64,000 bases of DNA from Parasphingorhabdus halotolerans (GTDB lineage: Bacteria > Pseudomonadota > Alphaproteobacteria > Sphingomonadales > Sphingomonadaceae): contig NZ_CP051217.1 of assembly GCF_012516475.1 (NCBI RefSeq), forward strand, positions 434,001 through 498,000, given 5' to 3'. The notes below the pieces were generated by a model. That model made no database searches, was not told where the DNA came from, and saw only the letters and a list, made by a program, of their open reading frames with translations. The position numbers and the translations under genes were made by a program. Below, piece by piece: positions 1 through 64,000 of this stretch (the first letter of the stretch is position 1; each line of letters begins with the position of its first letter).

Positions 1-806
1 AAACCCCAGTTCATGAATTTGACGCTCTCCGTGATCCGGCCGCCATAGCTGTCGAGGCCGGCCAAAACTGAAACAAGCCGCCGCCCTTTCTGTTCTGCGG
101 ATCCGGCAAATCCGTAGCCTGCTTCTTCCGTATGCCCCGTTTTTAGGCCATCAGATCCTGCAACCTTGCCAATAAGAGGGTTACGGTTGGGCTGCGTGAT
201 GCCATTCCAGGTGAATTCTTTCTGTCCGTAAAATTCACGATAAAGCTTGGGAAATTTATTGTAGGTTTCAGAACCCAAAGTCCCTAAGTCCCGGGCGGTG
301 ACAACTGTTCGACCCTCATCAGGCCATCCATTGCTGTTGCCAAATCGGCTATTGGTCATGCCGAGGTCATTGGCGCGCTTGTTCATCAGACCAACAAACG
401 CGTCCTCGGTTCCTGCGATGCCTTCTGCCAGCACCACGCAAGCGTCATTTCCCGAAAGCGTGACGATCCCGTGGAGCAAATCGCGGACACTGACCATATC
501 ACCGACCGGCAGGAACATCGTCGATCCCTGATTATTCCATTTCTTCCAAGTTTCTTCGTCTACGCGAAACTTGTCATCCAGTTTGAGCTTGCCTTTATCG
601 ATCAGATCAAACGCAACATAGACAGTCATCATTTTTGCCATGGAGGCAGGCGGGATTTTTCTGTCTGCATTTTTCTCAAACAGAACCGCGCCGGATGACA
701 AATCCTTGATATAGGCAATCGGAGCTTCGGTTTCATATTTGGGTGCAGCGATCAGCGCGGTAGACATTGCCGCAATTGGCAGAGCGATCCATTTGATTTT
801 GTTCAT
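1..806 (-). CDS. D-alanyl-D-alanine carboxypeptidase (PBP5/6 type), C-terminus outside window
   Basis: Periplasmic serine DD-peptidase that trims the terminal D-Ala from peptidoglycan stem peptides. About 268 residues are visible, starting at the ATG complementary to 804-806, followed by a short hydrophobic signal peptide. The three signature motifs of penicillin-binding peptidase family S11 are present: SMAK with catalytic Ser55 and Lys58, SGN at 118-120, and KTG at 222-224 (GLKTGHT). The gene runs off the left edge, so the C-terminal membrane anchor expected in this family cannot be checked. It lies just downstream of rlpA and mltB on the same strand, giving a cell-wall remodelling cluster. 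The family assignment is firm; which dac paralogue it is cannot be told. Confidence 0.93.
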   Translation of the reverse strand, partial: MNKIKWIALPIAAMSTALIAAPKYETEAPIAYIKDLSSGAVLFEKNADRKIPPASMAKMMTVYVAFDLIDKGKLKLDDKFRVDEETWKKWNNQGSTMFLPVGDMVSVRDLLHGIVTLSGNDACVVLAEGIAGTEDAFVGLMNKRANDLGMTNSRFGNSNGWPDEGRTVVTARDLGTLGSETYNKFPKLYREFYGQKEFTWNGITQPNRNPLIGKVAGSDGLKTGHTEEAGYGFAGSAEQKGRRLVSVLAGLDSYGGRITESVKFMNWG

Positions 807-843
807 TAAAGTCCCGGTTTCCTGAAAGTGTTGTAGCTGTCGG

Positions 844-1830
844 CTATTGGTCGCCGCGCAAGATTTGAGCGCCGCTATAGCCGCGACCCTTTGCTTGTGC
901 GAGTCCTGCTTCTGCTTCTTTCGTGCTATCATAAGGCCCATAGCGCACGCGCCATATTTTGCGGGTCCCATCCGGCATCACTCTGGCGCCAATTTTTTTG
1001 GCCATGGCATTGGCCCGGCTTTTGTCGCTAAACGCTGCAACTTGTACAACATAAGTACCGGGGCCGGCGCCAACATAATTGTTACCGACGCTGTTTTCAG
1101 CAATAGCGGGGCGACCGACACCGGCGCCCTCCACTATAAAACGGCCTTGCCTGTTGCCAGAGGCTGGCTGGCGCGGTGGTGGCGAGGCTACAGGCGCAGA
1201 GGCTTGGCGGACAGCCGCTGCGGGCCTTGGTAATTTTGCGAGATTATTACGCAATATCGACAGCAACGAATCCGGCGTTGCAATCCGTTCTGATGCAGCG
1301 CCACCTGCCCGCAAAACCTCGCGTTCCTGTTCATTAGGATTAACCTTGCGAACACGAATGCCGGCAACGCCTTGCTGATCGATACCAAGCTGCTTGGCGG
1401 CACCATGTGACAAATCAAGTATGCGATCATTGGCAAACGGTCCGCGATCATTCACCCTGACCAATATGGTGCGACCAGTATCCAGAGCGGTGACCTCAAC
1501 ATAAGTTGGAAGAGGCAAGGTTTTATGAGCGGCCGTAATGCCTTCCGGATTAAACGCTTCACCATTGGCTGTGGAATTACCCGACAACTCCTGACCATAC
1601 CAGCTCGCATAACCGACTTCATCATAGCTGCTTACATCCTGCGGCGTGTAGGTTGTACCGGCGACTTGATAAGGCTCTCCGATTTTCTGTGGAAAGTCAG
1701 CCACCGTCCCATATGTTTGTGCCGGTGGACGGCGAGTGTCGACATTATCATTCACACCGTCAACAGTGCCACAACTGGCAAGCAACAGAGATGCTGAGCC
1801 TGCCGATAATAGTTTAACTGCGTATTTCAT
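844..1830 (-). CDS. rlpA: RlpA-like septal ring lytic transglycosylase lipoprotein with SPOR domain
   Basis: Predicted outer-membrane lipoprotein that acts on denuded (peptide-stripped) glycan strands at the septum. The 328-residue product begins with a lipoprotein signal ending in LLLASC (Cys20). A double-psi beta-barrel RlpA domain spans about residues 70-160 (GYASWYGQELSG, then VRVNDRGPF), followed by an Ala/Pro-rich linker. A C-terminal SPOR domain starts near residue 258 (GTYVVQVAAFSDKSRA) and would bind septal peptidoglycan. The start overlaps the end of mltB by 17 bp, so the two are probably cotranscribed and translationally coupled; the DD-carboxypeptidase follows 37 bp downstream. 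Length and domain order are normal for the family. Confidence 0.93.
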   Translation of the reverse strand: MKYAVKLLSAGSASLLLASCGTVDGVNDNVDTRRPPAQTYGTVADFPQKIGEPYQVAGTTYTPQDVSSYDEVGYASWYGQELSGNSTANGEAFNPEGITAAHKTLPLPTYVEVTALDTGRTILVRVNDRGPFANDRILDLSHGAAKQLGIDQQGVAGIRVRKVNPNEQEREVLRAGGAASERIATPDSLLSILRNNLAKLPRPAAAVRQASAPVASPPPRQPASGNRQGRFIVEGAGVGRPAIAENSVGNNYVGAGPGTYVVQVAAFSDKSRANAMAKKIGARVMPDGTRKIWRVRYGPYDSTKEAEAGLAQAKGRGYSGAQILRGDQ

Positions 1831-2854
1831 CGGCCAATAACCCCACTGCTAACCCGTAAAAATTTGAGCAATTATAATCCAGTATTGCCCTGTAATTGCT
1901 CGTCAAGAGATAGGCTGTATTCCCCTGCCCATCCGGTTCAAGCAATGTTGCAAGGCTACTGTCGCCAAGTTGTCTCCCTGTTGCGGGTACAACGCCCAGC
2001 GCTCTCCATTCGGCCATTGTTTTCCATTGACTATGGCGCTCATGAACACGCGGACAGCGGGTCGCCTTGGTTTTATTCCTGATTGCGTCGCGATCAAGAG
2101 ATGATGGCACGCGAACCGCAACGCCCCATGTTTCGCCGCGCCGCCATCCGGCATTGACAAAATAATTGGCTATCGATGCTACTGCATCATATTCATTATT
2201 CCAAATGTCTGCATAACCGTCGCCGCTGCCATCCTTGGCCAGCTTGATATAGACAGAGGGCAAAAATTGCGGTTTCCCCATTGCCCCTGCCCAACTTCCC
2301 GTCATGGCTGACTCGGATACGCCATTGTCAATCATCTTCAGCGCCGCCAACAGTTCTCCCTCAAACAACGCCCGTCGCCGACCTTCGTAAGCCAGTGTCG
2401 CCAGTGATCGCGGGATATCGAAATCGCCGGTATAGCTGCCGTAATTCGTTTCCTTGCCGTAAATCGCCATGATGATGTGGCCCGGCACACCTGTTTCGCG
2501 CTCAACATCAACCAGCTTCGTTAGCAGCCGCTGATAGGCTTTTTTTCCGTTTTGAATGCGTTCTGTCGTAATATGCCGGCGCTGATAAGGCGCAAATGGC
2601 GGGATTGCTGAATTGGGCGCACCGCCAGGCTGGGATTGATCAAGCTGGATCACGCGCGGATTATAAGTCAGACTTGGAAGTATACGGTCGAGCGTTCGTG
2701 CACTCACCCCCTGCTGTAAAGATTTTTGACGAACCTCCTGAAGATAGCCCTGAAAGCCAGAACTGGATTGCGCAATCGCGCTTCCGTGATCGGAAGCGGA
2801 GGGCACGGCAAAAAATGCAATAGCACTACAAGCAATTGCTGTCATAAAACGCAT
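1814..2854 (-). CDS. mltB: Lytic murein transglycosylase, MltB family
   Basis: Peptidoglycan-cleaving transglycosylase. The start at 2854 was preferred over an upstream in-frame codon at 2998 because it has a purine-rich ribosome binding site (AGAAGGG) and begins directly with a secretory signal peptide (MRFMTAIACSAIAFF). The mature part carries the MltB-type catalytic region IYGKETNYGSYTG, whose Glu is the expected catalytic acid, then SWAGAMGKPQFLPS, typical of the SLT_2 domain. The product is 346 residues, normal for the family. It is the first gene of the mltB-rlpA-dac run and overlaps rlpA. No C-terminal peptidoglycan-binding domain is evident. Confidence 0.9.
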   Translation of the reverse strand: MRFMTAIACSAIAFFAVPSASDHGSAIAQSSSGFQGYLQEVRQKSLQQGVSARTLDRILPSLTYNPRVIQLDQSQPGGAPNSAIPPFAPYQRRHITTERIQNGKKAYQRLLTKLVDVERETGVPGHIIMAIYGKETNYGSYTGDFDIPRSLATLAYEGRRRALFEGELLAALKMIDNGVSESAMTGSWAGAMGKPQFLPSVYIKLAKDGSGDGYADIWNNEYDAVASIANYFVNAGWRRGETWGVAVRVPSSLDRDAIRNKTKATRCPRVHERHSQWKTMAEWRALGVVPATGRQLGDSSLATLLEPDGQGNTAYLLTSNYRAILDYNCSNFYGLAVGLLADEIRS

Positions 2855-3064
2855 GGACAAATTTCCCTTCTGAAAAATCGTTGTCGCACAAACTGACTCC
2901 AAGGGGAATCTCCAATTATCGCAGGAGAACAACCGCTCACCTGATAAGGTTACAAGTGGTAGGCAGATTGCGGAGGATAGCCGAAAAATATCGATCAAAC
3001 CCTAACTTCGGCGGAAAAACTTTGCGCTTTTAAAAAGAGGACGCTAGGACGCGTTCGGCTATGC

Positions 3065-3154
3065 GGACAGGTGTCAGAGTGGTCGAATGAACCGGTCTTG
3101 AAAACCGGCGAGGGTGCAAGCTCTCCGTGGGTTCGAATCCCACCCTGTCCGCCA
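3065..3154 (+). tRNA. tRNA-Ser (anticodon UGA)
   Basis: A 90-nt class II tRNA. The 7-bp acceptor stem pairs GGACAGG (3065-3071) with CCTGTCC (3144-3150), followed by discriminator G and an encoded CCA. The anticodon stem CCGGT..ACCGG holds loop CTTGAAA, giving anticodon TGA. A long variable arm (GAGGGTGCAAGCTCTC) and the T-arm GGGTTCGAATCCC follow. The 3' end of this gene is the left boundary of the integrative element: the last 14 nt belong to the 26-bp repeat, so insertion regenerates an intact tRNA gene. Confidence 0.97.
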
Positions 3155-3166
3155 GCTATATCATCC
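3141..3166 (+). repeat. attL, 26-bp direct repeat overlapping tRNA-Ser 3' end
   Basis: Identical in all 26 bases to 36321-36346. It begins CACCCTGTCC within the T/acceptor arm and ends TATCATCC, 12 bp beyond the CCA. The base just left differs (C at 3140, T at 36320), which fixes the left edge of identity. It lies 141 bp upstream of the integrase start. Confidence 0.92.
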
Positions 3167-3257
3167 CTGAAAGTCCCGCATTGTCTTTTAAAGCAATGTA
3201 ATTACTTGGTTTTTTGACTTGCGTGATTTTCAGATGTTCTTATAATGTTCCCCACAA

Positions 3258-3288
3258 TCCCACACCAAGTGTGGGAGCAAGTGTGGGA
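3258..3288. promoter_or_regulatory. Putative integrase arm-type binding repeats (left end)
   Basis: A perfect inverted repeat TCCCACAC-CAA-GTGTGGGA (3258-3276) is followed by another direct copy of GTGTGGGA at 3281-3288, 12 bp after the previous one. A matching pair with the same 12-bp step lies inside the right end (36237-36256). Short repeats near both ends of an integrating element, next to the integrase gene, are what integrase arm sites look like; they could also be an operator for the integrase promoter. Function is inferred from position only. Confidence 0.5.
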
Positions 3289-3307
3289 GTAGAATGGATG
3301 GTATGGA

Positions 3308-4459
3308 ATGACGAAGCTAACGGTAATGAAAATCCGCAACTTGAAAGAGCCTGGACGCTATGGCGACGGAGATGGCCTGATTCTCAATCTTACGGCTCCC
3401 GGCAAGGGCTATTGGTTGATACGCACACAGATTAACGGAAGAAGAAGGGACATTGGACTTGGTTCGATATCTCTGGTGACGCTTGCCGAAGCGCGCGATG
3501 CCGTACATCAGGTTCGAAAAGACATTCAAAACGGTCTTGATCCTGTCGCCGAGCGCCAAAAGGCAAAGCGGGTCATTCCTACATTCAAGGATGCGGCGAT
3601 CCTCGTCCATAAGGAACATCGCAAAGGCTGGAAGAACGGCAAGCATCAAAAGCAGTGGATCAGGACGCTGGAAAGATATGTGTTTCCCAAGATTGGAAAC
3701 CGTTTGGTCAATGATATTGAAGGCCCGGTCATTTGCGATGTGCTGTCGCCGATCTGGCTCGAAAAACCGGAAACAGCACGAAGGGTCAAACAGCGAATTG
3801 GGGTGGTTTTGGACTGGTCCTACGCCAATGGTTTTCGTACTTCGGAAGCGCCGTTGCGCTCCATCAGTCGCGGTCTTCCCAAGCAACCAAAAAAGGACGG
3901 TCATTTCGCGGCAATGCCCTATGCGGAGGTGCCTGCTTTTATCAGTCATCTGCGTTCCAAAGAAAATGTTAGCCGCCTCGCGCTGGAGTTTCTGATCCTC
4001 ACGGCAACCCGTTCCGGTGAAGTACGCGGAGCAAAGATGGATGAAATTGATCTCGGCAATCGACTGTGGACAATTCCTGCACAGCGAATGAAAATGGGCA
4101 AGACGCATGCCATCCCGCTGACCGATAGCACATTGGATGTTTTGCAGCGTGTGCAGCCCTATTTCGCACCGGTCAGCAATCTGATCTTTCCGGGCAAAAA
4201 TGTGAAGCGACCATTGTCGGACATGACGCTACTAAAGGTGCTACGTGTGGCTGATCTACCTTATACAGTTCACGGCTTCCGGTCCTCGTTCCGCGACTGG
4301 GCAGCAGAACAGACCAGCTATCCCGGAGAGGTTGCGGAGGCGGCGCTCGCTCATGCGGTGACTAACAAGGTTGAAGCAGCATATCGCCGTACTAATTACC
4401 TTGAAAAGAGGCGTGATCTGATGCGCGATTGGGAGCAATTTTGTTTGGGAACGGCCTGA
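3308..4459 (+). CDS. Site-specific tyrosine integrase, P4 type
   Basis: Catalyses integration and excision of the island at tRNA-Ser. The 383-residue product has an N-terminal DUF4102-like arm-binding domain (KIRNLKEPGRYGDGDGLILNL, about 8-85), a central SAM-like domain and a C-terminal catalytic domain. Catalytic residues are visible: Arg235 in TATRSGEVRG, Lys in the MKMGKTHAIPL strand, His322 and Arg325 in VHGFRSSFRDW, His349 in ALAHA, and nucleophile Tyr359 in VEAAYRRTNYLEKRR. It is intact and of normal length. It lies 154 bp past the tRNA, reading into the element. Repeats that may bind it lie just upstream. Confidence 0.95.
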   Translation: MTKLTVMKIRNLKEPGRYGDGDGLILNLTAPGKGYWLIRTQINGRRRDIGLGSISLVTLAEARDAVHQVRKDIQNGLDPVAERQKAKRVIPTFKDAAILVHKEHRKGWKNGKHQKQWIRTLERYVFPKIGNRLVNDIEGPVICDVLSPIWLEKPETARRVKQRIGVVLDWSYANGFRTSEAPLRSISRGLPKQPKKDGHFAAMPYAEVPAFISHLRSKENVSRLALEFLILTATRSGEVRGAKMDEIDLGNRLWTIPAQRMKMGKTHAIPLTDSTLDVLQRVQPYFAPVSNLIFPGKNVKRPLSDMTLLKVLRVADLPYTVHGFRSSFRDWAAEQTSYPGEVAEAALAHAVTNKVEAAYRRTNYLEKRRDLMRDWEQFCLGTA

Positions 4460-4500
4460 TGGTAGTCTGATACCGGAGTCCACTGCGGCATATCGGCTTT

Positions 4501-7380
4501 CTATAGACTCATTCCAAAATCGATAGACTTGCTGATCTCTATTTCAGGTTCGCGGCGTTTTTCTGCTTTGGCGGTATCGTTTCCTGCAACCTCAAGCGCA
4601 GACGTTTTCTCGCCTGTTTCCAGGGACAGCTTATGCGTTACACGATCTTTTTGATCAACAACGAGCGTCAAAGTATCCCGCACCCGCGTAATTGACACTA
4701 AAAAGTTCTGCTGGGTGAGCAGTTTCGTATCCTGCGCTTCCATAACCACAATGGCTTTGTCTGCGGTCAGACCCTGCGCCATATGGGCGTTAAGAGCGTA
4801 GGCCAGATCAATCCGCTTCAACATCGGATCGCCATGCGGCAAGGTCAGGCGTGTTCCGGTGGAAGTTTCAACCTCGACGCCTGTCTTGGTAATTCCGGTA
4901 ACAATGGCGCGATCCGCATTGAGCAATCCGCGCTCGTGATCATTGGCCGTCCAGCGTATCTTGTCATTCTCGTGGATCATCTTCTCTTTTGGTTCATAAA
5001 GCGCAATCCGGTTATCACCCTTGTTCTGGACGGACGCAGGCTTGAACTTCCGCTCCCTTCCGTCATCCCCGCGCAATATGACCCGGTCTCTCCAGTCAGT
5101 ACGAGTTACTGTATGTAAACCACGTGGTAGTTTCTGGGTTCGGATGCTTTTGACAAATTCCACCACATGCCCCGGCTTATACTCATGTGAATAGCGCAAT
5201 TGCTCGTCGGTCAAATTGATCCGGTCCAGCGCGCTCAATGTAACGCTGCTTTTCCCAAGACGGCCATCTGCCAACAATCCCTTCTGCACTTCCAGATTCA
5301 CGCCATCCCGTAATCGCCGCCCTGACGCGAAGATCGCAGTGCGGTCCCGTTCTTCCTTGGGCAGCGATAGCCATTGTTCGGCCCCGGCAACAGCAGCGCC
5401 TTTGTCGGTTTCTACAATATTTCCGCCCAGCGCTTTCATAGCTTTATCAACCTCGCCGCGCTGTGCCGCATTGGCTGCTGCTCGGACCATATCCGTCCGT
5501 GCACGGATATTCTCGTCCATATGGGCGGTGGAGATGCCCGATTTCTGGACAAGATCGAACGGCTTGCCAGCATCGACCGCGCCAAGCTGCTTTTTATCGC
5601 CAACAAAGACCAGGCGATCAATCTCAATCTTGTTGGCAATCTCAATCAATTTAAGCTGATCATGATTGGGGAGCATGGATGCCTCGTCCACCAGAATGAC
5701 GCTGTCTTTTAACGTGGCCTTGGCTTCTTCAATAACTTTGGGGCTGGCCGTATCTTCTGTCACCGGCGCATATTCTTTCAGGAAGCGATAAACAGTCTGC
5801 GCTTCGATATGGAGATCACGCTTCAGCATCTGCACCAGCGTGTTCTGGACCGCCAGACCAATGACCTGCCGACCATCCTGTTCCAGCAATCTTGCCGCCG
5901 GTTCCAGCAATGTCGATTTGCCCGCGCCCGCAACACCCTGAATAACAATGGTGCGGTCAGATGATCCCAACAGCAACCGGCCTGCGCTTTCCTGGCCTGG
6001 ATTGAGTTTAATACCGGATTTGTCACTGGCAAGAGTTTGGAGGTGCTCAGCTGTGATATCAGCATTCAGGATCGGATTGGTTGCTGATCTACCAAGGTCA
6101 ACACCGTCCAATATGCGCTGCTCAATCTTAATAGCCCCCTTCGTAGTCATCATCGTGGAGGCACGATCGTGGCCGACCACGAGATCCTTGTTTTGCACCT
6201 GCCGTTGAACAGCTTGTTCCACCTGCCCAATGGTCGTGGGCAGTCCGGTATCCAGCGCGGCTTTCAATACATCCGTTCGCGCAAAGCCTGCCTCTCGCTG
6301 CTCCAGGTGGCGGATCGCCGACGCCACCGCACAAGCGGCGGCGATCTGGGACGGTGATTTGTCCGGAAACGACTTAGGTAGATACGGATCGGATAATCTC
6401 AATCCAAGGCTTTCAGCAAAACTATTTGCAAGATCACGGGCATACCCAACAACCCCTTTCAGGCTTTTATGCCAGCGCTCCGCCAATCCCGGTTCATGCT
6501 CTGCGCGTTGTTTGGCCGCATCTAATACTCCGGGCAAATCGAGGCCAACCTCTCTCGCTGTTTCTTTCCAGCTTTCATACAGTGCAGCGCGATCCTCAAC
6601 CGGCGCTTTGTCCTCGCGCGTCATCAAGGTTGCCGCCTGAAAAGCTTCTGGCGAACGCGAACTGAGCTGACTCACTTTTTCCAATATCTGCTGGCGGCGC
6701 GTGCTAAATGCCATGATCGCATTGCGGGTAAAACCCGCCGCTTCAAAATTGCCATGTTTGGACCGATCACCGACCTCATAACCAAGTTTTTCGATCTTCT
6801 CGCGGAACGCGGCCATCGTCATGCTGTTGAACAAGGTGTTCAAGGACCACAGCTTGTCATTGCGTAGCGCCCGCCATTCGCCATCGGGCATCTGGGTGAC
6901 ATTGGCGACAACCGCATGAACATGGGCCTGGGGTTCCTGTGCTCGGCTTGTGTCATGCTCGAACAGGCCGATGGCGAGATTGCCAGTGGGAACCAGTTTC
7001 TCATGCCCGTCTATCTGGATACGCGCCTGCGCCGCGTTCTGCTCTGCCCAGGCAAGGGTCGATTTGACCGACTCGGTGTAGGCTTCAACAATCCGTTTAT
7101 CACCGCCAACCAGCGCAATCAGCGACCAGCTTTTGGGCATCGAAAAGGCCAAATCAATCCCGGCCCTGTGAATGCCTTCCCGGCCCACCCGGCCGCCATC
7201 CGGAAGCTCACCTTTGAGCAATGCTTCAAACTGCGCGGCATCTATTTTGCCGGTCAAACCGAGCTCTTCAGCGCCCTTGCCAAACCATTCTCCAGAAGCC
7301 TGATCCTTGGTGTAATAATTATCCGCTGCAAAATAATTTGCAGCGCCGCCAGCTGATCGAACCGATGCTACGGAAAGCAC
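4501..7380 (-). CDS. MobF-family conjugative relaxase-helicase (TrwC/TraI/TraA-like)
   Basis: Nicks and unwinds DNA at oriT during conjugative transfer. The N-terminal TrwC relaxase domain (about 1-300) has candidate nucleophile tyrosines at 16 and 22-23 and the metal-binding histidine triad His142, His153 and His155 (HDTSR, then QAHVHAVVAN). The C-terminal superfamily I helicase has Walker A GVAGAGKST at about 482-490 and Walker B VILVDEASM, ending in a UvrD-like C-terminal region (YALNAHMAQGLTADKAIVV). The 959-residue length is normal and both enzyme halves look intact. It starts at a GTG that overlaps the TAG of the upstream membrane-protein gene, implying translational coupling. No secretion-channel genes accompany it. 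Confidence 0.92.
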   Translation of the reverse strand: MLSVASVRSAGGAANYFAADNYYTKDQASGEWFGKGAEELGLTGKIDAAQFEALLKGELPDGGRVGREGIHRAGIDLAFSMPKSWSLIALVGGDKRIVEAYTESVKSTLAWAEQNAAQARIQIDGHEKLVPTGNLAIGLFEHDTSRAQEPQAHVHAVVANVTQMPDGEWRALRNDKLWSLNTLFNSMTMAAFREKIEKLGYEVGDRSKHGNFEAAGFTRNAIMAFSTRRQQILEKVSQLSSRSPEAFQAATLMTREDKAPVEDRAALYESWKETAREVGLDLPGVLDAAKQRAEHEPGLAERWHKSLKGVVGYARDLANSFAESLGLRLSDPYLPKSFPDKSPSQIAAACAVASAIRHLEQREAGFARTDVLKAALDTGLPTTIGQVEQAVQRQVQNKDLVVGHDRASTMMTTKGAIKIEQRILDGVDLGRSATNPILNADITAEHLQTLASDKSGIKLNPGQESAGRLLLGSSDRTIVIQGVAGAGKSTLLEPAARLLEQDGRQVIGLAVQNTLVQMLKRDLHIEAQTVYRFLKEYAPVTEDTASPKVIEEAKATLKDSVILVDEASMLPNHDQLKLIEIANKIEIDRLVFVGDKKQLGAVDAGKPFDLVQKSGISTAHMDENIRARTDMVRAAANAAQRGEVDKAMKALGGNIVETDKGAAVAGAEQWLSLPKEERDRTAIFASGRRLRDGVNLEVQKGLLADGRLGKSSVTLSALDRINLTDEQLRYSHEYKPGHVVEFVKSIRTQKLPRGLHTVTRTDWRDRVILRGDDGRERKFKPASVQNKGDNRIALYEPKEKMIHENDKIRWTANDHERGLLNADRAIVTGITKTGVEVETSTGTRLTLPHGDPMLKRIDLAYALNAHMAQGLTADKAIVVMEAQDTKLLTQQNFLVSITRVRDTLTLVVDQKDRVTHKLSLETGEKTSALEVAGNDTAKAEKRREPEIEISKSIDFGMSL

Positions 7381-8072
7381 TAATCATCGTCCCGGTAGAT
7401 GCGGCCCGGCAAGCGAAGCGGTTTGGCAATGGGTGGTTCTTCGGGCGGCGGTTCCGGGCTCGAATCTTCGTCTTCAGGTTCGTCAAGCAGTTCGGTAAGC
7501 AACTCTACTTGCGGCGATGCAAATTCGTTTGTGACATCCGTTTCAAGAGTTTCAATCGGCGGCGTGGGGGCTGGTTTTGGCTTTTCCCAACGCAATCGTT
7601 CTCGTTCTTTCTCAAGTGCGACTTGGCGATCAATTTCATCGAGCGCCTGTTGTCGTTTTTGTGCCGATTTCTCAATATATTTGTTCGCTAACGATAGCGT
7701 CACGGCTAAGGCAGTATAGAAAAATGCCATGCCAATGCCGCTCAAAATGGCGTCACAAAATCGCGCCCATGAACCGGTAAAATAATGATGTTCTGTGATC
7801 CCCAGGCGCGTAACATCGACGCTGCCGTCGGGGGAACTTACGCTGATATTTCCAACCGGATCAAGCCCGATAAACATCGATATATGTGCCCTCAGATATA
7901 GCAGCACAAAATAATATTGCTGCTCACTCATTCGCTCGGACAATTGCCAGTTGATGCAAGCTGCAACGAGCATCAACACTGCCCACTGACTAACTTTCTT
8001 CTGGAGAAAGTCCGGAAGATATTGGGAGAACCGGCCCTGCCGGGAATTTACTTCCCAGGGATCATAGCTCAT
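7380..8072 (-). CDS. Membrane protein of the mobilization module, function unknown
   Basis: A 230-residue protein between the ribbon-helix-helix-like gene and the relaxase. The chosen ATG (8072) overlaps the end of the upstream gene by 11 bp; the reading frame stays open upstream, but a longer product would run deep into that gene. Two membrane segments are visible: one near residues 28-45 (WAVLMLVAACINWQL) and one near 110-130 (IGMAFFYTALAVTLSLANKYI). A charged, probably coiled-coil stretch (KRQQALDEIDRQVALEKERERL) and a Pro/Glu-rich tail follow. No ATPase motif is present, so it is not an intact coupling protein. It may resemble the membrane region of one, or anchor the relaxosome. I do not recognise a family. 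Confidence 0.7.
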   Translation of the reverse strand: MSYDPWEVNSRQGRFSQYLPDFLQKKVSQWAVLMLVAACINWQLSERMSEQQYYFVLLYLRAHISMFIGLDPVGNISVSSPDGSVDVTRLGITEHHYFTGSWARFCDAILSGIGMAFFYTALAVTLSLANKYIEKSAQKRQQALDEIDRQVALEKERERLRWEKPKPAPTPPIETLETDVTNEFASPQVELLTELLDEPEDEDSSPEPPPEEPPIAKPLRLPGRIYRDDD

Positions 8073-8352
8073 GAGAAAAGCCCTCGGATATTTCCTCATT
8101 CCACGCTGCCACAATCCGGTTGCGTAATGTCTTGTCGGGATGAGCTTCGAGCAATCCATCGAGCGCGCGGGCGATGAAAAGCAGATTGCGTTCGGTTTCG
8201 GCAGGCGGAAGCAAGGTCGCGCCATCCAGTTCCGATGTAACAAGTTTACGCAGCAATCCGGTCACGGTCATATGCCGGGATTTAGCGTGGGCTTGGAATT
8301 GTTCAAAAATATCCTCGCTGACATAACAGGCAAGGTGATAGCGTTGGGGCAT
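8062..8352 (-). CDS. Small ribbon-helix-helix-like DNA-binding protein of the mobilization module
   Basis: A 96-residue protein starting at the ATG at 8352, which has a GGAG ribosome binding site. The N-terminal part (RYHLACYVSEDIFEQFQAHA, then SRHMTVTGLLRKLV) has the strand-helix-helix character of CopG/Arc-type or MobC-like proteins. It is first in a three-gene unit (this gene, membrane protein, relaxase) with overlapping ends, so a relaxosome accessory or autoregulator role is likely. Two perfect 13-bp palindromes about 110-145 bp upstream (8464-8495) are obvious candidate binding sites. Function is inferred from fold character and context. Confidence 0.65.
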   Translation of the reverse strand: MPQRYHLACYVSEDIFEQFQAHAKSRHMTVTGLLRKLVTSELDGATLLPPAETERNLLFIARALDGLLEAHPDKTLRNRIVAAWNEEISEGFSHEL

Positions 8353-8463
8353 GAAAGATAATCTCCGTATATTCTCATCCCCTCGAAAGCAGAACATACA
8401 AAGAACATGAGGCTGTAGGAAAGTGGATATTTGCTAGGTTATTCAAACCCTTGCCATCAATGA

Positions 8464-8495
8464 TCACCAATGGTGACCATGCTGACCAATGGTCA
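8464..8495. promoter_or_regulatory. Twin palindromes upstream of the mobilization operon (operator or part of oriT)
   Basis: Two perfect 13-bp inverted repeats, TCACCAATGGTGA (8464-8476) and TGACCAATGGTCA (8483-8495), lie with centres 19 bp apart. They differ only in the second and twelfth positions. They sit between the divergent-side SSB gene and the start of the ribbon-helix-helix-like gene, the usual place for relaxosome-protein operators and for oriT. Confidence 0.55.
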
Positions 8496-8676
8496 TAAAA
8501 GCCGCAAAGGAGTGATTCGAAATATTTTATTGAATATCAATGATTTAACTTCCGGAAACCGACCGTTCCACGGGTAAGGTGTGCTCTCCCGTTCCCGATG
8601 CATGGCGTTAGAACCAGTTCACAGGCTCGTACTCTCAACGATATATTTGAAGCTAATGATCGAAAGAAAACCTGTA

Positions 8677-8695
8677 TCTGGTCGGGCAGACCAGA
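8677..8695. other. Hairpin TCTGGTC-N5-GACCAGA, candidate oriT element
   Basis: A perfect 7-bp inverted repeat with a 5-nt GGGCA loop lies in the non-coding stretch between the SSB and mobilization genes. oriT regions of relaxase systems usually carry such a hairpin next to the nick site, and no other stretch in the element is as well placed. The nick site itself cannot be identified by eye. Confidence 0.35.
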
Positions 8696-8726
8696 CACTC
8701 GTCAGTATTGCCCAATAGGCCTAACA

Positions 8727-8762
8727 GAAAAAAAGGCCCGGCAGCGAACGCTACCGGGCCTT
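8727..8762 (-). terminator. Rho-independent terminator downstream of ssb
   Basis: On the minus strand, AAGGCCCGG and CCGGGCCTT form a 9-bp GC-rich stem around a 12-nt loop, followed by seven T residues. It lies about 25 bp after the outer stop codon of the SSB reading frame, where transcription of ssb should end. Confidence 0.85.
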
Positions 8763-8846
8763 GAGATATCGTAATGTTGATTGCGATTAGTCGGTGGATT
8801 TTGCTTTCGCTTTGGAGAGAAAATCAACCTGCTCGGCGGTGATCTC

Positions 8847-9131
8847 TCAGCCATAGCGGGTAACGTTTTCATCGTCTGTCCACTTGGTATAATGGATACG
8901 TCCTGTAACCATTATCATGGCTCCTTTGGTGACATGTTCGGAAACGCATTTTCCAATGCCGTTGAAGCAGGTAATCCGGTGCCACTCGGTATCTTGCTGG
9001 CGTTCGCCTTCACTGTCCTTGTAAGACCGCGTTGTAGCGAGTGAGATGTTTGTAATGGTTGCATCTGATTTTGTTTCGCGAACTTCTGGATCGTTTTCTA
9101 CGAAGCCGACGAGTGTGACTGTGTTTTTCAT
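8847..9131 (-). CDS. ssb: Single-stranded DNA-binding protein, with in-frame TGA before the C-terminus
   Basis: An OB-fold SSB of mobile-element type. The start at 9131 was preferred over 9176 because the family's N-terminus begins there (MKNTVTLVGFVENDPEV) and AAAGG precedes it. Visible SSB motifs include WHRITCFNGIGKCVSEHVTKG and VTGRIHYTKW. The frame meets TGA at 8849-8847 after RYG, then stays open for 19 more codons (EITAEQVDFLSKAKAKSTD) to TAA at 8787. In homologues that position begins the conserved E-I-x-A strand, so the TGA is a nonsense change or an error. The truncated 94-residue product loses the last OB strand. The acidic DDIPF-like SSB tip is absent even in the longer form. Confidence 0.8.
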   Translation of the reverse strand: MKNTVTLVGFVENDPEVRETKSDATITNISLATTRSYKDSEGERQQDTEWHRITCFNGIGKCVSEHVTKGAMIMVTGRIHYTKWTDDENVTRYG

Positions 9132-9177
9132 AATTGAAGTACCTTTCGAAGCTATTTGGTTAGTCCAAGGGACCATC

Positions 9178-9222
9178 CCCCTTCGACTGCCTGCAAGGCA
9201 GGCGCTCAGGACAGGCTTCGAC
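9178..9222. repeat. Dispersed sphingomonad-type palindromic repeat
   Basis: An imperfect inverted repeat with arms starting CTTCGAC and ending GCTTCGAC, and with an internal GCCTGCAAGGCAGGC palindrome. It is of the same general type as the element embedded in the PDH E2 gene at 51014-51082. The rest of the stretch from 9223 to 9473 shows no gene or clear signal. Confidence 0.5.
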
Positions 9223-9473
9223 TAAGCCCCGAAAGGTCCGGTTGGGGTCTGGACTGCACCGAATGACAATGAAGAAAACCCCGCATGTGTAACATCGGGT
9301 GACTGGTGAGACATTCACTTCATAGCATTATTTGACTAGAATACCCTGTTTTCCGCTTACATTGAGTTTTGAGCGCCGGGTGTACATGTGAGCTACCGCT
9401 ATTTGCTGTGCTCGGCGGTTCCTGTGTGATCGGGCTGGTTTTTCTCGGTAAGTGCAAGCGAGCTATCGCTAAC

Positions 9474-11174
9474 TTATGCAGTCTCGGAAGCGACCAATCC
9501 CAATTTCCTGGACATGATCCCGCGCATTTCCACTTTACGGATTTTGCCCGTCACAGTCATTGGAAACTCATCGACGATCTCGATATAGCGCGGGATTTTG
9601 TAATGCGCGATTTGACCCTTGCAGAATTCACTTATCTCGTCCGGGGGTATCGTCGCACCCTCGCGAATTCGGACCCAGAGGCAAACTTCCTCACCATATT
9701 TTTCATCCGGAACGCCAAAAACTGTCGCGTCTTCGATGTCCGGATGGGTGAAGAAGAACTCCTCGATCTCCAACGGATAGATATTCTCTCCGCCGCGGAT
9801 GATCATATCCTTGATCCGGCCAACAATGTTTCCGTAGCCGGCGGCGTCAATGGTGGCCAAGTCACCTGTGTGCATCCAGCCATCTTCATCGAGTACGGCA
9901 GCTGTTTTGTCTTCATCTCCCCAATAGCCGAGCATGACCGAATATCCTCTGGTGCACAGCTCACCCGGCGTCCCCGGCGGAACGGTTGCGCCTGCTTCGT
10001 CAACGATCTTGCATTCCAAATGAGGAAGTACACGGCCAATGGTCGCGACCCTCAAAGAAATCGGATCGTCCGGAGTTGATTGAAAGCTGACAGGCGAGGT
10101 TTCGGTCATACCATAGGCGATGGTCACATCGACCATATTCATGGTTTCGACCACTTGCTTCATCACCTCGACAGGGCATGGTGAGCCCGCCATACAGCCG
10201 GTGCGCAGCGAACTGAGATCGACAGCCTTAATGTCAGGATGGGCAAGCTGAGCGATGAACATGGTCGGGACGCCATAGAGCCCGGTGCATTTTTCCTTTT
10301 CGATCGCCGCCAATGTTGCGCCGGGATCGAATGTCTCGGCGGGATAAACCATCGCGGCACCGTGGACGAGGCAGGCGAGATTTCCCATAACCATGCCAAA
10401 GCAATGATAGAGCGGCACGGGAATGCAAAGGCGATCGCCTGCTACCAAGCCGATATTCAACCCGACGAAATAGCCATTGTTGAGGATGTTGCGATGGGTC
10501 AGTGTTGCGCCTTTGGGAAGACCTGTTGTACCGGACGTAAATTGAATATTGATCGGCTCATCAGCGCTCAGAGCAGCTTCAATCTTGTTAACCCGATGCA
10601 CCAATTCTGCAGTGGAGCACTCCATCAGCCCAGCGATGGAATTCCATCCAGCCCTCGGCGTCTCATCTATCAGAATAACGCGCTTTAGATCGGGCAGTTT
10701 TGCGCAGTCCAAATCAGTGTCTGCATTTCCAGATACGATTTCCGGAGCCAGCGTTTCCATCATCTCTGCATACATGCTGGTCTTGTAAGATGCCGGGCAG
10801 ACGACAGCCTTGATCCCGACGTTGTGCAGAGCGAATTCCAGTTCCGACAAACGGTAAGCCGGGTTCACATTGACCAGAATGGCACCGATTTTTGCGGTGG
10901 CAAATTGGGTAAGCGTCCATTGGGCAATGTTGGGAGCCCAGATGCCAACCCGATCGCCCTTTTCAATGCCAATCTTCAATAGTCCAGCCGCCAGAGCTTC
11001 GGCCTTCTTGGCAAGCTCCGCGTAAGTCCAACGAATGCCTTGATGAACAGAAACGACAGATTCGTAATCGCTCCATTTTTTTACCGCTGCGCCCAGCGCC
11101 TGCGGGATCGTCAAACCCAGAAGTTCGGGCGATCTTGGGCCCACCGCGTGCGCTAGTTGCGCGTCTTTCAGCAT
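9474..11174 (-). CDS. AMP-dependent acyl-CoA synthetase (FadD-like)
   Basis: Activates a carboxylic acid to its acyl-AMP and then to its CoA thioester. The 566-residue ANL-superfamily enzyme shows the P-loop motif [19 protein letters not shown], the A5 motif [10 protein letters not shown], the A8 hinge [22 protein letters not shown] (split here by its Gly/Arg core) and the C-terminal catalytic lysine in [12 protein letters not shown]. The closest relatives by eye are medium or long-chain acyl-CoA ligases, so the acid cannot be named. It diverges from the CapA/DUF2817 operon; the operator at 11381-11404 lies 207 bp upstream of its start. In the inferred pathway it would activate the acid made by the aldehyde dehydrogenase or released by the hydrolases. 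Confidence 0.92.
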
Positions 11175-11773
11175 GGTCTATTTCCCTACCTTTGTGATGA
11201 GTTCCTTGATCGCACCTTTTGCCTGTTGTCCGTCGTTAAAACATATTGCGCGGATCGGAGCGTAGTTTAGCGGAGCGCGGGCCTCGTTTATATGTTGATG
11301 TTAGGCGGCCAGCTTGCGATGTTGCAAGCGCCGATGTTCGATGGTCTGTCGCTCCGATCAAAATCGCTTGCCCCACCCCTTAAATTATACTACGGTATAT
11401 TTAAAGTCAAAACTGGAGAGCGGCCATGGCCGACTGGCGGGGCAACTGGCAGCACGCGCCTTTGCGGTGCCCGCTGTCGCTGAAAGGAGAGCTCAAATGT
11501 CACGTCAACATTCGCTGTCGGTTGGTCCGATCCCAGAGAGCATTGGCATTTACGCTGATCGTGCTGCCCATTGTTGGCCAGCCCGTGAACCGTTCGCCTT
11601 GGGTCGAACCTGCAATCACGACGATCCGCGCCGGGTCCCGGTTCCTGTCGGCTTCAACGAGCCCCGGGGGTTCCATTCTCATCCGCAATGCACGGCGTTT
11701 TCAGAGCCGCCGCTCCTCTCAATTGTGCGAAAGATTCAATCCGTCATCCGGATGGGTGGACAGGATTAGCAAG
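11175..11773. other. Leader region between acyl-CoA ligase and CapA gene; possible gene remnants
   Basis: This 599-bp stretch holds the 24-bp operator (11381-11404) and two in-frame starts with good ribosome binding sites: ATG 11426 (GGAGAG six bases upstream) and ATG 11497 (AAAGGAGAG). The first frame runs open into the CapA gene; the second gives a 90-residue product ending at 11769. Neither product resembles a known family, and both have the Arg/Ser/Pro-rich look of non-selected frames. I read this as the start of an original operon whose first gene was lost or displaced when the CapA gene arrived. Confidence 0.4.
11381..11404. promoter_or_regulatory. Island operator A (24-bp inverted repeat)
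   Basis: Matches TAAATTATAY-N4-GTATA-N-TTAA with centre TACG. It lies 22 bp before the first good start codon of the CapA operon and in the divergent gap with the acyl-CoA ligase. Sixteen bases just upstream (ending CGCTTGCC) are identical to those before operator B, at the same 8-bp spacing. It overlaps the likely core promoter, so repression is the simplest reading. The TetR protein encoded at 20025-20696 is the best candidate ligand. Confidence 0.75.
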
Positions 11774-13123
11774 ATGAAGAATATTTTTCCCGTGGATTTG
11801 CCAAGAGATTTTTATCATATTGCTGACCATTTGCCAGCAGATGTGCAAAAAGCAATTTATTCACGAATTGATGAAGCTGTTATCAATAAAGAGTGGGAAT
11901 ATGCAGTTGATATTAAATTTAATGTCAAAGATATAAATTTCCTAGCATATTCGCTTTTCAAGGCAGCGAAGGCTATAAATAAGCCATTTGAAGGTTCAGA
12001 ATTAGAGAAAACTTTCAAGCCATTCGAAAAAACATATTTAAAAGTAAATGAAGGGGTAGATGTCAAGGCTGCTTACAGAGTCAGTACTTCCGGTGACTTG
12101 ATGATGGCTAAGCACATCAATGATTCAAAAGACTTTTTGTATAGCGAAGTTGATAACCACATATTTGGTGCAGATTTTAAATTTGCTAACTTGGAATCAA
12201 CTATTACTGATCGGGAAATTGAAAACCTGTCCTTTAAGAATTTGGATGAGACCCCAAAAATCAATATAACAAGATCGGAGTATAGAACACTAGTTTCTCA
12301 CCAAGATAGGCAATACGATATCGTTGAATTAGCCAATAACCACATTCTTGATTGTGGAGGAGATGGTATTCAATTAACTTTTGATGCATTAAAGGAAGAC
12401 GGTATTGGCTTTATTGGCGCTTATGAATCAGAAGAGTCGAGCAAACAGATCTTTACTAGAAATATTGGTGATGTGAAAGTTGGTTTTATCAACCATACTT
12501 TTGGTGTTAATGGCAAAAAATTCCCGACAGGAAAAGAATGGTTGGTCGATCTGACCGATTTCCATACCGGAGATAACCCGGATATCTCAAAAATTATTTC
12601 ACAGATAAAGCAGGCAAAGGCTGAATGTGAATTAGTCTTTGTCGCACTGCACTGGGGGTTGGAACATGAATTGTTCCCTCAACCCGCGCAACGTGAATGG
12701 GCTCAGGCCTTTGCTGATGCAGGAGCAGATGTTATTATTGGCCATCATCCCCATGTCATCCAACCTTTTGAATTACTGACCACCGCCGACTCTAAAAAAG
12801 TTCCCGTATTCTATAGCTTAGGTAACTTAACACCTCCTGGCGGATCTGCACATACTGCGTTAAGTTACATCGCAAACTTCACGGTTGCGAGGCAAGTAGA
12901 CGGAAAAGCATTAATTACCGAACTCGCTGCAACACCAACTGTCTTCGTTGAGCAAAGGGAGGGCACGACCAGGGGATTATTAATTCCTTTAGGTAGGCTC
13001 AATCGGCTCGAATTAGATGAAGGCACGCGTAAGTATGTTGGTGAAATTAACGAAACTGCCAAAGTAGTCTTCGGTGATCAATACTTAGAAGATGGTTTAG
13101 AGAAAATGCAGGTGATGAATTAA
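11774..13123 (+). CDS. CapA-family (poly-gamma-glutamate synthesis type) metallophosphatase-like protein
   Basis: A protein of about 449 residues from ATG 11774. The PGA_cap domain is recognisable from TSGDLMMAKHINDS, the ELANNHILDCGGDGI segment, the HWGLEHELFPQPAQREWA segment, the GHHPHVIQPFELL segment and FYSLGN, the conserved metal/phosphoesterase-like positions of CapA/PgsA proteins. No signal peptide or membrane anchor is visible, unlike classical PgsA. The gene is strikingly AT-rich (some 60-bp blocks are below 30% G+C) against G+C-rich neighbours, indicating separate recent acquisition. It is first in the operon CapA-DUF2817-RidA-racemase-permease. Members occur in operons for glutamyl polymers or peptides, which fits a peptide-like substrate. 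The exact function is unknown. Confidence 0.85.
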   Translation: MKNIFPVDLPRDFYHIADHLPADVQKAIYSRIDEAVINKEWEYAVDIKFNVKDINFLAYSLFKAAKAINKPFEGSELEKTFKPFEKTYLKVNEGVDVKAAYRVSTSGDLMMAKHINDSKDFLYSEVDNHIFGADFKFANLESTITDREIENLSFKNLDETPKINITRSEYRTLVSHQDRQYDIVELANNHILDCGGDGIQLTFDALKEDGIGFIGAYESEESSKQIFTRNIGDVKVGFINHTFGVNGKKFPTGKEWLVDLTDFHTGDNPDISKIISQIKQAKAECELVFVALHWGLEHELFPQPAQREWAQAFADAGADVIIGHHPHVIQPFELLTTADSKKVPVFYSLGNLTPPGGSAHTALSYIANFTVARQVDGKALITELAATPTVFVEQREGTTRGLLIPLGRLNRLELDEGTRKYVGEINETAKVVFGDQYLEDGLEKMQVMN

Positions 13124-13219
13124 CTCTTATCAATGTACCCTGCTAGAAACATGAATGTAAAAGCTCATGGTAGCCCGCCAAACAGAATCCCAAGACCGAC
13201 CAACCTCCATGGAGATCAC

Positions 13220-14305
13220 ATGAACACCACAAGCTACTTTTCTTCGAACTACGCACTGCAACGGCAGCGTTTTCTGGACCAAGCGACGAAAGCGCAGCTG
13301 TCAGTGGAAAGTCACCTACATCCGCTGCGCGGACGCGAAGGCGAGGAACTGGCTATGGATGTCGCGCGTCTTGGTCCGGCCGGGTCGCAACACATGCTAA
13401 TAATTACTAGCGGCACTCACGGGTTAGAGGGTTTTAGTGGTTCGGGCATCCAACTCGCGCTGATGGATGATCCTGAATTTCACGCGCTTGCAACGGCGTC
13501 CGGCGTGTCGATACTTTATGTACACGGCGTCAATCCCTGGGGCTTTTCCTGGTACCACCGCTGGACTCACGAGAATGTCGATCTCAATCGGAATTTTCTT
13601 GATTTCTCGGATTCGTCGATAACCAATGAAGGGTTTCGATACCCCGAAATCGCTGACTTTATCGTACCAGCCAATTGGCCCGATGCACAGGCAGACGAGC
13701 AGATGGCGACCTGGATCGCCGCAAACGATATGGCGGCACTGATCCAAGCGGTCACTGGCGGGCAGCGCAGTCATCCGGATGGCTTGTTCTTTTGCGGCAA
13801 TCAACCGACCTGGAGCAACCAGACATTCCGCCATGTGCTGCGCACCCATGCGGCCGGCTGTACCCAAGCGGCGATCATCGATTTGCACACCGGCCTGGGC
13901 CCTTGCGGGCATGGCGAACGCATTGTTGCGCCTCAAGATGACCGCGCCCATGCCCGGGTAAAGGCCTGGTGGGGGAACGTCACCTCGGTGGCTGACGGGA
14001 GTTCGTCGTCGGCCAAAGTTTCCGGTTACCTGTGTGGCGCGCTTGATGAAGAAATTCCCGGTGCTGAAGTCACCGCTATGGTGCTTGAATTTGGTACCGT
14101 GCCGATGCCCGAGGTCTTGGATGCATTGCGTGCCGATCAATGGCTGATCCGTCAGACCGACCCGGACCCGGTGAAGGCGGATGCCATCAAGCAACAGGTG
14201 CTGGCGGCCTTTTATGTTGATACCGACGAATGGAAACAGCAGTTGGTTGAGCAGGCCATCGAGGCCAGTCATCAGGCCGCGCGCGGGCTCGCTGGCGGGC
14301 TGTAG
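13220..14305 (+). CDS. DUF2817 (M14-like) zinc metallopeptidase/amidase
   Basis: A 361-residue protein related to zinc carboxypeptidases. The start at 13220 has a GGAG site 6 bases upstream and begins the family's usual N-terminus; the earlier in-frame ATG at 13133 has none. The zinc-binding segment is SGTHGLEGFSGSG (His and Glu ligands), with NVDLNRNFLDF and IDLHTGLGP further on; these match DUF2817 and M14-like hydrolases. No signal peptide, so it should act in the cytoplasm on imported small amides or peptides. It lies between the AT-rich CapA gene and the RidA gene on the same strand. Base composition matches the downstream genes, not CapA. Confidence 0.88.
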   Translation: MNTTSYFSSNYALQRQRFLDQATKAQLSVESHLHPLRGREGEELAMDVARLGPAGSQHMLIITSGTHGLEGFSGSGIQLALMDDPEFHALATASGVSILYVHGVNPWGFSWYHRWTHENVDLNRNFLDFSDSSITNEGFRYPEIADFIVPANWPDAQADEQMATWIAANDMAALIQAVTGGQRSHPDGLFFCGNQPTWSNQTFRHVLRTHAAGCTQAAIIDLHTGLGPCGHGERIVAPQDDRAHARVKAWWGNVTSVADGSSSSAKVSGYLCGALDEEIPGAEVTAMVLEFGTVPMPEVLDALRADQWLIRQTDPDPVKADAIKQQVLAAFYVDTDEWKQQLVEQAIEASHQAARGLAGGL

Positions 14306-14425
14306 TGACCCACGCAACCACAAACATGGCGCAGACACTGCAACAAAGAACGACCGCATCAGGCAATCGGCCAGAAATCACTATAAATAGTCCACAGAAT
14401 ATAAACTGTATGAGGAGCAAATCGT

Positions 14426-14896
14426 ATGTCAGCCGAGCAGAAACTGCAGGAACTTAAACTTGAACTGCCTCCTGTTCCGCCTCCATTTGGGGTCTACAAA
14501 CCGATTTTAATCCGGGGAAATCTGGCCTTTTTATCCGGTCATGGCCCGCAAAAATCTGATGGCTCATTTTTTATCGGGCGTGTGGGCGATGACCTATCAC
14601 AAGAGGACGGCTATGATGCCGCCCGTCAAACCGGACTTGCAATCCTCGCCACCTTAAAATCGCACTTGGGCTCTCTCGACCGGATCAATCAGGTTGTTAA
14701 GTTGTTGGGCTTCGTAAACTGCACCAGCGATTTTACACAACATCCGGCAGTCATAAACGGCTGTAGTGAGCTGTTTGCTGAGATTTTTGGCGAAGAGAAA
14801 GGTGTCGCTGCACGAAGTGCCGTCGGCACCAACGCACTGCCAGGCAATATACCAGTTGAAATCGAATGCATTTTTGAGATCGGGGAGCCTCTATAA
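14426..14896 (+). CDS. RidA/YjgF-family imine deaminase-like protein
   Basis: A 156-residue member of the RidA family, which hydrolyses reactive enamines and imines to ketones plus ammonia, or in catabolic operons acts on specific ring or amide intermediates. The fold's core is clear: FLSGHGPQKSDGSFF, then ARQTGLAILATLKSHLGSLDRINQVVKLLGFV and ARSAVGTNALPGNIPVEIECIFEI. A GGAG site precedes ATG 14426. The stop overlaps the next start by one base (TAATG), so RidA and the racemase are coupled. Next to a D-amino-acid-type oxidase in the same island, clearing imine products is a plausible role. The 120-bp gap before it holds no certain signal. Confidence 0.9.
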   Translation: MSAEQKLQELKLELPPVPPPFGVYKPILIRGNLAFLSGHGPQKSDGSFFIGRVGDDLSQEDGYDAARQTGLAILATLKSHLGSLDRINQVVKLLGFVNCTSDFTQHPAVINGCSELFAEIFGEEKGVAARSAVGTNALPGNIPVEIECIFEIGEPL

Positions 14897-15591
14897 TGAA
14901 ACACATTGGCTTGGTTGGCTGTTCTGCAGAGGGTGCCGCCTTGTGCTATCGGACAATTGTCGAAGAGGGTCGGATTAGATTGGGGGGATTTGTGCACCCA
15001 GAAGTGACCCTGCACACCTTTAATTTGCAGGACTATATGCAATATTTGGCGGGAGGACGTGTTGATTGGGAGGAGGGAGGCAAAAAACTCATCGAATCAG
15101 TGGAGAAATTGAAGAGCATTGGTGCCGATTTCGCGCTGTGCCCGGACAATACAATACATCATGGCGTGGATCTGGTGAGGGACCGAATTCCCTTGCCGTA
15201 CCTACATATCTGTGATGTCGTTGCCGACGTCGCGAAGCAGCACAACTATGCCAAGGTTCTTGTACTGGGAACCCGCTTTACCATGCGCGGGACGATCTAC
15301 CAGCGCGCCATGTCAGCAGTGGGTATAGAGTGTGTGACACCCACGGATGAGGAGGTTGCCGAACTGGATCGCATTGTTTGGGAAGAACTGCTCTCCGGGA
15401 AATTTGTGCCGCAATCAATAGCTTACTACCAGCAGGTAATCGACAGGTACAAACACGAGGGGTGTCAGGCGGCAGTGCTGGGTTGCACCGAAATTCCCCT
15501 GATTATCAATGACGATAACTCATCATTACCCACGCTCGATTCAACCCGTTTGTTGGCGCTGGCCGCACTTGACATGGCGCTGTCTGACTAG
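14896..15591 (+). CDS. Aspartate/glutamate racemase superfamily protein
   Basis: A 231-residue cofactor-independent racemase-fold protein. The two catalytic cysteines of the superfamily are present: one in ADFALCPDNTIHHG and one in AAVLGCTEIPLII; KVLVLGTRFTMRGTIYQR also matches. The first motif is CPDN rather than the common CNTAH, so the substrate may not be plain Asp or Glu; hydantoin racemases and maleate isomerases share the fold. The start overlaps the RidA stop, and a permease gene follows 126 bp later. In this operon it would interconvert enantiomers of an amino acid or derivative. Confidence 0.87.
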   Translation: MKHIGLVGCSAEGAALCYRTIVEEGRIRLGGFVHPEVTLHTFNLQDYMQYLAGGRVDWEEGGKKLIESVEKLKSIGADFALCPDNTIHHGVDLVRDRIPLPYLHICDVVADVAKQHNYAKVLVLGTRFTMRGTIYQRAMSAVGIECVTPTDEEVAELDRIVWEELLSGKFVPQSIAYYQQVIDRYKHEGCQAAVLGCTEIPLIINDDNSSLPTLDSTRLLALAALDMALSD

Positions 15592-15717
15592 ACCTATCGT
15601 CGACGGGGCTCTCACTTGGATGTGAGATGCCCTCACCTCTGGATTTGTCAGTCACTTAAATATCCTTGATTGAGACTTCACACGCGAAGCAATCGGCACC
15701 TGAATAGGAATTGAAAT

Positions 15718-17091
15718 ATGCAACGGACAATCGGGTTGTGGGGGGTGGTGGCTACTCTGGTTGGCTTTGTTGTCGGTGCAGGAATTTTCATTCTTCCAGG
15801 GGAACTGGCAGCAACCGCCGGTCCCGGCGTTATTATCTCATATGCTTTAGCTTCAATCTTAGTCGCATTCTCCTGCATTATTGGCGCCTTCGTAAGCGGA
15901 ATCGTTCCAGTTAGCGGCGCCAGTTTTGTTTATTCGACAAAAATGACCTCACCTTTTTTAGGTTTTCTGATGATCTGGGCAATTATTGCCGGCGCGTCGA
16001 TGGGAGTTGCGTTCGTGGCTCATGGTTTCGCCGAATATTTGGAAGTTCTTTTGCCCGGAAGGAACAAGACACTGGTTGCAGTGATGATCGTTCTGTTTTT
16101 TGGCGGCATAAACCTTTTTGGCGCTGTCGCTTCCGTCAAAGCACAGACATTGATGGTAATTACTTTTGTGACTTCGGTTCTGGTTTTTTCTGTTGTGGGT
16201 ATAGCTCAGATTGATACCGATCTTCTTGTTCCCTTTACCCCGAATGGTTTCGGACCAGTTTTGATGGCAGCGGTTCCGGCCTTTTTTTCCTATGCCGGAT
16301 TTTTAATGATTATCGATATCGGCGGGGAAATCAAAAACCCTTCCCGGACAATCCCGCTGGGATTGCTGATCAGTTTCCTGTTAGTCTGGCTGTGCTATTC
16401 GGCCGTGTCGCTGACAATCGTTGGTAGCATTCCCTGGCAGCTGCTCGCCAATATTGATGCGCCGGTTGCTACCGTCGCGGGGAAAATCTTTCCGGACTGG
16501 GCCAAAGATATAATTCCCTGCGCTGTTCTGGCTGCCGCCGCCACCACAATAAACGGATTGCTACTGGCTTATTCCCGGGATGTTTATGTATTATCCCGGG
16601 TGCGGATTTTTCCTGAAATATTGTCAACACTCTCAAAGAAGCACGGCGAGCCTTCTTACGCGGTGGCTCTGCTGACAGTGACTTCAGTTATTTCTGTATT
16701 GATGGGAGCCCAAATATCTGAATACGCAACGCTTGTTGTAGTAGTCCTCATGCTTAGTCAGATTTTGCTCGGAATAGCGACACTCCGCTTACCGAAGATA
16801 ATGCCCCGCAGATTATCAAATTTGGAATTTAGACTCAGCTCCTTCTGGCGAGTATTTTTCGCCGTGGGTCTTATCGTTTTCTCAAGTCTTTTTATCGTCA
16901 TTGGCCTACAAAGTAATCCAAAATCTTCCGTGTTATTCGGTTTGTTTTTACTGTTTGGAACTACCTATTATTTGCTGCGTAAGAATTACCTGAAAGGGCG
17001 CGGTATCGACATGGAGAACTCGGTGATGGGATATATCGAAGAAACTATTGCACAGTCTCAGGAACAAAATATGCCTCTCAGTGACAGGTGA
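15718..17091 (+). CDS. APC-family amino acid/polyamine permease
   Basis: A 457-residue inner-membrane transporter with about 12 hydrophobic segments. The first, GVVATLVGFVVGAGIFILPG, carries the APC signature (GxG(I/V)F) of the substrate-binding unwound helix. YAGFLMIIDIGGEIKNPSRTIPLG is the conserved TM6-loop motif of amino acid permeases. It is last in the CapA-DUF2817-RidA-racemase operon, so it probably imports the operon's amino-acid-like substrate or product. Intact, with normal length. Confidence 0.9.
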   Translation: MQRTIGLWGVVATLVGFVVGAGIFILPGELAATAGPGVIISYALASILVAFSCIIGAFVSGIVPVSGASFVYSTKMTSPFLGFLMIWAIIAGASMGVAFVAHGFAEYLEVLLPGRNKTLVAVMIVLFFGGINLFGAVASVKAQTLMVITFVTSVLVFSVVGIAQIDTDLLVPFTPNGFGPVLMAAVPAFFSYAGFLMIIDIGGEIKNPSRTIPLGLLISFLLVWLCYSAVSLTIVGSIPWQLLANIDAPVATVAGKIFPDWAKDIIPCAVLAAAATTINGLLLAYSRDVYVLSRVRIFPEILSTLSKKHGEPSYAVALLTVTSVISVLMGAQISEYATLVVVVLMLSQILLGIATLRLPKIMPRRLSNLEFRLSSFWRVFFAVGLIVFSSLFIVIGLQSNPKSSVLFGLFLLFGTTYYLLRKNYLKGRGIDMENSVMGYIEETIAQSQEQNMPLSDR

Positions 17092-17418
17092 CAGATCTCG
17101 GGCCGCAGCAGGTCTGTCCAGTCGGCACTTCGGCCTCACCAGCTTTCTGGCCGATGTGATGGATTATTCTCCTGCCCCTTGGCCACAGACGGGTTTAAGG
17201 AAATCTGATGCCTGCCTTGACGGTTGTTCCGGGTTACGCAAGCTGGGCGCGAAGGAGCAACCACGCAAATTTGAAACCCACAACAACCATGGTTTTAACG
17301 AATTGAACGGTCGCATCACTGCCTGACACGCGCGCAGTGACGTTCAGGCCGGAATTAATGGCTGTTTTTCCTTGATATCTGTGGTCTTTTAAGTCTCTTT
17401 TGCGGATTTCAGGCGCAC
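17092..17418. other. Non-coding stretch after the permease
   Basis: About 330 bp between the permease and a probable transposase remnant. No frame resembles a gene, and no strong hairpin or palindrome was found. It is probably junction debris between two acquired segments. Confidence 0.4.
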
Positions 17419-17676
17419 CTATCCCGCGGCTGCACACCGCTCATGGAAGATCAGGCGGTCGAAGTTGTAGGCAAAGATAGGCAGCGTGAGTTTTGCCTGT
17501 GCAATGGCAATGCCGGCGGTGTGGATGCAAGGGTCATAGCGGTTTTTCTGATGGGCAAAAACAAGCTCGACCTTGGCGTCATCGTTATAGCAGAGGCCCT
17601 TGACCCGATGCGGCCGGAAGCGTCCGAACTCCGCCTTGCTCGCCAACGCCTCCAGCGAATGCAGGAATTCCGCCAA
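17419..17676 (-). pseudogene. Probable transposase C-terminal remnant
   Basis: An 85-codon fragment whose end (KLTLPIFAYNFDRLIFHE) has the look of the C-terminus of DDE transposases (LPI-AYN-R), which suggests an IS fragment. It has no ribosome binding site or start context and is flanked by non-coding DNA. It lies between the permease and the TonB receptor promoter and may mark how the two were joined. The family is uncertain. Confidence 0.35.
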
Positions 17677-17758
17677 TCTCCTGCACCGGGCTCCTGTGAC
17701 GGCCGATTCCTTCCGAGGTTAAACCAGCACGCCAATCAAAATCGCTTGCCTTATCCGA

Positions 17759-17782
17759 TAAATTATACCACAGTATATTTAA
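17759..17782. promoter_or_regulatory. Island operator B (24-bp inverted repeat)
   Basis: TAAATTATAC-CACA-GTATAT-TTAA, differing from operator A at only three central bases. It lies 28 bp upstream of the TonB receptor start, between it and the GGGAGGA ribosome binding site. The sixteen bases ending CGCTTGCC, 8 bp upstream, are shared with operator A. Confidence 0.75.
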
Positions 17783-17810
17783 TTGGAATATCTAGCGGGA
17801 GGATTTTGAA

Positions 17811-19973
17811 ATGCATATTGGACAACGCAAGCACACTTTGCTGAGATTTACGTCGGTAATTCCGCTGGTTGCAGCCGCAATGATCGGTCAGACAGCCTCA
17901 GCCCAAGAGACAGAAGAGGCCGCAGAATCGGGTCTCAATGTCATCGTCGTGACCGCACAAAAACGCGAACAGAACGTCCAGGACGTCCCGCTCGCCGTCT
18001 CTGTCACCACCGGCGAGGATCTGGAACGGCTGCAGGTCAATAACATCGAATCCTTGCAATTTTCGACCCCATCACTGGTCGTTGCTGGTCAGGACCCTTC
18101 GCGCAAGACCTTCGGCATTCGCGGCATCTCGGACCAGTCACGCAATGCCGGATTCGACAACCGAATCGGCGTCTATGTTGATGGCGTCTGGGTCGGCCGC
18201 TCGGCCGCATCGAACCAGGCTGTGCTCGATGTGGCCTCGATCGAAGTCCTGCGCGGGCCGCAGGGAACGCTGTTTGGCAAGAACACGGTGGCTGGTGCGA
18301 TCAACATCATCACTGCGAAGCCGGAATTCGGTACCAGCGGATATGTCGAAGCAGAATACGGCAACTATGACAATCGTCGCCTCAAGGGCATGCTGAATGT
18401 CGCTGCATCAGACAATGTCGCGATGCGCGTTTCAGGCATGATTCATAAGCGCGATGGCTTCGTGCAGAACCTCTTCAATGGCCTGGATTATGATAACCGT
18501 GACGACTACGGATTGCGCGGTCAATTGCTGATCGAGCAAGGTGATACGTCGCTCTATATCACGGCGGATACTGCGCAATTCAAAAGCCGTGGTGCTGTCA
18601 CCGGCGAACTCATAATTGACCCCCGCGCGCCCAATCCGCGCGAATTTGCAATCGACGAGTTGCAGAATTACAAAATCGGTGTTGACGGGCTTTCTGCGCA
18701 GGTCGATCATGAATTCGGAAACGGCGGCACGCTGACCTCGATCACGGCGTTTCGCACAAGCAGCTATTTTGTCGAAGGAAACGACGAGGATAACACTCCG
18801 TTCGCTTTCGCATTTACCAAGCCGGCCTTCGAAGATACGAGCCATTTTTCGCAGGAAATCCGCTATGCGTCCGACGATAGCGGGCGGTTCGATTATGTGG
18901 TCGGCCTGTACTATCTGACGCAAGACATTCAGGGAGGCGGGACAGCAACGGCTTTTGCGCCAGCGATTAATCCTTTGGCACCGCCGGTTTTTGTCTCGGT
19001 GAATCAATTTGGCACGGTAAAATCTCAAAGCTACGCGATTTTCGCCCACACGAATTTCGACATAACCGACCGGCTTGAACTGACTGCAGGCGCACGTTTC
19101 AACAAGGAAGACAAGTCGGTTGATTACAAGATCACCGACACGTCGGGGTTGTTCACCAATGGCGCGCTCAAAGACAAACGCTCATCCAGCGATTTCTCGC
19201 CCACGGTGAGCCTGAACTATGACGTGACCGACGATGTTATGACCTATGTGCGATACGCACGTGCCTACAAGAGCGGCGGCTGGAACACTGATTTTGTGCC
19301 CTCCGTACCTGACATCGGATTTGACGACGAAAGCGTCGATGCATTCGAAGTCGGCCTCAAGTCGCTACTTTTTGACCGCCGCCTGCGGCTTAACCTTTCC
19401 GCCTATCTGTCCAAGCACAGCGACTTCCAGGTGTTTGCCTTTACCCAGCTGTCAAATGGAGGATCAGCAATTAATGTGACGAATGCAGGCAAGGTCACGA
19501 GCAAAGGTTTTGAGGTTGAAGCCGATGTTCAACCAGTCAAGTGGCTCAATCTTTTCTTTAATTATGGCTACAACGATACCAAGTTCGACAGCTTCAAGAA
19601 CGGTGGCGGGCCAGGTGTTGATTTTGACGGCAATCGCCCAGCAGAAGCGCCAAAGCACAACCTCAATCTTGGCATCGCCACTGATTTCGATCTGGGCTTC
19701 GCAAATTTGATGATCCAGGGCGACTACAATTATCGTAGCTCCTTCTTCTCCAACCCGAACAATCTGCCAATCAACCTGAATAGCTCGCTGGAACAGGTCA
19801 ATCTGCGCGCAGGCCTTGATTTCGGAAACGTCTCGGTCTTTGGCTGGATGCGCAACGCGTTCGATGTCACGACGCAGATCTACAACCGTCGAACGTTCCT
19901 CGGCGCATCAAAAGCTTCGTACAATAGCCCGCAAACCTACGGCGTTACGGTCAAGGTCGAATTCGGGAAGTAA
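17811..19973 (+). CDS. TonB-dependent outer-membrane receptor
   Basis: A 720-residue outer-membrane transporter for a compound too large or rare for porins. A signal peptide ends near AQTASAQE-type residues (QTASAQETEE). A TonB box-like segment (NVIVVTAQKREQ) is followed by the plug domain (NVQDVPLAVSVTTGEDLERL, later GVYVDGVWVGRSAASNQ, then EVLRGPQGTLFGKN) and a beta barrel rich in alternating aromatic strands ending VTVKVEFGK. Start 17811 has a GGGAGGA site. It belongs to the large sphingomonad receptor group whose substrates include plant, aromatic and peptide compounds. Operator B precedes it, so its substrate is probably that of the island pathway. Confidence 0.94.
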   Translation: MHIGQRKHTLLRFTSVIPLVAAAMIGQTASAQETEEAAESGLNVIVVTAQKREQNVQDVPLAVSVTTGEDLERLQVNNIESLQFSTPSLVVAGQDPSRKTFGIRGISDQSRNAGFDNRIGVYVDGVWVGRSAASNQAVLDVASIEVLRGPQGTLFGKNTVAGAINIITAKPEFGTSGYVEAEYGNYDNRRLKGMLNVAASDNVAMRVSGMIHKRDGFVQNLFNGLDYDNRDDYGLRGQLLIEQGDTSLYITADTAQFKSRGAVTGELIIDPRAPNPREFAIDELQNYKIGVDGLSAQVDHEFGNGGTLTSITAFRTSSYFVEGNDEDNTPFAFAFTKPAFEDTSHFSQEIRYASDDSGRFDYVVGLYYLTQDIQGGGTATAFAPAINPLAPPVFVSVNQFGTVKSQSYAIFAHTNFDITDRLELTAGARFNKEDKSVDYKITDTSGLFTNGALKDKRSSSDFSPTVSLNYDVTDDVMTYVRYARAYKSGGWNTDFVPSVPDIGFDDESVDAFEVGLKSLLFDRRLRLNLSAYLSKHSDFQVFAFTQLSNGGSAINVTNAGKVTSKGFEVEADVQPVKWLNLFFNYGYNDTKFDSFKNGGGPGVDFDGNRPAEAPKHNLNLGIATDFDLGFANLMIQGDYNYRSSFFSNPNNLPINLNSSLEQVNLRAGLDFGNVSVFGWMRNAFDVTTQIYNRRTFLGASKASYNSPQTYGVTVKVEFGK

Positions 19974-19980
19974 ATTGCGG

Positions 19981-20008
19981 GGCGGGTAGCTTGAAAGAGC
20001 TGCCCGCC
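19981..20008. terminator. Hairpin terminator between convergent TonB receptor and TetR genes
   Basis: GGCGGGTAGCT and AGCTGCCCGCC form an 11-bp stem (one G-T wobble) around TGAAAG, seven bases after the receptor stop. The T-tract on the plus strand is weak (AATCTT). It lies between two convergent genes and could serve both. Confidence 0.6.
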
Positions 20009-20024
20009 AATCTTGCGGACTCGT

Positions 20025-20696
20025 CTAGCTCTCGCTTTTTTTCTCTACGACGATGCCGTGTTTGAGTATTTCAGTGCTCGTTACTGTCCGGGTCGTCATG
20101 ATAGCTTTGTCGTCCTTGTCGAAGCCCATAATGGCCTTCATCTGCTCAGTGAGAAATATCGGCCCCAACTGAATGAACATCAGCGTGAAGGTGAGCCACG
20201 ACGGATCTATCTTTGAGGGCAAGCCCCAGCGGCGTTGCAACTCTAGGACTTCCGAGTTCAAGTGTTTGTAATAGGACTTGAATATCGGGCCCGACTTGTC
20301 AGTCATCTCAACAGCTAAGTGCTTTAGAAACTGAAGCAACTCATATCGTTGATACAAGAGAGCATCATGCCGCTGCGACAAGAGATCAATAAACTCGTAC
20401 CCGCTTGAAGCATCAATATCTGCCGTGACCTGCCCAAATACCGCCTGCAACTGATCAATCACATTCGCGATCGCCTCGTCGATCAGGCCTTCCTTATTGT
20501 CAAAATAGTGCCGGATCAGTCCGACCGTGACACCGGCGTCCTTGGATATCTCTCTCAGATCAACGGCCGAGAAGCCCCTTTCGGCGAACAGTTTTATCGC
20601 TGATTTCAACAAGGCATCGCGCCGGTCCACCTGTTCGGAGGCGGGCGGGCGGCCACGGCGGGGCTCTTGCGTCACTGACTTGGAATTTGATCTCAT
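20025..20696 (-). CDS. TetR-family transcriptional repressor, probable regulator of the island regulon
   Basis: A 223-residue regulator. After a basic N-terminal tail (EPRRGRPPASEQ), the TetR helix-turn-helix is clear: LLKSAIKLFAERGFSAVDLREISKDAGVTVGLIRHYFDNKEGL, split here across about residues 29-71. The C-terminal ligand domain is divergent, as is usual. It is third in the minus-strand unit MFS-unknown-TetR that starts beside operator C. A repressor encoded in an operon that begins at one of four matching palindromes is the natural candidate to bind all four and to autoregulate. The ligand would be the pathway substrate or an intermediate. Regulator identity is firm; its targets are inferred. 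Confidence 0.92.
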   Translation of the reverse strand: MRSNSKSVTQEPRRGRPPASEQVDRRDALLKSAIKLFAERGFSAVDLREISKDAGVTVGLIRHYFDNKEGLIDEAIANVIDQLQAVFGQVTADIDASSGYEFIDLLSQRHDALLYQRYELLQFLKHLAVEMTDKSGPIFKSYYKHLNSEVLELQRRWGLPSKIDPSWLTFTLMFIQLGPIFLTEQMKAIMGFDKDDKAIMTTRTVTSTEILKHGIVVEKKSES

Positions 20697-20717
20697 CTTA
20701 CAGACTTACAAGCATGT

Positions 20718-21059
20718 TTAACTAGCGCGGTAAAGGCTAGGCAACAAACAAACGCACATTTCAGGTCCGGTTGTGTCTTCGCTGACCGTGTCGAGAAATT
20801 CGGAACCTTGCGCGATTACGCCTTTCCGGTGGTCAGGAATGAAGAGCGAGGCCGGAATAAGCTGGGAGTCGATCTCGGCTGATCCGGCGTGGCTGGAGCC
20901 GACCGCGTTGCCGTCGCCAAGATCAATGATCTGGCGCGACGCCTGACGGGTCATGCCGGCACTCAGCGAAATCGCGGCGTCGCGTACCATCGGAATGCAA
21001 GCCATCTGGGTCAGATCGGTGCGGACGGTTTCGGCGGTGATAGATCGTAGTGAAGTCAT
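20718..21059 (-). CDS. Small protein of unknown family between MFS and TetR genes
   Basis: A 113-residue product whose ATG overlaps the TGA of the MFS gene (ATGA) and whose stop lies 22 bp before TetR, so it looks like a genuine, translationally coupled operon member. It has no membrane segment. Notable stretches are IDLGDGNAVGSSHAGSAEID and FIPDHRKGVIAQGSEFLD, and it ends with a Cys-containing MCVCLLPSLYR. I do not recognise a family. It might be the N-terminal part of a larger, now broken enzyme, but no continuation is evident in other frames. Confidence 0.6.
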   Translation of the reverse strand: MTSLRSITAETVRTDLTQMACIPMVRDAAISLSAGMTRQASRQIIDLGDGNAVGSSHAGSAEIDSQLIPASLFIPDHRKGVIAQGSEFLDTVSEDTTGPEMCVCLLPSLYRAS

Positions 21060-22372
21060 GCAGTGAGAGTCTCTTTTGGTGAAGGACCCGAATGCGGCAG
21101 AAACGCCGCGCAGCGGGCAAAATGAAATGCGGCCCAGACACCCAGGATCGGTATCAGCAACATTGAAGCCGCGAGGCTCCCCTTGCCGAGCTCAGGCTCC
21201 AGAAAATCGCTGAGCATACCGATTACCGGCGCGCCAAGACCAAGGCCAAACAGATTGGCAATCATGAGCGCCAAAGCGCCGCTGGTCGCGCGCAACTCGA
21301 CGGGAGACAGAGATTGGCTAAGGGCCAGAGAGGGCGCCACATACGTTGTCGAGCCGACAGCCACGAGTGAAAAGACAACCCACAGCCATCCAATGGTTGG
21401 CGCCAGTGCTACACCAATTGCTCCAGCGGACATGACCAGCGCCCCGATCGCAGCGATGCCGGGCAACCAGCGCGGATCTCTCTTGCTCAACCGGTCAGCC
21501 AGCATACCGCCGATAAGCAAGGTTCCGGTAATCCCGGCGCTGATGATTATCAGCGCAATCGGCAATCCCGATTTGTCAGGGCTCAGACCGAACGAGCGGT
21601 CTACCAACGATGGGATCCAGGCGAGCATTCCTGTTGCCCCGAACAGCAGCAATGCCATGCCGCTAACCAGGTGACGATAACTTGGCACCGCCATCAGAAT
21701 TCGGATCGCCTGCGGGATAGAGGCTTGCTGTACGGGCTTCGCGGCGGCTTGACCATCCACCGCCCCGCGGCGGGGCTCCTTCATGGTAAAATGGATAAGG
21801 AGCGCCAGCAGCATGCCAGGCAGGCCTGCAAGGAGAAACGCGGAGCGCCAGCCCCAGTGCGCGGCAATATATCCGCCAGCAACAAAGCCAAGCAAAAGTC
21901 CGAAATTGCCGCCAAGCGACAGGATACCCATCGCTGTGGAGCGGCGTTCCTGCTCGAAGCGATCCGAAATAATCGAAAATGAGGCCGGGCCGGTACCCGC
22001 TTCCCCAATCCCAACACCGATGCGCGCTGCGAACAGCATCGCGAAGCTGGACGCAAAGCCGCAGAGCACTGTCATCACGCTGAAGATCGCGAGCGAAACG
22101 GTGATGATCAGTTTGCGGCTGTAGCGGTCAGCAAGGCGGGCGATCGGCAATCCCAGCGTCGCGTAGAAAATGGCAAAGGCCGCACCCGAAAGCAACCCCA
22201 GCAGCGTGTCGCTGAGCACCATTTCCGCCTTGATATATGGCAGCACAATGCCGAGCAGAAAGCGGTCAAGACTGCTCATCAAGTACACCAGTGCAAGCAG
22301 CATCAGCGTGTACCAACGGTTGCCGATCAGCGGCATTGCGCGAGGGGGCTTCTCCGTCTCGATGCTGTTCAT
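21056..22372 (-). CDS. Major facilitator superfamily transporter
   Basis: A 438-residue protein with about 12 membrane helices. The MFS motif A appears as GLPIARLADRYSRKLI between TM2 and TM3, with the early LMLLALVYLMSSLDRFLLG signature of the anion:cation symporter/spinster-like subgroup. Start 22372 has GAGAGGGG upstream. It diverges from the M81 operon across a 105-bp gap holding operator C, and is followed by the 113-residue gene and TetR with overlapping or close ends. It probably moves the pathway's substrate or product across the inner membrane. Confidence 0.92.
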   Translation of the reverse strand: MNSIETEKPPRAMPLIGNRWYTLMLLALVYLMSSLDRFLLGIVLPYIKAEMVLSDTLLGLLSGAAFAIFYATLGLPIARLADRYSRKLIITVSLAIFSVMTVLCGFASSFAMLFAARIGVGIGEAGTGPASFSIISDRFEQERRSTAMGILSLGGNFGLLLGFVAGGYIAAHWGWRSAFLLAGLPGMLLALLIHFTMKEPRRGAVDGQAAAKPVQQASIPQAIRILMAVPSYRHLVSGMALLLFGATGMLAWIPSLVDRSFGLSPDKSGLPIALIIISAGITGTLLIGGMLADRLSKRDPRWLPGIAAIGALVMSAGAIGVALAPTIGWLWVVFSLVAVGSTTYVAPSLALSQSLSPVELRATSGALALMIANLFGLGLGAPVIGMLSDFLEPELGKGSLAASMLLIPILGVWAAFHFARCAAFLPHSGPSPKETLTA

Positions 22373-22435
22373 CTAATCCCCTCTCGCTGCTGCGTTCTAC
22401 AAGCGGCCTAACCCATTACCGCTTGCCACGCCAGA

Positions 22436-22459
22436 TAAATTATATCATTGTATAGTTAA
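22436..22459. promoter_or_regulatory. Island operator C (24-bp inverted repeat), divergent promoter
   Basis: TAAATTATAT-CATT-GTATAG-TTAA. It lies 18 bp upstream of the GTG start of the M81 gene and 64 bp upstream of the MFS start, so one site can control both the degradative operon and the operon encoding TetR itself. The upstream CGCTTGCC box is present at the same 8-bp spacing as in A and B. Confidence 0.75.
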
Positions 22460-22477
22460 TCGGAGGGGAATCGAACC

Positions 22478-23946
22478 GTGAAAATCTTCATCGCCTGTCT
22501 GGCCACTGAGACGAACAGTTTTTCACCGGTGCCCACCGGATGGTTCGGCTACGAGGAACCTGGCCTTTATTATGGCGACGCGACACAGCACCCCCCTGTC
22601 GCATTTAACGTTGTCCTCCATGAATGGCGCCGCCTCGCTGAAGCCGAAGGGCACGAGGTTTTCGAAAGCGTGTCGGCCATGGCCCAACCGGCTGGGCCCA
22701 CGGTTCAGGATGTTTACGACACGCTGAGCGGGCGGATTTGCGACGATCTGCGCGCCGCAGGCGATGTCGATATCATCCTGTTGCAAATGCACGGCGCTAT
22801 GATCGCCGAGAAAACCCTTGATTGCGAAGGGGATCTGATTGGTCGGCTACGCGCAATCGCCGGGCCGGATGTGATGATCGGTGCGGAGTTTGATCCTCAT
22901 TGCCACCTTACCGACGAGATGCTCGGGGCCACGGATGTCATGGTCTTCTACAAGGAATACCCGCACACCGATATCGCTGAGCGCGGGCGTGATTTGTACA
23001 AGCTGGCGATGGAAGCCCACAATGGCGCAACCAAACCTGTGATGCGGGTATTCGATTGCCGCATGATCGGAATGTATCTGACGCCGATTGAGCCGATGCG
23101 CTCCTTCGTGGACCGGATGTTCGCAGCGGAAGGCAAAGACGGCGTCCTGTCGCTATCACTGGTACATGGCTTCCCATGGGGAGATTCCCCCGAGGTCGGC
23201 ACCAAGATGCTGGCAGTGTGCGACGGCAATGCAGATCAGGCGCAAAGGCTGGCGGAAGAATTCGGCCGCGAGATATGGGATCTGCGGGAGAACTTCAGGA
23301 TTGGCCGCCCGGGTATCGAAGAGACGCTCGACAGCCTTGGCGACATGTCGGACGGGCCATATGTACTGGCTGACGTGGCGGACAATCCAGGTGGCGGCTC
23401 ACCAGGCGATTCCACCTTCATCCTTGCCGAAATCCTGCGCCGGAAAATCCGCGATGTCGTATTGGGCATCTATTGGGACCCGATCCTTGTCCAGATCATC
23501 GAAGATGCTGGCGTTGGGGCCACCCTGCCCGTCCGGCTCGGCGGCAAAATTGGCCCCAGCTCAGGTGATCCAATTGATTTAATCGTCACAGTCCGCGCCA
23601 TCGGCAAGGATATGTCGCACGCCCTGGGTGAGAGCTCGATGGTTCTGGGCACGCTGGTCTGGCTGGAAGCCGACGGCGTTCATCTGTTCGTCAACACCAT
23701 CCGGACACAGGTGTTCGAACCAGCTCCGTTCCTGGAACTGGGCATCGATCTGTCCGCAATGAAGTTTTTGATCGTCAAATCGACCCAGCACTTCTTCGAG
23801 GCATGGGCTCCGCTGGGCACATCTGTACACTATGTCAGCACGCCTGGGGGATGCCGTTCGATGTTGCGCAAATCCCCTATACCCGTCTCACGCGGGCTGT
23901 TTGGCCATTGGCCGACGTCGACCCGTTCTCGATCGCTGCGGAATGA
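22478..23946 (+). CDS. M81-family (MlrC-like) metallopeptidase, frame broken by one missing base
   Basis: A zinc metallopeptidase of family M81, whose best-known member MlrC cleaves the linear products of microcystin. The GTG start has CGGAGGGG upstream. Zinc ligands are visible: Asp139 and His141 in EFDPHCHL, and His163 in YKEYPHTD. The frame breaks at the five G's at 23846-23850: one extra G restores a conserved end (MPFDVAQIPYTRL, ending DPFSIAAE) and a stop at 23944-23946 that overlaps the next gene's ATG by ATGA. Restored length is 489 residues. No signal peptide, so it is cytoplasmic. First gene of the operator-C operon. A sequencing undercall is more likely than real loss. Confidence 0.88.
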
Positions 23947-25879
23947 TCTGGCGGACTTTTTGCGGCCTGCTTGCGCTGCTGGCAATGTCGCTGGCGAGCC
24001 CGGTGTGGCCCCAGACACCGTCGCAGACCCAGAATTGCCCCGGGCCCGACATTGACGCTGCCGCTTTGCGGATCGAGGCGGACGCCCGGATCGAAACCAT
24101 GCGGCAAGCCGCGCATATTCCCGGCGCGACCCTGTCGGTTGTCTATTGCGGCAAAGTGATCCTGCAGCGCGGCTACGGATTTGAAGACATTGAGCGCGGC
24201 GCGCGGGTTGACCCAGAACAAACTCTGTTCAGGATCGGATCGGTCAGCAAGACGCTGACCTTTGTCGCACTGATGCAATTGGTCGAGCAAGGCCGTGTTG
24301 ATCCGGACGCGCCAGCACAAACCTATCTCAAAGACCTCAACCTGCCCACTTTCGGCGGGCGGAAGATTCTGGTGCGTGATCTGTTTACCCACCGCTCAGG
24401 CTTCGAAGATCGCGCCGCCGGCATCCTGTTCAACCATGGTACAAGCGGGATAATCGGGTTGCGGCAATGGCTCGACCAAACCATGCCCGAACTGGTACGC
24501 ATGCCGGGTAAGAAGACAGTATACTCAAATTACGGTGCGACGCTTGCCGGGCTGATCGTGGAAAACGTCTCGGGTGAGCCGTTTCACGCCTACATCGAAA
24601 AACACATTTTCGGCCCGCTGGACATGCGCGCGACGAGTTTTCGCGAGCAAGACATGCCGCGCGGTTTCCCGACCCTCGATCCGCAACTAGCGAGCCGGAT
24701 TTCGACCGGCTATTTCTACCGCAATGGCGCTTTCGAGCCGCAACCCTTCACCCACATTTGGCATGCGGCCCCGGCCGGCTCGGCTTCCGCCACCGCCAGC
24801 GACATGGCCCGATACATGCTCGGAATCTTGCGCGGCACTGAATTGCTCCAGCGTTCGACCATAGAGCGGATGCAGCAGCGGCCCTATCCGGACAATCCGA
24901 CCGCCCCAGGCTATGCCTGGGGCTTTCGCACCGGCTGGATTAAGGGCTTTCCCACGTTCGAGCATGGCGGGTCTGCCTACACCCATTTCAGCGCCATGGT
25001 AATGGTTCCGGATCGCCAGATCGGCGTCTTCGTTAGCGTCAATGGTGCTGACGATCATGATGCGCCGCGCAAACTGGCCACAAGCCTGGTCGAGGGAATG
25101 ATCCCGCAGGCAAAGCCCATTCCGGGCTGGAGCGCTGCCACCGGACTGACACCTGCTGAACTTGAGAAGCATGAAGGCAACTACCTTATCGACCGGACCA
25201 ACTATTCACGTCTGTCGAAATTCCTCGGCCCCTTGATGGGCGCACGCAAAGTCGTGGGCCAGCCAGGCGGGACGCTCAACATTCAGGGCGGCGCGGAAAG
25301 CGGCGTCTATCGCCGTGTCGCGCCGGGGACATTCCATGACCCGGAGACGGGCTCCATAGTGCAATTCACCTACGGGCCTGACGGGCGCGCCCTGCGAATG
25401 TCTGCCGCTTACGGACATTACGGGTTTGACCGGATTGGCTGGTGGCAGACGCTCGGGCCTTTGGACTGGTGCTGGCTGCTGTGGCTTTGCTGGCTCTGTG
25501 GCATCTTGTCTGGGTTCGACCGCGCAGGCTGGCGGGCAAGGAAGCACAGGGCGTGTCGGCACCTCTCGCGCAGCTTACCACTGTGAAAGCTGTGGCCGGG
25601 CTGGCCTTTGCCGCTGCGCTCGTAGCGGCGGTCTTACAGATTGGCTTGCTGGGAGAGGCATTGGCCTTTGACTGGCCCGGGTCGGGGCTGTGGGTCGCGC
25701 TTGGGATGCAATATATCTGGCTGGCGCTGGTGCTGGCCACTGCCGCCATCGCCGCACGGGCCGCCATTGCCCGATCGCTGCCCAAGGGCGCGATGATCTG
25801 GCTGATCTTGGTTCTCGTGGCTGACGTCTTGCTCATTGCGCAGCTGTGGCAATGGAACCTAATCACGCTCTCGTTGTGA
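23943..25879 (+). CDS. Class C beta-lactamase-related serine hydrolase with C-terminal membrane domain, frame broken by one missing base
   Basis: A periplasmic or membrane-bound S12-type peptidase/amidase/esterase. A signal peptide (FCGLLALLAMSLASPVWPQ) is followed by catalytic motif SVSK (Ser100, Lys103), YSN at 194-196 and a later HGGSAY. After about residue 500 the frame is lost: another frame (25442-25879) supplies about 145 residues with four hydrophobic helices, a known tail in this group. One added G near 25437-25446 (TGGTGG before CAGACG) joins the halves into a 645-residue protein. Its ATG overlaps the restored M81 stop. MlrB of the microcystin pathway belongs to the same broad family, but that likeness does not prove the substrate. 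Confidence 0.87.
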
Positions 25880-25890
25880 GCTGTGCCGGC

Positions 25891-27153
25891 ATGACAAAGC
25901 GCCATTTCAATATCATCGGCGGCGGTTTGGTCGGGATTTCCACTCTGTACGAGCTGGTTTCGCGCGGCCACGAAGCTACCCTGTTCGAGGCCGAGGAAGA
26001 GCTTGGCCGCGGGGCCAGCTTTGCTAATGGCGGGATGTTGACGCCTTCGATGCCCGATCCGTGGAACGGGCCGGGGGTGGCAGGCCATTTGATGGCATCG
26101 CTGTTCGATCCGAAATCCTCGATGAAGCTGCATCTCTCGCAAGTGCCAGCGCTGGCTGGCTGGGGGCTGCGCTTCCTTGCCGCCTCAGGACGCGCCCAGC
26201 ACCAAGCAACGACACTGGCCAATTACCGGCTGTGCGCCGCGTCAGTTGAACGAACCCGCGAGCTGACCGCGCGATTGGGTCTACAATATGACCAATCCGA
26301 CGCTGGCACGCTAAAGATATTTGAGAGCGCACAGGCCATGGCTGGCCCTCTGGAGCTGGCCGATCGGCTGGCCGAGGCAGGCCTGCGGTTCGACAAGCTG
26401 GACGCCGCAGGTGCGGTGGCAGCGGAGCCCCAGCTTGCGGCTATCGGGCATCGCATCGCTGGCGCTTTGCGTTTCCCCGACGATGGGGTGGGTGATGCGC
26501 GCAAGTTCGTTCTCGCGTTGGCCGAGAAAGCGCGCGAGCTGGGCGGCACGATCAGACTGGGCGCACGAGTGGACAAATTGCTCACGCGCAACAGCCGGAT
26601 TGAAGGTGTCGCTTCTGGCGGAGAAGAACACCACGGCGAAGTTGTCCTGTGCACAGGCGTTTGGAGCCCGGAGCTTGCGCGGCAGGTCGGCCTGCCGATC
26701 CCGGTCAAGCCGGCCAAGGGATACAGCGTTTCGGTTGCAGCGGGCGCACTGGGCAATCGCATGCCGCGCCTGCCGGTAATCGACGATGCCATGCACGCCG
26801 CTGTGGTGCCCTTAGGGCACCGTCTGCGCTTTGTCGGGACGGCCGAATTCGCCGGATTTAATCGTCGGATCGACCAACCCCGTGTCGATAACCTGATTGC
26901 TTTGTTCGAGCGCGTGTATCCCGATCTCGTGAGCAATCTCGATCTATCGGATGCGCGGCCATGGGCGGGCCTGCGCCCGATGAGCGCCGAGGGCAGACCA
27001 ATCATTCAAAAATCCCCGCGAGATGGCCTGTGGCTCAATTGCGGGCACGGCCATCTGGGCTGGACCATGGCCAGCGGGTCGGCGGAATTGCTGGCCGATC
27101 TAATCGAGAGGAAGCCGAACGCTTCGGCGGACGACTTTCGCAAGTTCGGTTGA
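25891..27153 (+). CDS. FAD-dependent amino acid oxidoreductase, DadA (D-amino acid dehydrogenase)-like
   Basis: Oxidizes an amino acid, probably a D- or N-substituted one, to the 2-oxo acid via an imine, passing electrons to the membrane chain. The 420-residue DAO-fold protein has the N-terminal dinucleotide motif NIIGGGLVGISTLYEL, then RGASFANGGMLTPS, a motif typical of DadA, and the C-terminal FAD contact WAGLRPMSAEGRPII with GHGHLGWTMASGSA. ATG 25891 was chosen because the fold begins there; the earlier ATG lies in the preceding gene. The gap to the serine hydrolase is 11 bp. The RidA protein in the same regulon could hydrolyse its imine product. Confidence 0.9.
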   Translation: MTKRHFNIIGGGLVGISTLYELVSRGHEATLFEAEEELGRGASFANGGMLTPSMPDPWNGPGVAGHLMASLFDPKSSMKLHLSQVPALAGWGLRFLAASGRAQHQATTLANYRLCAASVERTRELTARLGLQYDQSDAGTLKIFESAQAMAGPLELADRLAEAGLRFDKLDAAGAVAAEPQLAAIGHRIAGALRFPDDGVGDARKFVLALAEKARELGGTIRLGARVDKLLTRNSRIEGVASGGEEHHGEVVLCTGVWSPELARQVGLPIPVKPAKGYSVSVAAGALGNRMPRLPVIDDAMHAAVVPLGHRLRFVGTAEFAGFNRRIDQPRVDNLIALFERVYPDLVSNLDLSDARPWAGLRPMSAEGRPIIQKSPRDGLWLNCGHGHLGWTMASGSAELLADLIERKPNASADDFRKFG

Positions 27154-27183
27154 ACGACAGCCACAGATTTTCGCGAGGGCGAA

Positions 27184-28293
27184 ATGAAAATTACCGACGT
27201 GACGGTCACCCTGTTTAAATGGGAAAATATCCCGTCCAAGAGCTACGATCACGAAGTCAAAGTTAAGGGCAACAGCACCGACCTGGGCCTAGTGCGGATA
27301 CACACAGATGAGGGCATCGAAGGCCATGCCTTGTTGGGCCTGTGCGTCGACCCGGCCAGGCTTGAGGCGCCCTACATCATCCGCTTCCTCAAGCCGATCC
27401 TGATGGGCCAGGACCCGCTCGACCGCGAGCGGCTGTTCCAGAGCATGTCGCGTATGCGGGCTCAGGTCAACACGATTGCTGTCTGCGCGCTCGACATCGC
27501 CTTGTGGGACCTTGCTGGCAAGATCAGCGGCCTGCCAATCTATGCCCTGATGGGCACTTTCCGCCACAAGATCCCCGTCTACGCGAGCTCTGAACAGCAT
27601 GAAACGCCTGAAGGCTATGCGGAGCAGGCACTGGCCATCAAGGAACGCGGGTTGCACGGCTACAAGCTTCACCCGACCCAGCGCTGGCGGGAAGATATAG
27701 CCGCCTGTCAGGCTGTGCGCGAGGCGGTAGGCAATGATTTCAACCTGATGCTGGATTCCCGTTCGGCCTATGATCTAGGCGAGGCCGTGAGGGTCGGTCG
27801 CGCGATCGAGGAGTTGGGGTTCCAGTGGTACGAAGATCCCCTGCCCACGACCGACATCTACAATTATGCCAAGCTGCGGGAAAAGCTCGATATCCCGGTA
27901 ATGGCCACCGAATTTCCGGCGGGCTGGATTGATGACTACGCCCCGTGGATCATGAACATAGCCACCGACATGTTGCGCGGCGACGTGATGATTAAAGGCG
28001 GCATAACCTCGATGCTCAAGATTGCCCATCTCGCAGAAGCTTTCGCCATGAAGCTGGAAATTCATCACGGCGGAAATTCCATGAACGATGTAGCCAATCT
28101 CCACGTCCAGATGGCGATCCCGAACACCAGCTTCATGGAAGTTCTGCTTCCCCACGAGGCGTGGTGGCATGGTCTTGTCGAAGAGATTCAGATCGGGTCC
28201 GATGGCTTCGTCCATGCGCCAACCAAGCCGGGGCTTGGTTACGAAATCGATCTCGATCTGGTCGAGCGGCAGAAGATTGCTGTGCTGAGCTGA
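27184..28293 (+). CDS. Enolase-superfamily (mandelate racemase/muconate lactonizing) enzyme
   Basis: Abstracts the proton alpha to a carboxylate to dehydrate, racemize or lactonize its substrate. The 369-residue product shows the superfamily's metal ligands in NLMLDSRSAYD, FQWYEDPLP and VMATEFPAG, the first catalytic strand GYKLHPTQRW (a KxH in place of KxK) and the barrel-end base LEIHHGGNSMND. The HHGGNS ending resembles the mandelate racemase and acid-sugar dehydratase subgroups. It follows the FAD oxidoreductase by 30 bp and ends the operator-C operon. Convergent with the TauD-type dioxygenase. The exact reaction cannot be told from sequence. Confidence 0.9.
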   Translation: MKITDVTVTLFKWENIPSKSYDHEVKVKGNSTDLGLVRIHTDEGIEGHALLGLCVDPARLEAPYIIRFLKPILMGQDPLDRERLFQSMSRMRAQVNTIAVCALDIALWDLAGKISGLPIYALMGTFRHKIPVYASSEQHETPEGYAEQALAIKERGLHGYKLHPTQRWREDIAACQAVREAVGNDFNLMLDSRSAYDLGEAVRVGRAIEELGFQWYEDPLPTTDIYNYAKLREKLDIPVMATEFPAGWIDDYAPWIMNIATDMLRGDVMIKGGITSMLKIAHLAEAFAMKLEIHHGGNSMNDVANLHVQMAIPNTSFMEVLLPHEAWWHGLVEEIQIGSDGFVHAPTKPGLGYEIDLDLVERQKIAVLS

Positions 28294-28312
28294 ATCCGCC
28301 GCGCAGCTGACA

Positions 28313-29188
28313 CTAAAGCGCGGCTTCCGACACGGGGTCGCCGGCGATCCGCGAATGGAGCATCACCCGCGGCTCGGAATAATCCCAGTCGCACGCCCGG
28401 TGCATCAGGCAGCGGTTGTCCCACACAACCACGTCGCCAGCGGTCCAACCGTGCTGATACACGCAGCTTTCATCCGCGACGGCGAATTGGAGGAGGCGAT
28501 TAATCAGGGCCGATGAATCCGCATCGGTCATGCCGGGAATGCCATAGGCGTGCCTGCCGACGGCCAGCGCCTTTCGCCCCGTTTCGGAATGAATCTTGAC
28601 CAGCGGTCGCAGCGGCACTTCCGCAACATCGAGGCCATAACCGATATATTCGCTGTCGCCAGCCTTGGTTTCCTCGCCCAGTTCGGCCTGGCTGTGCGCG
28701 AGTGAATGATGGGCCGAAAGTTTGGCGATCAAGGCCTTCGTGCCATCGTCAAGTGCGTCATAGGCGGCGCGCATATCGGCGAAGGCCGTGTCGCCTTTGG
28801 AAGACGGAACCCGCTTGGCGCTGAACACGGCACCTTTGGCCTGCAGCGGCATATAGGTGTTGTCCTGATGCCAATGCATGTTGCCGCGGATGATCTTCAT
28901 CATGTCGTCGTCGGGCGCGTCTCTGAGCTGTCCGTTTGGCAGGACGTTGCTGATCTCGATGGCTTCGAGGCCTTCCACCAGCTTGCCAAACCGCTCAGCA
29001 AACGCCTGCTGCTCGCTATCGCTCAGATGCTGCGCGGGAATGATCAGCAGGGCATAGTCGAGCCATGCTTGATACAGCTCTGCGAAGGCAGTGTCGTCTA
29101 GCGAACGGACATCGATATCTCGAACGACCATGCCGAAAGTCTTATCCAACGGCTGCAGCCGGAATGGGCTTTTCTGATCGATCCGCAC
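28313..29188 (-). CDS. TauD/TfdA-family Fe(II)/2-oxoglutarate dioxygenase
   Basis: Hydroxylates its substrate with O2 and 2-oxoglutarate, often releasing a leaving group such as sulfite or an ether-linked acid. The 291-residue product has the iron ligands HWHQDNTY (His and Asp) and the distal His in VVVWDNRCLMHRA, followed by the 2-oxoglutarate-binding Arg near the C-terminus (EPRVMLHSR). It begins at a GTG with a strong GGAGG seven bases before. It diverges from the TPP operon across a gap holding operator D. The nearest described roles are taurine, 2,4-D and alpha-ketoglutarate-dependent sulfonate oxidation, but no substrate can be assigned. Confidence 0.92.
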   Translation of the reverse strand: MRIDQKSPFRLQPLDKTFGMVVRDIDVRSLDDTAFAELYQAWLDYALLIIPAQHLSDSEQQAFAERFGKLVEGLEAIEISNVLPNGQLRDAPDDDMMKIIRGNMHWHQDNTYMPLQAKGAVFSAKRVPSSKGDTAFADMRAAYDALDDGTKALIAKLSAHHSLAHSQAELGEETKAGDSEYIGYGLDVAEVPLRPLVKIHSETGRKALAVGRHAYGIPGMTDADSSALINRLLQFAVADESCVYQHGWTAGDVVVWDNRCLMHRACDWDYSEPRVMLHSRIAGDPVSEAAL

Positions 29189-29280
29189 TGCCGCGCCTCC
29201 ATAATTTACTCAGGCTTGAGCCACCAACACTCAACATCAAAAGCTATGAATGTCATACTTACCACCACTTTCGGTTGCAA

Positions 29281-29304
29281 TAAATTATATATTTGTATAA
29301 TTAA
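29281..29304. promoter_or_regulatory. Island operator D (24-bp inverted repeat), divergent promoter
   Basis: TAAATTATAT-ATTT-GTATAA-TTAA. It lies 50 bp upstream of the TPP enzyme start and 92 bp upstream of the TauD-type gene, in their divergent gap. This copy lacks the CGCTTGCC box at the standard spacing. Confidence 0.75.
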
Positions 29305-29354
29305 TGGTGGTCAAGGACACGCTTAAGCGTCCGGTGCGGTGGAGGACAAGAGAC

Positions 29355-30902
29355 ATGAACGGCGCAGAAGCACTCATTGGAACACTTGGCAATGCGGGCG
29401 TTGACGTCTGCTTTGCCAACCCCGGTACGTCGGAAATGCAACTGGTCGCAGCGATTGACCAGCAGCCCGGCATGCGCGCCATCCTCGGCCTGTTTGAAGG
29501 GGTCGTGACGGGGGCTGCCGATGGCTACGGCCGGATGGCGGACAAGCCTGCGATTACTTTGCTCCATCTCGGGCCGGGCCTCGCAAACGGCGTCGCCAAT
29601 CTGCACAATGCAAAGCGCGCCGGATCGCCGATCATCAATCTGGTCGGCGATCATGCGACTTACCATCTGCAATACAACTCGCCCCTGACAAGCGATCTGG
29701 AAGGCGTGGCACGCCCGATGTCGCATTGGGTCAAAGTCTCCAAGTCCGAACGGGATCTGGCGCAGATCGGAACTGAGGCTTTCTCGGCTGCGATCAGCTA
29801 TCCGGGCCAGATCGCAACCGTAGTGGTTCCGGCCAACCATGCATGGGACGAAGGAAGCGCTATTGCCGAATTTGGCGCCGCGCCAGCCGTCCAGACAGTC
29901 CCGTCTCAGGTGATCAGCGACACGGCCAAGGCATTGAGCGATGCCGCAGGTCCAATCGCGCTTTTCCTGGGCGGGCGCGCATTGCGCGAAGGCGCTCTGG
30001 AACATGCTGGCCGGATTGCCACCAAGACCGGGGCGAGACTGATCTGCGAAACCTTCCCGGCGCGGTTGCAGCGTGGTGCGGGGCGGGTGCCGGTTGAGCG
30101 GCTGCCCTATTTTGGCGAACAGGCCGAAGAATATCTTAAAGACTTCAAGACCATCGTATTCTGCGGCTGCGAACCGCCGGTTTCCTTCTTTGCCTATCCG
30201 GGCAAACCGAGTTGGCTATCGCCCGAAGGAGCCAAGCTGATCCGCCTTGCCTCGAAGGAAGAGGAAGCGGAAGGCGCATTGCAGGGTCTCGCTGATGCGC
30301 TTGGTGCGCCAGCAAAGTCTGCCCTGATCCAGGAGGCAGTTCGTCCACCCGCTCCCGAAGGCAAGCTCGACCCGGCCAAGATCGGCGCTATCCTGGCCGC
30401 AGTGATGCCCGATCAGGCCATTGTTGTTGATGAAGCAGCAACCTCTAGTCCACCGATTTTCCCGGCGACGCAGGGGGCCGCCCAGCATGAGTGGATGACG
30501 CTGACCGGCGGGTCGATCGGCATGGGGCTACCGCTTGCGGCAGGGGCCGCGGTGGCATGCCCTGATCGCAAAACCATCGCGCTGCAGGCCGATGGCGGCG
30601 GGATGTACACCTGCCAGGCCTTGTGGACGATGGCGCGCGAGAACCTCGATGTGACCGTGATCCTGCTCAACAATGGCAGCTACGCGATCCTCAACATCGA
30701 GTTGGCGCGTGTCGGCGTGCAGAACCCCGGTCCGAAAGCCCTGTCCATGCTCGACCTGCGCAACCCAGCGATCGACTGGGTTTCGATTTCCCACGGCATG
30801 GGCGTTCCCGCGAAAAAGGCGACCACCGCAGAAGAGTTCGATGCAGCACTGGCCGAGGCGCTGGCACACAAGGGTCCGCGCCTGATCGAAGCGATGATCT
30901 GA
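29355..30902 (+). CDS. Thiamine-diphosphate-dependent enzyme (acetolactate synthase/benzoylformate decarboxylase-like)
   Basis: A 515-residue TPP enzyme acting on 2-oxo acids. ATG 29355 has GGAGGACAAG before it. The N-terminal PYR domain carries FANPGTSEMQLV and the cofactor-activating Glu in LGLFEGVVTGAADGYGRM. The C-terminal PP domain has the Mg/TPP motif QADGGGMYTCQAL, ending 25-30 residues later in LLNNGSYAIL. It is usually annotated as acetolactate synthase large subunit, but no small subunit is present. An aldehyde dehydrogenase follows, which points to non-oxidative decarboxylation to an aldehyde, as benzoylformate decarboxylase does. It could act on the 2-oxo acid from the FAD oxidoreductase. 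Confidence 0.9.
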   Translation: MNGAEALIGTLGNAGVDVCFANPGTSEMQLVAAIDQQPGMRAILGLFEGVVTGAADGYGRMADKPAITLLHLGPGLANGVANLHNAKRAGSPIINLVGDHATYHLQYNSPLTSDLEGVARPMSHWVKVSKSERDLAQIGTEAFSAAISYPGQIATVVVPANHAWDEGSAIAEFGAAPAVQTVPSQVISDTAKALSDAAGPIALFLGGRALREGALEHAGRIATKTGARLICETFPARLQRGAGRVPVERLPYFGEQAEEYLKDFKTIVFCGCEPPVSFFAYPGKPSWLSPEGAKLIRLASKEEEAEGALQGLADALGAPAKSALIQEAVRPPAPEGKLDPAKIGAILAAVMPDQAIVVDEAATSSPPIFPATQGAAQHEWMTLTGGSIGMGLPLAAGAAVACPDRKTIALQADGGGMYTCQALWTMARENLDVTVILLNNGSYAILNIELARVGVQNPGPKALSMLDLRNPAIDWVSISHGMGVPAKKATTAEEFDAALAEALAHKGPRLIEAMI

Positions 30903-30941
30903 CCGATATGGCGATGCACAATAGCAATTGGAGAGAATGCC

Positions 30942-32353
30942 ATGACCACCATCGCTGAACTCAAGGCACTGTTCGAACGCCAGAAGGCAGCCTTTGCGGC
31001 CAATCCCAATCCCTCGCTGAAGCAGCGCGCAGAGCGTCTCGATGCGATCACCGGCGCTGTTGTCTCCAATCGCGAACGTATTCACGAGGCGCTGCGCGAG
31101 GATTTCAGCGCGCACCCCGGCGCCCAGGCGGATTTCGTCGAGATTTTCGGGGTTGCTGGACGCCTGCAATTCGCCAAATCGATGCTGGAGGAATGGACCA
31201 GGTCCGATCCGCGCGATCTGGACCCGGCCATGTATGGCGCCAGTCGCGCTTTCGTCACGCCCCAGCCCAAGGGTGTGATAGGCAATATGGTGCCATGGAA
31301 TTTTCCGTTCGATATCGGCATCGGCCCGCTCGCGGAAATGCTTGCCGGCGGGAACTCGGTGATCATAAAGCCCTCGGACATGACGCCCGCTTGCAGCGCC
31401 GTGATGAAGGATATCCTGCTGGCTGCAATCGACAAGGACATCGTGGCCGTGGTGCCGGGCAATATCGACCTTGCAAAGGCCTTCCCCACCCTGCCGTGGG
31501 ACCATCTGATGTACACGGGCAATCCCGACGTCGCCCGCTCGGTTGCCGTGGCGGCAGCGCAGAATCTGGTGCCGTTGACGCTCGAACTGGGCGGAAAATG
31601 TCCGGCCCTGTTCACGGAAAGCTCCGTCACGCGCGAAGATGTCTCCAGCGTTTTGCGCACCAAGATGATCAAGAACGGGCAGATGTGCGTCGCGCCCGAC
31701 TATGTGCTCGCCCCCGCACCAAGATCGGCCCCTTCGTCGATCATGCGCGCACTTTTATCGCAGAAGCCGCTCCGAACTACGCCGTCAGCGATAATGTCAC
31801 GGGCATCATCGCCGACCGCCATATCGCCCGCATCGAAAGCCTGCTGGAAAGCGCGGCTTCGGGTGGTGCTGAAATCGTCACGCTGGGTGAAGACAGCCAG
31901 ACCAATGGCCGCAGAATGCCTCTGCGACTGGTGATCGACCCGTCGCTGGACTCCGATCTGATGCGGGAGGAGATTTTCGGTCCCGTCCTGCCAATCGTGC
32001 CCTACGATACGCTTGAAGAAGCGGTCAGCTATATCGCCCGTAACGAACGGCCGCTCGGGGTCTATGCGTTCACACAAGACGAGGCGCTCAAAGCCCGGTT
32101 GCTGTCTGATACGCATTCCGGCGGAGTGACCTTCAATGGCTGCGCTTTTCAGGCAGCTCAGCCCAATATCGGCTTCGGTGGGTCCGGCCTCAGCGGCTAC
32201 GGGAGACATCACGGGATCGAAGGCTTTCGCGAATTCACCAACCCGCGCGGCGTGGTCGACCTCGATCCGGATGCCCTCGCACTGAATATCGCCCCGCCAT
32301 ACGGAGATGTAGCCACCGCATTGCTGTCCGCGATTACCGGCGAAGGCCAATAA
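30942..32353 (+). CDS. Aldehyde dehydrogenase (coniferyl aldehyde dehydrogenase-like), frame broken by one missing base
   Basis: Oxidizes an aldehyde to its carboxylate with NAD(P). The N-terminal half in the first frame includes GVIGNMVPWNFPFDIGIGPL, VPLTLELGGK and the active-site Cys in IKNGQMCVAPDYVL, the form typical of coniferyl aldehyde dehydrogenases. The frame is then lost at five C's (31711-31715) and continues in the next frame with EEIFGPVLPIVPYDT and GFGGSGLSGYGRHHG to the stop at 32353. One extra C gives a 470-residue enzyme of normal length. It follows the TPP enzyme by 39 bp and should oxidize the aldehyde that enzyme makes. Confidence 0.88.
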
Positions 32354-32354
32354 G

Positions 32355-33544
32355 ATGGGAGAGAAAACAGTGACCAAATTTGACTTCACACGTTCGATTG
32401 AGGCCTGCGCCGCCCATTACGGTGACGACGCTGAGGCTGTTAAGACCTACATGCTAGAAGGTCAGGAGAAAGCCCTGACGCTGGGCAACAGAGGGCCCAT
32501 CCGGTTTGAAGACAACGGCAAGCTTCATCCCGACATCCTCGATGCCTATCACCAGTTCGGATTCTATGTGTTTGAAGGCGTGCTGGGCGAGCAGGAACTG
32601 GCCGACATCGAAGAGGACCTGCAGGAGCTGCGCAGCCGCTTCCCGACCGGCCCCGGCTCCAATGTAGATTCGCAGGGACGCCCGGCGATCGGGGCCGATT
32701 GCAAGGGCCCCGGTTTGATGTGGAGCAAACCGCTTAGTGATCCGCTGGGTGGCACGGACCTCGCCAGAGGTCGCCACCAGATCAAGCTCAAGGAGTTGAA
32801 GCCCGCAGACGAAGCGCCTGAGGATACCCCATTCATTCTGATGGGTTCGCTCCAGTTCTCCGAGGCCGCGCTTCGGACCTATGGCCATCCCGATCTGCTG
32901 AAGGTTGCGGCGGCCATAAACGGCGATGATTTCGTCCCCTTTAACGAAGTCCTGTTCATCAAGGACGCCGGGTTCGGTGCGGCAGTTTCATGGCATCAGG
33001 ACGGCGATACCCACTGGGACAATCCCGATTTCGACCAGGACATCCACGGCTTCAACTTCATGGCCCAGGCTTACGGAAGCACGCCTGTAAATGGCGTCTG
33101 GGTAGTTCCCGGAACCCACAAGCTGGGCAAGCTGGACATCAAGGAGATGGTCAGGGAATCGGGCAGTGAGCGGCTGAAAGATGCGGTCCCGCTGGTCTGT
33201 GCGCCCGGAGACGTCGTGATCTGCAACCGCCAACTGGTGCATGGCTCGTTCCCCAACAGCGGTTTCGAACCGCGCCTGACGATCAATTTCGGCTTCCACC
33301 GCCGATCGTCGGTGCTCAATGTCGAAGGTGCTGGTATTCACAGCCCAGTCGCCGTTTATGATGCTGAACTGATTAGAACCCGTTCTCAAGTCATAGGATA
33401 TGCAATCGAAGCCCGGTCCAAAAATACCCCGGTGAGAAGCCATACGAATATAAGCCATTCGCAAATTCGGGCGAGACCTTTGTCTGGAATGCGCAAGCAA
33501 AAGCGGGATTGAAGGACTACAACCTCCTCGATCTCAGCATCTGA
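32355..33544 (+). CDS. Phytanoyl-CoA dioxygenase (PhyH)-family protein, frame broken by one missing base near the end
   Basis: A non-haem Fe(II)/2-oxoglutarate hydroxylase. Iron ligands are in AAVSWHQDGDTHWDN (His, Asp) and in the later LVHGSFPNSG (His), followed by the 2-oxoglutarate Arg in EPRLTINFGFH. The uninterrupted frame ends at 33512 with unnatural residues. One added A in the run at 33420-33424 restores a family-like tail (KKYPGEKPYEYKPF, ending NLLDLSI) and a stop at 33542-33544, giving 396 residues. ATG 32355 begins two bases after the ALDH stop; GTG 32370, with GGGAGAG before it, is an alternative start. It ends the operator-D operon. Confidence 0.87.
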
Positions 33545-34171
33545 GCAATACGCTTTTGTCTGCAAAGGGTCAGCTTTGGGTAGGTGGTACTCTACGGAAG
33601 AGAATAACAGTTCTGATCCTGCAATCTCTGCCGGGCGGAGAGTTCTGAATTGTTTTTATATGATGTAAGGCGCTCGAAGGTCTTGGGTCGATCGGAGCGG
33701 CTTATTATCCTTGTTTGTGATTAAGCATCATCGAGACTGCTATAAACAAATGACGGCCTTGGGATAACTCGTCTTAGCCCTAACTGGCGACTTTTAGGCG
33801 GAGAGCGACCAAGCGTTGTGAACGGTGCTAATAGCGGCTATCCGTCGCTCTACGTTCACAGACCGTCGGCCCGATATCGGTTCGTTAGTAGCCCTTATGT
33901 TCTGCCGGATTGAATAGCGGTTTTCAGGAAACGAATGTGCTGTCGGCAACGACCGAAATTGGGGCGGAAGCGAAAGTTCCTGAAATGCTAATCACAACGT
34001 CTGCTTTGTCGGTATCGCAGAATAAAAGCCGACATACAGCAAACGGCCCATTTCCAGACTTGATTTCTAAAAAACTATCAGACGTTTGCGTTGTTCCGGA
34101 AGAGGACGCAGGAGCTTCAAGCATCCTTACTTTCAAGCCTTAGGGAGTCATTTTAGATTACAGCCTTATTG
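33545..34171. other. Non-coding stretch between the PhyH and MarR genes
   Basis: About 630 bp. Small overlapping open frames on both strands (around 33910-34143) lack ribosome binding sites and family resemblance. No strong hairpin was noticed. It is probably a junction between acquired blocks: the regulon genes end here and a MarR-P450 unit begins. Confidence 0.4.
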
Positions 34172-34187
34172 TATGTAACTTTACATA
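34172..34187. promoter_or_regulatory. Putative MarR operator
   Basis: A perfect inverted repeat TATGTAA-CT-TTACATA, 28 bp upstream of the marR-like start. MarR-family regulators bind short palindromes like this over their own promoters, so autoregulation of the marR-P450 pair is likely. It is unlike the 24-bp island operators. Confidence 0.6.
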
Positions 34188-34214
34188 ATTCTGCAGCGGT
34201 GATAATGTCGACTC

Positions 34215-34673
34215 ATGGAACTTGTAAAAGACCAACCCGCCAGAGCCTTTCCAACCACGCTCGATGCTTTGACTTTCCGGTTTGAGGATGTGCCGAGGTT
34301 ACTTCGAAGGACCGTCGATTCCGCGCTGTATGGTTATGAGCTCAGCCGGACACAATGGCGTCTGCTCGCCTATGTTTTGCGCGAAGAAGGCATGACCCAG
34401 ACAGAACTTGCCCGTTGCCTGGAACTCGAGCGTGCCAGCGTCGGCCAGGCAATTGATGCGCTTGAACGCAAACAATTGCTGGAGCGCACAAAAGAACCCG
34501 GAGACCGGCGGGTCTGGCGCATAATGCCGACACGCAAGGCACGGCAACTGCTGCCTGAACTCCGCGACACGATCAACGAAATATATGAACAGATGTTTCG
34601 GGGATTTTCCGCTGCCGAGATTGATAAACTGCACAGCTACCTAGACCGGATCATGGTTAATTTTGGAGATTGA
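34215..34673 (+). CDS. MarR-family transcriptional regulator
   Basis: A 152-residue winged-helix regulator. The DNA-binding region is visible as GMTQTELARCLELERASVGQAIDALERKQLLER, split over about residues 64-96, followed by the wing KEPGDRRVWRIMPT, whose DRR is a MarR hallmark. It ends 5 bp before the P450 start, so the two form one unit. It probably senses a small, perhaps aromatic or lipophilic compound that the P450 handles. A palindrome sits in its promoter. Confidence 0.92.
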   Translation: MELVKDQPARAFPTTLDALTFRFEDVPRLLRRTVDSALYGYELSRTQWRLLAYVLREEGMTQTELARCLELERASVGQAIDALERKQLLERTKEPGDRRVWRIMPTRKARQLLPELRDTINEIYEQMFRGFSAAEIDKLHSYLDRIMVNFGD

Positions 34674-34678
34674 AGAAA

Positions 34679-35908
34679 ATGGCAACGCAACTGGACCAAA
34701 AAGTAACTGACGCCATTGATCCCAGCGTTCGCGAGCGCTTCGTTGACGGATCGGTTCATGACGTAATGAGGCAGTTGCGCAAGGAAGCACCCATCCACCA
34801 CGGCGCGGACAGTCCTTACGGGCCCTACTGGTCGATTACCAAGCATCGGGATATCATCGAGATTGAAGCGCTGCCAGCAATTTTTTCGTCCGAAGGCGCG
34901 CGTGGAGGCATCTCTATTCTGGACCAGTCGGCGGCAATCGACCAAATGTCGATGGAAACATTCATAGCAATGGACCCGCCGCGCCATACGGCTAAACGCC
35001 GTACGGTTTCACCGGCTTTCACACCATCAGAAATGACCCGGCTTTCGGATGGAATTCGTCAACGCACATCAGACCTGCTGGATGAATTGCCACGGAATGA
35101 AGAGTTTAACTGGGTAGAACGGGTGTCGGTGCCGCTAACCACCGATATGCTCGCAATTTTGTTCAACTACCCCTGGGAAGAACGACACAAGCTTATCACT
35201 TGGTCCGATGCCATCACGTCGTTCGACATGATCGAAAATCATCCGGAAGAGCGCATGGCGCTGATCTTTGAAATGGTTACGGCGTTTCACCAGCTCTGGG
35301 ATTTACGATCAAAATCCGAGCAGACGCCAGACCTGCTTTCGATGATGATCCACTCTGACGCCTTGGGCAAAATGGATGCTCAGGAATTTCTTGGCAACAT
35401 GGCGCTTCTTATCGTTGGCGGCAACGATACGACCCGAAACAGCATGTCTGCTATTCCGGTTGCATTCAGCCAATATCCGGATGAATGGGCAAAAATCCAG
35501 AATGATGAAAGCCTGCTTCCCAATGCCGCCAGCGAAGTGATCCGCTGGCAAACGCCGGTCGCTCATATGCGCCGCACTGTGGTTGCAGATGCCGAGTTTC
35601 ATGGTCACAAATTCCGCGAAGGCGACAAGATTATACTCTGGTACATCTCTGCCAACCGCGATGAAGCCGTTTTTGACAATGCTGACAAGTTTATAGCTGA
35701 TCGGGAAAATGCCAGACGACATTTGTCTTTCGGTTATGGAGTTCACAGATGCGTTGGAGCTCGCCTTGCGGAGTTGCAGATTCAGATTTTGCTTTCGGAA
35801 ATGGTGAAACGCAAAATGAGTTTTGAGCTCGAAGGTGATATTGTCCGAGCAAATAACCCGTTTGTGCATGGGATATTGAACGTGCCTTTACGGATCGCCA
35901 GCAACTAG
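34679..35908 (+). CDS. Cytochrome P450 monooxygenase
   Basis: A soluble class I bacterial P450 of 409 residues. Haem-binding Cys358 lies in HLSFGYGVHRCVGARLA; the I-helix oxygen motif GGNDTTRN is at 248-254 and the K-helix ExxR at 286-289 (EVIR). ATG 34679 was chosen because GGAG lies 10 bases upstream, while an upstream TTG overlaps that site. No ferredoxin or reductase gene is beside it, so it must borrow redox partners. It is the last gene before the right att site. The substrate is unknown; the sequence has the general look of bacterial alkane- or terpene-hydroxylating P450s. Confidence 0.94.
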   Translation: MATQLDQKVTDAIDPSVRERFVDGSVHDVMRQLRKEAPIHHGADSPYGPYWSITKHRDIIEIEALPAIFSSEGARGGISILDQSAAIDQMSMETFIAMDPPRHTAKRRTVSPAFTPSEMTRLSDGIRQRTSDLLDELPRNEEFNWVERVSVPLTTDMLAILFNYPWEERHKLITWSDAITSFDMIENHPEERMALIFEMVTAFHQLWDLRSKSEQTPDLLSMMIHSDALGKMDAQEFLGNMALLIVGGNDTTRNSMSAIPVAFSQYPDEWAKIQNDESLLPNAASEVIRWQTPVAHMRRTVVADAEFHGHKFREGDKIILWYISANRDEAVFDNADKFIADRENARRHLSFGYGVHRCVGARLAELQIQILLSEMVKRKMSFELEGDIVRANNPFVHGILNVPLRIASN

Positions 35909-36236
35909 TCAAACTTGCTGGCATCGACATCCTTGTGCCACCTTCGCGCCCGAAACGGTCGCTAAGGGTAGCAATCTGAAACGCCCTTAGAGGGTCATTC
36001 CCGTACATCAGCTATTCTCAATCACGCCCCCAAGCGGCCCTTCCGCAATCGGCCCTATTCTGTTGAAAAAACTCCAATTACCGATGTTTTCTTCGCCCTT
36101 ACAGAATACGAAAATAGGGATTATTCATCTAACCTGCCAACAGCGGATTATAGCCAGCACCACTTGGGCCTGTATCTGGGAGCGAAGTTTTAATAATGGC
36201 GGGCTCCGAGCTCATAACCGTTTCTGCGGATGCAGT
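35909..36236. other. Non-coding right-end segment of the island
   Basis: About 330 bp between the P450 gene and the right arm repeats. It contains an inverted pair (CCCTATT near 36052 and AATAGGG near 36113) but no plausible gene. Confidence 0.45.
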
Positions 36237-36256
36237 ATGTGGGAGGAAGTGTGGGA
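36237..36256. promoter_or_regulatory. Putative integrase arm-type repeats (right end)
   Basis: ATGTGGGA (36237-36244) and GTGTGGGA (36249-36256) repeat with the same 12-bp step as the left-end pair at 3269 and 3281. They lie 65 bp inside the right att site. The likely role is binding of the integrase N-terminal domain. Confidence 0.5.
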
Positions 36257-36320
36257 TAGTTTTCTGATCTTACAATCAATTTCGATATTTACCAGTTGGT
36301 TAGAAGATGAATCTTGCACT

Positions 36321-36346
36321 CACCCTGTCCGCCAGCTATATCATCC
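36321..36346 (+). repeat. attR, 26-bp direct repeat of the tRNA-Ser 3' end
   Basis: Perfect 26-bp copy of 3141-3166 without the rest of the tRNA gene, so it is a displaced 3' end rather than a tRNA. It marks the right end of the island. Confidence 0.92.
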
Positions 36347-36468
36347 GGGAACGTCGCGTATCGTGTCTTAAGGCAATGCGATTCAATATTTTTTCGGCTT
36401 GGGTGATTTTCAGATGTTCTTACAATTATCCATAGCTGCTCGCGATATGTGTGGGTGAAATATGTGAC
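36347..36468 (+). mobile_element. Decayed left end of a second, related integrative element
   Basis: This stretch lines up with the interior left end of the island (3167-3288) without gaps. The run GATTTTCAGATGTTCTTA-type core is shared (3226-3242 and 36406-36422), and a GTGTGGG repeat starts exactly 103 bp after the att site in both (3269 and 36449), with a degenerate second repeat 12 bp later. No integrase frame follows. The simplest reading is a remnant of an earlier related element lying in tandem at the same tRNA. Confidence 0.6.
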
Positions 36469-36803
36469 GGCATTCCCAAACAAAGTGATCAGGCCCGTTG
36501 TGTTTCGCAGATCGTCCGGGAAACGGAGGTTTGGGCGGCTGATCACGTGATCACCACAAATCGAAGCAGCGGGATGGCTGACTGAAATCAAGGCGCAGGA
36601 GCGAGAGTATGACTGCATACTGACGCAAACCGTCGGGAGTATGAGATCGGATATTTTTTGTGACATTTATCCACTAGGCTGAATAATCCTAATGCTCTAT
36701 CGTATTGCTGTTTAGTGGTTCGTTTGGGAGGCGTAATCATTGGAGCTTTCGATCAGACGCAGAAATTTGGATTATGCAACCGAGGTTCAAAGATTTTTCT
36801 CTC
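36469..36803. other. Non-coding stretch upstream of the RND efflux genes
   Basis: About 335 bp with no credible gene. It may hold the RND operon promoter, but no operator-like palindrome or adjacent regulator gene was found. Confidence 0.4.
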
Positions 36804-37904
36804 ATGACAACACACAGATTTTGGCTATTAGGATTGCTATCGATAACCCTCGCTGGCTGTAGCAGCGGCGCAGACGAAGGTGGTAGATCGGGCGATGCAC
36901 CGACAGTGGTTGGCGGGGCTGTAACCCAGGCTGAATTTGTCAGCGACATCGAAGCCGTTGGCACTGCTTTTGCCAATGAACAAACCGTCATCACTTCGCC
37001 AGTGACCGAGCGTATTGAAAAACTTGGCTTTGCCGATGGTGATGTTGTTCGGCGGGGGGCGATGATTGCTCAGTTATCGCGGGGTGAAGAATCTGCTGAT
37101 TTAAACGCCGTTGAGGCGCGCGCGCGAGAAGCGGACAAGAAGCTCGACCGGTTAGCCGCTTTGCAGAAACGAGGATTTGCTACCGACGCCGCTGTGGATG
37201 AGCAATTGGCTTTACGCGATGGCGCTCGGGCAGATGCCAATGCCATTCGCTCGCGTATATCAGACCGGGTTATCCGTGCACCTTTTAGCGGCGTACTTAG
37301 CCTGCGCACCATTTCTCCTGGAACCGTGGTCACATCCGGCAGCCCGATAGCAACGATCAGTGATATTTCATCGATCAAACTCGACTTTACCGTTCCCGAG
37401 GCTTTTCTTACATCTATAGAAAAACGTCAGGTGATTGAGGCGCGATCCGCCGCTTATCAGGACCAGAGTTTCTTCGGCACAATTGATAATATAGACCCGC
37501 TGGTTGACCCGCTATCGCGCAGCATCACCGTACGTGCGATATTGCCCAATAACAGCGGCTTACTCCGCCCTGGCATGTTGCTCACTGTCCGGATTGTATC
37601 GGAAACCCGCACCGGTCTTGCGATTCCGGAAACAGCGTTGATCGCGCAGGGTGACCAGAATTTCGTCTTTGTTGTAGACAAGGAAGGCATCGCGCGGCGC
37701 ACCTCCATCGAGGTCGGCCTGCGTTCCGATGGCATGATCGAAGTGCTAAGCGGTGTTGCTTTGGGGACAAAGATAGTCGCTGATGGCACCGTAAAAGTAA
37801 GGGACGACGCTCCCGTCAAAGCAGTGTTACCCGTCGGGAAGTCACCCAGTAAATCGAAAGCAGTCAGTGGTCGCGATGCCAAGGCCAAAGGCGCAGACCG
37901 TTGA
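36804..37904 (+). CDS. RND efflux periplasmic adaptor (membrane fusion protein) lipoprotein
   Basis: Links an inner-membrane RND pump to an outer-membrane channel. Start 36804 gives a compact lipoprotein signal, RFWLLGLLSITLAGC, with Cys19 for lipidation; a start at 36774 adds ten residues and cannot be excluded. The 366-residue product has the barrel-sandwich/lipoyl half motif (VVRRGAMIAQLSRGEE), a coiled-coil hairpin (about 95-150), then VIRAPFSGVLSLRTISPGTVV and the beta-barrel domain (LLRPGMLLTVRIV). The stop overlaps the TTG start of the pump gene. No outer-membrane factor gene is present nearby. Confidence 0.92.
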   Translation: MTTHRFWLLGLLSITLAGCSSGADEGGRSGDAPTVVGGAVTQAEFVSDIEAVGTAFANEQTVITSPVTERIEKLGFADGDVVRRGAMIAQLSRGEESADLNAVEARAREADKKLDRLAALQKRGFATDAAVDEQLALRDGARADANAIRSRISDRVIRAPFSGVLSLRTISPGTVVTSGSPIATISDISSIKLDFTVPEAFLTSIEKRQVIEARSAAYQDQSFFGTIDNIDPLVDPLSRSITVRAILPNNSGLLRPGMLLTVRIVSETRTGLAIPETALIAQGDQNFVFVVDKEGIARRTSIEVGLRSDGMIEVLSGVALGTKIVADGTVKVRDDAPVKAVLPVGKSPSKSKAVSGRDAKAKGADR

Positions 37905-40900
37905 TTCTCTCTGACGTCTCGGTCAAGCGCCCTGTGTTTGCAGTCGTGCTTAGCCTGTTGCTTGTGCTCGCAGGGATAATCGCTTTTCTTCAACTACCCG
38001 TTCGCCAATACCCCGCCATTGAACCGCCAATTGTTTCGGTCGATGTAAACTATCCCGGTGCTGCGGCAAATGTTGTTGAATCCCGAATAACCCAGATACT
38101 TGAAGACCGCATTGCCGGGGTTGAAGGCATCGAAATGATCCGCTCTTCATCTCGTGATGGGCGGTCGGATATTACGGTTGAGTTTGCGCCCGACCGGGAC
38201 GTCGATGCAGCAGCCAATGATATTCGCGACCGTGTTTCGGGTGCGCTTGATAATCTGCCCGAAGAATCGGACCCACCCGAAATTAACAAGGTTGATGCAG
38301 ATGCCCGACCGTTCATGTGGCTAAATCTTACCGGTGAAGGCCGGGATTCCCTCTGGCTGGCAGATTATGCTGATCGTGTATTGACCGACCGGTTTTCATC
38401 AATCGATGGCGTGGCGAGGGTTCAGGCTGGTGGGGCGGCACGACCAGCAATCCGGATTTGGCTCGACCGCAAATCAATGGCCGCTTTCGGTCTGTCTCCG
38501 AATGATGTTGAAGCAGCGCTGCGCCGCGAGAATGTCGAACTTCCCGCTGGCCGCGTCGAATCATCGGACCTCAATCTCACCGTGCGGGTGGCGAGAGCCT
38601 ATGGCGGTGTCGATGATTTCAAGGCGCTGGTCATCCGCCGGAGCGCGGACGGATCATTCTTGCGGCTCGCCGATGTCGCAAGAGTCGAACTGGGACCGGA
38701 AAATGTTTACAACCATTTTCGTTCGAACGGGCTTCCCGGCGTCGGGATGGGGATTATCCGGCAATCGGGCGCCAATGAACTGCAAGTTGCCAATGATATC
38801 AAGGACCGGATTGAAGAGATAAAGCCGCTATTGCCTTCTGGTGTTCAATTGGCGGTCAGCTATGACAGCAGCGTCTTCATTGACAAGGCGATTGAAAATG
38901 TTTGGGAAACGCTAGTCTTTGCCGCGTTTCTGGTGATCGCCGTCATCTACCTTTTCCTCGGGTCGGTGCGTGCCACCCTTATTCCGGCTGTCACCGTTCC
39001 GATTTCGCTTATGGGAACATTTTTTGTTCTGTGGCTCCTTGGACTTTCGATCAATTTGCTGACGTTGCTGGCACTGGTGATGGCAATCGGCCTAGTTGTT
39101 GATGATGCGATTGTGGTGCTGGAAAATATCTACGCGCGGATTGAACGCGGCGAAAGCCGCCTAGTCTCAGCCTTCGAAGGTGCCCGTCAAGTCGGTTTCG
39201 CCGTTGTTGCAACCACCGCCGTTGTTATCGCTGTTTTTGTTCCGGTGATGTTTTTGCCCGGTGAAACCGGTCTGTTGTTCCGTGAACTGGCGATTACCAT
39301 GATCGTTGCGGTATCAATCTCGACCTTTGTGGCGCTTACGCTAATTCCGGTCATGTGTTCGAAAATCCTCAAAAAAGGCGGCGGCGAAACCTCGATGAGC
39401 CGCTTTGTTGACGAAAAGTTTCAGCAGACTAGCATCAGGTATGAAAGCGTTTTATCCCGCTGGATCCGCAGGCCATTTCTGCTCGGCGGAATAGCGTTCG
39501 GGATGGCCGCAATTTTCGCAGCCATCGGGCTGACGACGCTCAAGTCCGAAGTGGCCCCACCCGAAGACACCGGATTTATATTCGGCAACGCATCAATTGC
39601 GGAAGGTGCTGGTTGGCCCCGGCTGGTTAAGGTCATGAATGACCTTGAAACCATCGTGTTGCCTATGACAGAAGATGACGGCCCGCTGCGGCGAATTTTA
39701 TTTCGTGCACCCGCTTCCTTTGGCCCGTCAGGCGATTTTTCGTCGGGCCGCATCATCATGTTTCTCAAACCTTGGGACGAACGGGACATGACGACCGCAG
39801 AAACCGTTGCCGAGGTAAACAAGCGCTTTCGCGATTATCCGGCCGCGCAGGTTTTTGCATCTGGCGGGTCGACGATCGGCGGCAGAGGCGGCGAAGCGAT
39901 CCGCTTTGTTATTGCAGGGGATACCTATGATGAATTGACCCGCGCGCGCGATGCGCTGTTTGTTGCTGCTGGCGAGTACCCGGGTATCGAGACACTGGAG
40001 TCCGATTACAAGGAAACCCGGCCGCAGGTCGTCGTTAACGTCAACACGGTGCGGGCCGCCGATCTCGGAGTGTCCGTTCAGGAAATCGGGCGGACCCTTG
40101 AATCGATGATGGGCTCGCGCAATGCAGGTACCTATGTCGATCGGGGTGAGGAATATGACGTAATCATGCAGGCTGAGCCGGAAGACCGGGTGACCGCCGC
40201 CGATCTTACCAATGTCTATGTCCGTGGCCGTGATGATACGCTGGTTCCGTTGTCGGGTCTGGTTACGCTGGATAGCAGGGCCGAGGCCGGTGAACTGAAC
40301 CGTTTTAACAAACTCCGCGCCATCACCCTCGAAGGGACGGTTGCACCGGACTATTCCCTTGGCGAAGCACTGACTTTCCTCGAAACGGAAGCGGCATCGC
40401 TGCCGGAGGTGGTTGCTATTGGTTATGAAGGAGAAAGCCGGGCGCTGCGTCAAACCGGCGGTTCGATCTGGCTGGTTCTCGGTTTTACCATTATCCTTGT
40501 TTATCTGGTGCTCGCCGCCCAGTTTGAGAGTTTCGTCAGTCCGCTGATCATCATTCTGGGTGTTCCTCTTGCGGTAAGCGGAGGCCTGCTTGGTCTCACA
40601 GCAATGGGCGGAACGCTCAATCTCTACAGCCAAATCGGGTTGATCATGCTGGTCGGACTTGCCGCAAAGAACGGTATCCTGATCGTCGAGTTTGCCAACC
40701 AGTTGCGTGATGAAGGTTTGGAATTTGAAAGAGCAATCCTAGAATCTGCGAAGCGCCGTTTCCGCCCGGTACTTATGACTTCGATTGCCACTGTTGCCGG
40801 CGCGACGCCTTTGATGCTGGCTACCGGAGCGGGTGGAGCCAGCCGTGAAGCGATCGGAATCGTGGTGGTCTGGGGCGTCAGCATTTCCACGTTGCTCACG

Positions 40901-41017
40901 CTGGTGGTAATTCCGTCATTCTATTATCTGCTGGCCCGAAATACCGGAAGTCCGCTTGCCGTGACGCGCCGTCTTAGAATTCAAAGGGAAGGCAGAGGAG
41001 TGTCAACCAACGCATGA
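37901..41017 (+). CDS. RND multidrug efflux permease (AcrB/MexB-type, HAE1)
   Basis: A proton-driven trimeric inner-membrane exporter of 1038 residues with two six-TM halves and two large periplasmic loops. It shows VSVKRPVFAVVLSLLLVLAG at the first helix, proton-relay acidic residues in TM4 (GLVVDDAIVVLENIYARIERG), and in the second half YLVLAAQFESFVSPLIIILGVPLA, then GLAAKNGILIVEFANQLRDEG. It starts at TTG 37901, overlapping the adaptor TGA (TTGA), with AAAGG upstream. The closest look is to the MexW/VexF-like pumps with drug or solvent substrates. The frame is intact despite its length. Confidence 0.95.
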   Translation: MILSDVSVKRPVFAVVLSLLLVLAGIIAFLQLPVRQYPAIEPPIVSVDVNYPGAAANVVESRITQILEDRIAGVEGIEMIRSSSRDGRSDITVEFAPDRDVDAAANDIRDRVSGALDNLPEESDPPEINKVDADARPFMWLNLTGEGRDSLWLADYADRVLTDRFSSIDGVARVQAGGAARPAIRIWLDRKSMAAFGLSPNDVEAALRRENVELPAGRVESSDLNLTVRVARAYGGVDDFKALVIRRSADGSFLRLADVARVELGPENVYNHFRSNGLPGVGMGIIRQSGANELQVANDIKDRIEEIKPLLPSGVQLAVSYDSSVFIDKAIENVWETLVFAAFLVIAVIYLFLGSVRATLIPAVTVPISLMGTFFVLWLLGLSINLLTLLALVMAIGLVVDDAIVVLENIYARIERGESRLVSAFEGARQVGFAVVATTAVVIAVFVPVMFLPGETGLLFRELAITMIVAVSISTFVALTLIPVMCSKILKKGGGETSMSRFVDEKFQQTSIRYESVLSRWIRRPFLLGGIAFGMAAIFAAIGLTTLKSEVAPPEDTGFIFGNASIAEGAGWPRLVKVMNDLETIVLPMTEDDGPLRRILFRAPASFGPSGDFSSGRIIMFLKPWDERDMTTAETVAEVNKRFRDYPAAQVFASGGSTIGGRGGEAIRFVIAGDTYDELTRARDALFVAAGEYPGIETLESDYKETRPQVVVNVNTVRAADLGVSVQEIGRTLESMMGSRNAGTYVDRGEEYDVIMQAEPEDRVTAADLTNVYVRGRDDTLVPLSGLVTLDSRAEAGELNRFNKLRAITLEGTVAPDYSLGEALTFLETEAASLPEVVAIGYEGESRALRQTGGSIWLVLGFTIILVYLVLAAQFESFVSPLIIILGVPLAVSGGLLGLTAMGGTLNLYSQIGLIMLVGLAAKNGILIVEFANQLRDEGLEFERAILESAKRRFRPVLMTSIATVAGATPLMLATGAGGASREAIGIVVVWGVSISTLLTLVVIPSFYYLLARNTGSPLAVTRRLRIQREGRGVSTNA

Positions 41018-41039
41018 GCCAAACTAGCAGGCAGTCAGT

Positions 41040-41381
41040 TTATGATTTAACCGGCTTGGTGCTGGAACTCAGGTAACCGCTATATCCATCAACAAAGCTT
41101 TGCAGAACGCCATCAACTTCCTCGGTCGCAAATTCTGTTGCCTCAGCTTCGCTACTGCCAAACTGCTTTTCATCTTTCTTTATAGCCGCAAGCATCGCGC
41201 TGCGTTCATTGGCACAAGCAGACGGCGCGGCCTTTTTGAAAACATTTGAGGACGATTTTAAATCAAGGTGCTCGACGGTGAAGTCCGTAAGGCAGTTTGA
41301 GTAATTCACCCGGGTTGCTTCTGCGTCTGTTGCAAACGCCGCAACCGATGAAAGCAATGCGAATCCGTATAACGTGAACAT
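41040..41381 (-). CDS. Small secreted protein of unknown function
   Basis: A 113-residue product with a clear signal peptide (MFTLYGFALLSSVAAFATDAEA) and a GGGAAAG site before the ATG. The mature part is hydrophilic and helical, with two cysteines (NCLTDF and SACANERSA) that could form one disulphide. No family recognised. It is convergent with the RND pump gene and divergent from the B12 operon. A periplasmic location is likely. Confidence 0.65.
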   Translation of the reverse strand: MFTLYGFALLSSVAAFATDAEATRVNYSNCLTDFTVEHLDLKSSSNVFKKAAPSACANERSAMLAAIKKDEKQFGSSEAEATEFATEEVDGVLQSFVDGYSGYLSSSTKPVKS

Positions 41382-41619
41382 GACACTTTCCCTTTAAACT
41401 CTAACGCAGATTATATCACGAAAAGAAAGCCTCGTAACAACAAAATATGATGTTACATCATCAGAATATATTTATTATTATCAGATGGTTGGTTCGAATT
41501 CTGAGGGCGACAAGCAATACTTCAGGCCAAAGCTGTCAAATGGTTGGGAAACGACTCGCGTTATTCCGAAAAATTCAATCTTGCACTTTCGACAGGAAAC
41601 TACCAATAGCAGCCCAGAT

Positions 41620-41802
41620 ATCGGGTTTTCCTTAATTGGGAATGAAATGGGAAACCGGTGAGGGATTGGCTTTTGGTCAACTCCAAATCCGGTACTGCCC
41701 CCGCAACTGTAAGCGGCTAGCCGATATGCCAAATGCCACTGGGTCATTTCGATCTGGGAAGGCGGCATATCTGCAGCGATCCGCGAGTCAGGAGACCAGC
41801 CA
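41620..41802 (+). ncRNA. Cobalamin (AdoCbl) riboswitch
   Basis: All landmark segments of the class are present in order: GGAAACCGGTGAGGG, AAATCCGGTACTGCCCCCGC with AACTGTAAGCGG (the B12 box core), ATGCCACTGGG paired by CTGGGAAGGCGGCAT, and the closing GATCCGCGAGTCAGGAGACC. It ends about 97 bp upstream of the btuB-like start, so adenosylcobalamin should switch off the uptake operon when abundant. The 5' limit is approximate. Confidence 0.95.
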
Positions 41803-41899
41803 TGTATCGTCGTTCTTCGTCTGGACGGGGTGTGTCAGGTGAACGGAGGTCTTCCTCTGATAGCGGCATTTTATGTCACTTAACCGGGGAATTCTCCAG

Positions 41900-43813
41900 A
41901 TGAATAATATTATCAAATATCTACCACAAATTCTTTGTTCTGCTGCATTTTTCTATGCAACTCCTGCGTTTTCGCAAGTCGAAAACGAGCAAGAGGACGA
42001 TGATACCATTATTGTTATTGCAACGGGTGCGCAGCAAAATATCAAGGATAGTGGCACCGCAATTTCGATTATCACCGATGCTGAAATATTGTCCCAGCAA
42101 GCAATTTCAGTTTCATCGCTTTTGCAAGAACTTCCGGGCGTCAATGTAACCCAAAGCGGCGGCATCGGCAGTCAAACCTCGGTGCGTATCCGGGGCGCTG
42201 AATCCGATCAGACTCTGGTGTTGATCAATGGCATCAGAGTCAATGATCCCTCTTCTCCCGATGGCAGCTTTGATTTCGGCAATTTACTGGCCAGCAATAT
42301 CGAACGGATCGAGGTGCTTCGCGGCGCAAATGGCGTCGCTTGGGGCAGTCAGGCGGTTGGTGGAGTCGTACATATCACCACTAAGCGCCCAACCGATAGT
42401 TTTGAGCTGTTCACGCAGGGAGAATATGGGGCGCAGGACACGCTACGACTGACTAGCAATGCTTCCGGAAAGGTCGGACCGCTAGGCATTTCCGTTGGTG
42501 GCGGTTATATCAAAACGGATGGCATAAGCGCGTTTGACCAAGGTACAGAGAGCGATGGCTATCGCCAATATTCTGCAAATGCCAGTCTGATGGTTGATCT
42601 TGCGGATAACATCCGGTTTGAAGCCAATGGCTATTATGCAGACAACCGTGTCGAAAGCGATAGTGTCTTCCCGCCTTTCAGTTCGGAAAGCATAGAATAT
42701 TCCTTGGCAGAAGAATTTTATGGCAATGTCGCAGTATCGGCTGATGCTTTTGACGGGCGATTCAAGAACCGGTTTGCATTTAGCCTGGCTGATATCAACC
42801 GCGATATTATCAGTCCGTTCTTCACGTCCCTGCCCCGTGGTCGCACCGAGCGGTTTGAATATCGCGGAGATTTTGAGATCGCCAGGATGATAAGACTGGT
42901 TTTCGGAACAGAGATGGAAAACAGCCGCTATGAAAACGCAGGCGTAAACGACCGCACCGGAATAGATTCCTTGTATTTTCAGGCCATTATCGGCCCGGTA
43001 GAGCGGATGACACTTACCGGTGGTGTCAGGCACGATGAGCACGACGATTTCGGTGGTCGCACCAGCATAGCTGGCAATTTGGCTTATCAATTCAGCGCTG
43101 ACGGTCCGGTATTGCGCGCAAGCTACGCCGAAGGTTTCCGTGGGCCTTCCCTAATAGACTTGGATGGACGTCCGTTTGGTTTTGGAACACCTGACTTATT
43201 ACCTGAAACAGCCAAATCTTATGAAGCGGGGCTTGAACAAACCTGGCTGGCGGGCGCTGTCACGACGTCAGTTATCGTTTTCAGGCGCGATATCCGTAAC
43301 CAGATTGCTTTTGCCGCTTGCCCTGTCCTGCCGGATCCAGCGCCGGCGATTTGCGCCAATAACCAGCGACCATTTGGCACGACGCTCAATATTGAGCGCA
43401 CCAGAACAACGGGCGTCGAAGCCGCTTTGACTATTAAACCAACCGAAAAACTTACGATCCATGCCAACTATACTTTCCTTGATGCGGAGAACCGTTCCAA
43501 CGGTTCAAACTTGGGTAATGAACTGGCTCGCAGGCCATCAAGCAGTCTCTATTTGAACATCGACTACCAAACAGCATTTGGATTGAAACTCGGCAGTGAT
43601 TTGCAAATTGTTGGCGACAGCTTTGATGATCTCGCCAACAGTCGGCGGATAGATGGTTATGCGCTGGTTGGCATTCGTACCAGCCTGCCCATTGCGGAAA
43701 GCTTCGAGATATTCGGAAGGGTCGAAAATCTGTTTGATGAAGATTATCAAACGGCAACCGATTTTGGGACATTCGGCCGCTCTGCTTACGCCGGCGTGAG
43801 AGCACGCTTTTGA
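41900..43813 (+). CDS. btuB: TonB-dependent vitamin B12 receptor, BtuB-like
   Basis: Outer-membrane importer of cobalamin, 637 residues. ATG 41900 is preferred: GGGGA lies upstream and a signal peptide follows (YLPQILCSAAFFYATPAFSQ); the ATG at 41873 has no such support. The TonB box-like DDTIIVIATGAQQ precedes a plug domain (SSLLQELPGVNVTQSGG, later RIRGAESDQTLVLINGIRVND and EVLRGANGVAWGSQAVGGVV), and the barrel ends in SAYAGVRARF with a terminal Phe, as is usual for porin-fold proteins. Control by the cobalamin riboswitch upstream makes the B12 assignment strong. Confidence 0.94.
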   Translation: MNNIIKYLPQILCSAAFFYATPAFSQVENEQEDDDTIIVIATGAQQNIKDSGTAISIITDAEILSQQAISVSSLLQELPGVNVTQSGGIGSQTSVRIRGAESDQTLVLINGIRVNDPSSPDGSFDFGNLLASNIERIEVLRGANGVAWGSQAVGGVVHITTKRPTDSFELFTQGEYGAQDTLRLTSNASGKVGPLGISVGGGYIKTDGISAFDQGTESDGYRQYSANASLMVDLADNIRFEANGYYADNRVESDSVFPPFSSESIEYSLAEEFYGNVAVSADAFDGRFKNRFAFSLADINRDIISPFFTSLPRGRTERFEYRGDFEIARMIRLVFGTEMENSRYENAGVNDRTGIDSLYFQAIIGPVERMTLTGGVRHDEHDDFGGRTSIAGNLAYQFSADGPVLRASYAEGFRGPSLIDLDGRPFGFGTPDLLPETAKSYEAGLEQTWLAGAVTTSVIVFRRDIRNQIAFAACPVLPDPAPAICANNQRPFGTTLNIERTRTTGVEAALTIKPTEKLTIHANYTFLDAENRSNGSNLGNELARRPSSSLYLNIDYQTAFGLKLGSDLQIVGDSFDDLANSRRIDGYALVGIRTSLPIAESFEIFGRVENLFDEDYQTATDFGTFGRSAYAGVRARF

Positions 43814-44682
43814 TCCGGGTTGCTTCCATATTAGCAATGATGCTCTTGGCCTCCTGTTCAGCCTATTCGGCTGAGCAAGATGCCATCATAGACGACAAAC
43901 GAGAGGTGAAAACAATTGTCTCGGCAAACCCTTGTGTCGATGCGATATTAGTCGAGCTAGTGGAGCCCGAGAGGATAGCTTCGCTCAGCCATTATTCGCA
44001 TAGCGCTGGTTCCTCTTCGATGGATATTGCTTTGGCAAGCCGGTTTCCGGCCAATGGCGGCACGGCAGAAGAAATCATCGCCCTTGATCCGGATATCGTT
44101 CTCCTGGGATCACATACTCCGAAGGCGACCCTCGATGCTCTGCAGGCATCTGGCATAAAAGTTCATCTGATAGGCGTACCCGATAGTGTAGCGCAAAGCC
44201 TTGACCAGATTGAGCAGATTGCTTTGGCGGTGAACGAGAAACCGCGAGGTGACATTTTGCAGTCAAAAATCCGCGCCGCTGTCGATGCGGCTAGCACAGG
44301 TGCGAAACAAGCCAGGCCAAAACTGCTAATTTGGCAAGCCGGCGGATTGGTTCCCGGAGAAGGCACGTTAATTGATGATATGATTGGCTTGGCCGGTTTT
44401 GCAAATGCAAGCGCTGACTATCGTCTCGCCATGTGGGACATTTTGCCGCTTGAGCCTGTGGCCAAAAACCCGCCAGACTTGATATTGAGCCCCAGCAGCG
44501 CAAAATCGGGTGAAAGCCGGAATGTGCATTTGCGCACGAAGTTTCTGAAGAAATTTGGCGATCAGGTGGTAACCGCTGATATTCCGGAAAATTTGCTGCA
44601 CTGCGGCGGCACAACGATAATATCTGCGATGAACGTGCTGAAAAACGCACGCAATGATTATCAAAGGCAGAATGGCACATGA
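43810..44682 (+). CDS. btuF: Cobalamin ABC transporter substrate-binding protein, BtuF-like
   Basis: A periplasmic binding protein of 290 residues of the helical-backbone (class III) type. The TTG start overlaps the btuB stop (TTGA) and gives a lipoprotein signal MIRVASILAMMLLASC, with Cys16. ANPCVDAILVELVEPERIASLSHYS matches the N-terminal lobe of BtuF/FepB-like proteins, and ALDPDIVLLGSHTP the ligand-side strand. The stop overlaps the permease start (ATGA). Membership in a riboswitch-controlled operon with btuB and a FecCD permease supports cobalamin as ligand. Confidence 0.88.
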   Translation: MIRVASILAMMLLASCSAYSAEQDAIIDDKREVKTIVSANPCVDAILVELVEPERIASLSHYSHSAGSSSMDIALASRFPANGGTAEEIIALDPDIVLLGSHTPKATLDALQASGIKVHLIGVPDSVAQSLDQIEQIALAVNEKPRGDILQSKIRAAVDAASTGAKQARPKLLIWQAGGLVPGEGTLIDDMIGLAGFANASADYRLAMWDILPLEPVAKNPPDLILSPSSAKSGESRNVHLRTKFLKKFGDQVVTADIPENLLHCGGTTIISAMNVLKNARNDYQRQNGT

Positions 44683-45734
44683 GCAGGCGTCACCTTTCGA
44701 TAAACATCGGGTTGGTATTGATAATCGCTTTGCTGCTCGTTGTTTCGTTGCTGAGCGGCAAAGTCTGGATAAACCCTTTCTCCAGCGCAATCGATGCAAG
44801 AGACATGTGGATCATCAGCGAGTTGCGATTGCCGCGCAGTTTGCTGGCCATTGTAATCGGGCTGGTTCTCGGGCTTTCCGGTGCCGTGCTCCAGGGATTT
44901 TTACGCAATCCTTTGGCCGACCCAGCGATTGTCGGTATATCCTCTAGCGCAGCTTTTGGCGCCGTACTGGCGATCTTCCTTGGGCTATCCCAATCAGGTT
45001 GGGTCGTTTTTGGCGCGGCGATGATCGGCGCTGCAAGCGCGATGACATTGTTGGGCTTGCTCTCAGGTCGATCCGCTAGCCCGGTCGCCTTTATCCTTGC
45101 CGGTATGATACTCTCCAGTCTCACCGGCTCGCTCACTGCATTCCTGATCAGTATTTCGCCCAATCCTTTCGCGACGTCCGAGATTGTCAACTGGCTGATG
45201 GGCGCGCTGACCGACCGGGGTTTTGATGATTTGCTCATCGCCCTGCCATTCATGACGTTCGGCATGTTGCTATTGGCATCGACCGGAAAGGCGCTCAATA
45301 TTCTCAGTCTGGGAGAGGAGACAGCGCGGACGATGGGGGTCAACATGCAGCAGCTGCTGTGGATAATCATTTTGGGTCTTGGCCTCGCGGTGGGCGCATC
45401 TGTGGCGGTTACCGGCGTGGTTGGCTTTGTCGGTTTGATCGTGCCCCACCTCGTCCGTCCCTTTGTTGGCCAGAAGCCCAGTGACATCATGCTGCCATCT
45501 GCCCTCGCTGGCGCTATATTGCTATTACTGGCCGATACTTTGGTTCGGTTGACGCCCGGTGCCGGGGAAGTACGCCTGGGTATCGCCATGGCGATGATTG
45601 GCACGCCGTTCTTCTTTGGTATTTTGGTCAAACTGCGGGGCGGCTATCATGGGGCTGAACCTAAAGAGCATCGGGGTCGAACTCTCGGGAAAGCCGATTC
45701 TCCGCGATGTAAGCTGTGCATTTTCCAAAGGTAA
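44679..45734 (+). CDS. btuC: Cobalamin ABC transporter permease, BtuC/FecCD family
   Basis: An inner-membrane permease with about ten helices. Motifs include ELRLPRSLLAIVIGLVLGLSGAVLQGFLRNPLADP, split at the LR-P and G-xLQG cores, and GFVGLIVPHLVRPFVG, the FecCD coupling segment. The listed frame runs 86 bp into the BtuD gene, giving a polar tail (GAEPKEHRGRTLGK) unusual for the family. One extra G in the run near 45637-45640 would instead end the protein at 45658, a normal 326 residues. The overlap may therefore be another undercalled homopolymer. The rest is well conserved. Confidence 0.9.
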   Translation: MSRRHLSINIGLVLIIALLLVVSLLSGKVWINPFSSAIDARDMWIISELRLPRSLLAIVIGLVLGLSGAVLQGFLRNPLADPAIVGISSSAAFGAVLAIFLGLSQSGWVVFGAAMIGAASAMTLLGLLSGRSASPVAFILAGMILSSLTGSLTAFLISISPNPFATSEIVNWLMGALTDRGFDDLLIALPFMTFGMLLLASTGKALNILSLGEETARTMGVNMQQLLWIIILGLGLAVGASVAVTGVVGFVGLIVPHLVRPFVGQKPSDIMLPSALAGAILLLLADTLVRLTPGAGEVRLGIAMAMIGTPFFFGILVKLRGGYHGAEPKEHRGRTLGKADSPRCKLCIFQR

Positions 45735-46383
45735 AATCCATGTTGTGCTGGGACCGAACGGGGCCGGTAAATCCACACTGCTGAAGACTATTGCCGGGCT
45801 CGTGTCTTATTCGGGCCAAATTGAACTTGCTGGCCTGAATTTGAAGCAATTTTCCGTCAAGCAACGGGCCAGGTCGCTCGCCTATCTTCCGCAAAACTAT
45901 CAGATAGCTTGGGATATCCTTGTTCGTGATGTCATCGCAATGGGGCGTTATGCTCACGATGACAGCGATCTGACTGCGATTGAAGACGCGATGCAAGTCA
46001 CTGATACCGGGCGTTTCGCGGCGCGCACAACAGGGCAACTGTCGGGTGGAGAACTCGCGCGGGTCATGCTTGCGAGGGTGCTGGCGGGAAAGCCTGACTG
46101 GATTTTGGCTGACGAGCCTCTGGCAAGCCTTGATCCTGCCTATCAACTGGATATGGTTTCCCGGTTCCGCGATATTGCGGCGACAGGAACGGCGGTAATC
46201 ATCGTGCTTCATGATATTAATCTTGCTGCCAAACTGGCTGACAATGTGCTGATGCTCAAGGACGGTGCTGTCCTGGCCAGCGGAAATGCATCGACAAAGC
46301 TGAGTGCACAAAACCTGAGTAAATTATACGATATTTCCATTAAAAAACATGATATTGATAGCGATTACTTTGTGATAGGTTGA
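45649..46383 (+). CDS. btuD: Cobalamin ABC transporter ATP-binding protein, BtuD-like
   Basis: A 244-residue ATPase that powers B12 import. ATG 45649 was chosen because the ABC fold begins there; the in-frame ATG at 45598 lies deep within btuC. Walker A is GPNGAGKSTLL near residue 35, the Q-loop YLPQNYQ, the signature TGQLSGGELARVMLARVLAG, Walker B WILADEPLASLDPA and the H-switch VLHDINLAAKLAD. It ends the operon; its last codons overlap the convergent sulfotransferase-like gene by 19 bp. Confidence 0.93.
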   Translation: MGLNLKSIGVELSGKPILRDVSCAFSKGKIHVVLGPNGAGKSTLLKTIAGLVSYSGQIELAGLNLKQFSVKQRARSLAYLPQNYQIAWDILVRDVIAMGRYAHDDSDLTAIEDAMQVTDTGRFAARTTGQLSGGELARVMLARVLAGKPDWILADEPLASLDPAYQLDMVSRFRDIAATGTAVIIVLHDINLAAKLADNVLMLKDGAVLASGNASTKLSAQNLSKLYDISIKKHDIDSDYFVIG

Positions 46384-47108
46384 AGTCTGTATCGGGTCAT
46401 TTTCTCGTAATATTGCCTGCAGCTATCGGCTATTCTCTGTTGCGCAGGCGTTAGCGGCTTTGCCGCTCCTTCCGGCCCGCCAAAACCACTGGTTTCGACC
46501 ACCCGGTTATACCAGTGCGCCGCCCACACTCCGTCAGTTTTACGGCCACCGGGTTGCCATTGGAGCATTGCGCCATCCCAGGGAATTGCCAGCGCCACGC
46601 AAAGGGCCTTCAGATGGCTTGCCGGATCGCTCAAAATATCAGCGCTATCCAGCACAATTGGGGCTTTGCCAGTCATTTGCGCCGCTTGGTCCGCATATTC
46701 GACCTGCCGTTCATAGCCCAAGTCATCGGCCGTCACCTCTACCCGCTTGGCGGCATAGCTTGCCACAACCCGCGCAGGATCACGGATCAGGAAGGCGTGG
46801 CGGTGATCGGGAAAGTCAGCGATGGAAATATCATCGACCATATGGTGCGGCATGTGTTTCTGGTACCAAATCGCTTTGTCGCCGGGCACCCGCCCGCGCA
46901 AGGTTTCAGCTACCGATCGCCAGTCACAGTCCATCGAGGCAATAACCTCATCCGCCATAGGTTGCTGGAAACCCGTCTTTTTCAGAAATGCGCCATAGAA
47001 AGGTTCATCGGTTACGGCGCAATCAGAACGCGCGCCAAAGCTACGCATCATAGCAGTCGAGATGTTGCGCGGTCCGGACCACATGGCGATGCGGAGGGGT
47101 GTGCTCAT
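46365..47108 (-). CDS. Sulfotransferase-family protein
   Basis: A 247-residue P-loop-like protein. The 5'-phosphosulfate-binding segment is WSGPRNISTAMMRSFGAR near the N-terminus, and the 3'-phosphate-binding segment is FLIRDPARVVASYAAKR near residue 110; both are sulfotransferase hallmarks. It lies beside a class IV aminotransferase on the same strand, separated by a palindromic repeat. Members of this group often neighbour branched-chain aminotransferases, but their acceptor is not known. The 3' end overlaps btuD on the other strand by 19 bp. Confidence 0.82.
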   Translation of the reverse strand: MSTPLRIAMWSGPRNISTAMMRSFGARSDCAVTDEPFYGAFLKKTGFQQPMADEVIASMDCDWRSVAETLRGRVPGDKAIWYQKHMPHHMVDDISIADFPDHRHAFLIRDPARVVASYAAKRVEVTADDLGYERQVEYADQAAQMTGKAPIVLDSADILSDPASHLKALCVALAIPWDGAMLQWQPGGRKTDGVWAAHWYNRVVETSGFGGPEGAAKPLTPAQQRIADSCRQYYEKMTRYRLQPITK

Positions 47109-47119
47109 TCATCGGCTCC

Positions 47120-47203
47120 CGTCATTGCAAGCGCAGCGAAGCAATCCAGAGCGGTACTCATAATCCACTGGATTGCCGCGTCGCTGCGCTCCTCGCAATG
47201 ACG
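47120..47203. repeat. Dispersed palindromic repeat (CGTCATTGC type), copy 1
   Basis: An 84-bp imperfect inverted repeat beginning CGTCATTGCAAGCG and ending CTCCTCGCAATGACG, with GAAGCAATCCA and TGGATTGCCGCG inside. A second copy lies at 63518-63602. Both lie between same-strand genes, as is typical for this sphingomonad repeat. Confidence 0.8.
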
Positions 47204-47223
47204 GCCAATTTTCGGCTCTGACG

Positions 47224-48141
47224 TCATGCCGTCACGTCGCGGTCGATCAGCTCCTTGTAGAGCTTTTGCAGGCGTTCCACCATCGGTCCCCTGCCCTCGG
47301 TCAGCGTCCGGCCATCAACTTCAGTGGCAGGCACAACTCCAGCAAAAGTGCCGGTTACAAAAGCCTCGTCAGCGCCATAGACATCGGTCAGCGAGAAGTT
47401 CTTTTCAAACACCGGAATATCATTCTCGCGGCAAATGCGGATCACATTCGCCCGCGTAATTCCGCCCAGGCAATAATCTCCGCTCGACGTCCAGACCTCG
47501 CCCTTGCGGACAATGAAGAAATGCGTGGAATTGCAAGTCGCCACAAAACCATGCGGATCGAGCATCAATGCCTCATCAGCGCCAGCCTGTGTTGCCTGAA
47601 TACAGGCAGTGATGCAGTTGAGCTTGCTGTGGGAATTGAGTTTCTGATCCTGCACCGCCGGATCACCGCGCCGGACGTGGACTGTGAACAGCCGGATACC
47701 GTTCTCGACGGTGCTGGGCAGCGCTTCCTTATATTCCGCGATTATCACGATAGTTGCAGGGGAAATAACCACGCGCGGATCCTGATAAGGTGTGGAGCGG
47801 ATGCCCCGCGTCACCATCAGCCTGATATGCACGCCCTCTTGGTCAACCATGCCATTGCCGGTGATTGTCTCATAGAGTCGTTCGACCAGTGCTTCCCGCG
47901 AAATTCCGATATCCATCGCAATGGCTTTCGCGCCTTCAAACAGCCGGTCGAGATGTGCTTCCAGAAACGCGATCTTGTCGTTGTGGACCCGCAGCCCTTC
48001 CCAGATCCCGTCTCCCAGCATGAAACCACTGTCAAAGACGGATACGGTCGCCTCCGCGCGCGGTGTCATCGTACCATTGACGTTGATCAATATTGTTTCA
48101 TTGCGGGGGTCAGCGGTGAAATCGTGCGTGCCTTTGGCCAT
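47224..48141 (-). CDS. Class IV aminotransferase (branched-chain or D-amino acid type)
   Basis: A PLP-dependent fold type IV transaminase of 305 residues. The PLP lysine lies in NSHSKLNCITA; GDGIWEGLRVHNDKI and the cofactor-phosphate region CNSTHFFIVRKGEVWT and YCLGGITRANVIRI also match. It is usually annotated as branched-chain aminotransferase, but D-amino acid transaminases and aminodeoxychorismate lyases share the fold and are hard to separate by eye. Located just upstream of the sulfotransferase-like gene with only the palindromic repeat between them. Confidence 0.88.
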   Translation of the reverse strand: MAKGTHDFTADPRNETILINVNGTMTPRAEATVSVFDSGFMLGDGIWEGLRVHNDKIAFLEAHLDRLFEGAKAIAMDIGISREALVERLYETITGNGMVDQEGVHIRLMVTRGIRSTPYQDPRVVISPATIVIIAEYKEALPSTVENGIRLFTVHVRRGDPAVQDQKLNSHSKLNCITACIQATQAGADEALMLDPHGFVATCNSTHFFIVRKGEVWTSSGDYCLGGITRANVIRICRENDIPVFEKNFSLTDVYGADEAFVTGTFAGVVPATEVDGRTLTEGRGPMVERLQKLYKELIDRDVTA

Positions 48142-48349
48142 TTTCTAAATCCTTGTGATCAGCGCTGCAAACAGTGTCTTAGCGAAAAATGACATGAGTA
48201 TGAAAGGGGTGATTGCGGAAGTGGAAGAAGGGTAAGGCCAGGTCGATCATATATCCGCTATGTTGGATGGATTATTGCTAATGTTGGAAATTATGTTGCG
48301 GGATACAGATTTGCAAAAACCTTCTCCCCCAAGCGAGACGATATTCCAA

Positions 48350-49747
48350 TCACATATGCAAAACACGGTCGTAGGCATCCAGCACGCTTTCATGCATCAT
48401 TTCGCTTAGCGTGGGATGCGGGAAGACGGTGTTCATCAGTTCCGCCTCGGTGGTTTCCAGCGTTTTGCCGACCGTATAGCCCTGAATCAGTTCGGTGACT
48501 TCCGCGCCAATCATATGTGCGCCCAGCAATTCTCCGGTTTTCGCGTCGAATACGGTCTTGATAAAGCCCTCGGTCTCGCCCAGCGCAATCGCCTTGCCGT
48601 TGCCGATAAACGGGAATTTCCCGACCTTGACGTCATGACCCGCCTCTTTCGCCTTGGCCTCGGTCAAACCAACGCTGGCGATTTGCGGGTGGCAATAAGT
48701 GCAGCCGGGAATATTGAGTGGATCCATTGCGTGCGGATGGCCGCCAGCGATGGCCTCCACTGCGATCACGCCCTCATGGCTCGCCTTGTGCGCCAGCCAA
48801 GGGCCGGCGGTGCAATCGCCAATCGCGTAAATCCCATCGATGTTGGTGCGACACATGGAGTCGGTCTTGATATGGAACCGCTCGTCGGGTTCCACGCCCA
48901 GCTCATCAAGCCCGATGGTTTCAATATTGGGCATGATGCCGACTGCGACAATCACATGGCTGAACTCGGTGGTTTCCTTCTTGCCCTTCTTGTCCTCAAT
49001 CTCGGCTTTCACACTCTTGTCGCCGACGTCGACAGACTTAACGCCAGCGCCGGTCATGATATTCATCCCCTGCTTTTTCAGAGACTTCTCAAGGAAAGCG
49101 GAGACTTCTTCGTCTTCTACCGGCACGATCCGGTTAAGCATTTCCACAACGGTCACATCAACGCCCATGTCGTTATAGAAGCTTGCAAATTCGATGCCGA
49201 TTGCGCCGGAGCCGATGACCAGCAATTTGGTCGGCATTTCGGGCGGCGTCATGGCGTGGCGATAGGTCCAGATGCGTTTGCCGTCGGCCTTGGCAAAGGG
49301 CAGATCGCGGGCGCGGGCGCCGGTGGCGATGATGATATTTTTTCCGGTAAGCTCTTCCTCACCGTTGTCGGATTTAACCGTGATTTTGCCTTTGGCGGTA
49401 ATCTTGCCATCGCCCATGTGAACATCAATCTTGTTCTTCTTCATCAGGCCGGTGACGCCCTGATTCAGCTGCTTCGCCACCCCGCGTGAGCGTTTGACAA
49501 TGGCATCCAGATCAGCGCTGATCTTCTCTGCAACCAGACCATAATCGGCAGCATGCTTCATATTATGAAAAACTTCCGCCGAGCGCAGCATCGCCTTGGT
49601 CGGAATACAGCCCCAGTTAAGGCAAATTCCACCGAGATTTTCGCGTTCGACAATGGCGGTTTTCAGGCCGAGTTGCGAAGCGCGGATCGCGGCGACATAG
49701 CCACCGGGGCCGGAACCGAGAACGATGAGGTCGTAGTTATTGGCCAA
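48350..49747 (-). CDS. lpdA: Dihydrolipoyl dehydrogenase (E3 of 2-oxo acid dehydrogenase complexes)
   Basis: A FAD/NAD disulfide oxidoreductase that reoxidizes dihydrolipoyl groups on the E2 core. The TTG start at 49747 is preferred, with GGAGT eight bases upstream and the protein beginning LANNYDLIVLGSGPGGYVAA; the longer frame has an unrelated extension. The redox pair is in GGICLNWGCIPTKAMLRS, the NAD site near VIGSGAIGIEFASF, and the interface His-Glu in FPHPTLSEMMHE. Length is 465 residues. It follows E2 on the same strand with a DUF559 gene between. The 208 bp downstream (48142-48349) hold no evident feature. Confidence 0.95.
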   Translation of the reverse strand: MANNYDLIVLGSGPGGYVAAIRASQLGLKTAIVERENLGGICLNWGCIPTKAMLRSAEVFHNMKHAADYGLVAEKISADLDAIVKRSRGVAKQLNQGVTGLMKKNKIDVHMGDGKITAKGKITVKSDNGEEELTGKNIIIATGARARDLPFAKADGKRIWTYRHAMTPPEMPTKLLVIGSGAIGIEFASFYNDMGVDVTVVEMLNRIVPVEDEEVSAFLEKSLKKQGMNIMTGAGVKSVDVGDKSVKAEIEDKKGKKETTEFSHVIVAVGIMPNIETIGLDELGVEPDERFHIKTDSMCRTNIDGIYAIGDCTAGPWLAHKASHEGVIAVEAIAGGHPHAMDPLNIPGCTYCHPQIASVGLTEAKAKEAGHDVKVGKFPFIGNGKAIALGETEGFIKTVFDAKTGELLGAHMIGAEVTELIQGYTVGKTLETTEAELMNTVFPHPTLSEMMHESVLDAYDRVLHM

Positions 49748-49764
49748 TTGTCTTACTCCTTTTT

Positions 49765-49785
49765 CCTCTCCCCTTGAGGGAGAGG
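49765..49785. repeat. Palindrome CCTCTCCC-N5-GGGAGAGG left of the DUF559 gene
   Basis: A perfect 8-bp inverted repeat. A near-identical palindrome lies at 50240-50260 on the other side of the DUF559 gene, so the pair frames that gene inside the PDH gene cluster. Confidence 0.7.
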
Positions 49786-49804
49786 ATACCAAAGCCTTAG
49801 CAAT

Positions 49805-50176
49805 TTATTGCTTAGGCGACGTTGGTGAGGGGGCTCTGGAAAGAGCTTCCAATATAGCCTCCAAAACACCCTGCAAATTCTTGTCAATCTCGTTATTCCA
49901 AAACCGTAATATTGAATATCCTCGACTCTTCAACCGTGCATCGCGCTTCTGATCATATGCGCTACCAGCATGCTGCGAACCATCTGCTTCGATAATCAAC
50001 TTCTCGTCCTGACACACAAAATCGCCAACAAAGGGTCCTATCGGTTGTTGATTGCGAAATTTAAACCCGCCAAGCTGTCGATTGCGCAAACGGTTCCAAA
50101 GCATCCTTTCTTGCGACGTCATTTCACGGCGCAAGCTTCTGGCGTGGTGGAGCGTGCGAGAAGAATAGCCAGTCAT
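49805..50176 (-). CDS. DUF559 (VSR-like endonuclease fold) protein
   Basis: A 123-residue protein of the DUF559 family, related in fold to very-short-patch-repair and restriction-like nucleases. Characteristic segments are EMTSQERMLWNRLRNRQLGGFKFRNQQPIGPFVGDFVC, split around the LG-FKFRRQ-like core, then KLIIEADGSQHAGSAYDQKRDA and GYSILRFWNNEI. The probable acidic/lysine active site is D-F-x5-K/E-x-D/G. It sits between E2 and E3 genes, flanked by matching palindromes, and has no known role in pyruvate oxidation, so it is likely a passenger. Nuclease activity is inferred only from fold. Confidence 0.87.
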   Translation of the reverse strand: MTGYSSRTLHHARSLRREMTSQERMLWNRLRNRQLGGFKFRNQQPIGPFVGDFVCQDEKLIIEADGSQHAGSAYDQKRDARLKSRGYSILRFWNNEIDKNLQGVLEAILEALSRAPSPTSPKQ

Positions 50177-50239
50177 ACCGCTCTTAACCTCAACCCCTCA
50201 CCAGGATTTAGTAGCAAACAAGTTTGCAACAAAATCTAT

Positions 50240-50260
50240 CCTCTCCCTCAGGGGGAGAGG
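50240..50260. repeat. Palindrome CCTCTCCC-N5-GGGAGAGG right of the DUF559 gene
   Basis: Same 8-bp arms as at 49765-49785, with spacer TCAGG. It lies 30 bp after the end of the E2 gene on the minus strand. Confidence 0.7.
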
Positions 50261-50290
50261 AAAAATGAACCCAAAATACCCTGCATATTC

Positions 50291-51621
50291 TCAAGCCAAC
50301 ATCCCCAATGGGTTCTCACAAAGCTCCTTAAACACCTTCATCAATTCCGCCCCATCCGCGCCATCGATCGCCCGGTGATCGAAAGACCCCGTAGCGCTCA
50401 TGATCGTGGCGATTTGCAAGCTATCGTCGATCACATACGGCCGCTTCTCGCCAGCACCAATCGCCATGATCATCGCTTGCGGCGGATTGATCACTGCGTC
50501 GAAATTCTTGATACCGAACATACCCATATTGGAGATGCTCGCAGTGCCGCCCTGATATTCGTGGGGTTGCAGCTTGCCTTCTTTGGCACGGCCCGCCAGT
50601 TCCTTGACCTCGGTTGAGATCGCGGAGAGCGATTTGGTGTCGGCGCTCGTAACAATTGGCGTTATCAGCCCGCCGTCGATGCTCACTGCAACGGAAATAT
50701 CAGCACGATGGAAGCTTTTCAGCATATCGCCGTCCAGCGCGACATTGCATTTTGGTACCTGCATCAGCGAGACTGCGAGCGCCTTTACCAGCAGATCATT
50801 GACCGACAGTTTCACGCCGCGCGGTTCGAGCGTCGCATTGAGTTCGCCGCGCAATTTGAGCAGCTTGTCGAGCTGGATATCTACAGTGAGATAGATGTGC
50901 GGGATCGTCTGCTTCGCCTCTGTCAGCCGCCGCGCGATGGTTTTACGCATATTTGAAAGTTTGGCGCTGTCGTGCGGGATATCGAATTCGCTAGCTGGTG
51001 CCGGGGTGGGCTGTGCTTCGACAGGCTCAGCACGAACGGCTTCTCCACCGACCCGCTCATCCTGAGTTTGTCGAAGGGTTCCACCTTCAGCGCCGTCAAT
51101 ATCCGCCTTGATGATCCGTCCATTAGGGCCGGAACCTTCCAAGGCAGAAAGGTCAACGCCTTTCTGTTCGGCGAGACGGCGAGCCAATGGGCTGGCCTTG
51201 ATACGGGTCGCCCCGTTCTCGGCATGCCGAACTTGTACGGGCGTCTCGGGAGATTCGGAAACAGGTTCAGGTTGCCGTTCTTCCTTTGTCGGTTCCACTT
51301 TGGCTTCGGGCTGTACCGCTTCCTTGGCTGCTGGCGGGGAGCAGGTGCAGGGGCTGCTTCCACGTCACCGATATCCTCCCCCTCTTCTGTAATAATCGCG
51401 ATGACATCGCCAACTTTCACATTGTCGGTTCCTTCAGGAACAACTATTTTGGCAATCACGCCTTCGTCGATCGCCTCAAACTCCATCGTCGCTTTATCTG
51501 TCTCTATCTCGGCCAGCAAATCACCCGAAGAGATGCTGTCGCCCTCTTTGACGAGCCACTTGGCGAGCGACCCTTCTTCCATTGTGGGTGAAAGCGCAGG
51601 CATTTGAAGGTTGATTGGCAT
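50291..51621 (-). CDS. pdhC: Pyruvate dehydrogenase E2 (dihydrolipoamide acetyltransferase), frame broken by one missing base
   Basis: Core acetyltransferase of the pyruvate dehydrogenase complex. The first frame (from 51621) encodes the lipoyl domain with the lipoylated Lys in [11 protein letters not shown]. The second (ending 50291) encodes the E3/E1-binding domain ([27 protein letters not shown]) and the catalytic domain with [14 protein letters not shown]. The frames join if one C is added to the run at 51336-51339, within an Ala/Pro linker, restoring 443 residues. As a housekeeping enzyme this should be intact, so the break is probably a base-calling error. A palindromic repeat is embedded in the second linker. 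Confidence 0.92.
51014..51082. repeat. Palindromic repeat embedded in the E2 coding sequence
   Basis: An inverted repeat with arms CTTCGACAGGCTCAG (51016-51030) and CTGAGTTTGTCGAAG (51062-51076), encoding the linker residues LRQTQDERV and VRAEPVEAQ in frame. The type is common between sphingomonad genes; here it is tolerated inside a flexible interdomain linker. Its relative lies at 9178-9222. Confidence 0.75.
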
Positions 51622-51756
51622 GGCCGGAAATCTTTCCTTGATAAAGTCGCTATAGCTTTAATCTGTCCAACATTGGAGCATAGTCGTCAAGGGCGCTCCC
51701 TTGCTTTGCGGCTTTTTTTGTCGCAAGCACCAATATTGACAAGATAAGGACTGGGC

Positions 51757-52212
51757 ATGCGTACATATCTGGTGGTGATAGACGAAACCGACGAGGCCAG
51801 CATTGCGCTGCGTTTTGCTTCTCGCAGGGCAATGAAAACAAACGGCGCGCTGCACATATTGGCGCTGGTTGAGAGTGAGGGCTTTGTCGCCTGGGGCGGT
51901 GTGCAGGCGACTTTGGAAGAAGAAGCCAAGAACCGCGCCGAGGCCCTGGTTTCCAGCGCTGCCGGAACACTTTTTGACGAAACCGGCATTCGCCCGTCGA
52001 TAACGGTCAAAGAAGGAAAAGGCCCGAAGGTCGTCCGTCAGATGATGGAAGAAGTCGACGGGCTCGCGGCTCTGGTTCTGGGCGCGTCAGCTGATGGCGC
52101 GCCTGGACCGCTGGTAGCCCATTTTGCCGCGACCGAAGCCGGTTCCTTGCCTTGCCCGGTGATGGTTGTCCCCGGATCGCTCAGTAAGGAAGAGATTGAC
52201 CGGCTGAGTTAG
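51757..52212 (+). CDS. Universal stress protein, UspA family
   Basis: A 151-residue single-domain Usp protein beginning RTYLVVIDETDEASIALRFASRRA. Near the C-terminus GLAALVLGASADG and CPVMVVPG correspond to the nucleotide-binding half, though the usual G-x2-G-x9-G-S/T loop is altered (GASADGAPGPLVAHFAA), so ATP binding is uncertain. It diverges from the PDH E2 gene and ends 6 bp before the convergent RNase R gene. Confidence 0.88.
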   Translation: MRTYLVVIDETDEASIALRFASRRAMKTNGALHILALVESEGFVAWGGVQATLEEEAKNRAEALVSSAAGTLFDETGIRPSITVKEGKGPKVVRQMMEEVDGLAALVLGASADGAPGPLVAHFAATEAGSLPCPVMVVPGSLSKEEIDRLS

Positions 52213-52218
52213 CTCAGC

Positions 52219-54591
52219 TTATTTTTTGCGGCTATTATGTTTGATATTGGCGGGGCGACCGCGCTTGCCTTTTTTGTGTTGTTGGCCGCTTTTTGGTGGC
52301 TTTCGCTGGCCGGGTCGACGTTGTGATGGACGTTCGCGGCTGTGGTTGCCCCCTTCAGGAAGTTCGAACAGCAAACTGCCGGTCGCGGGGTTAGCCTCGA
52401 TCAGACGCAGTTCCAGTTTTTGCCCGATATTGTATGTTTCTCCGGTCTTCTGACCCTTTAATTCCTGGCTCGCTTCATCATATTCATAATAATCCGAACC
52501 CAATGTCCGCACCGGAACGAGGCCATCGCCGCCCAGTTCTTCAACAGTCGCGAAAAAGCCGAAATTCTGGACGCCGGTGATGCGGCATTTTAATATCTGC
52601 CCGACCCGCTCTGATAAATGCGCGGAGATATAACGATCCACAGTTTCACGTTCGGCCTTCATCGCCCGGCGTTCAAGCTGGCTAATTTTTTCAGAGATCA
52701 GCTCAAGCCGCCCCGCCTCATCCTCGCTTAACCCGCTACTCGCCGGGATATTTTCGTTCGCAGGCTTGGGCTGTTCCAGCTTGCAGGCGGAAACCAGCGC
52801 GCGGTGCACGATTAGATCGGCATAGCGGCGGATAGGGCTGGTAAAATGGGCATAGCTGCCCAGCGACAGTCCAAAATGCCCCATATTGGTGTGGCCATAA
52901 TAAGCCTGTGTCTGGCTGCGCAATATCTGTTCCATCACCAGCGGCAGGATTTCTGCTTCGCCAACCTGTTCGATCAAGCGGTTGAAAACCGATGGCTTGA
53001 TGACCTGCCCCATCGCAAAGCTGACATCAAAGCTCTTGAGATAATCCTTCAGCGCGATAAGCTTCTCACGAGAAGGCACTTCATGAACGCGATAAATCAG
53101 TGGTGACTTTTTTGACTCAAGCATTTTTGCGGCAGCGACATTGGCGGCGATCATGAAATCTTCGACAACACGATGGGCATCAAGACGCTCGCGCACCGCG
53201 ATTTCTGCAATCCTGCCCTGTTCATCAAGAACAACGCGCTTTTCAGGTAAATCAAGATGCAGCGGTTCGCGATCATCTCGCGCTTTTGCCAGCAGCTTCC
53301 AGCAATCCCAAACCGGTTTAAGAGCGGTGGATGTCAAGGGATGCTTGATCCGGCCATCAATCGCGGCCTGCGCATCTTCATAGGCGATATTGCCAGCCAA
53401 TTTGACAATGGCGCGGGTGAAGCGGGAAGAACGCATCTTTCCTTTGGCATCAATCTGCAAGTGGCAAACCAGTGCCGCGCGATCAACATCCTGTTTTAAT
53501 GAACAAACATCAGTGGAAAGAGCTTCTGGCAGCATAGGCACGACCCGATCAGGGAAATAAACGCTGTTGCCGCGTTTATAAGCTTCCCTGTCCAGTGCAC
53601 TGCCGGTGCGAACATAATAGGATACGTCGGCAATGGCGATCAACGCTTTGTAGCCGCCTTTATTATCGGGATCATCATCTGGTGTAGCCCAGATTGCGTC
53701 ATCATGATCGCGCGCATCCGCTGGATCAATCGCAACAATTGGCAAATGGCGAAGATCTTCGCGTTTCTCGGTACCCAATTCCAGCTTGGTCGCCTGCTCG
53801 GCCTCGGCGAGAACATTGTCCGGAAAGACATCCGGAATTTCAAACTTGCCAATCGCGATCAAACTGAAAGACTTGGGCGCGAACGGGTCTCCAAGGACCT
53901 CTTTCACCCGCGCCTGTATCTGTGAACCGCGGCCATGTGGTTCGGCGCGCACAAGGTCGCCGCTTTTGGCTTCCCCCAAATCAGAAATCGGCGTGCTGCG
54001 ACGGATTTTCCGGTCGACAGGTTTGAGCCAAAACCGGTCCCGTTCGTCTTTCTCGACGATGCCCATCAGCATCTCGCTCGCTTCCGCAAGCTTCTTCATC
54101 AGATAGGCGATATGCCCCTGCCCGCGCTCTTCAGTACGCGCCAATATCCTGTCACCGATGGCCAGAGCAGCCCTGCGGCCTTTTTCTTTAATGCGCAGTT
54201 TTGGCGCAGGCGTGTCATCGGCTTCCCATTTATCAGGGACAGCGATCGCTTCATTGCCATCAATTTCAACGATCTTGAGAACGGTGACTTTCGGCACGCC
54301 ACCCATTTTGTGAAACGCGCGGCCCGGGCTGGCGTCAATCAATCCTTCGTCAGCCATATCCTTGAGCAAGGCTTTCAGCGCAATCTTGTCTGATCCACGC
54401 AATCCGAAAGCTTTTGCAATTTCCCGCTTTCCGGCAGGTTTTTCCGACTGCGCGATAAAGTCCAATATTTTTTTGCGGCTCGGAATCGCGCCCGGAATAT
54501 TCGGATTTTTGACGCGCTTCTTCTGAACAGGTTTGCCTGATTTTTTGGTGCCAATTTTTTTGCTACCGGGGTTTTTCGGATATCCGGCCAT
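52219..54591 (-). CDS. rnr: Ribonuclease R (3'-5' exoribonuclease, RNB family)
   Basis: Processive 3'-5' exoribonuclease for structured RNA. The start at 54591 overlaps the last base of the ProS stop (TAATG); the longer frame up to 54648 lies in proS. About 790 residues: basic N-terminal tail, helix-turn-helix region (AQSEKPAGKREIAKAFGLRG), cold-shock domains, RNB catalytic domain with AIDPADARDHDDAIWA (metal-binding aspartates), an S1 domain (RVGQILKCRITGVQNFGFF) and a Lys/Arg-rich tail. Cotranscription with proS is likely. Confidence 0.94.
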   Translation of the reverse strand: MAGYPKNPGSKKIGTKKSGKPVQKKRVKNPNIPGAIPSRKKILDFIAQSEKPAGKREIAKAFGLRGSDKIALKALLKDMADEGLIDASPGRAFHKMGGVPKVTVLKIVEIDGNEAIAVPDKWEADDTPAPKLRIKEKGRRAALAIGDRILARTEERGQGHIAYLMKKLAEASEMLMGIVEKDERDRFWLKPVDRKIRRSTPISDLGEAKSGDLVRAEPHGRGSQIQARVKEVLGDPFAPKSFSLIAIGKFEIPDVFPDNVLAEAEQATKLELGTEKREDLRHLPIVAIDPADARDHDDAIWATPDDDPDNKGGYKALIAIADVSYYVRTGSALDREAYKRGNSVYFPDRVVPMLPEALSTDVCSLKQDVDRAALVCHLQIDAKGKMRSSRFTRAIVKLAGNIAYEDAQAAIDGRIKHPLTSTALKPVWDCWKLLAKARDDREPLHLDLPEKRVVLDEQGRIAEIAVRERLDAHRVVEDFMIAANVAAAKMLESKKSPLIYRVHEVPSREKLIALKDYLKSFDVSFAMGQVIKPSVFNRLIEQVGEAEILPLVMEQILRSQTQAYYGHTNMGHFGLSLGSYAHFTSPIRRYADLIVHRALVSACKLEQPKPANENIPASSGLSEDEAGRLELISEKISQLERRAMKAERETVDRYISAHLSERVGQILKCRITGVQNFGFFATVEELGGDGLVPVRTLGSDYYEYDEASQELKGQKTGETYNIGQKLELRLIEANPATGSLLFELPEGGNHSRERPSQRRPGQRKPPKSGQQHKKGKRGRPANIKHNSRKK

Positions 54592-56126
54592 TAATATGAT
54601 TTGCCGATGAGTATCCGTTCGACTGCAGGCTCGCCGGTAAAAATGCATGGGCCATCAACCGGCGCTGCGTTTTGCGGCACATTGCGAATGGTCAATTTGA
54701 GCTTTTTCAATCTTTGGTCAATTTGTTCCAGTGCGTCGCCGGTGGCGCGGCACCATTGGACCTCAAGCCACCCGGGATATTTCTTGTTTTCCTTGTAGAA
54801 TTTTTCGAGTCCGGCAAAGTCGGTTATGCCGCGTGTAATATTCGCATCCAGACGCGTTTTGGCTTCGCCATGCAGTCGATCTTGAATATCTTTCAGCAAA
54901 TCCGGAATAGTCGGCACAAATTCCTCTTTGGTCAGGAAGTGATTATCAAGCTTGCCATTCTCTTTATACAATGCGTCGCGGCGCAGCATCGCGACTTTGC
55001 CCTCCGCCACATCACGGGGCCCAATTTCGAGAATCAGCGGCGCGCCTTTTTTAACCCACGACCAGCGTTTGGTTTGAGGTTTGGCGCCAGTGATATCCAG
55101 CTTGACGCGGATATTCTCATCGAGCGCCCTACCCTGTGCAATTTCCCTGGTCAGCGCTTTGCAATATTGCAGAACTTCTTCGTCTTCCGGCTTGTCACGC
55201 AGTAATGGAATGATCACAACTTGATGCGGCGCAATCAATGGCGGCACACGAAGGCCATCATCATCTCCATGCGTCATGATGACGCCGCCGATAAGCCGCG
55301 TCGATGTTCCCCAACTGGTGGTATAAGCAAACTGGAACTCGCCTTCTTTATCCTGAAAGCGGATATTCTGGGCCTTCGAGAATGTTTGTCCCAAAAAGTG
55401 GCTTGTGCCGGCTTGCAACGCCTTGCCATCCTGCATCATCGCTTCGATGGAATAGGTCGCATCTGCGCCGGGAAAGCGTTCATTTTCCGGCTTTTCTCCT
55501 GCGACGACTGGCATCGCAAGCACATTTTCCGAAAAGCTCCGATATAGCTCAAGGATATCGAGCGTTTCTACCATTGCTTCCTCTTTGGTGGCATGCACTG
55601 TGTGACCCTCTTGCCAGAGAAATTCGCTTGTGCGCAGGAACATCCGTGTGCGCATTTCCCAGCGAACGACGTTGGCCCATTGATTGATCATCACCGGCAA
55701 GTCGCGCCAGCTTTGCACCCAGCGGGCAAAAGCAGTGCCAATCACAGTCTCTGAAGTCGGACGAACTACTAGCGGTTCTTCAAGCTTTGCATCAGGATCA
55801 ACAATCAAACCGCCATCGCCGTCCTTCATTAACCGATGATGGGTGACGACCGCCATTTCCTTGGCAAAACCGTCAACATGCTCGGCCTCTTTTGCGAAAT
55901 AGCTTAGCGGGATAAACAATGGAAAATAGCAATTCTCGTGACCCGATGCTTTGATCCGCTGATCCATCAAATATTGCACACGTTCCCAAATGCCATAACC
56001 CCAGGGGCGCATAACCATGCAACCACGCACGCCAGATTCTTCGGCAAGATCCGCTTCCGAAATAACTTGCTGATACCAGCCAGCGAAATCATCTTCGCGG
56101 GTGACCGAAAGGGCGTTTTTTTTCAC
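54591..56126 (-). CDS. proS: Prolyl-tRNA synthetase (short alphaproteobacterial type)
   Basis: Class II synthetase charging tRNA-Pro; 511 residues. Class II motif 2 is seen around VVRWEMRTRMFLRTSEFLWQEGHT, motif 3 near the active-site strands after TSWGTSTRLIGGVIMTHGDDDGLRVPP, and a C-terminal anticodon-binding domain from about residue 300. It lacks the long editing insertion of the E. coli form. It overlaps rnr by one base and lies 25 bp downstream of phaR on the same strand. Confidence 0.95.
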   Translation of the reverse strand: MKKNALSVTREDDFAGWYQQVISEADLAEESGVRGCMVMRPWGYGIWERVQYLMDQRIKASGHENCYFPLFIPLSYFAKEAEHVDGFAKEMAVVTHHRLMKDGDGGLIVDPDAKLEEPLVVRPTSETVIGTAFARWVQSWRDLPVMINQWANVVRWEMRTRMFLRTSEFLWQEGHTVHATKEEAMVETLDILELYRSFSENVLAMPVVAGEKPENERFPGADATYSIEAMMQDGKALQAGTSHFLGQTFSKAQNIRFQDKEGEFQFAYTTSWGTSTRLIGGVIMTHGDDDGLRVPPLIAPHQVVIIPLLRDKPEDEEVLQYCKALTREIAQGRALDENIRVKLDITGAKPQTKRWSWVKKGAPLILEIGPRDVAEGKVAMLRRDALYKENGKLDNHFLTKEEFVPTIPDLLKDIQDRLHGEAKTRLDANITRGITDFAGLEKFYKENKKYPGWLEVQWCRATGDALEQIDQRLKKLKLTIRNVPQNAAPVDGPCIFTGEPAVERILIGKSY

Positions 56127-56151
56127 TTATGTAATTCCTGCAATATTTGCT

Positions 56152-56775
56152 TTAGTTGTCGAGCTTATCGATTTTTGATTGAATGTCAGCGAGCTGCTGT
56201 TTCAAATCCATGATCTCGCGATCTTTTTCTGACAGTTCTTCTTCTACCGGTTCATCTTCCACGGTGCTATTTTTTCCTAAGCCAAGAGGATTCAGAGCCT
56301 TTCCTACAACACCGGCTATCGGGCTCGATTTCAGTGCATTTTCGACTGCTTCCTGAAATTGCTTTTGATTTTCAATCGCCATTTTGCCGAGCGGATTTTT
56401 GCTCAAGGCTCCTTCTACAGCTTCCTGAAACTGCTTCTGGTTCTTGCGGAAATTGTCCATCGAAGCTTCAAGATAAGACGGCATCAACGACTGCATCGAG
56501 TTGCCATACATCGAAATCAATTGCCTCAGGAATTTCACCGGTAGCATATTCTGTCCACTGCTCTCTTCGTCCACAATAATCTGGGTAAGAACATTATGCG
56601 TTATATCTTCGCCCGTCTTCGCATCCACAACGACAAAATCAATGTCATTGCGTGTCATATCCGCCAGAAAATCCAGCGTAATATAATTTGAAGTCTGGGT
56701 GTTATAGAGACGACGATTGGCGTATTTTTTTATCGTGATCGGACCGTTTGGATCCTTTTTGTTAGTTTTTGCCAT
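56152..56775 (-). CDS. phaR: Polyhydroxyalkanoate synthesis regulator PhaR
   Basis: A DNA- and PHA-granule-binding repressor of phasin and PHA genes. The 207-residue protein starts with the conserved PHB_acc_N domain (TIKKYANRRLYNTQTSNYITL), then the accumulation-regulator domain (FLRQLISMYGNSMQSLMPSYLEASM) with two repeated QKQFQEAV segments, and a C-terminal coiled coil (DREIMDLKQQLADIQSKIDKL). GGAG precedes the start. No PHA synthase is adjacent in the window. The 219 bp upstream (56776-56994) hold no evident gene. Confidence 0.94.
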   Translation of the reverse strand: MAKTNKKDPNGPITIKKYANRRLYNTQTSNYITLDFLADMTRNDIDFVVVDAKTGEDITHNVLTQIIVDEESSGQNMLPVKFLRQLISMYGNSMQSLMPSYLEASMDNFRKNQKQFQEAVEGALSKNPLGKMAIENQKQFQEAVENALKSSPIAGVVGKALNPLGLGKNSTVEDEPVEEELSEKDREIMDLKQQLADIQSKIDKLDN

Positions 56776-56994
56776 TGTAACTCCTGACGAAACGATATTT
56801 GCTGAATGCCTTGAACAACAAATTAGCGCTGCGATGATTTAAATAATGGCAAGACAGTAGACAAAATTGTGCAATGCCGCAACCAAAGCCGTCATTGCGC
56901 AGCATTGTTGCAGCATTTTCGGCCAGTTATGCAAGTTTTGCGGTCGTTTTAGCCTTTGCGGCCGCAATATTGCGGTTGCGGAAAAATGCGCAAG

Positions 56995-58050
56995 CTATTG
57001 CCATATCCGTGGCAGGCGCTGGCCAAGCCCGGTAATCAGTTCATATTGCGACAATCCGGATATGCGCGAAGCTTCAGGCAGATCATAGTCGCAGTCAACC
57101 CAATCGCCCTCTTCCAATTTCGGTGCTTGGGTAAGATCAATGGCGGTAAGATCCATTGAAACGCGCCCGATGACGCGAAGCTTTCCCCCGTCTGCCAGAA
57201 AGCATCCCTTGTTTGAAAAACCGCGCAAGTAGCCATCTGCATAACCCATAGCCAAAATCGCGATACGAAGATCGCGGTCCGCTATATATTTCGCGTTATA
57301 CCCGATTTTATCGCCCGGCCTCACATGTCGAACTTGCAATATTTGCGCTTGCGGCGTTGCGACTTGTTGGATTTGATCCGCCAATTCCGGCCTTGGTTTG
57401 CCCCCATAAAGCGACAAGCCGGGGCGGGTCACATCAAAATGATAGTCGGTTCCCAGCATGATACCAGCGCTGTTGGCGAAGCTAGATCTTTTGTATTGGA
57501 GGTCGATTAGGGCCGAAAGATATTTCGCAAGCTGGTCCGTATTTTGCTTACAGTCTTCGTCCGCGGAGGCCAAATGACTCATAGCGAGATCGATATCAAG
57601 ATTAGCTATGCAGCCATGCCCAAGATCACCCGGATTAATGCCAAGGCGGTTCATGCCGCTATTGATCATGACGTCACATGGTAGTGAAGTTGTGGACCAG
57701 CGCAGTATCTGTTCGATGCTGTTTAATACCGGCTTGGCGGAGGATTTCACCGCAAAGGCCATATCTTCTTCACGAACGCCGTTGAGAACGGAGATCGATG
57801 CTTTTCCCGCCGCAATAGCCTCTATCTCGCGAGCCTCCTGCCAGTTGGCCACAAAGAAATCCTGGCAACCGGCATCCAGCAATTTTTGAACGACGGGTAG
57901 TGCGCCCAACCCATAAGCATCGGCTTTTACTGCAGCGCCGGCAGATGCCGCTCCGCTGAATCTGTTTAATGCGCGCCAATTGGCGACGAGCGCATCACCG
58001 CTTAGCTGCAACCTGGCGGTTGCCGGAATGTCAGGTGCAGCGATACTCAT
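56995..58050 (-). CDS. alr: Alanine racemase
   Basis: A PLP enzyme supplying D-Ala for peptidoglycan. The 351-residue product carries the PLP lysine Lys42 in GAAVKADAYGLGA, the partner tyrosine in DKIGYNAKYIADRD of the C-terminal domain, and MGYADGYLRGFSNKG. Length is normal and the frame intact. It lies 20 bp from the MHS transporter gene on the same strand. Confidence 0.94.
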   Translation of the reverse strand: MSIAAPDIPATARLQLSGDALVANWRALNRFSGAASAGAAVKADAYGLGALPVVQKLLDAGCQDFFVANWQEAREIEAIAAGKASISVLNGVREEDMAFAVKSSAKPVLNSIEQILRWSTTSLPCDVMINSGMNRLGINPGDLGHGCIANLDIDLAMSHLASADEDCKQNTDQLAKYLSALIDLQYKRSSFANSAGIMLGTDYHFDVTRPGLSLYGGKPRPELADQIQQVATPQAQILQVRHVRPGDKIGYNAKYIADRDLRIAILAMGYADGYLRGFSNKGCFLADGGKLRVIGRVSMDLTAIDLTQAPKLEEGDWVDCDYDLPEASRISGLSQYELITGLGQRLPRIWQ

Positions 58051-58069
58051 CTATGATAGATTAGTGGCT

Positions 58070-59707
58070 TCAACGGTCTTCGTCGAGTGCTGCTTCGGGA
58101 TCACTGGGAATACCCCACCAAGCAATGATGACACCGAAGGCGACCACAACCCAAGTGTACCACAGGCCGGCGTAAATATCTCCAGAACGCGCAACAATAT
58201 AACCCGCGATCAACGGCAGGAAGCCGCCCAGATAACCAGCCCCGATATGATAAGGAATGGACATTGAGCTATAGCGGATTTTTGGCGGGAACATCTCGGC
58301 AAGCAGTGCCGCCACTGAGCCGTAAGTCAGTGCGCTCAATACGCCGAGCACCAGCAAAATCGCAACAATACCCAATATACTGGCTACCCCCAGCTCTTGC
58401 TTGTTGAAATCGAAGCCATATTGGCTCAAGCCATCGCGAATGCCGTTGCTCCGTGCTTTCCCGTCGGTCAGCCATTGCTGGTTGATAACAATCTCTTCAC
58501 CGCCAGCCGTCAGTTTGAGGGTATCGCCTTGTGAAAGCTCGTAAGCCACTCCGGCAGCGATCAGCGTTTCCAGCACTTTGCCGCAATCACTTTGTTCACG
58601 GCTGAAAAGCTCTGCAAACGGGTCCGTGCTACAGGCTTGGCCCTCCACCCGAACCGGCGTTGCTTCAGCGGCCGTTGATAGTCCCGGATTGGCCAGTTGA
58701 CCCAGACCCCAGAAGGATGGGAAGAGCAGCAGCAAAGCAAGCAATGCGCCAACTATGATCGGCTTCTTGCGCCCGACTTTGTCAGACCATTTTCCGACAA
58801 TGAGATAGAAAGACATGGCGATCAGCCCGGAGAAGAAAAGGATCAAATCGACCGTCAGATTATCGACGTTCATCGGTCCGCGCAGCAAGGACATGCCCGA
58901 GAAAAACGCGGTGTACCAGATGGTGGTCAATATGCCGGTGATCCCGAACAGCGCGACAAAAATGCGTTTCTTGTTACCCGGATAGGTAAAGCTTTCGGTG
59001 AAAGGATTTTTGGCTGTTTCGCCAGCTGCTTTCATTGCCTGAAAGACGGGACTTTCGTTCAATTTCAGCCGCATCCAGAGTGAAATGCCGAGCAAGATGA
59101 TCGACAGCAGGAATGGCACCCGCCAGCCCCAGTCGTTAAATTCCTGTTCGGGGATCAGGAAACGGCAAGCCAGAACCACGCCGATGGACAACACAAATCC
59201 ACCCGCCACGCTGGCCTGAATATAGCTGGTGTAATAGCCGCGTTTCTCGGTGGGGGCATGTTCAGCGACGTAGATGGCCGCGCCGCCATATTCGCCGCCC
59301 AGAGCAAGACCCTGCAATATGCGCAAAAATATCACGATTAGCGGAGCCGCAAGACCTATGGTTTCTGCGCTTGGAATCAATCCGACACCAGCGGTTGCAA
59401 TGCCCATTAAGGTGACGGTGACAAGGAACGTATATTTTCGCCCCAATTTGTCACCCAAAAAGCCGAATAATATCGCGCCAACCGGACGAAATCCGAAGCC
59501 AATCGCAAATGTAGCCCAAACCATCAGGATTTCGAGCGTTTCATTTCCGCTCGGGAAAAATGTGGGGCCGATGATGTAGAACAACGTGCCATAGATGAAG
59601 AAATCATACCATTCGAAGATGGTTCCGGCAGAGGACGCACCGATGACCAGCCGGATTTCCTTGTCCGTCGGTTCACGCTGTCCTGCTATTGCTGCTTCAC
59701 TGGCCAT
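58070..59707 (-). CDS. MFS transporter of the metabolite:H+ symporter (MHS) family
   Basis: A 545-residue symporter of the ProP/KgtP/ShiA group. Typical features are the start IGASSAGTIFEWYDFFIYGT, the TM2-3 motif GFLGDKLGRKYTFLVTVTLMG, and RILQGLALGGEYGGAAIYVAEHAPTEKRG, split around the QG-x-GGEYGG core. An unusual loop of about 100 residues follows TM8 (VEGQACSTDPFAELFSREQ to DGLSQYGFDFNKQ), possibly periplasmic. The substrate is probably a small organic acid or osmolyte. It sits beside alr and pccA. Confidence 0.92.
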   Translation of the reverse strand: MASEAAIAGQREPTDKEIRLVIGASSAGTIFEWYDFFIYGTLFYIIGPTFFPSGNETLEILMVWATFAIGFGFRPVGAILFGFLGDKLGRKYTFLVTVTLMGIATAGVGLIPSAETIGLAAPLIVIFLRILQGLALGGEYGGAAIYVAEHAPTEKRGYYTSYIQASVAGGFVLSIGVVLACRFLIPEQEFNDWGWRVPFLLSIILLGISLWMRLKLNESPVFQAMKAAGETAKNPFTESFTYPGNKKRIFVALFGITGILTTIWYTAFFSGMSLLRGPMNVDNLTVDLILFFSGLIAMSFYLIVGKWSDKVGRKKPIIVGALLALLLLFPSFWGLGQLANPGLSTAAEATPVRVEGQACSTDPFAELFSREQSDCGKVLETLIAAGVAYELSQGDTLKLTAGGEEIVINQQWLTDGKARSNGIRDGLSQYGFDFNKQELGVASILGIVAILLVLGVLSALTYGSVAALLAEMFPPKIRYSSMSIPYHIGAGYLGGFLPLIAGYIVARSGDIYAGLWYTWVVVAFGVIIAWWGIPSDPEAALDEDR

Positions 59708-59730
59708 TTACGCCCTCCCCAAGGCTTTAC

Positions 59731-61740
59731 TCATTCCAGTTCGAGTATCACCGCATCGACGGCAAGGCTATCCCCTTGCGCGGCTTCCACCGATTTGACC
59801 ACTCCGTTTTTCTCGGCACGCAGGATGTTTTCCATCTTCATCGCCTCGACAACCGCAAGAGGCTGACCTTCCTCGACCTTGTCGCCCTCACCTACATGGA
59901 GTGCAACAAGCAAACCAGGCATGGGACACAGCAGATATTTGGAAAGATCGGGGGGTATTTTTTCGATCATGTGAGTGGCATGCCGCGCGATACTGGCGGG
60001 CAATACGCGCACATCGAATTTTGCGCCGCGCGTGTTCATCGCAAATCCAGTTGTCGTTTTGCGGATTTTGACGATCAGCAATTCATCGCCGATATTAGCC
60101 TCGATCAAACTGTCTCCCGGCGTATATTCCGTGGAGAGATCAACATCCTGATCATCGACGGTGATACCATCTTCGGAAACGCTGACATGTTGAATGCTGT
60201 CGCCGATTTTGACTTGCCATTCCCCGGGAGGGTCAAGCCGCCTGCCCAGCTGATTGTCTACCCGCCGCGCGCGATCCGCATGGGCTGCCCCGGCAAACGC
60301 CGCGATGGCGGCCAGATTGCGCAGCAGGTCTTCCGAAGCAGGAGCCCCTTGGAAACCATCAGGATATTCTTCGGCGATAAAACCGGTGGTTATCTCGCCA
60401 GAACGGAAACGCGGATGCTGCATGAGCGCCGACAGAAAATTGATATTATGACCAACGCCTTCCAGTTCGAACGCATCAAGCGCCGCAATCTGCTTATCCG
60501 CTGCTTCATCGCGGGTTTCACCCCACGTTACGAGCTTGGCGATCATTGGATCGTAGAAGATGCTGACTTCGCCGCCATCCATCACGCCATCATCAACGCG
60601 GACACCATCAACGCCGCGGATAGGATCGCCTGTCCATCCTGGAACCGGCGGATCATAACGGACTATCCGGCCTGTCGAGGGCAGGAAACCGCGATAGGGG
60701 TCCTCGGCATAGACCCGGTTTTCTATCGCCCAGCCATCAATGCCGATGTCATCCTGCGTTATCTCCAGCTTCTCACCATAGGCGACGCGGATCATCTGTT
60801 CGACCAGATCAATGCCGGTAATCGCTTCGGTAACCGGATGCTCCACCTGCAAACGCGTGTTCATTTCGAGGAAATAGAAACTTTCGCCCGTCGGGTCTGC
60901 ACCGGAAACGATGAGTTCGACCGTACCCGCGCTATGATAGTCCACGGCTGCGGAAAGGGCGACAGCTTGCTCGCCCATGGCCTTGCGCATTTTGGGCGTG
61001 ACGAAAGGCGATGGCGCTTCTTCCACAACCTTTTGATGGCGGCGCTGGATCGAGCATTCGCGCTCGTTCAGATAAAGAATATTGCCGTGTTTATCGCCCA
61101 AAATCTGGATTTCGATATGGCGGGGGTTGAGGATGAATTTCTCGATAAAAACGCGATCATCGCCAAAGCTGTTCAGACCTTCACGCTTGGTCGCCTCAAA
61201 GCCTTCGCGCACGTCCTTTTCGTCATAGGCAAGCCGCATTCCCTTGCCGCCGCCGCCAGCGCTGGCCTTCATCATCACCGGATAGCCAATGTCGTTCGAT
61301 ATCTCGACTGCGTGATCGGTGTCTTTAATCTCGCCGACAAAGCCGGGGACCACATTGACGCCCGCTTCCTTGGCGAGCTTCTTGGATTCAATCTTGTCAC
61401 CCATCGCCTGAATTGCACCCACTGGTGGCCCGATAAAGGCGATGTTGTTCTTTTCCAGTTCCTCGACGAAACTCGCGCGTTCGGAGAGAAAGCCATAGCC
61501 CGGATGGACAGCTTCTGCGCCGGTTTCCTTGCAGGCGGCGATGATCTTTTCCGCGATCAGATAGGATTCCGCAGCTGGCGATGGCCCGATATGCACAGCT
61601 TCATCGGCCATTTTGACAAACGGCGCGCGTGCATCAGCGTCGGAATAAACCGCAACTGTGGCAATGCCCATTTTCTTGGCGGTGCGGATAACACGACAGG
61701 CGATTTCGCCCCGGTTTGCGATTAGGATTTTTTTGAACAT
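59731..61740 (-). CDS. pccA: Propionyl/acetyl-CoA carboxylase biotin-containing alpha subunit
   Basis: Carboxylates biotin with bicarbonate and ATP, feeding propionyl-CoA to methylmalonyl-CoA. The 669-residue product shows the biotin carboxylase domain (KILIANRGEIACRVIRTA, then KASAGGGGKGMRLAY, the ATP-grasp loop, and FLEMNTRLQVEHPVTE) and a C-terminal biotinyl domain with VVEAMKMENIL. The next gene upstream on the same strand is an HNH gene whose stop directly precedes its ATG, then bioB and methylmalonyl-CoA mutase, which together outline the propionate route to succinyl-CoA. Confidence 0.94.
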   Translation of the reverse strand: MFKKILIANRGEIACRVIRTAKKMGIATVAVYSDADARAPFVKMADEAVHIGPSPAAESYLIAEKIIAACKETGAEAVHPGYGFLSERASFVEELEKNNIAFIGPPVGAIQAMGDKIESKKLAKEAGVNVVPGFVGEIKDTDHAVEISNDIGYPVMMKASAGGGGKGMRLAYDEKDVREGFEATKREGLNSFGDDRVFIEKFILNPRHIEIQILGDKHGNILYLNERECSIQRRHQKVVEEAPSPFVTPKMRKAMGEQAVALSAAVDYHSAGTVELIVSGADPTGESFYFLEMNTRLQVEHPVTEAITGIDLVEQMIRVAYGEKLEITQDDIGIDGWAIENRVYAEDPYRGFLPSTGRIVRYDPPVPGWTGDPIRGVDGVRVDDGVMDGGEVSIFYDPMIAKLVTWGETRDEAADKQIAALDAFELEGVGHNINFLSALMQHPRFRSGEITTGFIAEEYPDGFQGAPASEDLLRNLAAIAAFAGAAHADRARRVDNQLGRRLDPPGEWQVKIGDSIQHVSVSEDGITVDDQDVDLSTEYTPGDSLIEANIGDELLIVKIRKTTTGFAMNTRGAKFDVRVLPASIARHATHMIEKIPPDLSKYLLCPMPGLLVALHVGEGDKVEEGQPLAVVEAMKMENILRAEKNGVVKSVEAAQGDSLAVDAVILELE

Positions 61741-62496
61741 CTAGGAAGCCAATTTCTTAAGCATTTGAATAAATTCGTCTTGGAGCATTTGCCACTTCTC
61801 GCCAAAATGCGCCTCGCGATGATGGTTTGGGCAAAGTGCGATCACATTGCTGTGTTTGTCGACACCTTGCTCCGATAGGCTGATAACATGGTGCGCTTCA
61901 AGATAGGTGTGCCCATTTTCTTTTTTGAACGTTACGCATCCGCCATATTCACAAACGCCATTAGCCCGTTTTAGTACTTGCTTGCGGACTTCTTGGTCGC
62001 GGACATAACTACCTGCCATTCGTCGCCGGTACTCAGGAGAGTCGTTCCCAACTTCAGTTTCGTCTATGTCGTCGATTGCGGAGAATTGGCTGTTGAATGC
62101 GTGTACAATCCTGGAACTTGTCCAGAAGGAGCGCTTTTTGTTATAAGGTTCCACACCGATTAGTGAACAGTATCGTTGAAAGGCTTGTTCTAGGCGAGTG
62201 TCATGGGCATTTTTCGAGCCGACAATCTTACTTATTACAGGGTTCGTATCCTTTCCGTCAGCGGTGCGATTTGCAATCAGTCTTTCATGATTTTCACGTG
62301 AGTTATCTTTGTAGCCAATAAATCGTGATGGAGCGAAAGCAATAATGCGACCAAACTGATACGGATAAAAAACTGCCCCTGCCTTTACCCAGTCGGCAAA
62401 CTTCTGTCGGTCTTGGGAATCGGAATGTATTGCATTGATCAGTGTATCGACATTCCGCTCAATATCAGAGAGGCTTTCTACAAATATGGTTTTCAC
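61741..62496 (-). CDS. HNH endonuclease-domain protein
   Basis: A 251-residue protein with a C-terminal HNH domain: paired cysteines in [12 protein letters not shown] and [12 protein letters not shown], and the His-rich [12 protein letters not shown] bearing the catalytic histidine. The N-terminal part is unknown. It starts at a GTG overlapping the bioB stop (GTGA) and its stop abuts the pccA ATG, so it has been fitted exactly between two metabolic genes. No restriction or phage partner is nearby. Probably a passenger nuclease; this inference rests on family and position. Confidence 0.88.
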
Positions 62497-63503
62497 TCAA
62501 CCCCCTCCAACGCTTTTTCCGCCCTTAAGGGCTCCTCACCCGCCAGCGCCTTCAATCCCAACCGCGCAAACAGGGCCGCATCGCTATCATCCCCTGCATT
62601 GGGCGCAGTCAGCAGCTTGTCGCCGGTAAAAATCGAATTGGCTCCGGCCATAAAGCAGAGCGCCTGCGTCGCCTCACTCATGCTCTCGCGGCCAGCGGAC
62701 AGACGGACCATCGATTTCGGCATGGTAATCCGCGCCACTGCGACGGTGCGGACAAATTCGATGTCGTCAATCTTCGCCATCGGCGTATCGGCGAGCATAT
62801 CGCCCAGCACTGTGCCCTTGACCGGCACCAGCGCATTGACCGGAACGCTTTCAGGATGCTGTTCCAGCGTCGAAAGTGTGTGGACAAAGCCAACCCGATC
62901 TTCGCGGGTTTCGCCCATACCGATAATCCCGCCCGAACAGACATTGATCCCCGCCCGCCGCACTTCGCCAAGCGTATCGAGCCGGTCCTGCATCTTGCGC
63001 GTCGAAATCGCCTTTTCGTAATATTCCGGGCTGCTGTCGATATTGTGATTATAATAATCGAGCCCTGCTTCAGCCAGCATATCCGCCTGTTTCGGCGTCA
63101 GCATACCCAGCGTCATGCAGGTTTCCATGCCCATTGAGGCGACACCCTTCACAATCTCGACAATCGCAGGCATGTCACGATCCTTGGGATTGCGCCACGC
63201 GGCGCCCATGCAGAAACGTTGTGAGCCTGCATCCTTCGCCTGCGCTGCCGATTGCAGTACCGCGCGCACGTCCATCAGCTTCGTGGCTTCGACGCCGCTG
63301 TCGGCGTGGACGGACTGGCTGCAATAGCCACAATCCTCCGGGCATCCACCGGTTTTGATGGAAAGCAACGTGCAAAGCTGCACTTCATCGGGCTTGTGAT
63401 AGGTGCGGTGCGCGGTTGCGGCCTGGAACAGCAATTCGGTGAACGGTAGGTCAAACAACGTCGCGATTTCCTCGCGGGTCCAGTCGGTGCGTATTTCGGT
63501 CAT
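62493..63503 (-). CDS. bioB: Biotin synthase
   Basis: A radical SAM enzyme inserting sulfur into dethiobiotin; 336 residues. The iron-sulfur cluster motif is in [19 protein letters not shown] (CxxxCxxC), with [13 protein letters not shown] and the later NARSM-like region ([25 protein letters not shown]) also matching. It lies upstream of pccA, whose product needs biotin; no other bio genes are in the window. The stop overlaps the HNH start. Confidence 0.95.
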
Positions 63504-63517
63504 TAACTATCCTCATT

Positions 63518-63602
63518 CGTCATTGCGAGCAAAGCGAAGCAATCCAGAGCGTTGCTCACAATCGCTCTGGATTGCCGCGTCGCTCCGCTCCTCGCAATGA
63601 CG
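63518..63602. repeat. Dispersed palindromic repeat (CGTCATTGC type), copy 2
   Basis: An 85-bp imperfect inverted repeat beginning CGTCATTGCGAGCAAAGCG and ending CTCCTCGCAATGACG, closely matching 47120-47203. It fills most of the gap between the mutase gene and bioB. Confidence 0.8.
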
Positions 63603-63621
63603 ATGTTGATTGGAACTATGC

Positions 63622-64000
63622 TCATTCCGCAGCTTCCTCTTCCGGCGGCATATTATGCCCCAATAATCTCAATATATCCGCAGCACATTCCACAATGTTG
63701 CTGCCTGGACCATAGATTCCGACCACCCCGGATTTGCGGAGAAATTCATAATCTTTCGGCGGAATGACACCGCCAGCAAAAACCTTCACATCGCCGCCGC
63801 CATTGTCTTTCAGGATGTTGATAAGTTCGGGGATAAGCGTCTTATGACCTGCGGCTAAACTGGAGGCACCGACCGCATCGACGCCTTCACTAAGCGCCAG
63901 ATCGGCGGTTTCGCGGGGTGTCTGGAAGAGTGGCCCGGAAATGACGTCAAAGCCCATATCGGTGAATGCGCTGGAGACCACATTGGCCCCGCGATCATGG
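63622..64000 (-). CDS. scpA: Methylmalonyl-CoA mutase, C-terminal B12-binding domain (N-terminus outside window)
   Basis: The last 125 residues of the AdoCbl-dependent mutase converting methylmalonyl-CoA to succinyl-CoA. The frame enters at the right edge with HDRGANVVSSAFTDMGFDV; that His is the lower cobalt ligand of the DxHxxG motif. VDAVGASSLAAGHKTLIPEL and VKVFAGGVIPPKDYEFL complete the B12-binding fold. It needs the cobalamin that the riboswitch-controlled uptake operon at 41.6-46.4 kb would import. Downstream bioB and pccA belong to the same pathway. Confidence 0.93.
   Translation of the reverse strand, partial: HDRGANVVSSAFTDMGFDVISGPLFQTPRETADLALSEGVDAVGASSLAAGHKTLIPELINILKDNGGGDVKVFAGGVIPPKDYEFLRKSGVVGIYGPGSNIVECAADILRLLGHNMPPEEEAAE

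Follow-up and report, generated by a model that had tools for sequence, protein, structure and literature searches.

Which protein recognizes the 24-bp palindrome that stands four times in the window analysed here, a stretch of 64,000 nucleotides from Parasphingorhabdus halotolerans, and what does it control? A sequence-only reading had assigned the repeats to a TetR-family repressor encoded among them. On the sequence comparisons described below, the TetR-family protein of the mobile element in which the repeats lie most likely uses all four as its operators, and would repress about 17 genes.

The pattern TAAATTATAY-N4-GTATA-N-TTAA matches the window with 0 mismatches at 11381–11404 (copy A, TAAATTATACTACGGTATATTTAA), 17759–17782 (copy B, TAAATTATACCACAGTATATTTAA), 22436–22459 (copy C, TAAATTATATCATTGTATAGTTAA), and 29281–29304 (copy D, TAAATTATATATTTGTATAATTAA), all on the plus strand, and the positions read earlier for four near-identical inverted repeats are exact. 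Copy A precedes a CapA/DUF2817/RidA/racemase/permease operon and copy B a TonB-dependent receptor gene; copy C lies in the divergent gap between an MFS gene (minus strand) and an M81 gene (plus strand), and copy D in that between a TauD gene (minus strand) and a thiamine-diphosphate enzyme gene (plus strand). No match to the pattern arose in 100 dinucleotide shuffles at up to three mismatches. The genome-wide search that the sequence-only reading had proposed as a check found, in the complete genome of 3,269,179 bp and at the same tolerance, only these four places; the motif is not scattered across the chromosome. Among 31 congeners, the motif is absent at this tolerance from 19, occurs in 11 with three mismatches only, and in one with two; none has a match at 0 or 1 mismatch. 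With two mismatches allowed, 8 of 199 genomes of the family contain the motif, including the window's own; in the other seven the matches are scattered and carry one or two mismatches, and three of these genomes belong to one genus in which a reversed control pattern matches too. At three mismatches, a 24-bp match was found in just one (G085) of three genomes with TetR relatives, distant from its TetR gene. For the site scan, the weight matrix was derived from these same four sites. At 46320, within an ABC transporter gene, there is a weaker match, which is taken as chance. Any two of the four copies agree at 18–22 of 24 positions. A common block, CGCTTGCC-N8-operator, extends upstream of copies A, B, and C; the upstream flank of copy D agrees with those of the other copies at 5–8 of 24 positions, which is the chance level, so that copying of a single larger region does not by itself account for the repeat.

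All four sites belong to a 33.2-kb element whose ends are marked by 26-bp direct repeats (3141–3166 and 36321–36346, both plus strand), the left one at the 3′ end of a tRNA-Ser gene (3065–3154). The flanking repeats, together with a tyrosine integrase gene (3308–4459, plus strand) adjoining the tRNA-Ser, characterize it as a tRNA-targeted integrative element. It also carries a TrwC relaxase gene (4501–7380), and no secretion genes were found among the subset of its open reading frames (ORFs) that was scanned. A DNA search revealed no related island on plasmids: the best 20 of 23 records each cover at most 2 per cent of the query, in short stretches that are IS-related or AMP-binding. Confinement of the motif to one mobile element fits a regulator encoded by that element.

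The repeats had been described as lying 18–50 bp upstream of operon starts. The distances for copies A to D are 21 (or 93 if a second start is used), 28, 18, and 51 bp, which gives 18–51 bp for the preferred starts. This second in-frame start of operon A, at 11498, has a better ribosome site than that at 11426. For the operon at copy D, 29356, which has the ribosome site GGAGGACA, reads better as the true start than 29304, which overlaps the repeat. Divergent gaps had been recognized at copies C and D; copy A lies in one as well, a gap of 251 bp between an AMP-binding gene and the CapA-like gene that contains an IS remnant (11227–11353). Eight nucleotides before copies A, B, and C, the block CGCTTGCC (11365–11372, 17743–17750, and 22420–22427, plus strand) may serve as a −35 region. 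A consensus scan found no sigma-70 promoter at the four sites, a point against the operator reading; it gave 7 promoters (shuffle mean, 11.5) and 22 terminators (shuffle mean, 21.4), and its predictions were therefore not used.

The sequence-only reading had placed about 16 genes under one repressor; about 17 are counted here, in several predicted operons that include that of TetR itself, and these would probably be repressed together. On the plus strand, operon A would comprise genes for a CapA-like (PGA_cap) protein (11426–13123, or from 11498), a DUF2817 protein (13133–14305), a RidA/YjgF-like protein (14426–14896), a member of the Asp/Glu/hydantoin racemase family (14896–15591), and an amino-acid permease (15718–17091), and operon B the gene for the TonB-dependent receptor (17811–19973). 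Leftward from copy C (minus strand) run genes for an MFS transporter (21056–22372), a 113-aa ORF with no family assigned (20718–21059), and the 223-aa TetR-family regulator (20025–20696). Rightward (plus strand) follow an M81-family metallopeptidase that is MlrC-like, though far below the MlrC cut-off (22478–24055), a serine beta-lactamase-fold hydrolase (23832–25586, the true start probably later), an FAD-dependent D-amino-acid dehydrogenase-like protein whose best NCBIfam models score below their cut-offs (25846–27153), and an enolase superfamily protein of the mandelate racemase type (27184–28293). Copy D separates a TauD-type dioxygenase gene running left (28313–29188, minus strand) from plus-strand genes for the thiamine-diphosphate enzyme (29356–30902; ORF listed from 29304), an aldehyde dehydrogenase split over two frames (30942–32353), and a PhyH-type dioxygenase (32355–33512). 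The substrate is perhaps D-amino-acid or peptide-like. Annotation of the M81 protein as microcystinase MlrC was rejected (NF041767, 297.1 bits against a cut-off of 999), leaving membership in the M81 superfamily only, and so was a microcystin pathway, since the MlrC cut-off is not reached and no MlrA occurs among the ORFs scanned. Relatives of the M81 protein occur on one Sulfitobacter and one Roseomonas plasmid, but in other surroundings, close to an XRE regulator and to TRAP or ABC genes, and so do not point to the pathway. The element also contains a MarR-family gene (34215–34673, plus strand) that the sequence-only reading left unmentioned.

The TetR protein matches Pfam TetR_N (PF00440; E = 2.1e-14; 53.4 bits against a cut-off of 24) and has the helix VTVGLIRHYF and an N-terminal arm, RRGRPP. 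Its AlphaFold model (pLDDT 84), which has structural matches to TetR proteins, predicts an all-helical TetR fold with a C-terminal ligand domain. Gaps of −4 and 21 bp in the series MFS–113-aa ORF–TetR suggest one operon starting at copy C, with TetR as its third gene, and one TetR gene was found among the element ORFs scanned, in agreement with the earlier view of it as the only one in the cargo. The same palindrome precedes several operons and the regulator's own, which is the arrangement of a local self-controlled TetR regulon. A search for close relatives of the protein in 84,980 species genomes gave four loci with 27–45 per cent identity over short parts only (L049–L052), and the best 15 of 137 plasmid records show 24–31 per cent identity.

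Independent support comes from the promoters of TetR relatives. The exact 10/10 core TATAC-N4-GTATA occurs in the own promoters of two relatives from other genera that are about 30 per cent identical: L020, which has two exact copies and faces a divergent AMP-binding/amino-acid permease operon, and L034, which faces a divergent Rieske dioxygenase gene. A further TetR clade (L021, L070, L071, L072, and L078) has an 8/10 core, TATAC-N4-GTTCA. The 48 TetR loci tested were the best matches fetched (batches of 29, 10, and 9), a subset of the matches in those genomes; L040, with no tblastn match, was dropped from the enrichment count and the helix correlation. In the remaining 47 promoter windows, a core of at least 8/10 was matched 11 times (10 loci), where the sequence of these loci outside the windows predicts 0.29, an enrichment that is inflated in its raw form by related sequences and for which window and threshold were chosen after a first look. 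The more similar the recognition helix, the higher the core score (Spearman 0.58; P = 2e-5; 47 loci, L025 and L038 entered with helix score 0), and of the nine loci that share at least 7 of 10 helix residues, six have an 8/10 core. The helix type VDVALISYRF and its close variants (nine loci) have a different palindrome of their own. In these comparisons, the predicted operator sequence follows the recognition helix.

With L025, L038, and L040 dropped from the arm-spacer and letter-order counts, and L049–L052 left out of these as well as of the enrichment and helix analyses, exact 5-bp inverted repeats with spacers of 0–8 were compared across 45 TetR promoters; TATAC-N4-GTATA is one of just 8 arm-spacer types, out of 9,216, that occur in at least two loci. 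When the loci are clustered at 45 per cent identity, an 8/10 site is present in 5 of 21 clusters, and the 29 other arm letter orders reach 0–4, so that TATAC ranks first of 30, though only modestly. Without clustering, TCAAT reaches 11 loci against 10 for TATAC, a count that largely reflects another clade's own palindrome, and TATAC with a 10-bp spacer also reaches 10 loci. L069/L079, the closest relative in sequence (41 per cent identity, helix 9/10), reaches a core of 7/10 at best in the promoter window; a single 8/10 place (L069:3606) lies well away from that window, and 39 kb at L069/L079 contain no good 24-mer. No core site was found in L090, L030, and L045, in which 6 of 10 helix residues are the same, and none stands out in L049–L052. 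The assignment of TetR as ligand is thus supported by the core in relatives, the confinement of the motif, and the predicted fold, whereas the 41 per cent relative, with no clear promoter site, speaks against it.

Palindromes are also bound by MarR proteins, and the MarR-family protein is the only other regulator among the element ORFs scanned. That the sites belong to it is nevertheless very improbable: there is no site upstream of its gene, the MarR–P450 stretch has a 99 per cent copy elsewhere in the genome that lacks the site, and the core occurs in none of the promoter windows of 29 MarR relatives (0.22 expected). A regulator encoded in the host chromosome outside the element is conceivable insofar as the genome (G000) holds five TetR-type matches, the element's own included; with no further site in these 3.27 Mb, and none at 0–1 mismatches in the 31 congeners, no other host use of the motif is seen, and we consider this origin improbable.

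The repeats might instead form leader RNA structures (acting, for example, in mRNA stability) or be a mobile repeat without regulatory role: hairpins with a four-base loop fold there with energies of −2.0 to −3.8 kcal/mol, which most shuffles do not match, and copies A, B, and C share their upstream block. These hairpins are weak and nearly all A-T, however, the same core stands at the promoters of TetR relatives themselves, copy D keeps the repeat without the shared flanks, and the genome has no copies elsewhere, which leaves this explanation hardly credible. Another reading accepts the TetR protein and makes it mainly an activator, or dual, at these sites: activation is known for some TetR-type proteins, LuxR with DNA (activation) is among the fold matches, and a consensus promoter is absent at the sites. 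The sites stand directly before the ribosome sites at the preferred starts, a position typical of repressors, from which we judge this reading unlikely.

What the analysis shows is where the sites lie and that they are confined to the element, how the genes are ordered, that a TetR fold is predicted, and that promoters of TetR relatives have the core. Under the preferred reading, in which the element's TetR protein represses at all four repeats, a TetR dimer, or dimer pair, would bind TATAY-N4-GTATA through its recognition helices and block RNA polymerase at the four promoter regions leading into about 17 genes, its own operon at copy C included. A substrate or intermediate in the ligand domain would then open all operons together. 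Uptake would proceed through the TonB receptor at the outer membrane and the MFS transporter and amino-acid permease at the inner membrane, hydrolysis through the M81 protein and the beta-lactamase-fold hydrolase, and amino-acid oxidation and onward steps through the D-amino-acid dehydrogenase-like protein, RidA, the thiamine-diphosphate enzyme, the aldehyde dehydrogenase, and the dioxygenases. In this scheme we infer binding, repression over activation, operon extents, inducer, and pathway. A tentative and rather doubtful extension has two layers, in which the helix would read the core and the AT-hook-like RRGRPP arm the AT-rich wings; on this view, the element copied a single promoter-operator block to give A, B, and C, fitted D independently, and would so have gained a private regulon free of cross-talk. 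The arm is absent from L020 and L034, and the operator wings are A/T at 9–10 of 10 positions here versus 6 of 10 in L034 and 3 of 10 in L020 (scored copy).

Fold matches of the TetR model include the DesT–DNA structures 3lsr and 3lsp, DesT having been seen with oleoyl-CoA, at an identity to the element's protein of only 17 per cent; unlike the DesT operator, the repeats here have TATAC/GTATA arms that AT-rich wings extend to 24 bp. Longer operators are bound by two dimers in the case of CprB and some other TetR proteins (PMC4150764), and the present operator is likewise at least 22 bp long; its 24-bp site may take one dimer or two. The mycobacterial TetR repressor KstR has 83 predicted regulon genes in M. 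smegmatis and the motif TnnAACnnGTTnnA with a 2-bp centre (PMC1995591). Both systems join one TetR-type repressor to one palindrome at many promoters, including its own, and to catabolic genes; unlike in KstR as described there, the centre here has 4 bp between AT-rich arms, and a single mobile element contains all the sites (PMC1995591). PheR, an IclR system, is a parallel only (PMC13273656). The motif is not named in the open-access literature searched. Local TetR regulons such as that of KstR are already known, and the present case would be an ordinary type of switch in a new setting.

The locus offers a testable regulator–operator pair that would govern an entire catabolic program on a mobile element. 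About 17 genes should respond to one small deletion or to a single inducer, which would help find the substrate, and related bacteria could be fitted with the promoter-operator pair as part of a sensor. More broadly, an acquired island can bring a regulatory circuit with sites that are absent from the host chromosome.

The pattern TAAATTATAY-N4-GTATA-N-TTAA is matched without mismatch at 11381, 17759, 22436, and 29281 (copies A, B, C, and D, respectively), as the sequence-only reading had claimed, and 100 dinucleotide shuffles contained no match at three or fewer mismatches. The four 24-bp inverted repeats are real and are not a product of chance. A genome scan, which that reading had proposed as a check, found these four copies and no fifth repeat in the whole 3.27-Mb genome at ≤3 mismatches. 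Among 31 congener genomes scanned at the same threshold, 19 had no match, 11 had only matches with three mismatches, and one had a match with two. A symmetric weight matrix, derived from the four sites themselves, scores them at 31.7–34 bits; the next-best match in the window (15.3 bits) sits within an ABC transporter gene. Columns 1–9, 15–19, and 21–24 do not vary among the copies, column 10 holds C or T, column 20 differs between copies, and the centre (11–14) varies freely, with TATAY-N4-GTATA as the inner core.

CGCTTGCC lies 8 nt 5′ of the repeat in copies A, B, and C, and the 24 bases preceding the repeat are identical at 19 positions between A and B; copy D has neither CGCTTGCC nor the upstream bases common to A and B. 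Because the upstream sequence is common to A–C and absent at D, A–C look like duplicates of a single promoter block, and D looks to have retained or acquired the repeat alone. A consensus promoter scan found no promoters at the repeats; our guess is that CTTGCC acts as a −35 element, with the −10 element within the repeat. Insertion sequence remnants lie 5′ of copy A (11227–11353) and copy B (17398–17577); they were called from plasmid matches, and among the matches listed several carry an IS3 and one an IS5 transposase annotation.

All four sites fall within a 33.2-kb element at a tRNA-Ser gene (3065–3154), delimited by a 26-bp direct repeat (3141–3166 and 36321–36346) and carrying a tyrosine integrase (3308–4459) followed by a TrwC-type relaxase. 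At the right end, approximately 106 bp (36321–36426) are 81 per cent alike to the left-end stretch 3141–3246, a similarity that may reflect tandem or successive insertions at tRNA-Ser. Elsewhere in the window, a dispersed repeat of approximately 85 bp (47120–47204) recurs in at least 33 further genome places at 76–93 per cent identity (40 of 81 candidates scored).

By Pfam, operon A encodes, in order, CapA-like, DUF2817, RidA, racemase, and amino-acid permease proteins, and operon B a TonB receptor. Operon C runs leftward (MFS, a 113-aa ORF, and TetR) and rightward (M81 peptidase, beta-lactamase-fold hydrolase, D-amino-acid dehydrogenase-like, and enolase-type proteins), as does operon D (TauD leftward; thiamine-diphosphate enzyme, aldehyde dehydrogenase, and PhyH rightward). 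The four operons comprise 17 genes, in place of the first estimate of about 16, when the split aldehyde dehydrogenase is taken as one. Many within-operon gaps are short, but operons A and C contain gaps of 120, 126, and 259 bp, and their extents are therefore inferred. The aldehyde dehydrogenase gene (30942–32353) is either broken or affected by a sequence error, since Pfam places its first half in ORF 30942–31934 and its second half in ORF 31193–32353, in two frames.

The regulators among the scanned element ORFs are TetR (20025–20696), with a clear TetR_N domain, and MarR (34215–34673). The structure model of TetR is confident, and its best structural matches include DNA-bound TetR-type proteins. 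As the other regulator, MarR might read the four sites instead, but this alternative is weak: the site was not found 5′ of the MarR gene or in the promoters of 29 MarR relatives (none with a place ≥8/10 to the core TATAC-N4-GTATA), and the MarR–P450 stretch (34197–35908) has a 99 per cent identical copy elsewhere in the genome (G000:C1:1894124–1895835) without any site. Most likely, judging from sequence, the regulator is a self-controlled TetR repressor acting on the four candidate sites.

Relatives of TetR were sought in genomes of the family (199), the order (396), and the class (385), which are overlapping sets. The same core recurs in promoters of such relatives, which argues for TetR as the reader. 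In locus L020 the core occurs twice without mismatch, as TATACAATCGTATA and TATACGTCTGTATA, 5′ of TetR in the stretch that separates it from an AMP-binding/permease/peptidase operon, and L034 has TATACATTTGTATA 5′ of TetR, between it and a Rieske dioxygenase. Five members of a clade with recognition helix VSVGLINHHF (L021, L070, L071, L072, and L078) have TATAC-N4-GTTCA; L022 has TAAAC-N4-GTTCA, L083 TGAAC-N4-GTTTA, and L084 (helix VSIGLINHHF) TGAAC-N4-GTTCA, all retaining the AC-N4-GT spacing of the island sites. The best match, L069 (41 per cent identity; the next by E-value have 25–33 per cent, with values up to 52 per cent only over short parts), however, has no good site at its promoter and no good 24-bp match in the surrounding 39 kb, although its helix is identical to the island's VTVGLIRHYF at 9 of 10 residues. 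Since an integrase and a TonB receptor lie alongside, L069 may be a remnant. At L079 (G389; 10623–18367), the closest TetR relative has a TonB receptor and a tyrosine integrase as neighbours, and the locus may be left over from a related element. In L080, a dyad, CTATATATCACGAAATATAG (6279–6304), lies 5′ of a second TonB receptor-like ORF, approximately 7.8 kb from the TetR gene.

Across promoter windows of 47 TetR loci, 11 places in 10 loci (L020, L034, L021, L070, L071, L072, and L078, plus L035, L043, and L046 with one 8/10 place each) score ≥8/10 to the core, compared to 0.29 expected from the rest of those loci, with window and threshold chosen after a first look at the data. Core score correlates with helix similarity (Spearman 0.58; P = 2e-5; n = 47). 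Kinship among loci affects the raw count: after clustering at 45 per cent, the site is in 5 of 21 clusters. TATAC then ranks first of 30 letter orders (two others reach 4), whereas before clustering TCAAT had 11 loci and TATAC 10. The exact-repeat test is cleaner: 8 of 9,216 arm–spacer types recur in at least two of 45 promoters, TATAC-N4-GTATA among them. Because a separate TetR clade, whose helix is VDVALISYRF or a near variant, shows its own palindrome, ATTCA-N8-TGAAT, in the promoters of nine loci (L023, L024, L026, L028, L033, L037, L073, L074, and L075), this test seems to pick up true clade operators.

The N-terminal RRGRPP arm of the island TetR, which we take to resemble an AT-hook, may read the AT-rich wings of the operator. 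This is suggested by the 24-bp operator length together with the arm, and by L020 and L034, which lack the arm and have fewer wing A/T (3/10 and 6/10, respectively, in the copy scored; 9–10/10 at the island sites). L069 has a GRPP arm but no site was found there, and it gives no help to the AT-hook likeness.

KstR governs a local TetR regulon through one palindrome at many promoters (PMC1995591), comparable to the four island sites read from sequence, and TetR proteins that bind at least 22 bp as two dimers are known (PMC4150764), compared to 24 bp here. The island system belongs to this known kind, the local TetR regulon, and the kind itself is not new. TetR dimers would occupy the promoter directly 5′ of the ribosome site until freed by a substrate-derived ligand. 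Judging by its protein families, the cargo would import and degrade a compound resembling an amino acid or a peptide, which may contain D-residues.
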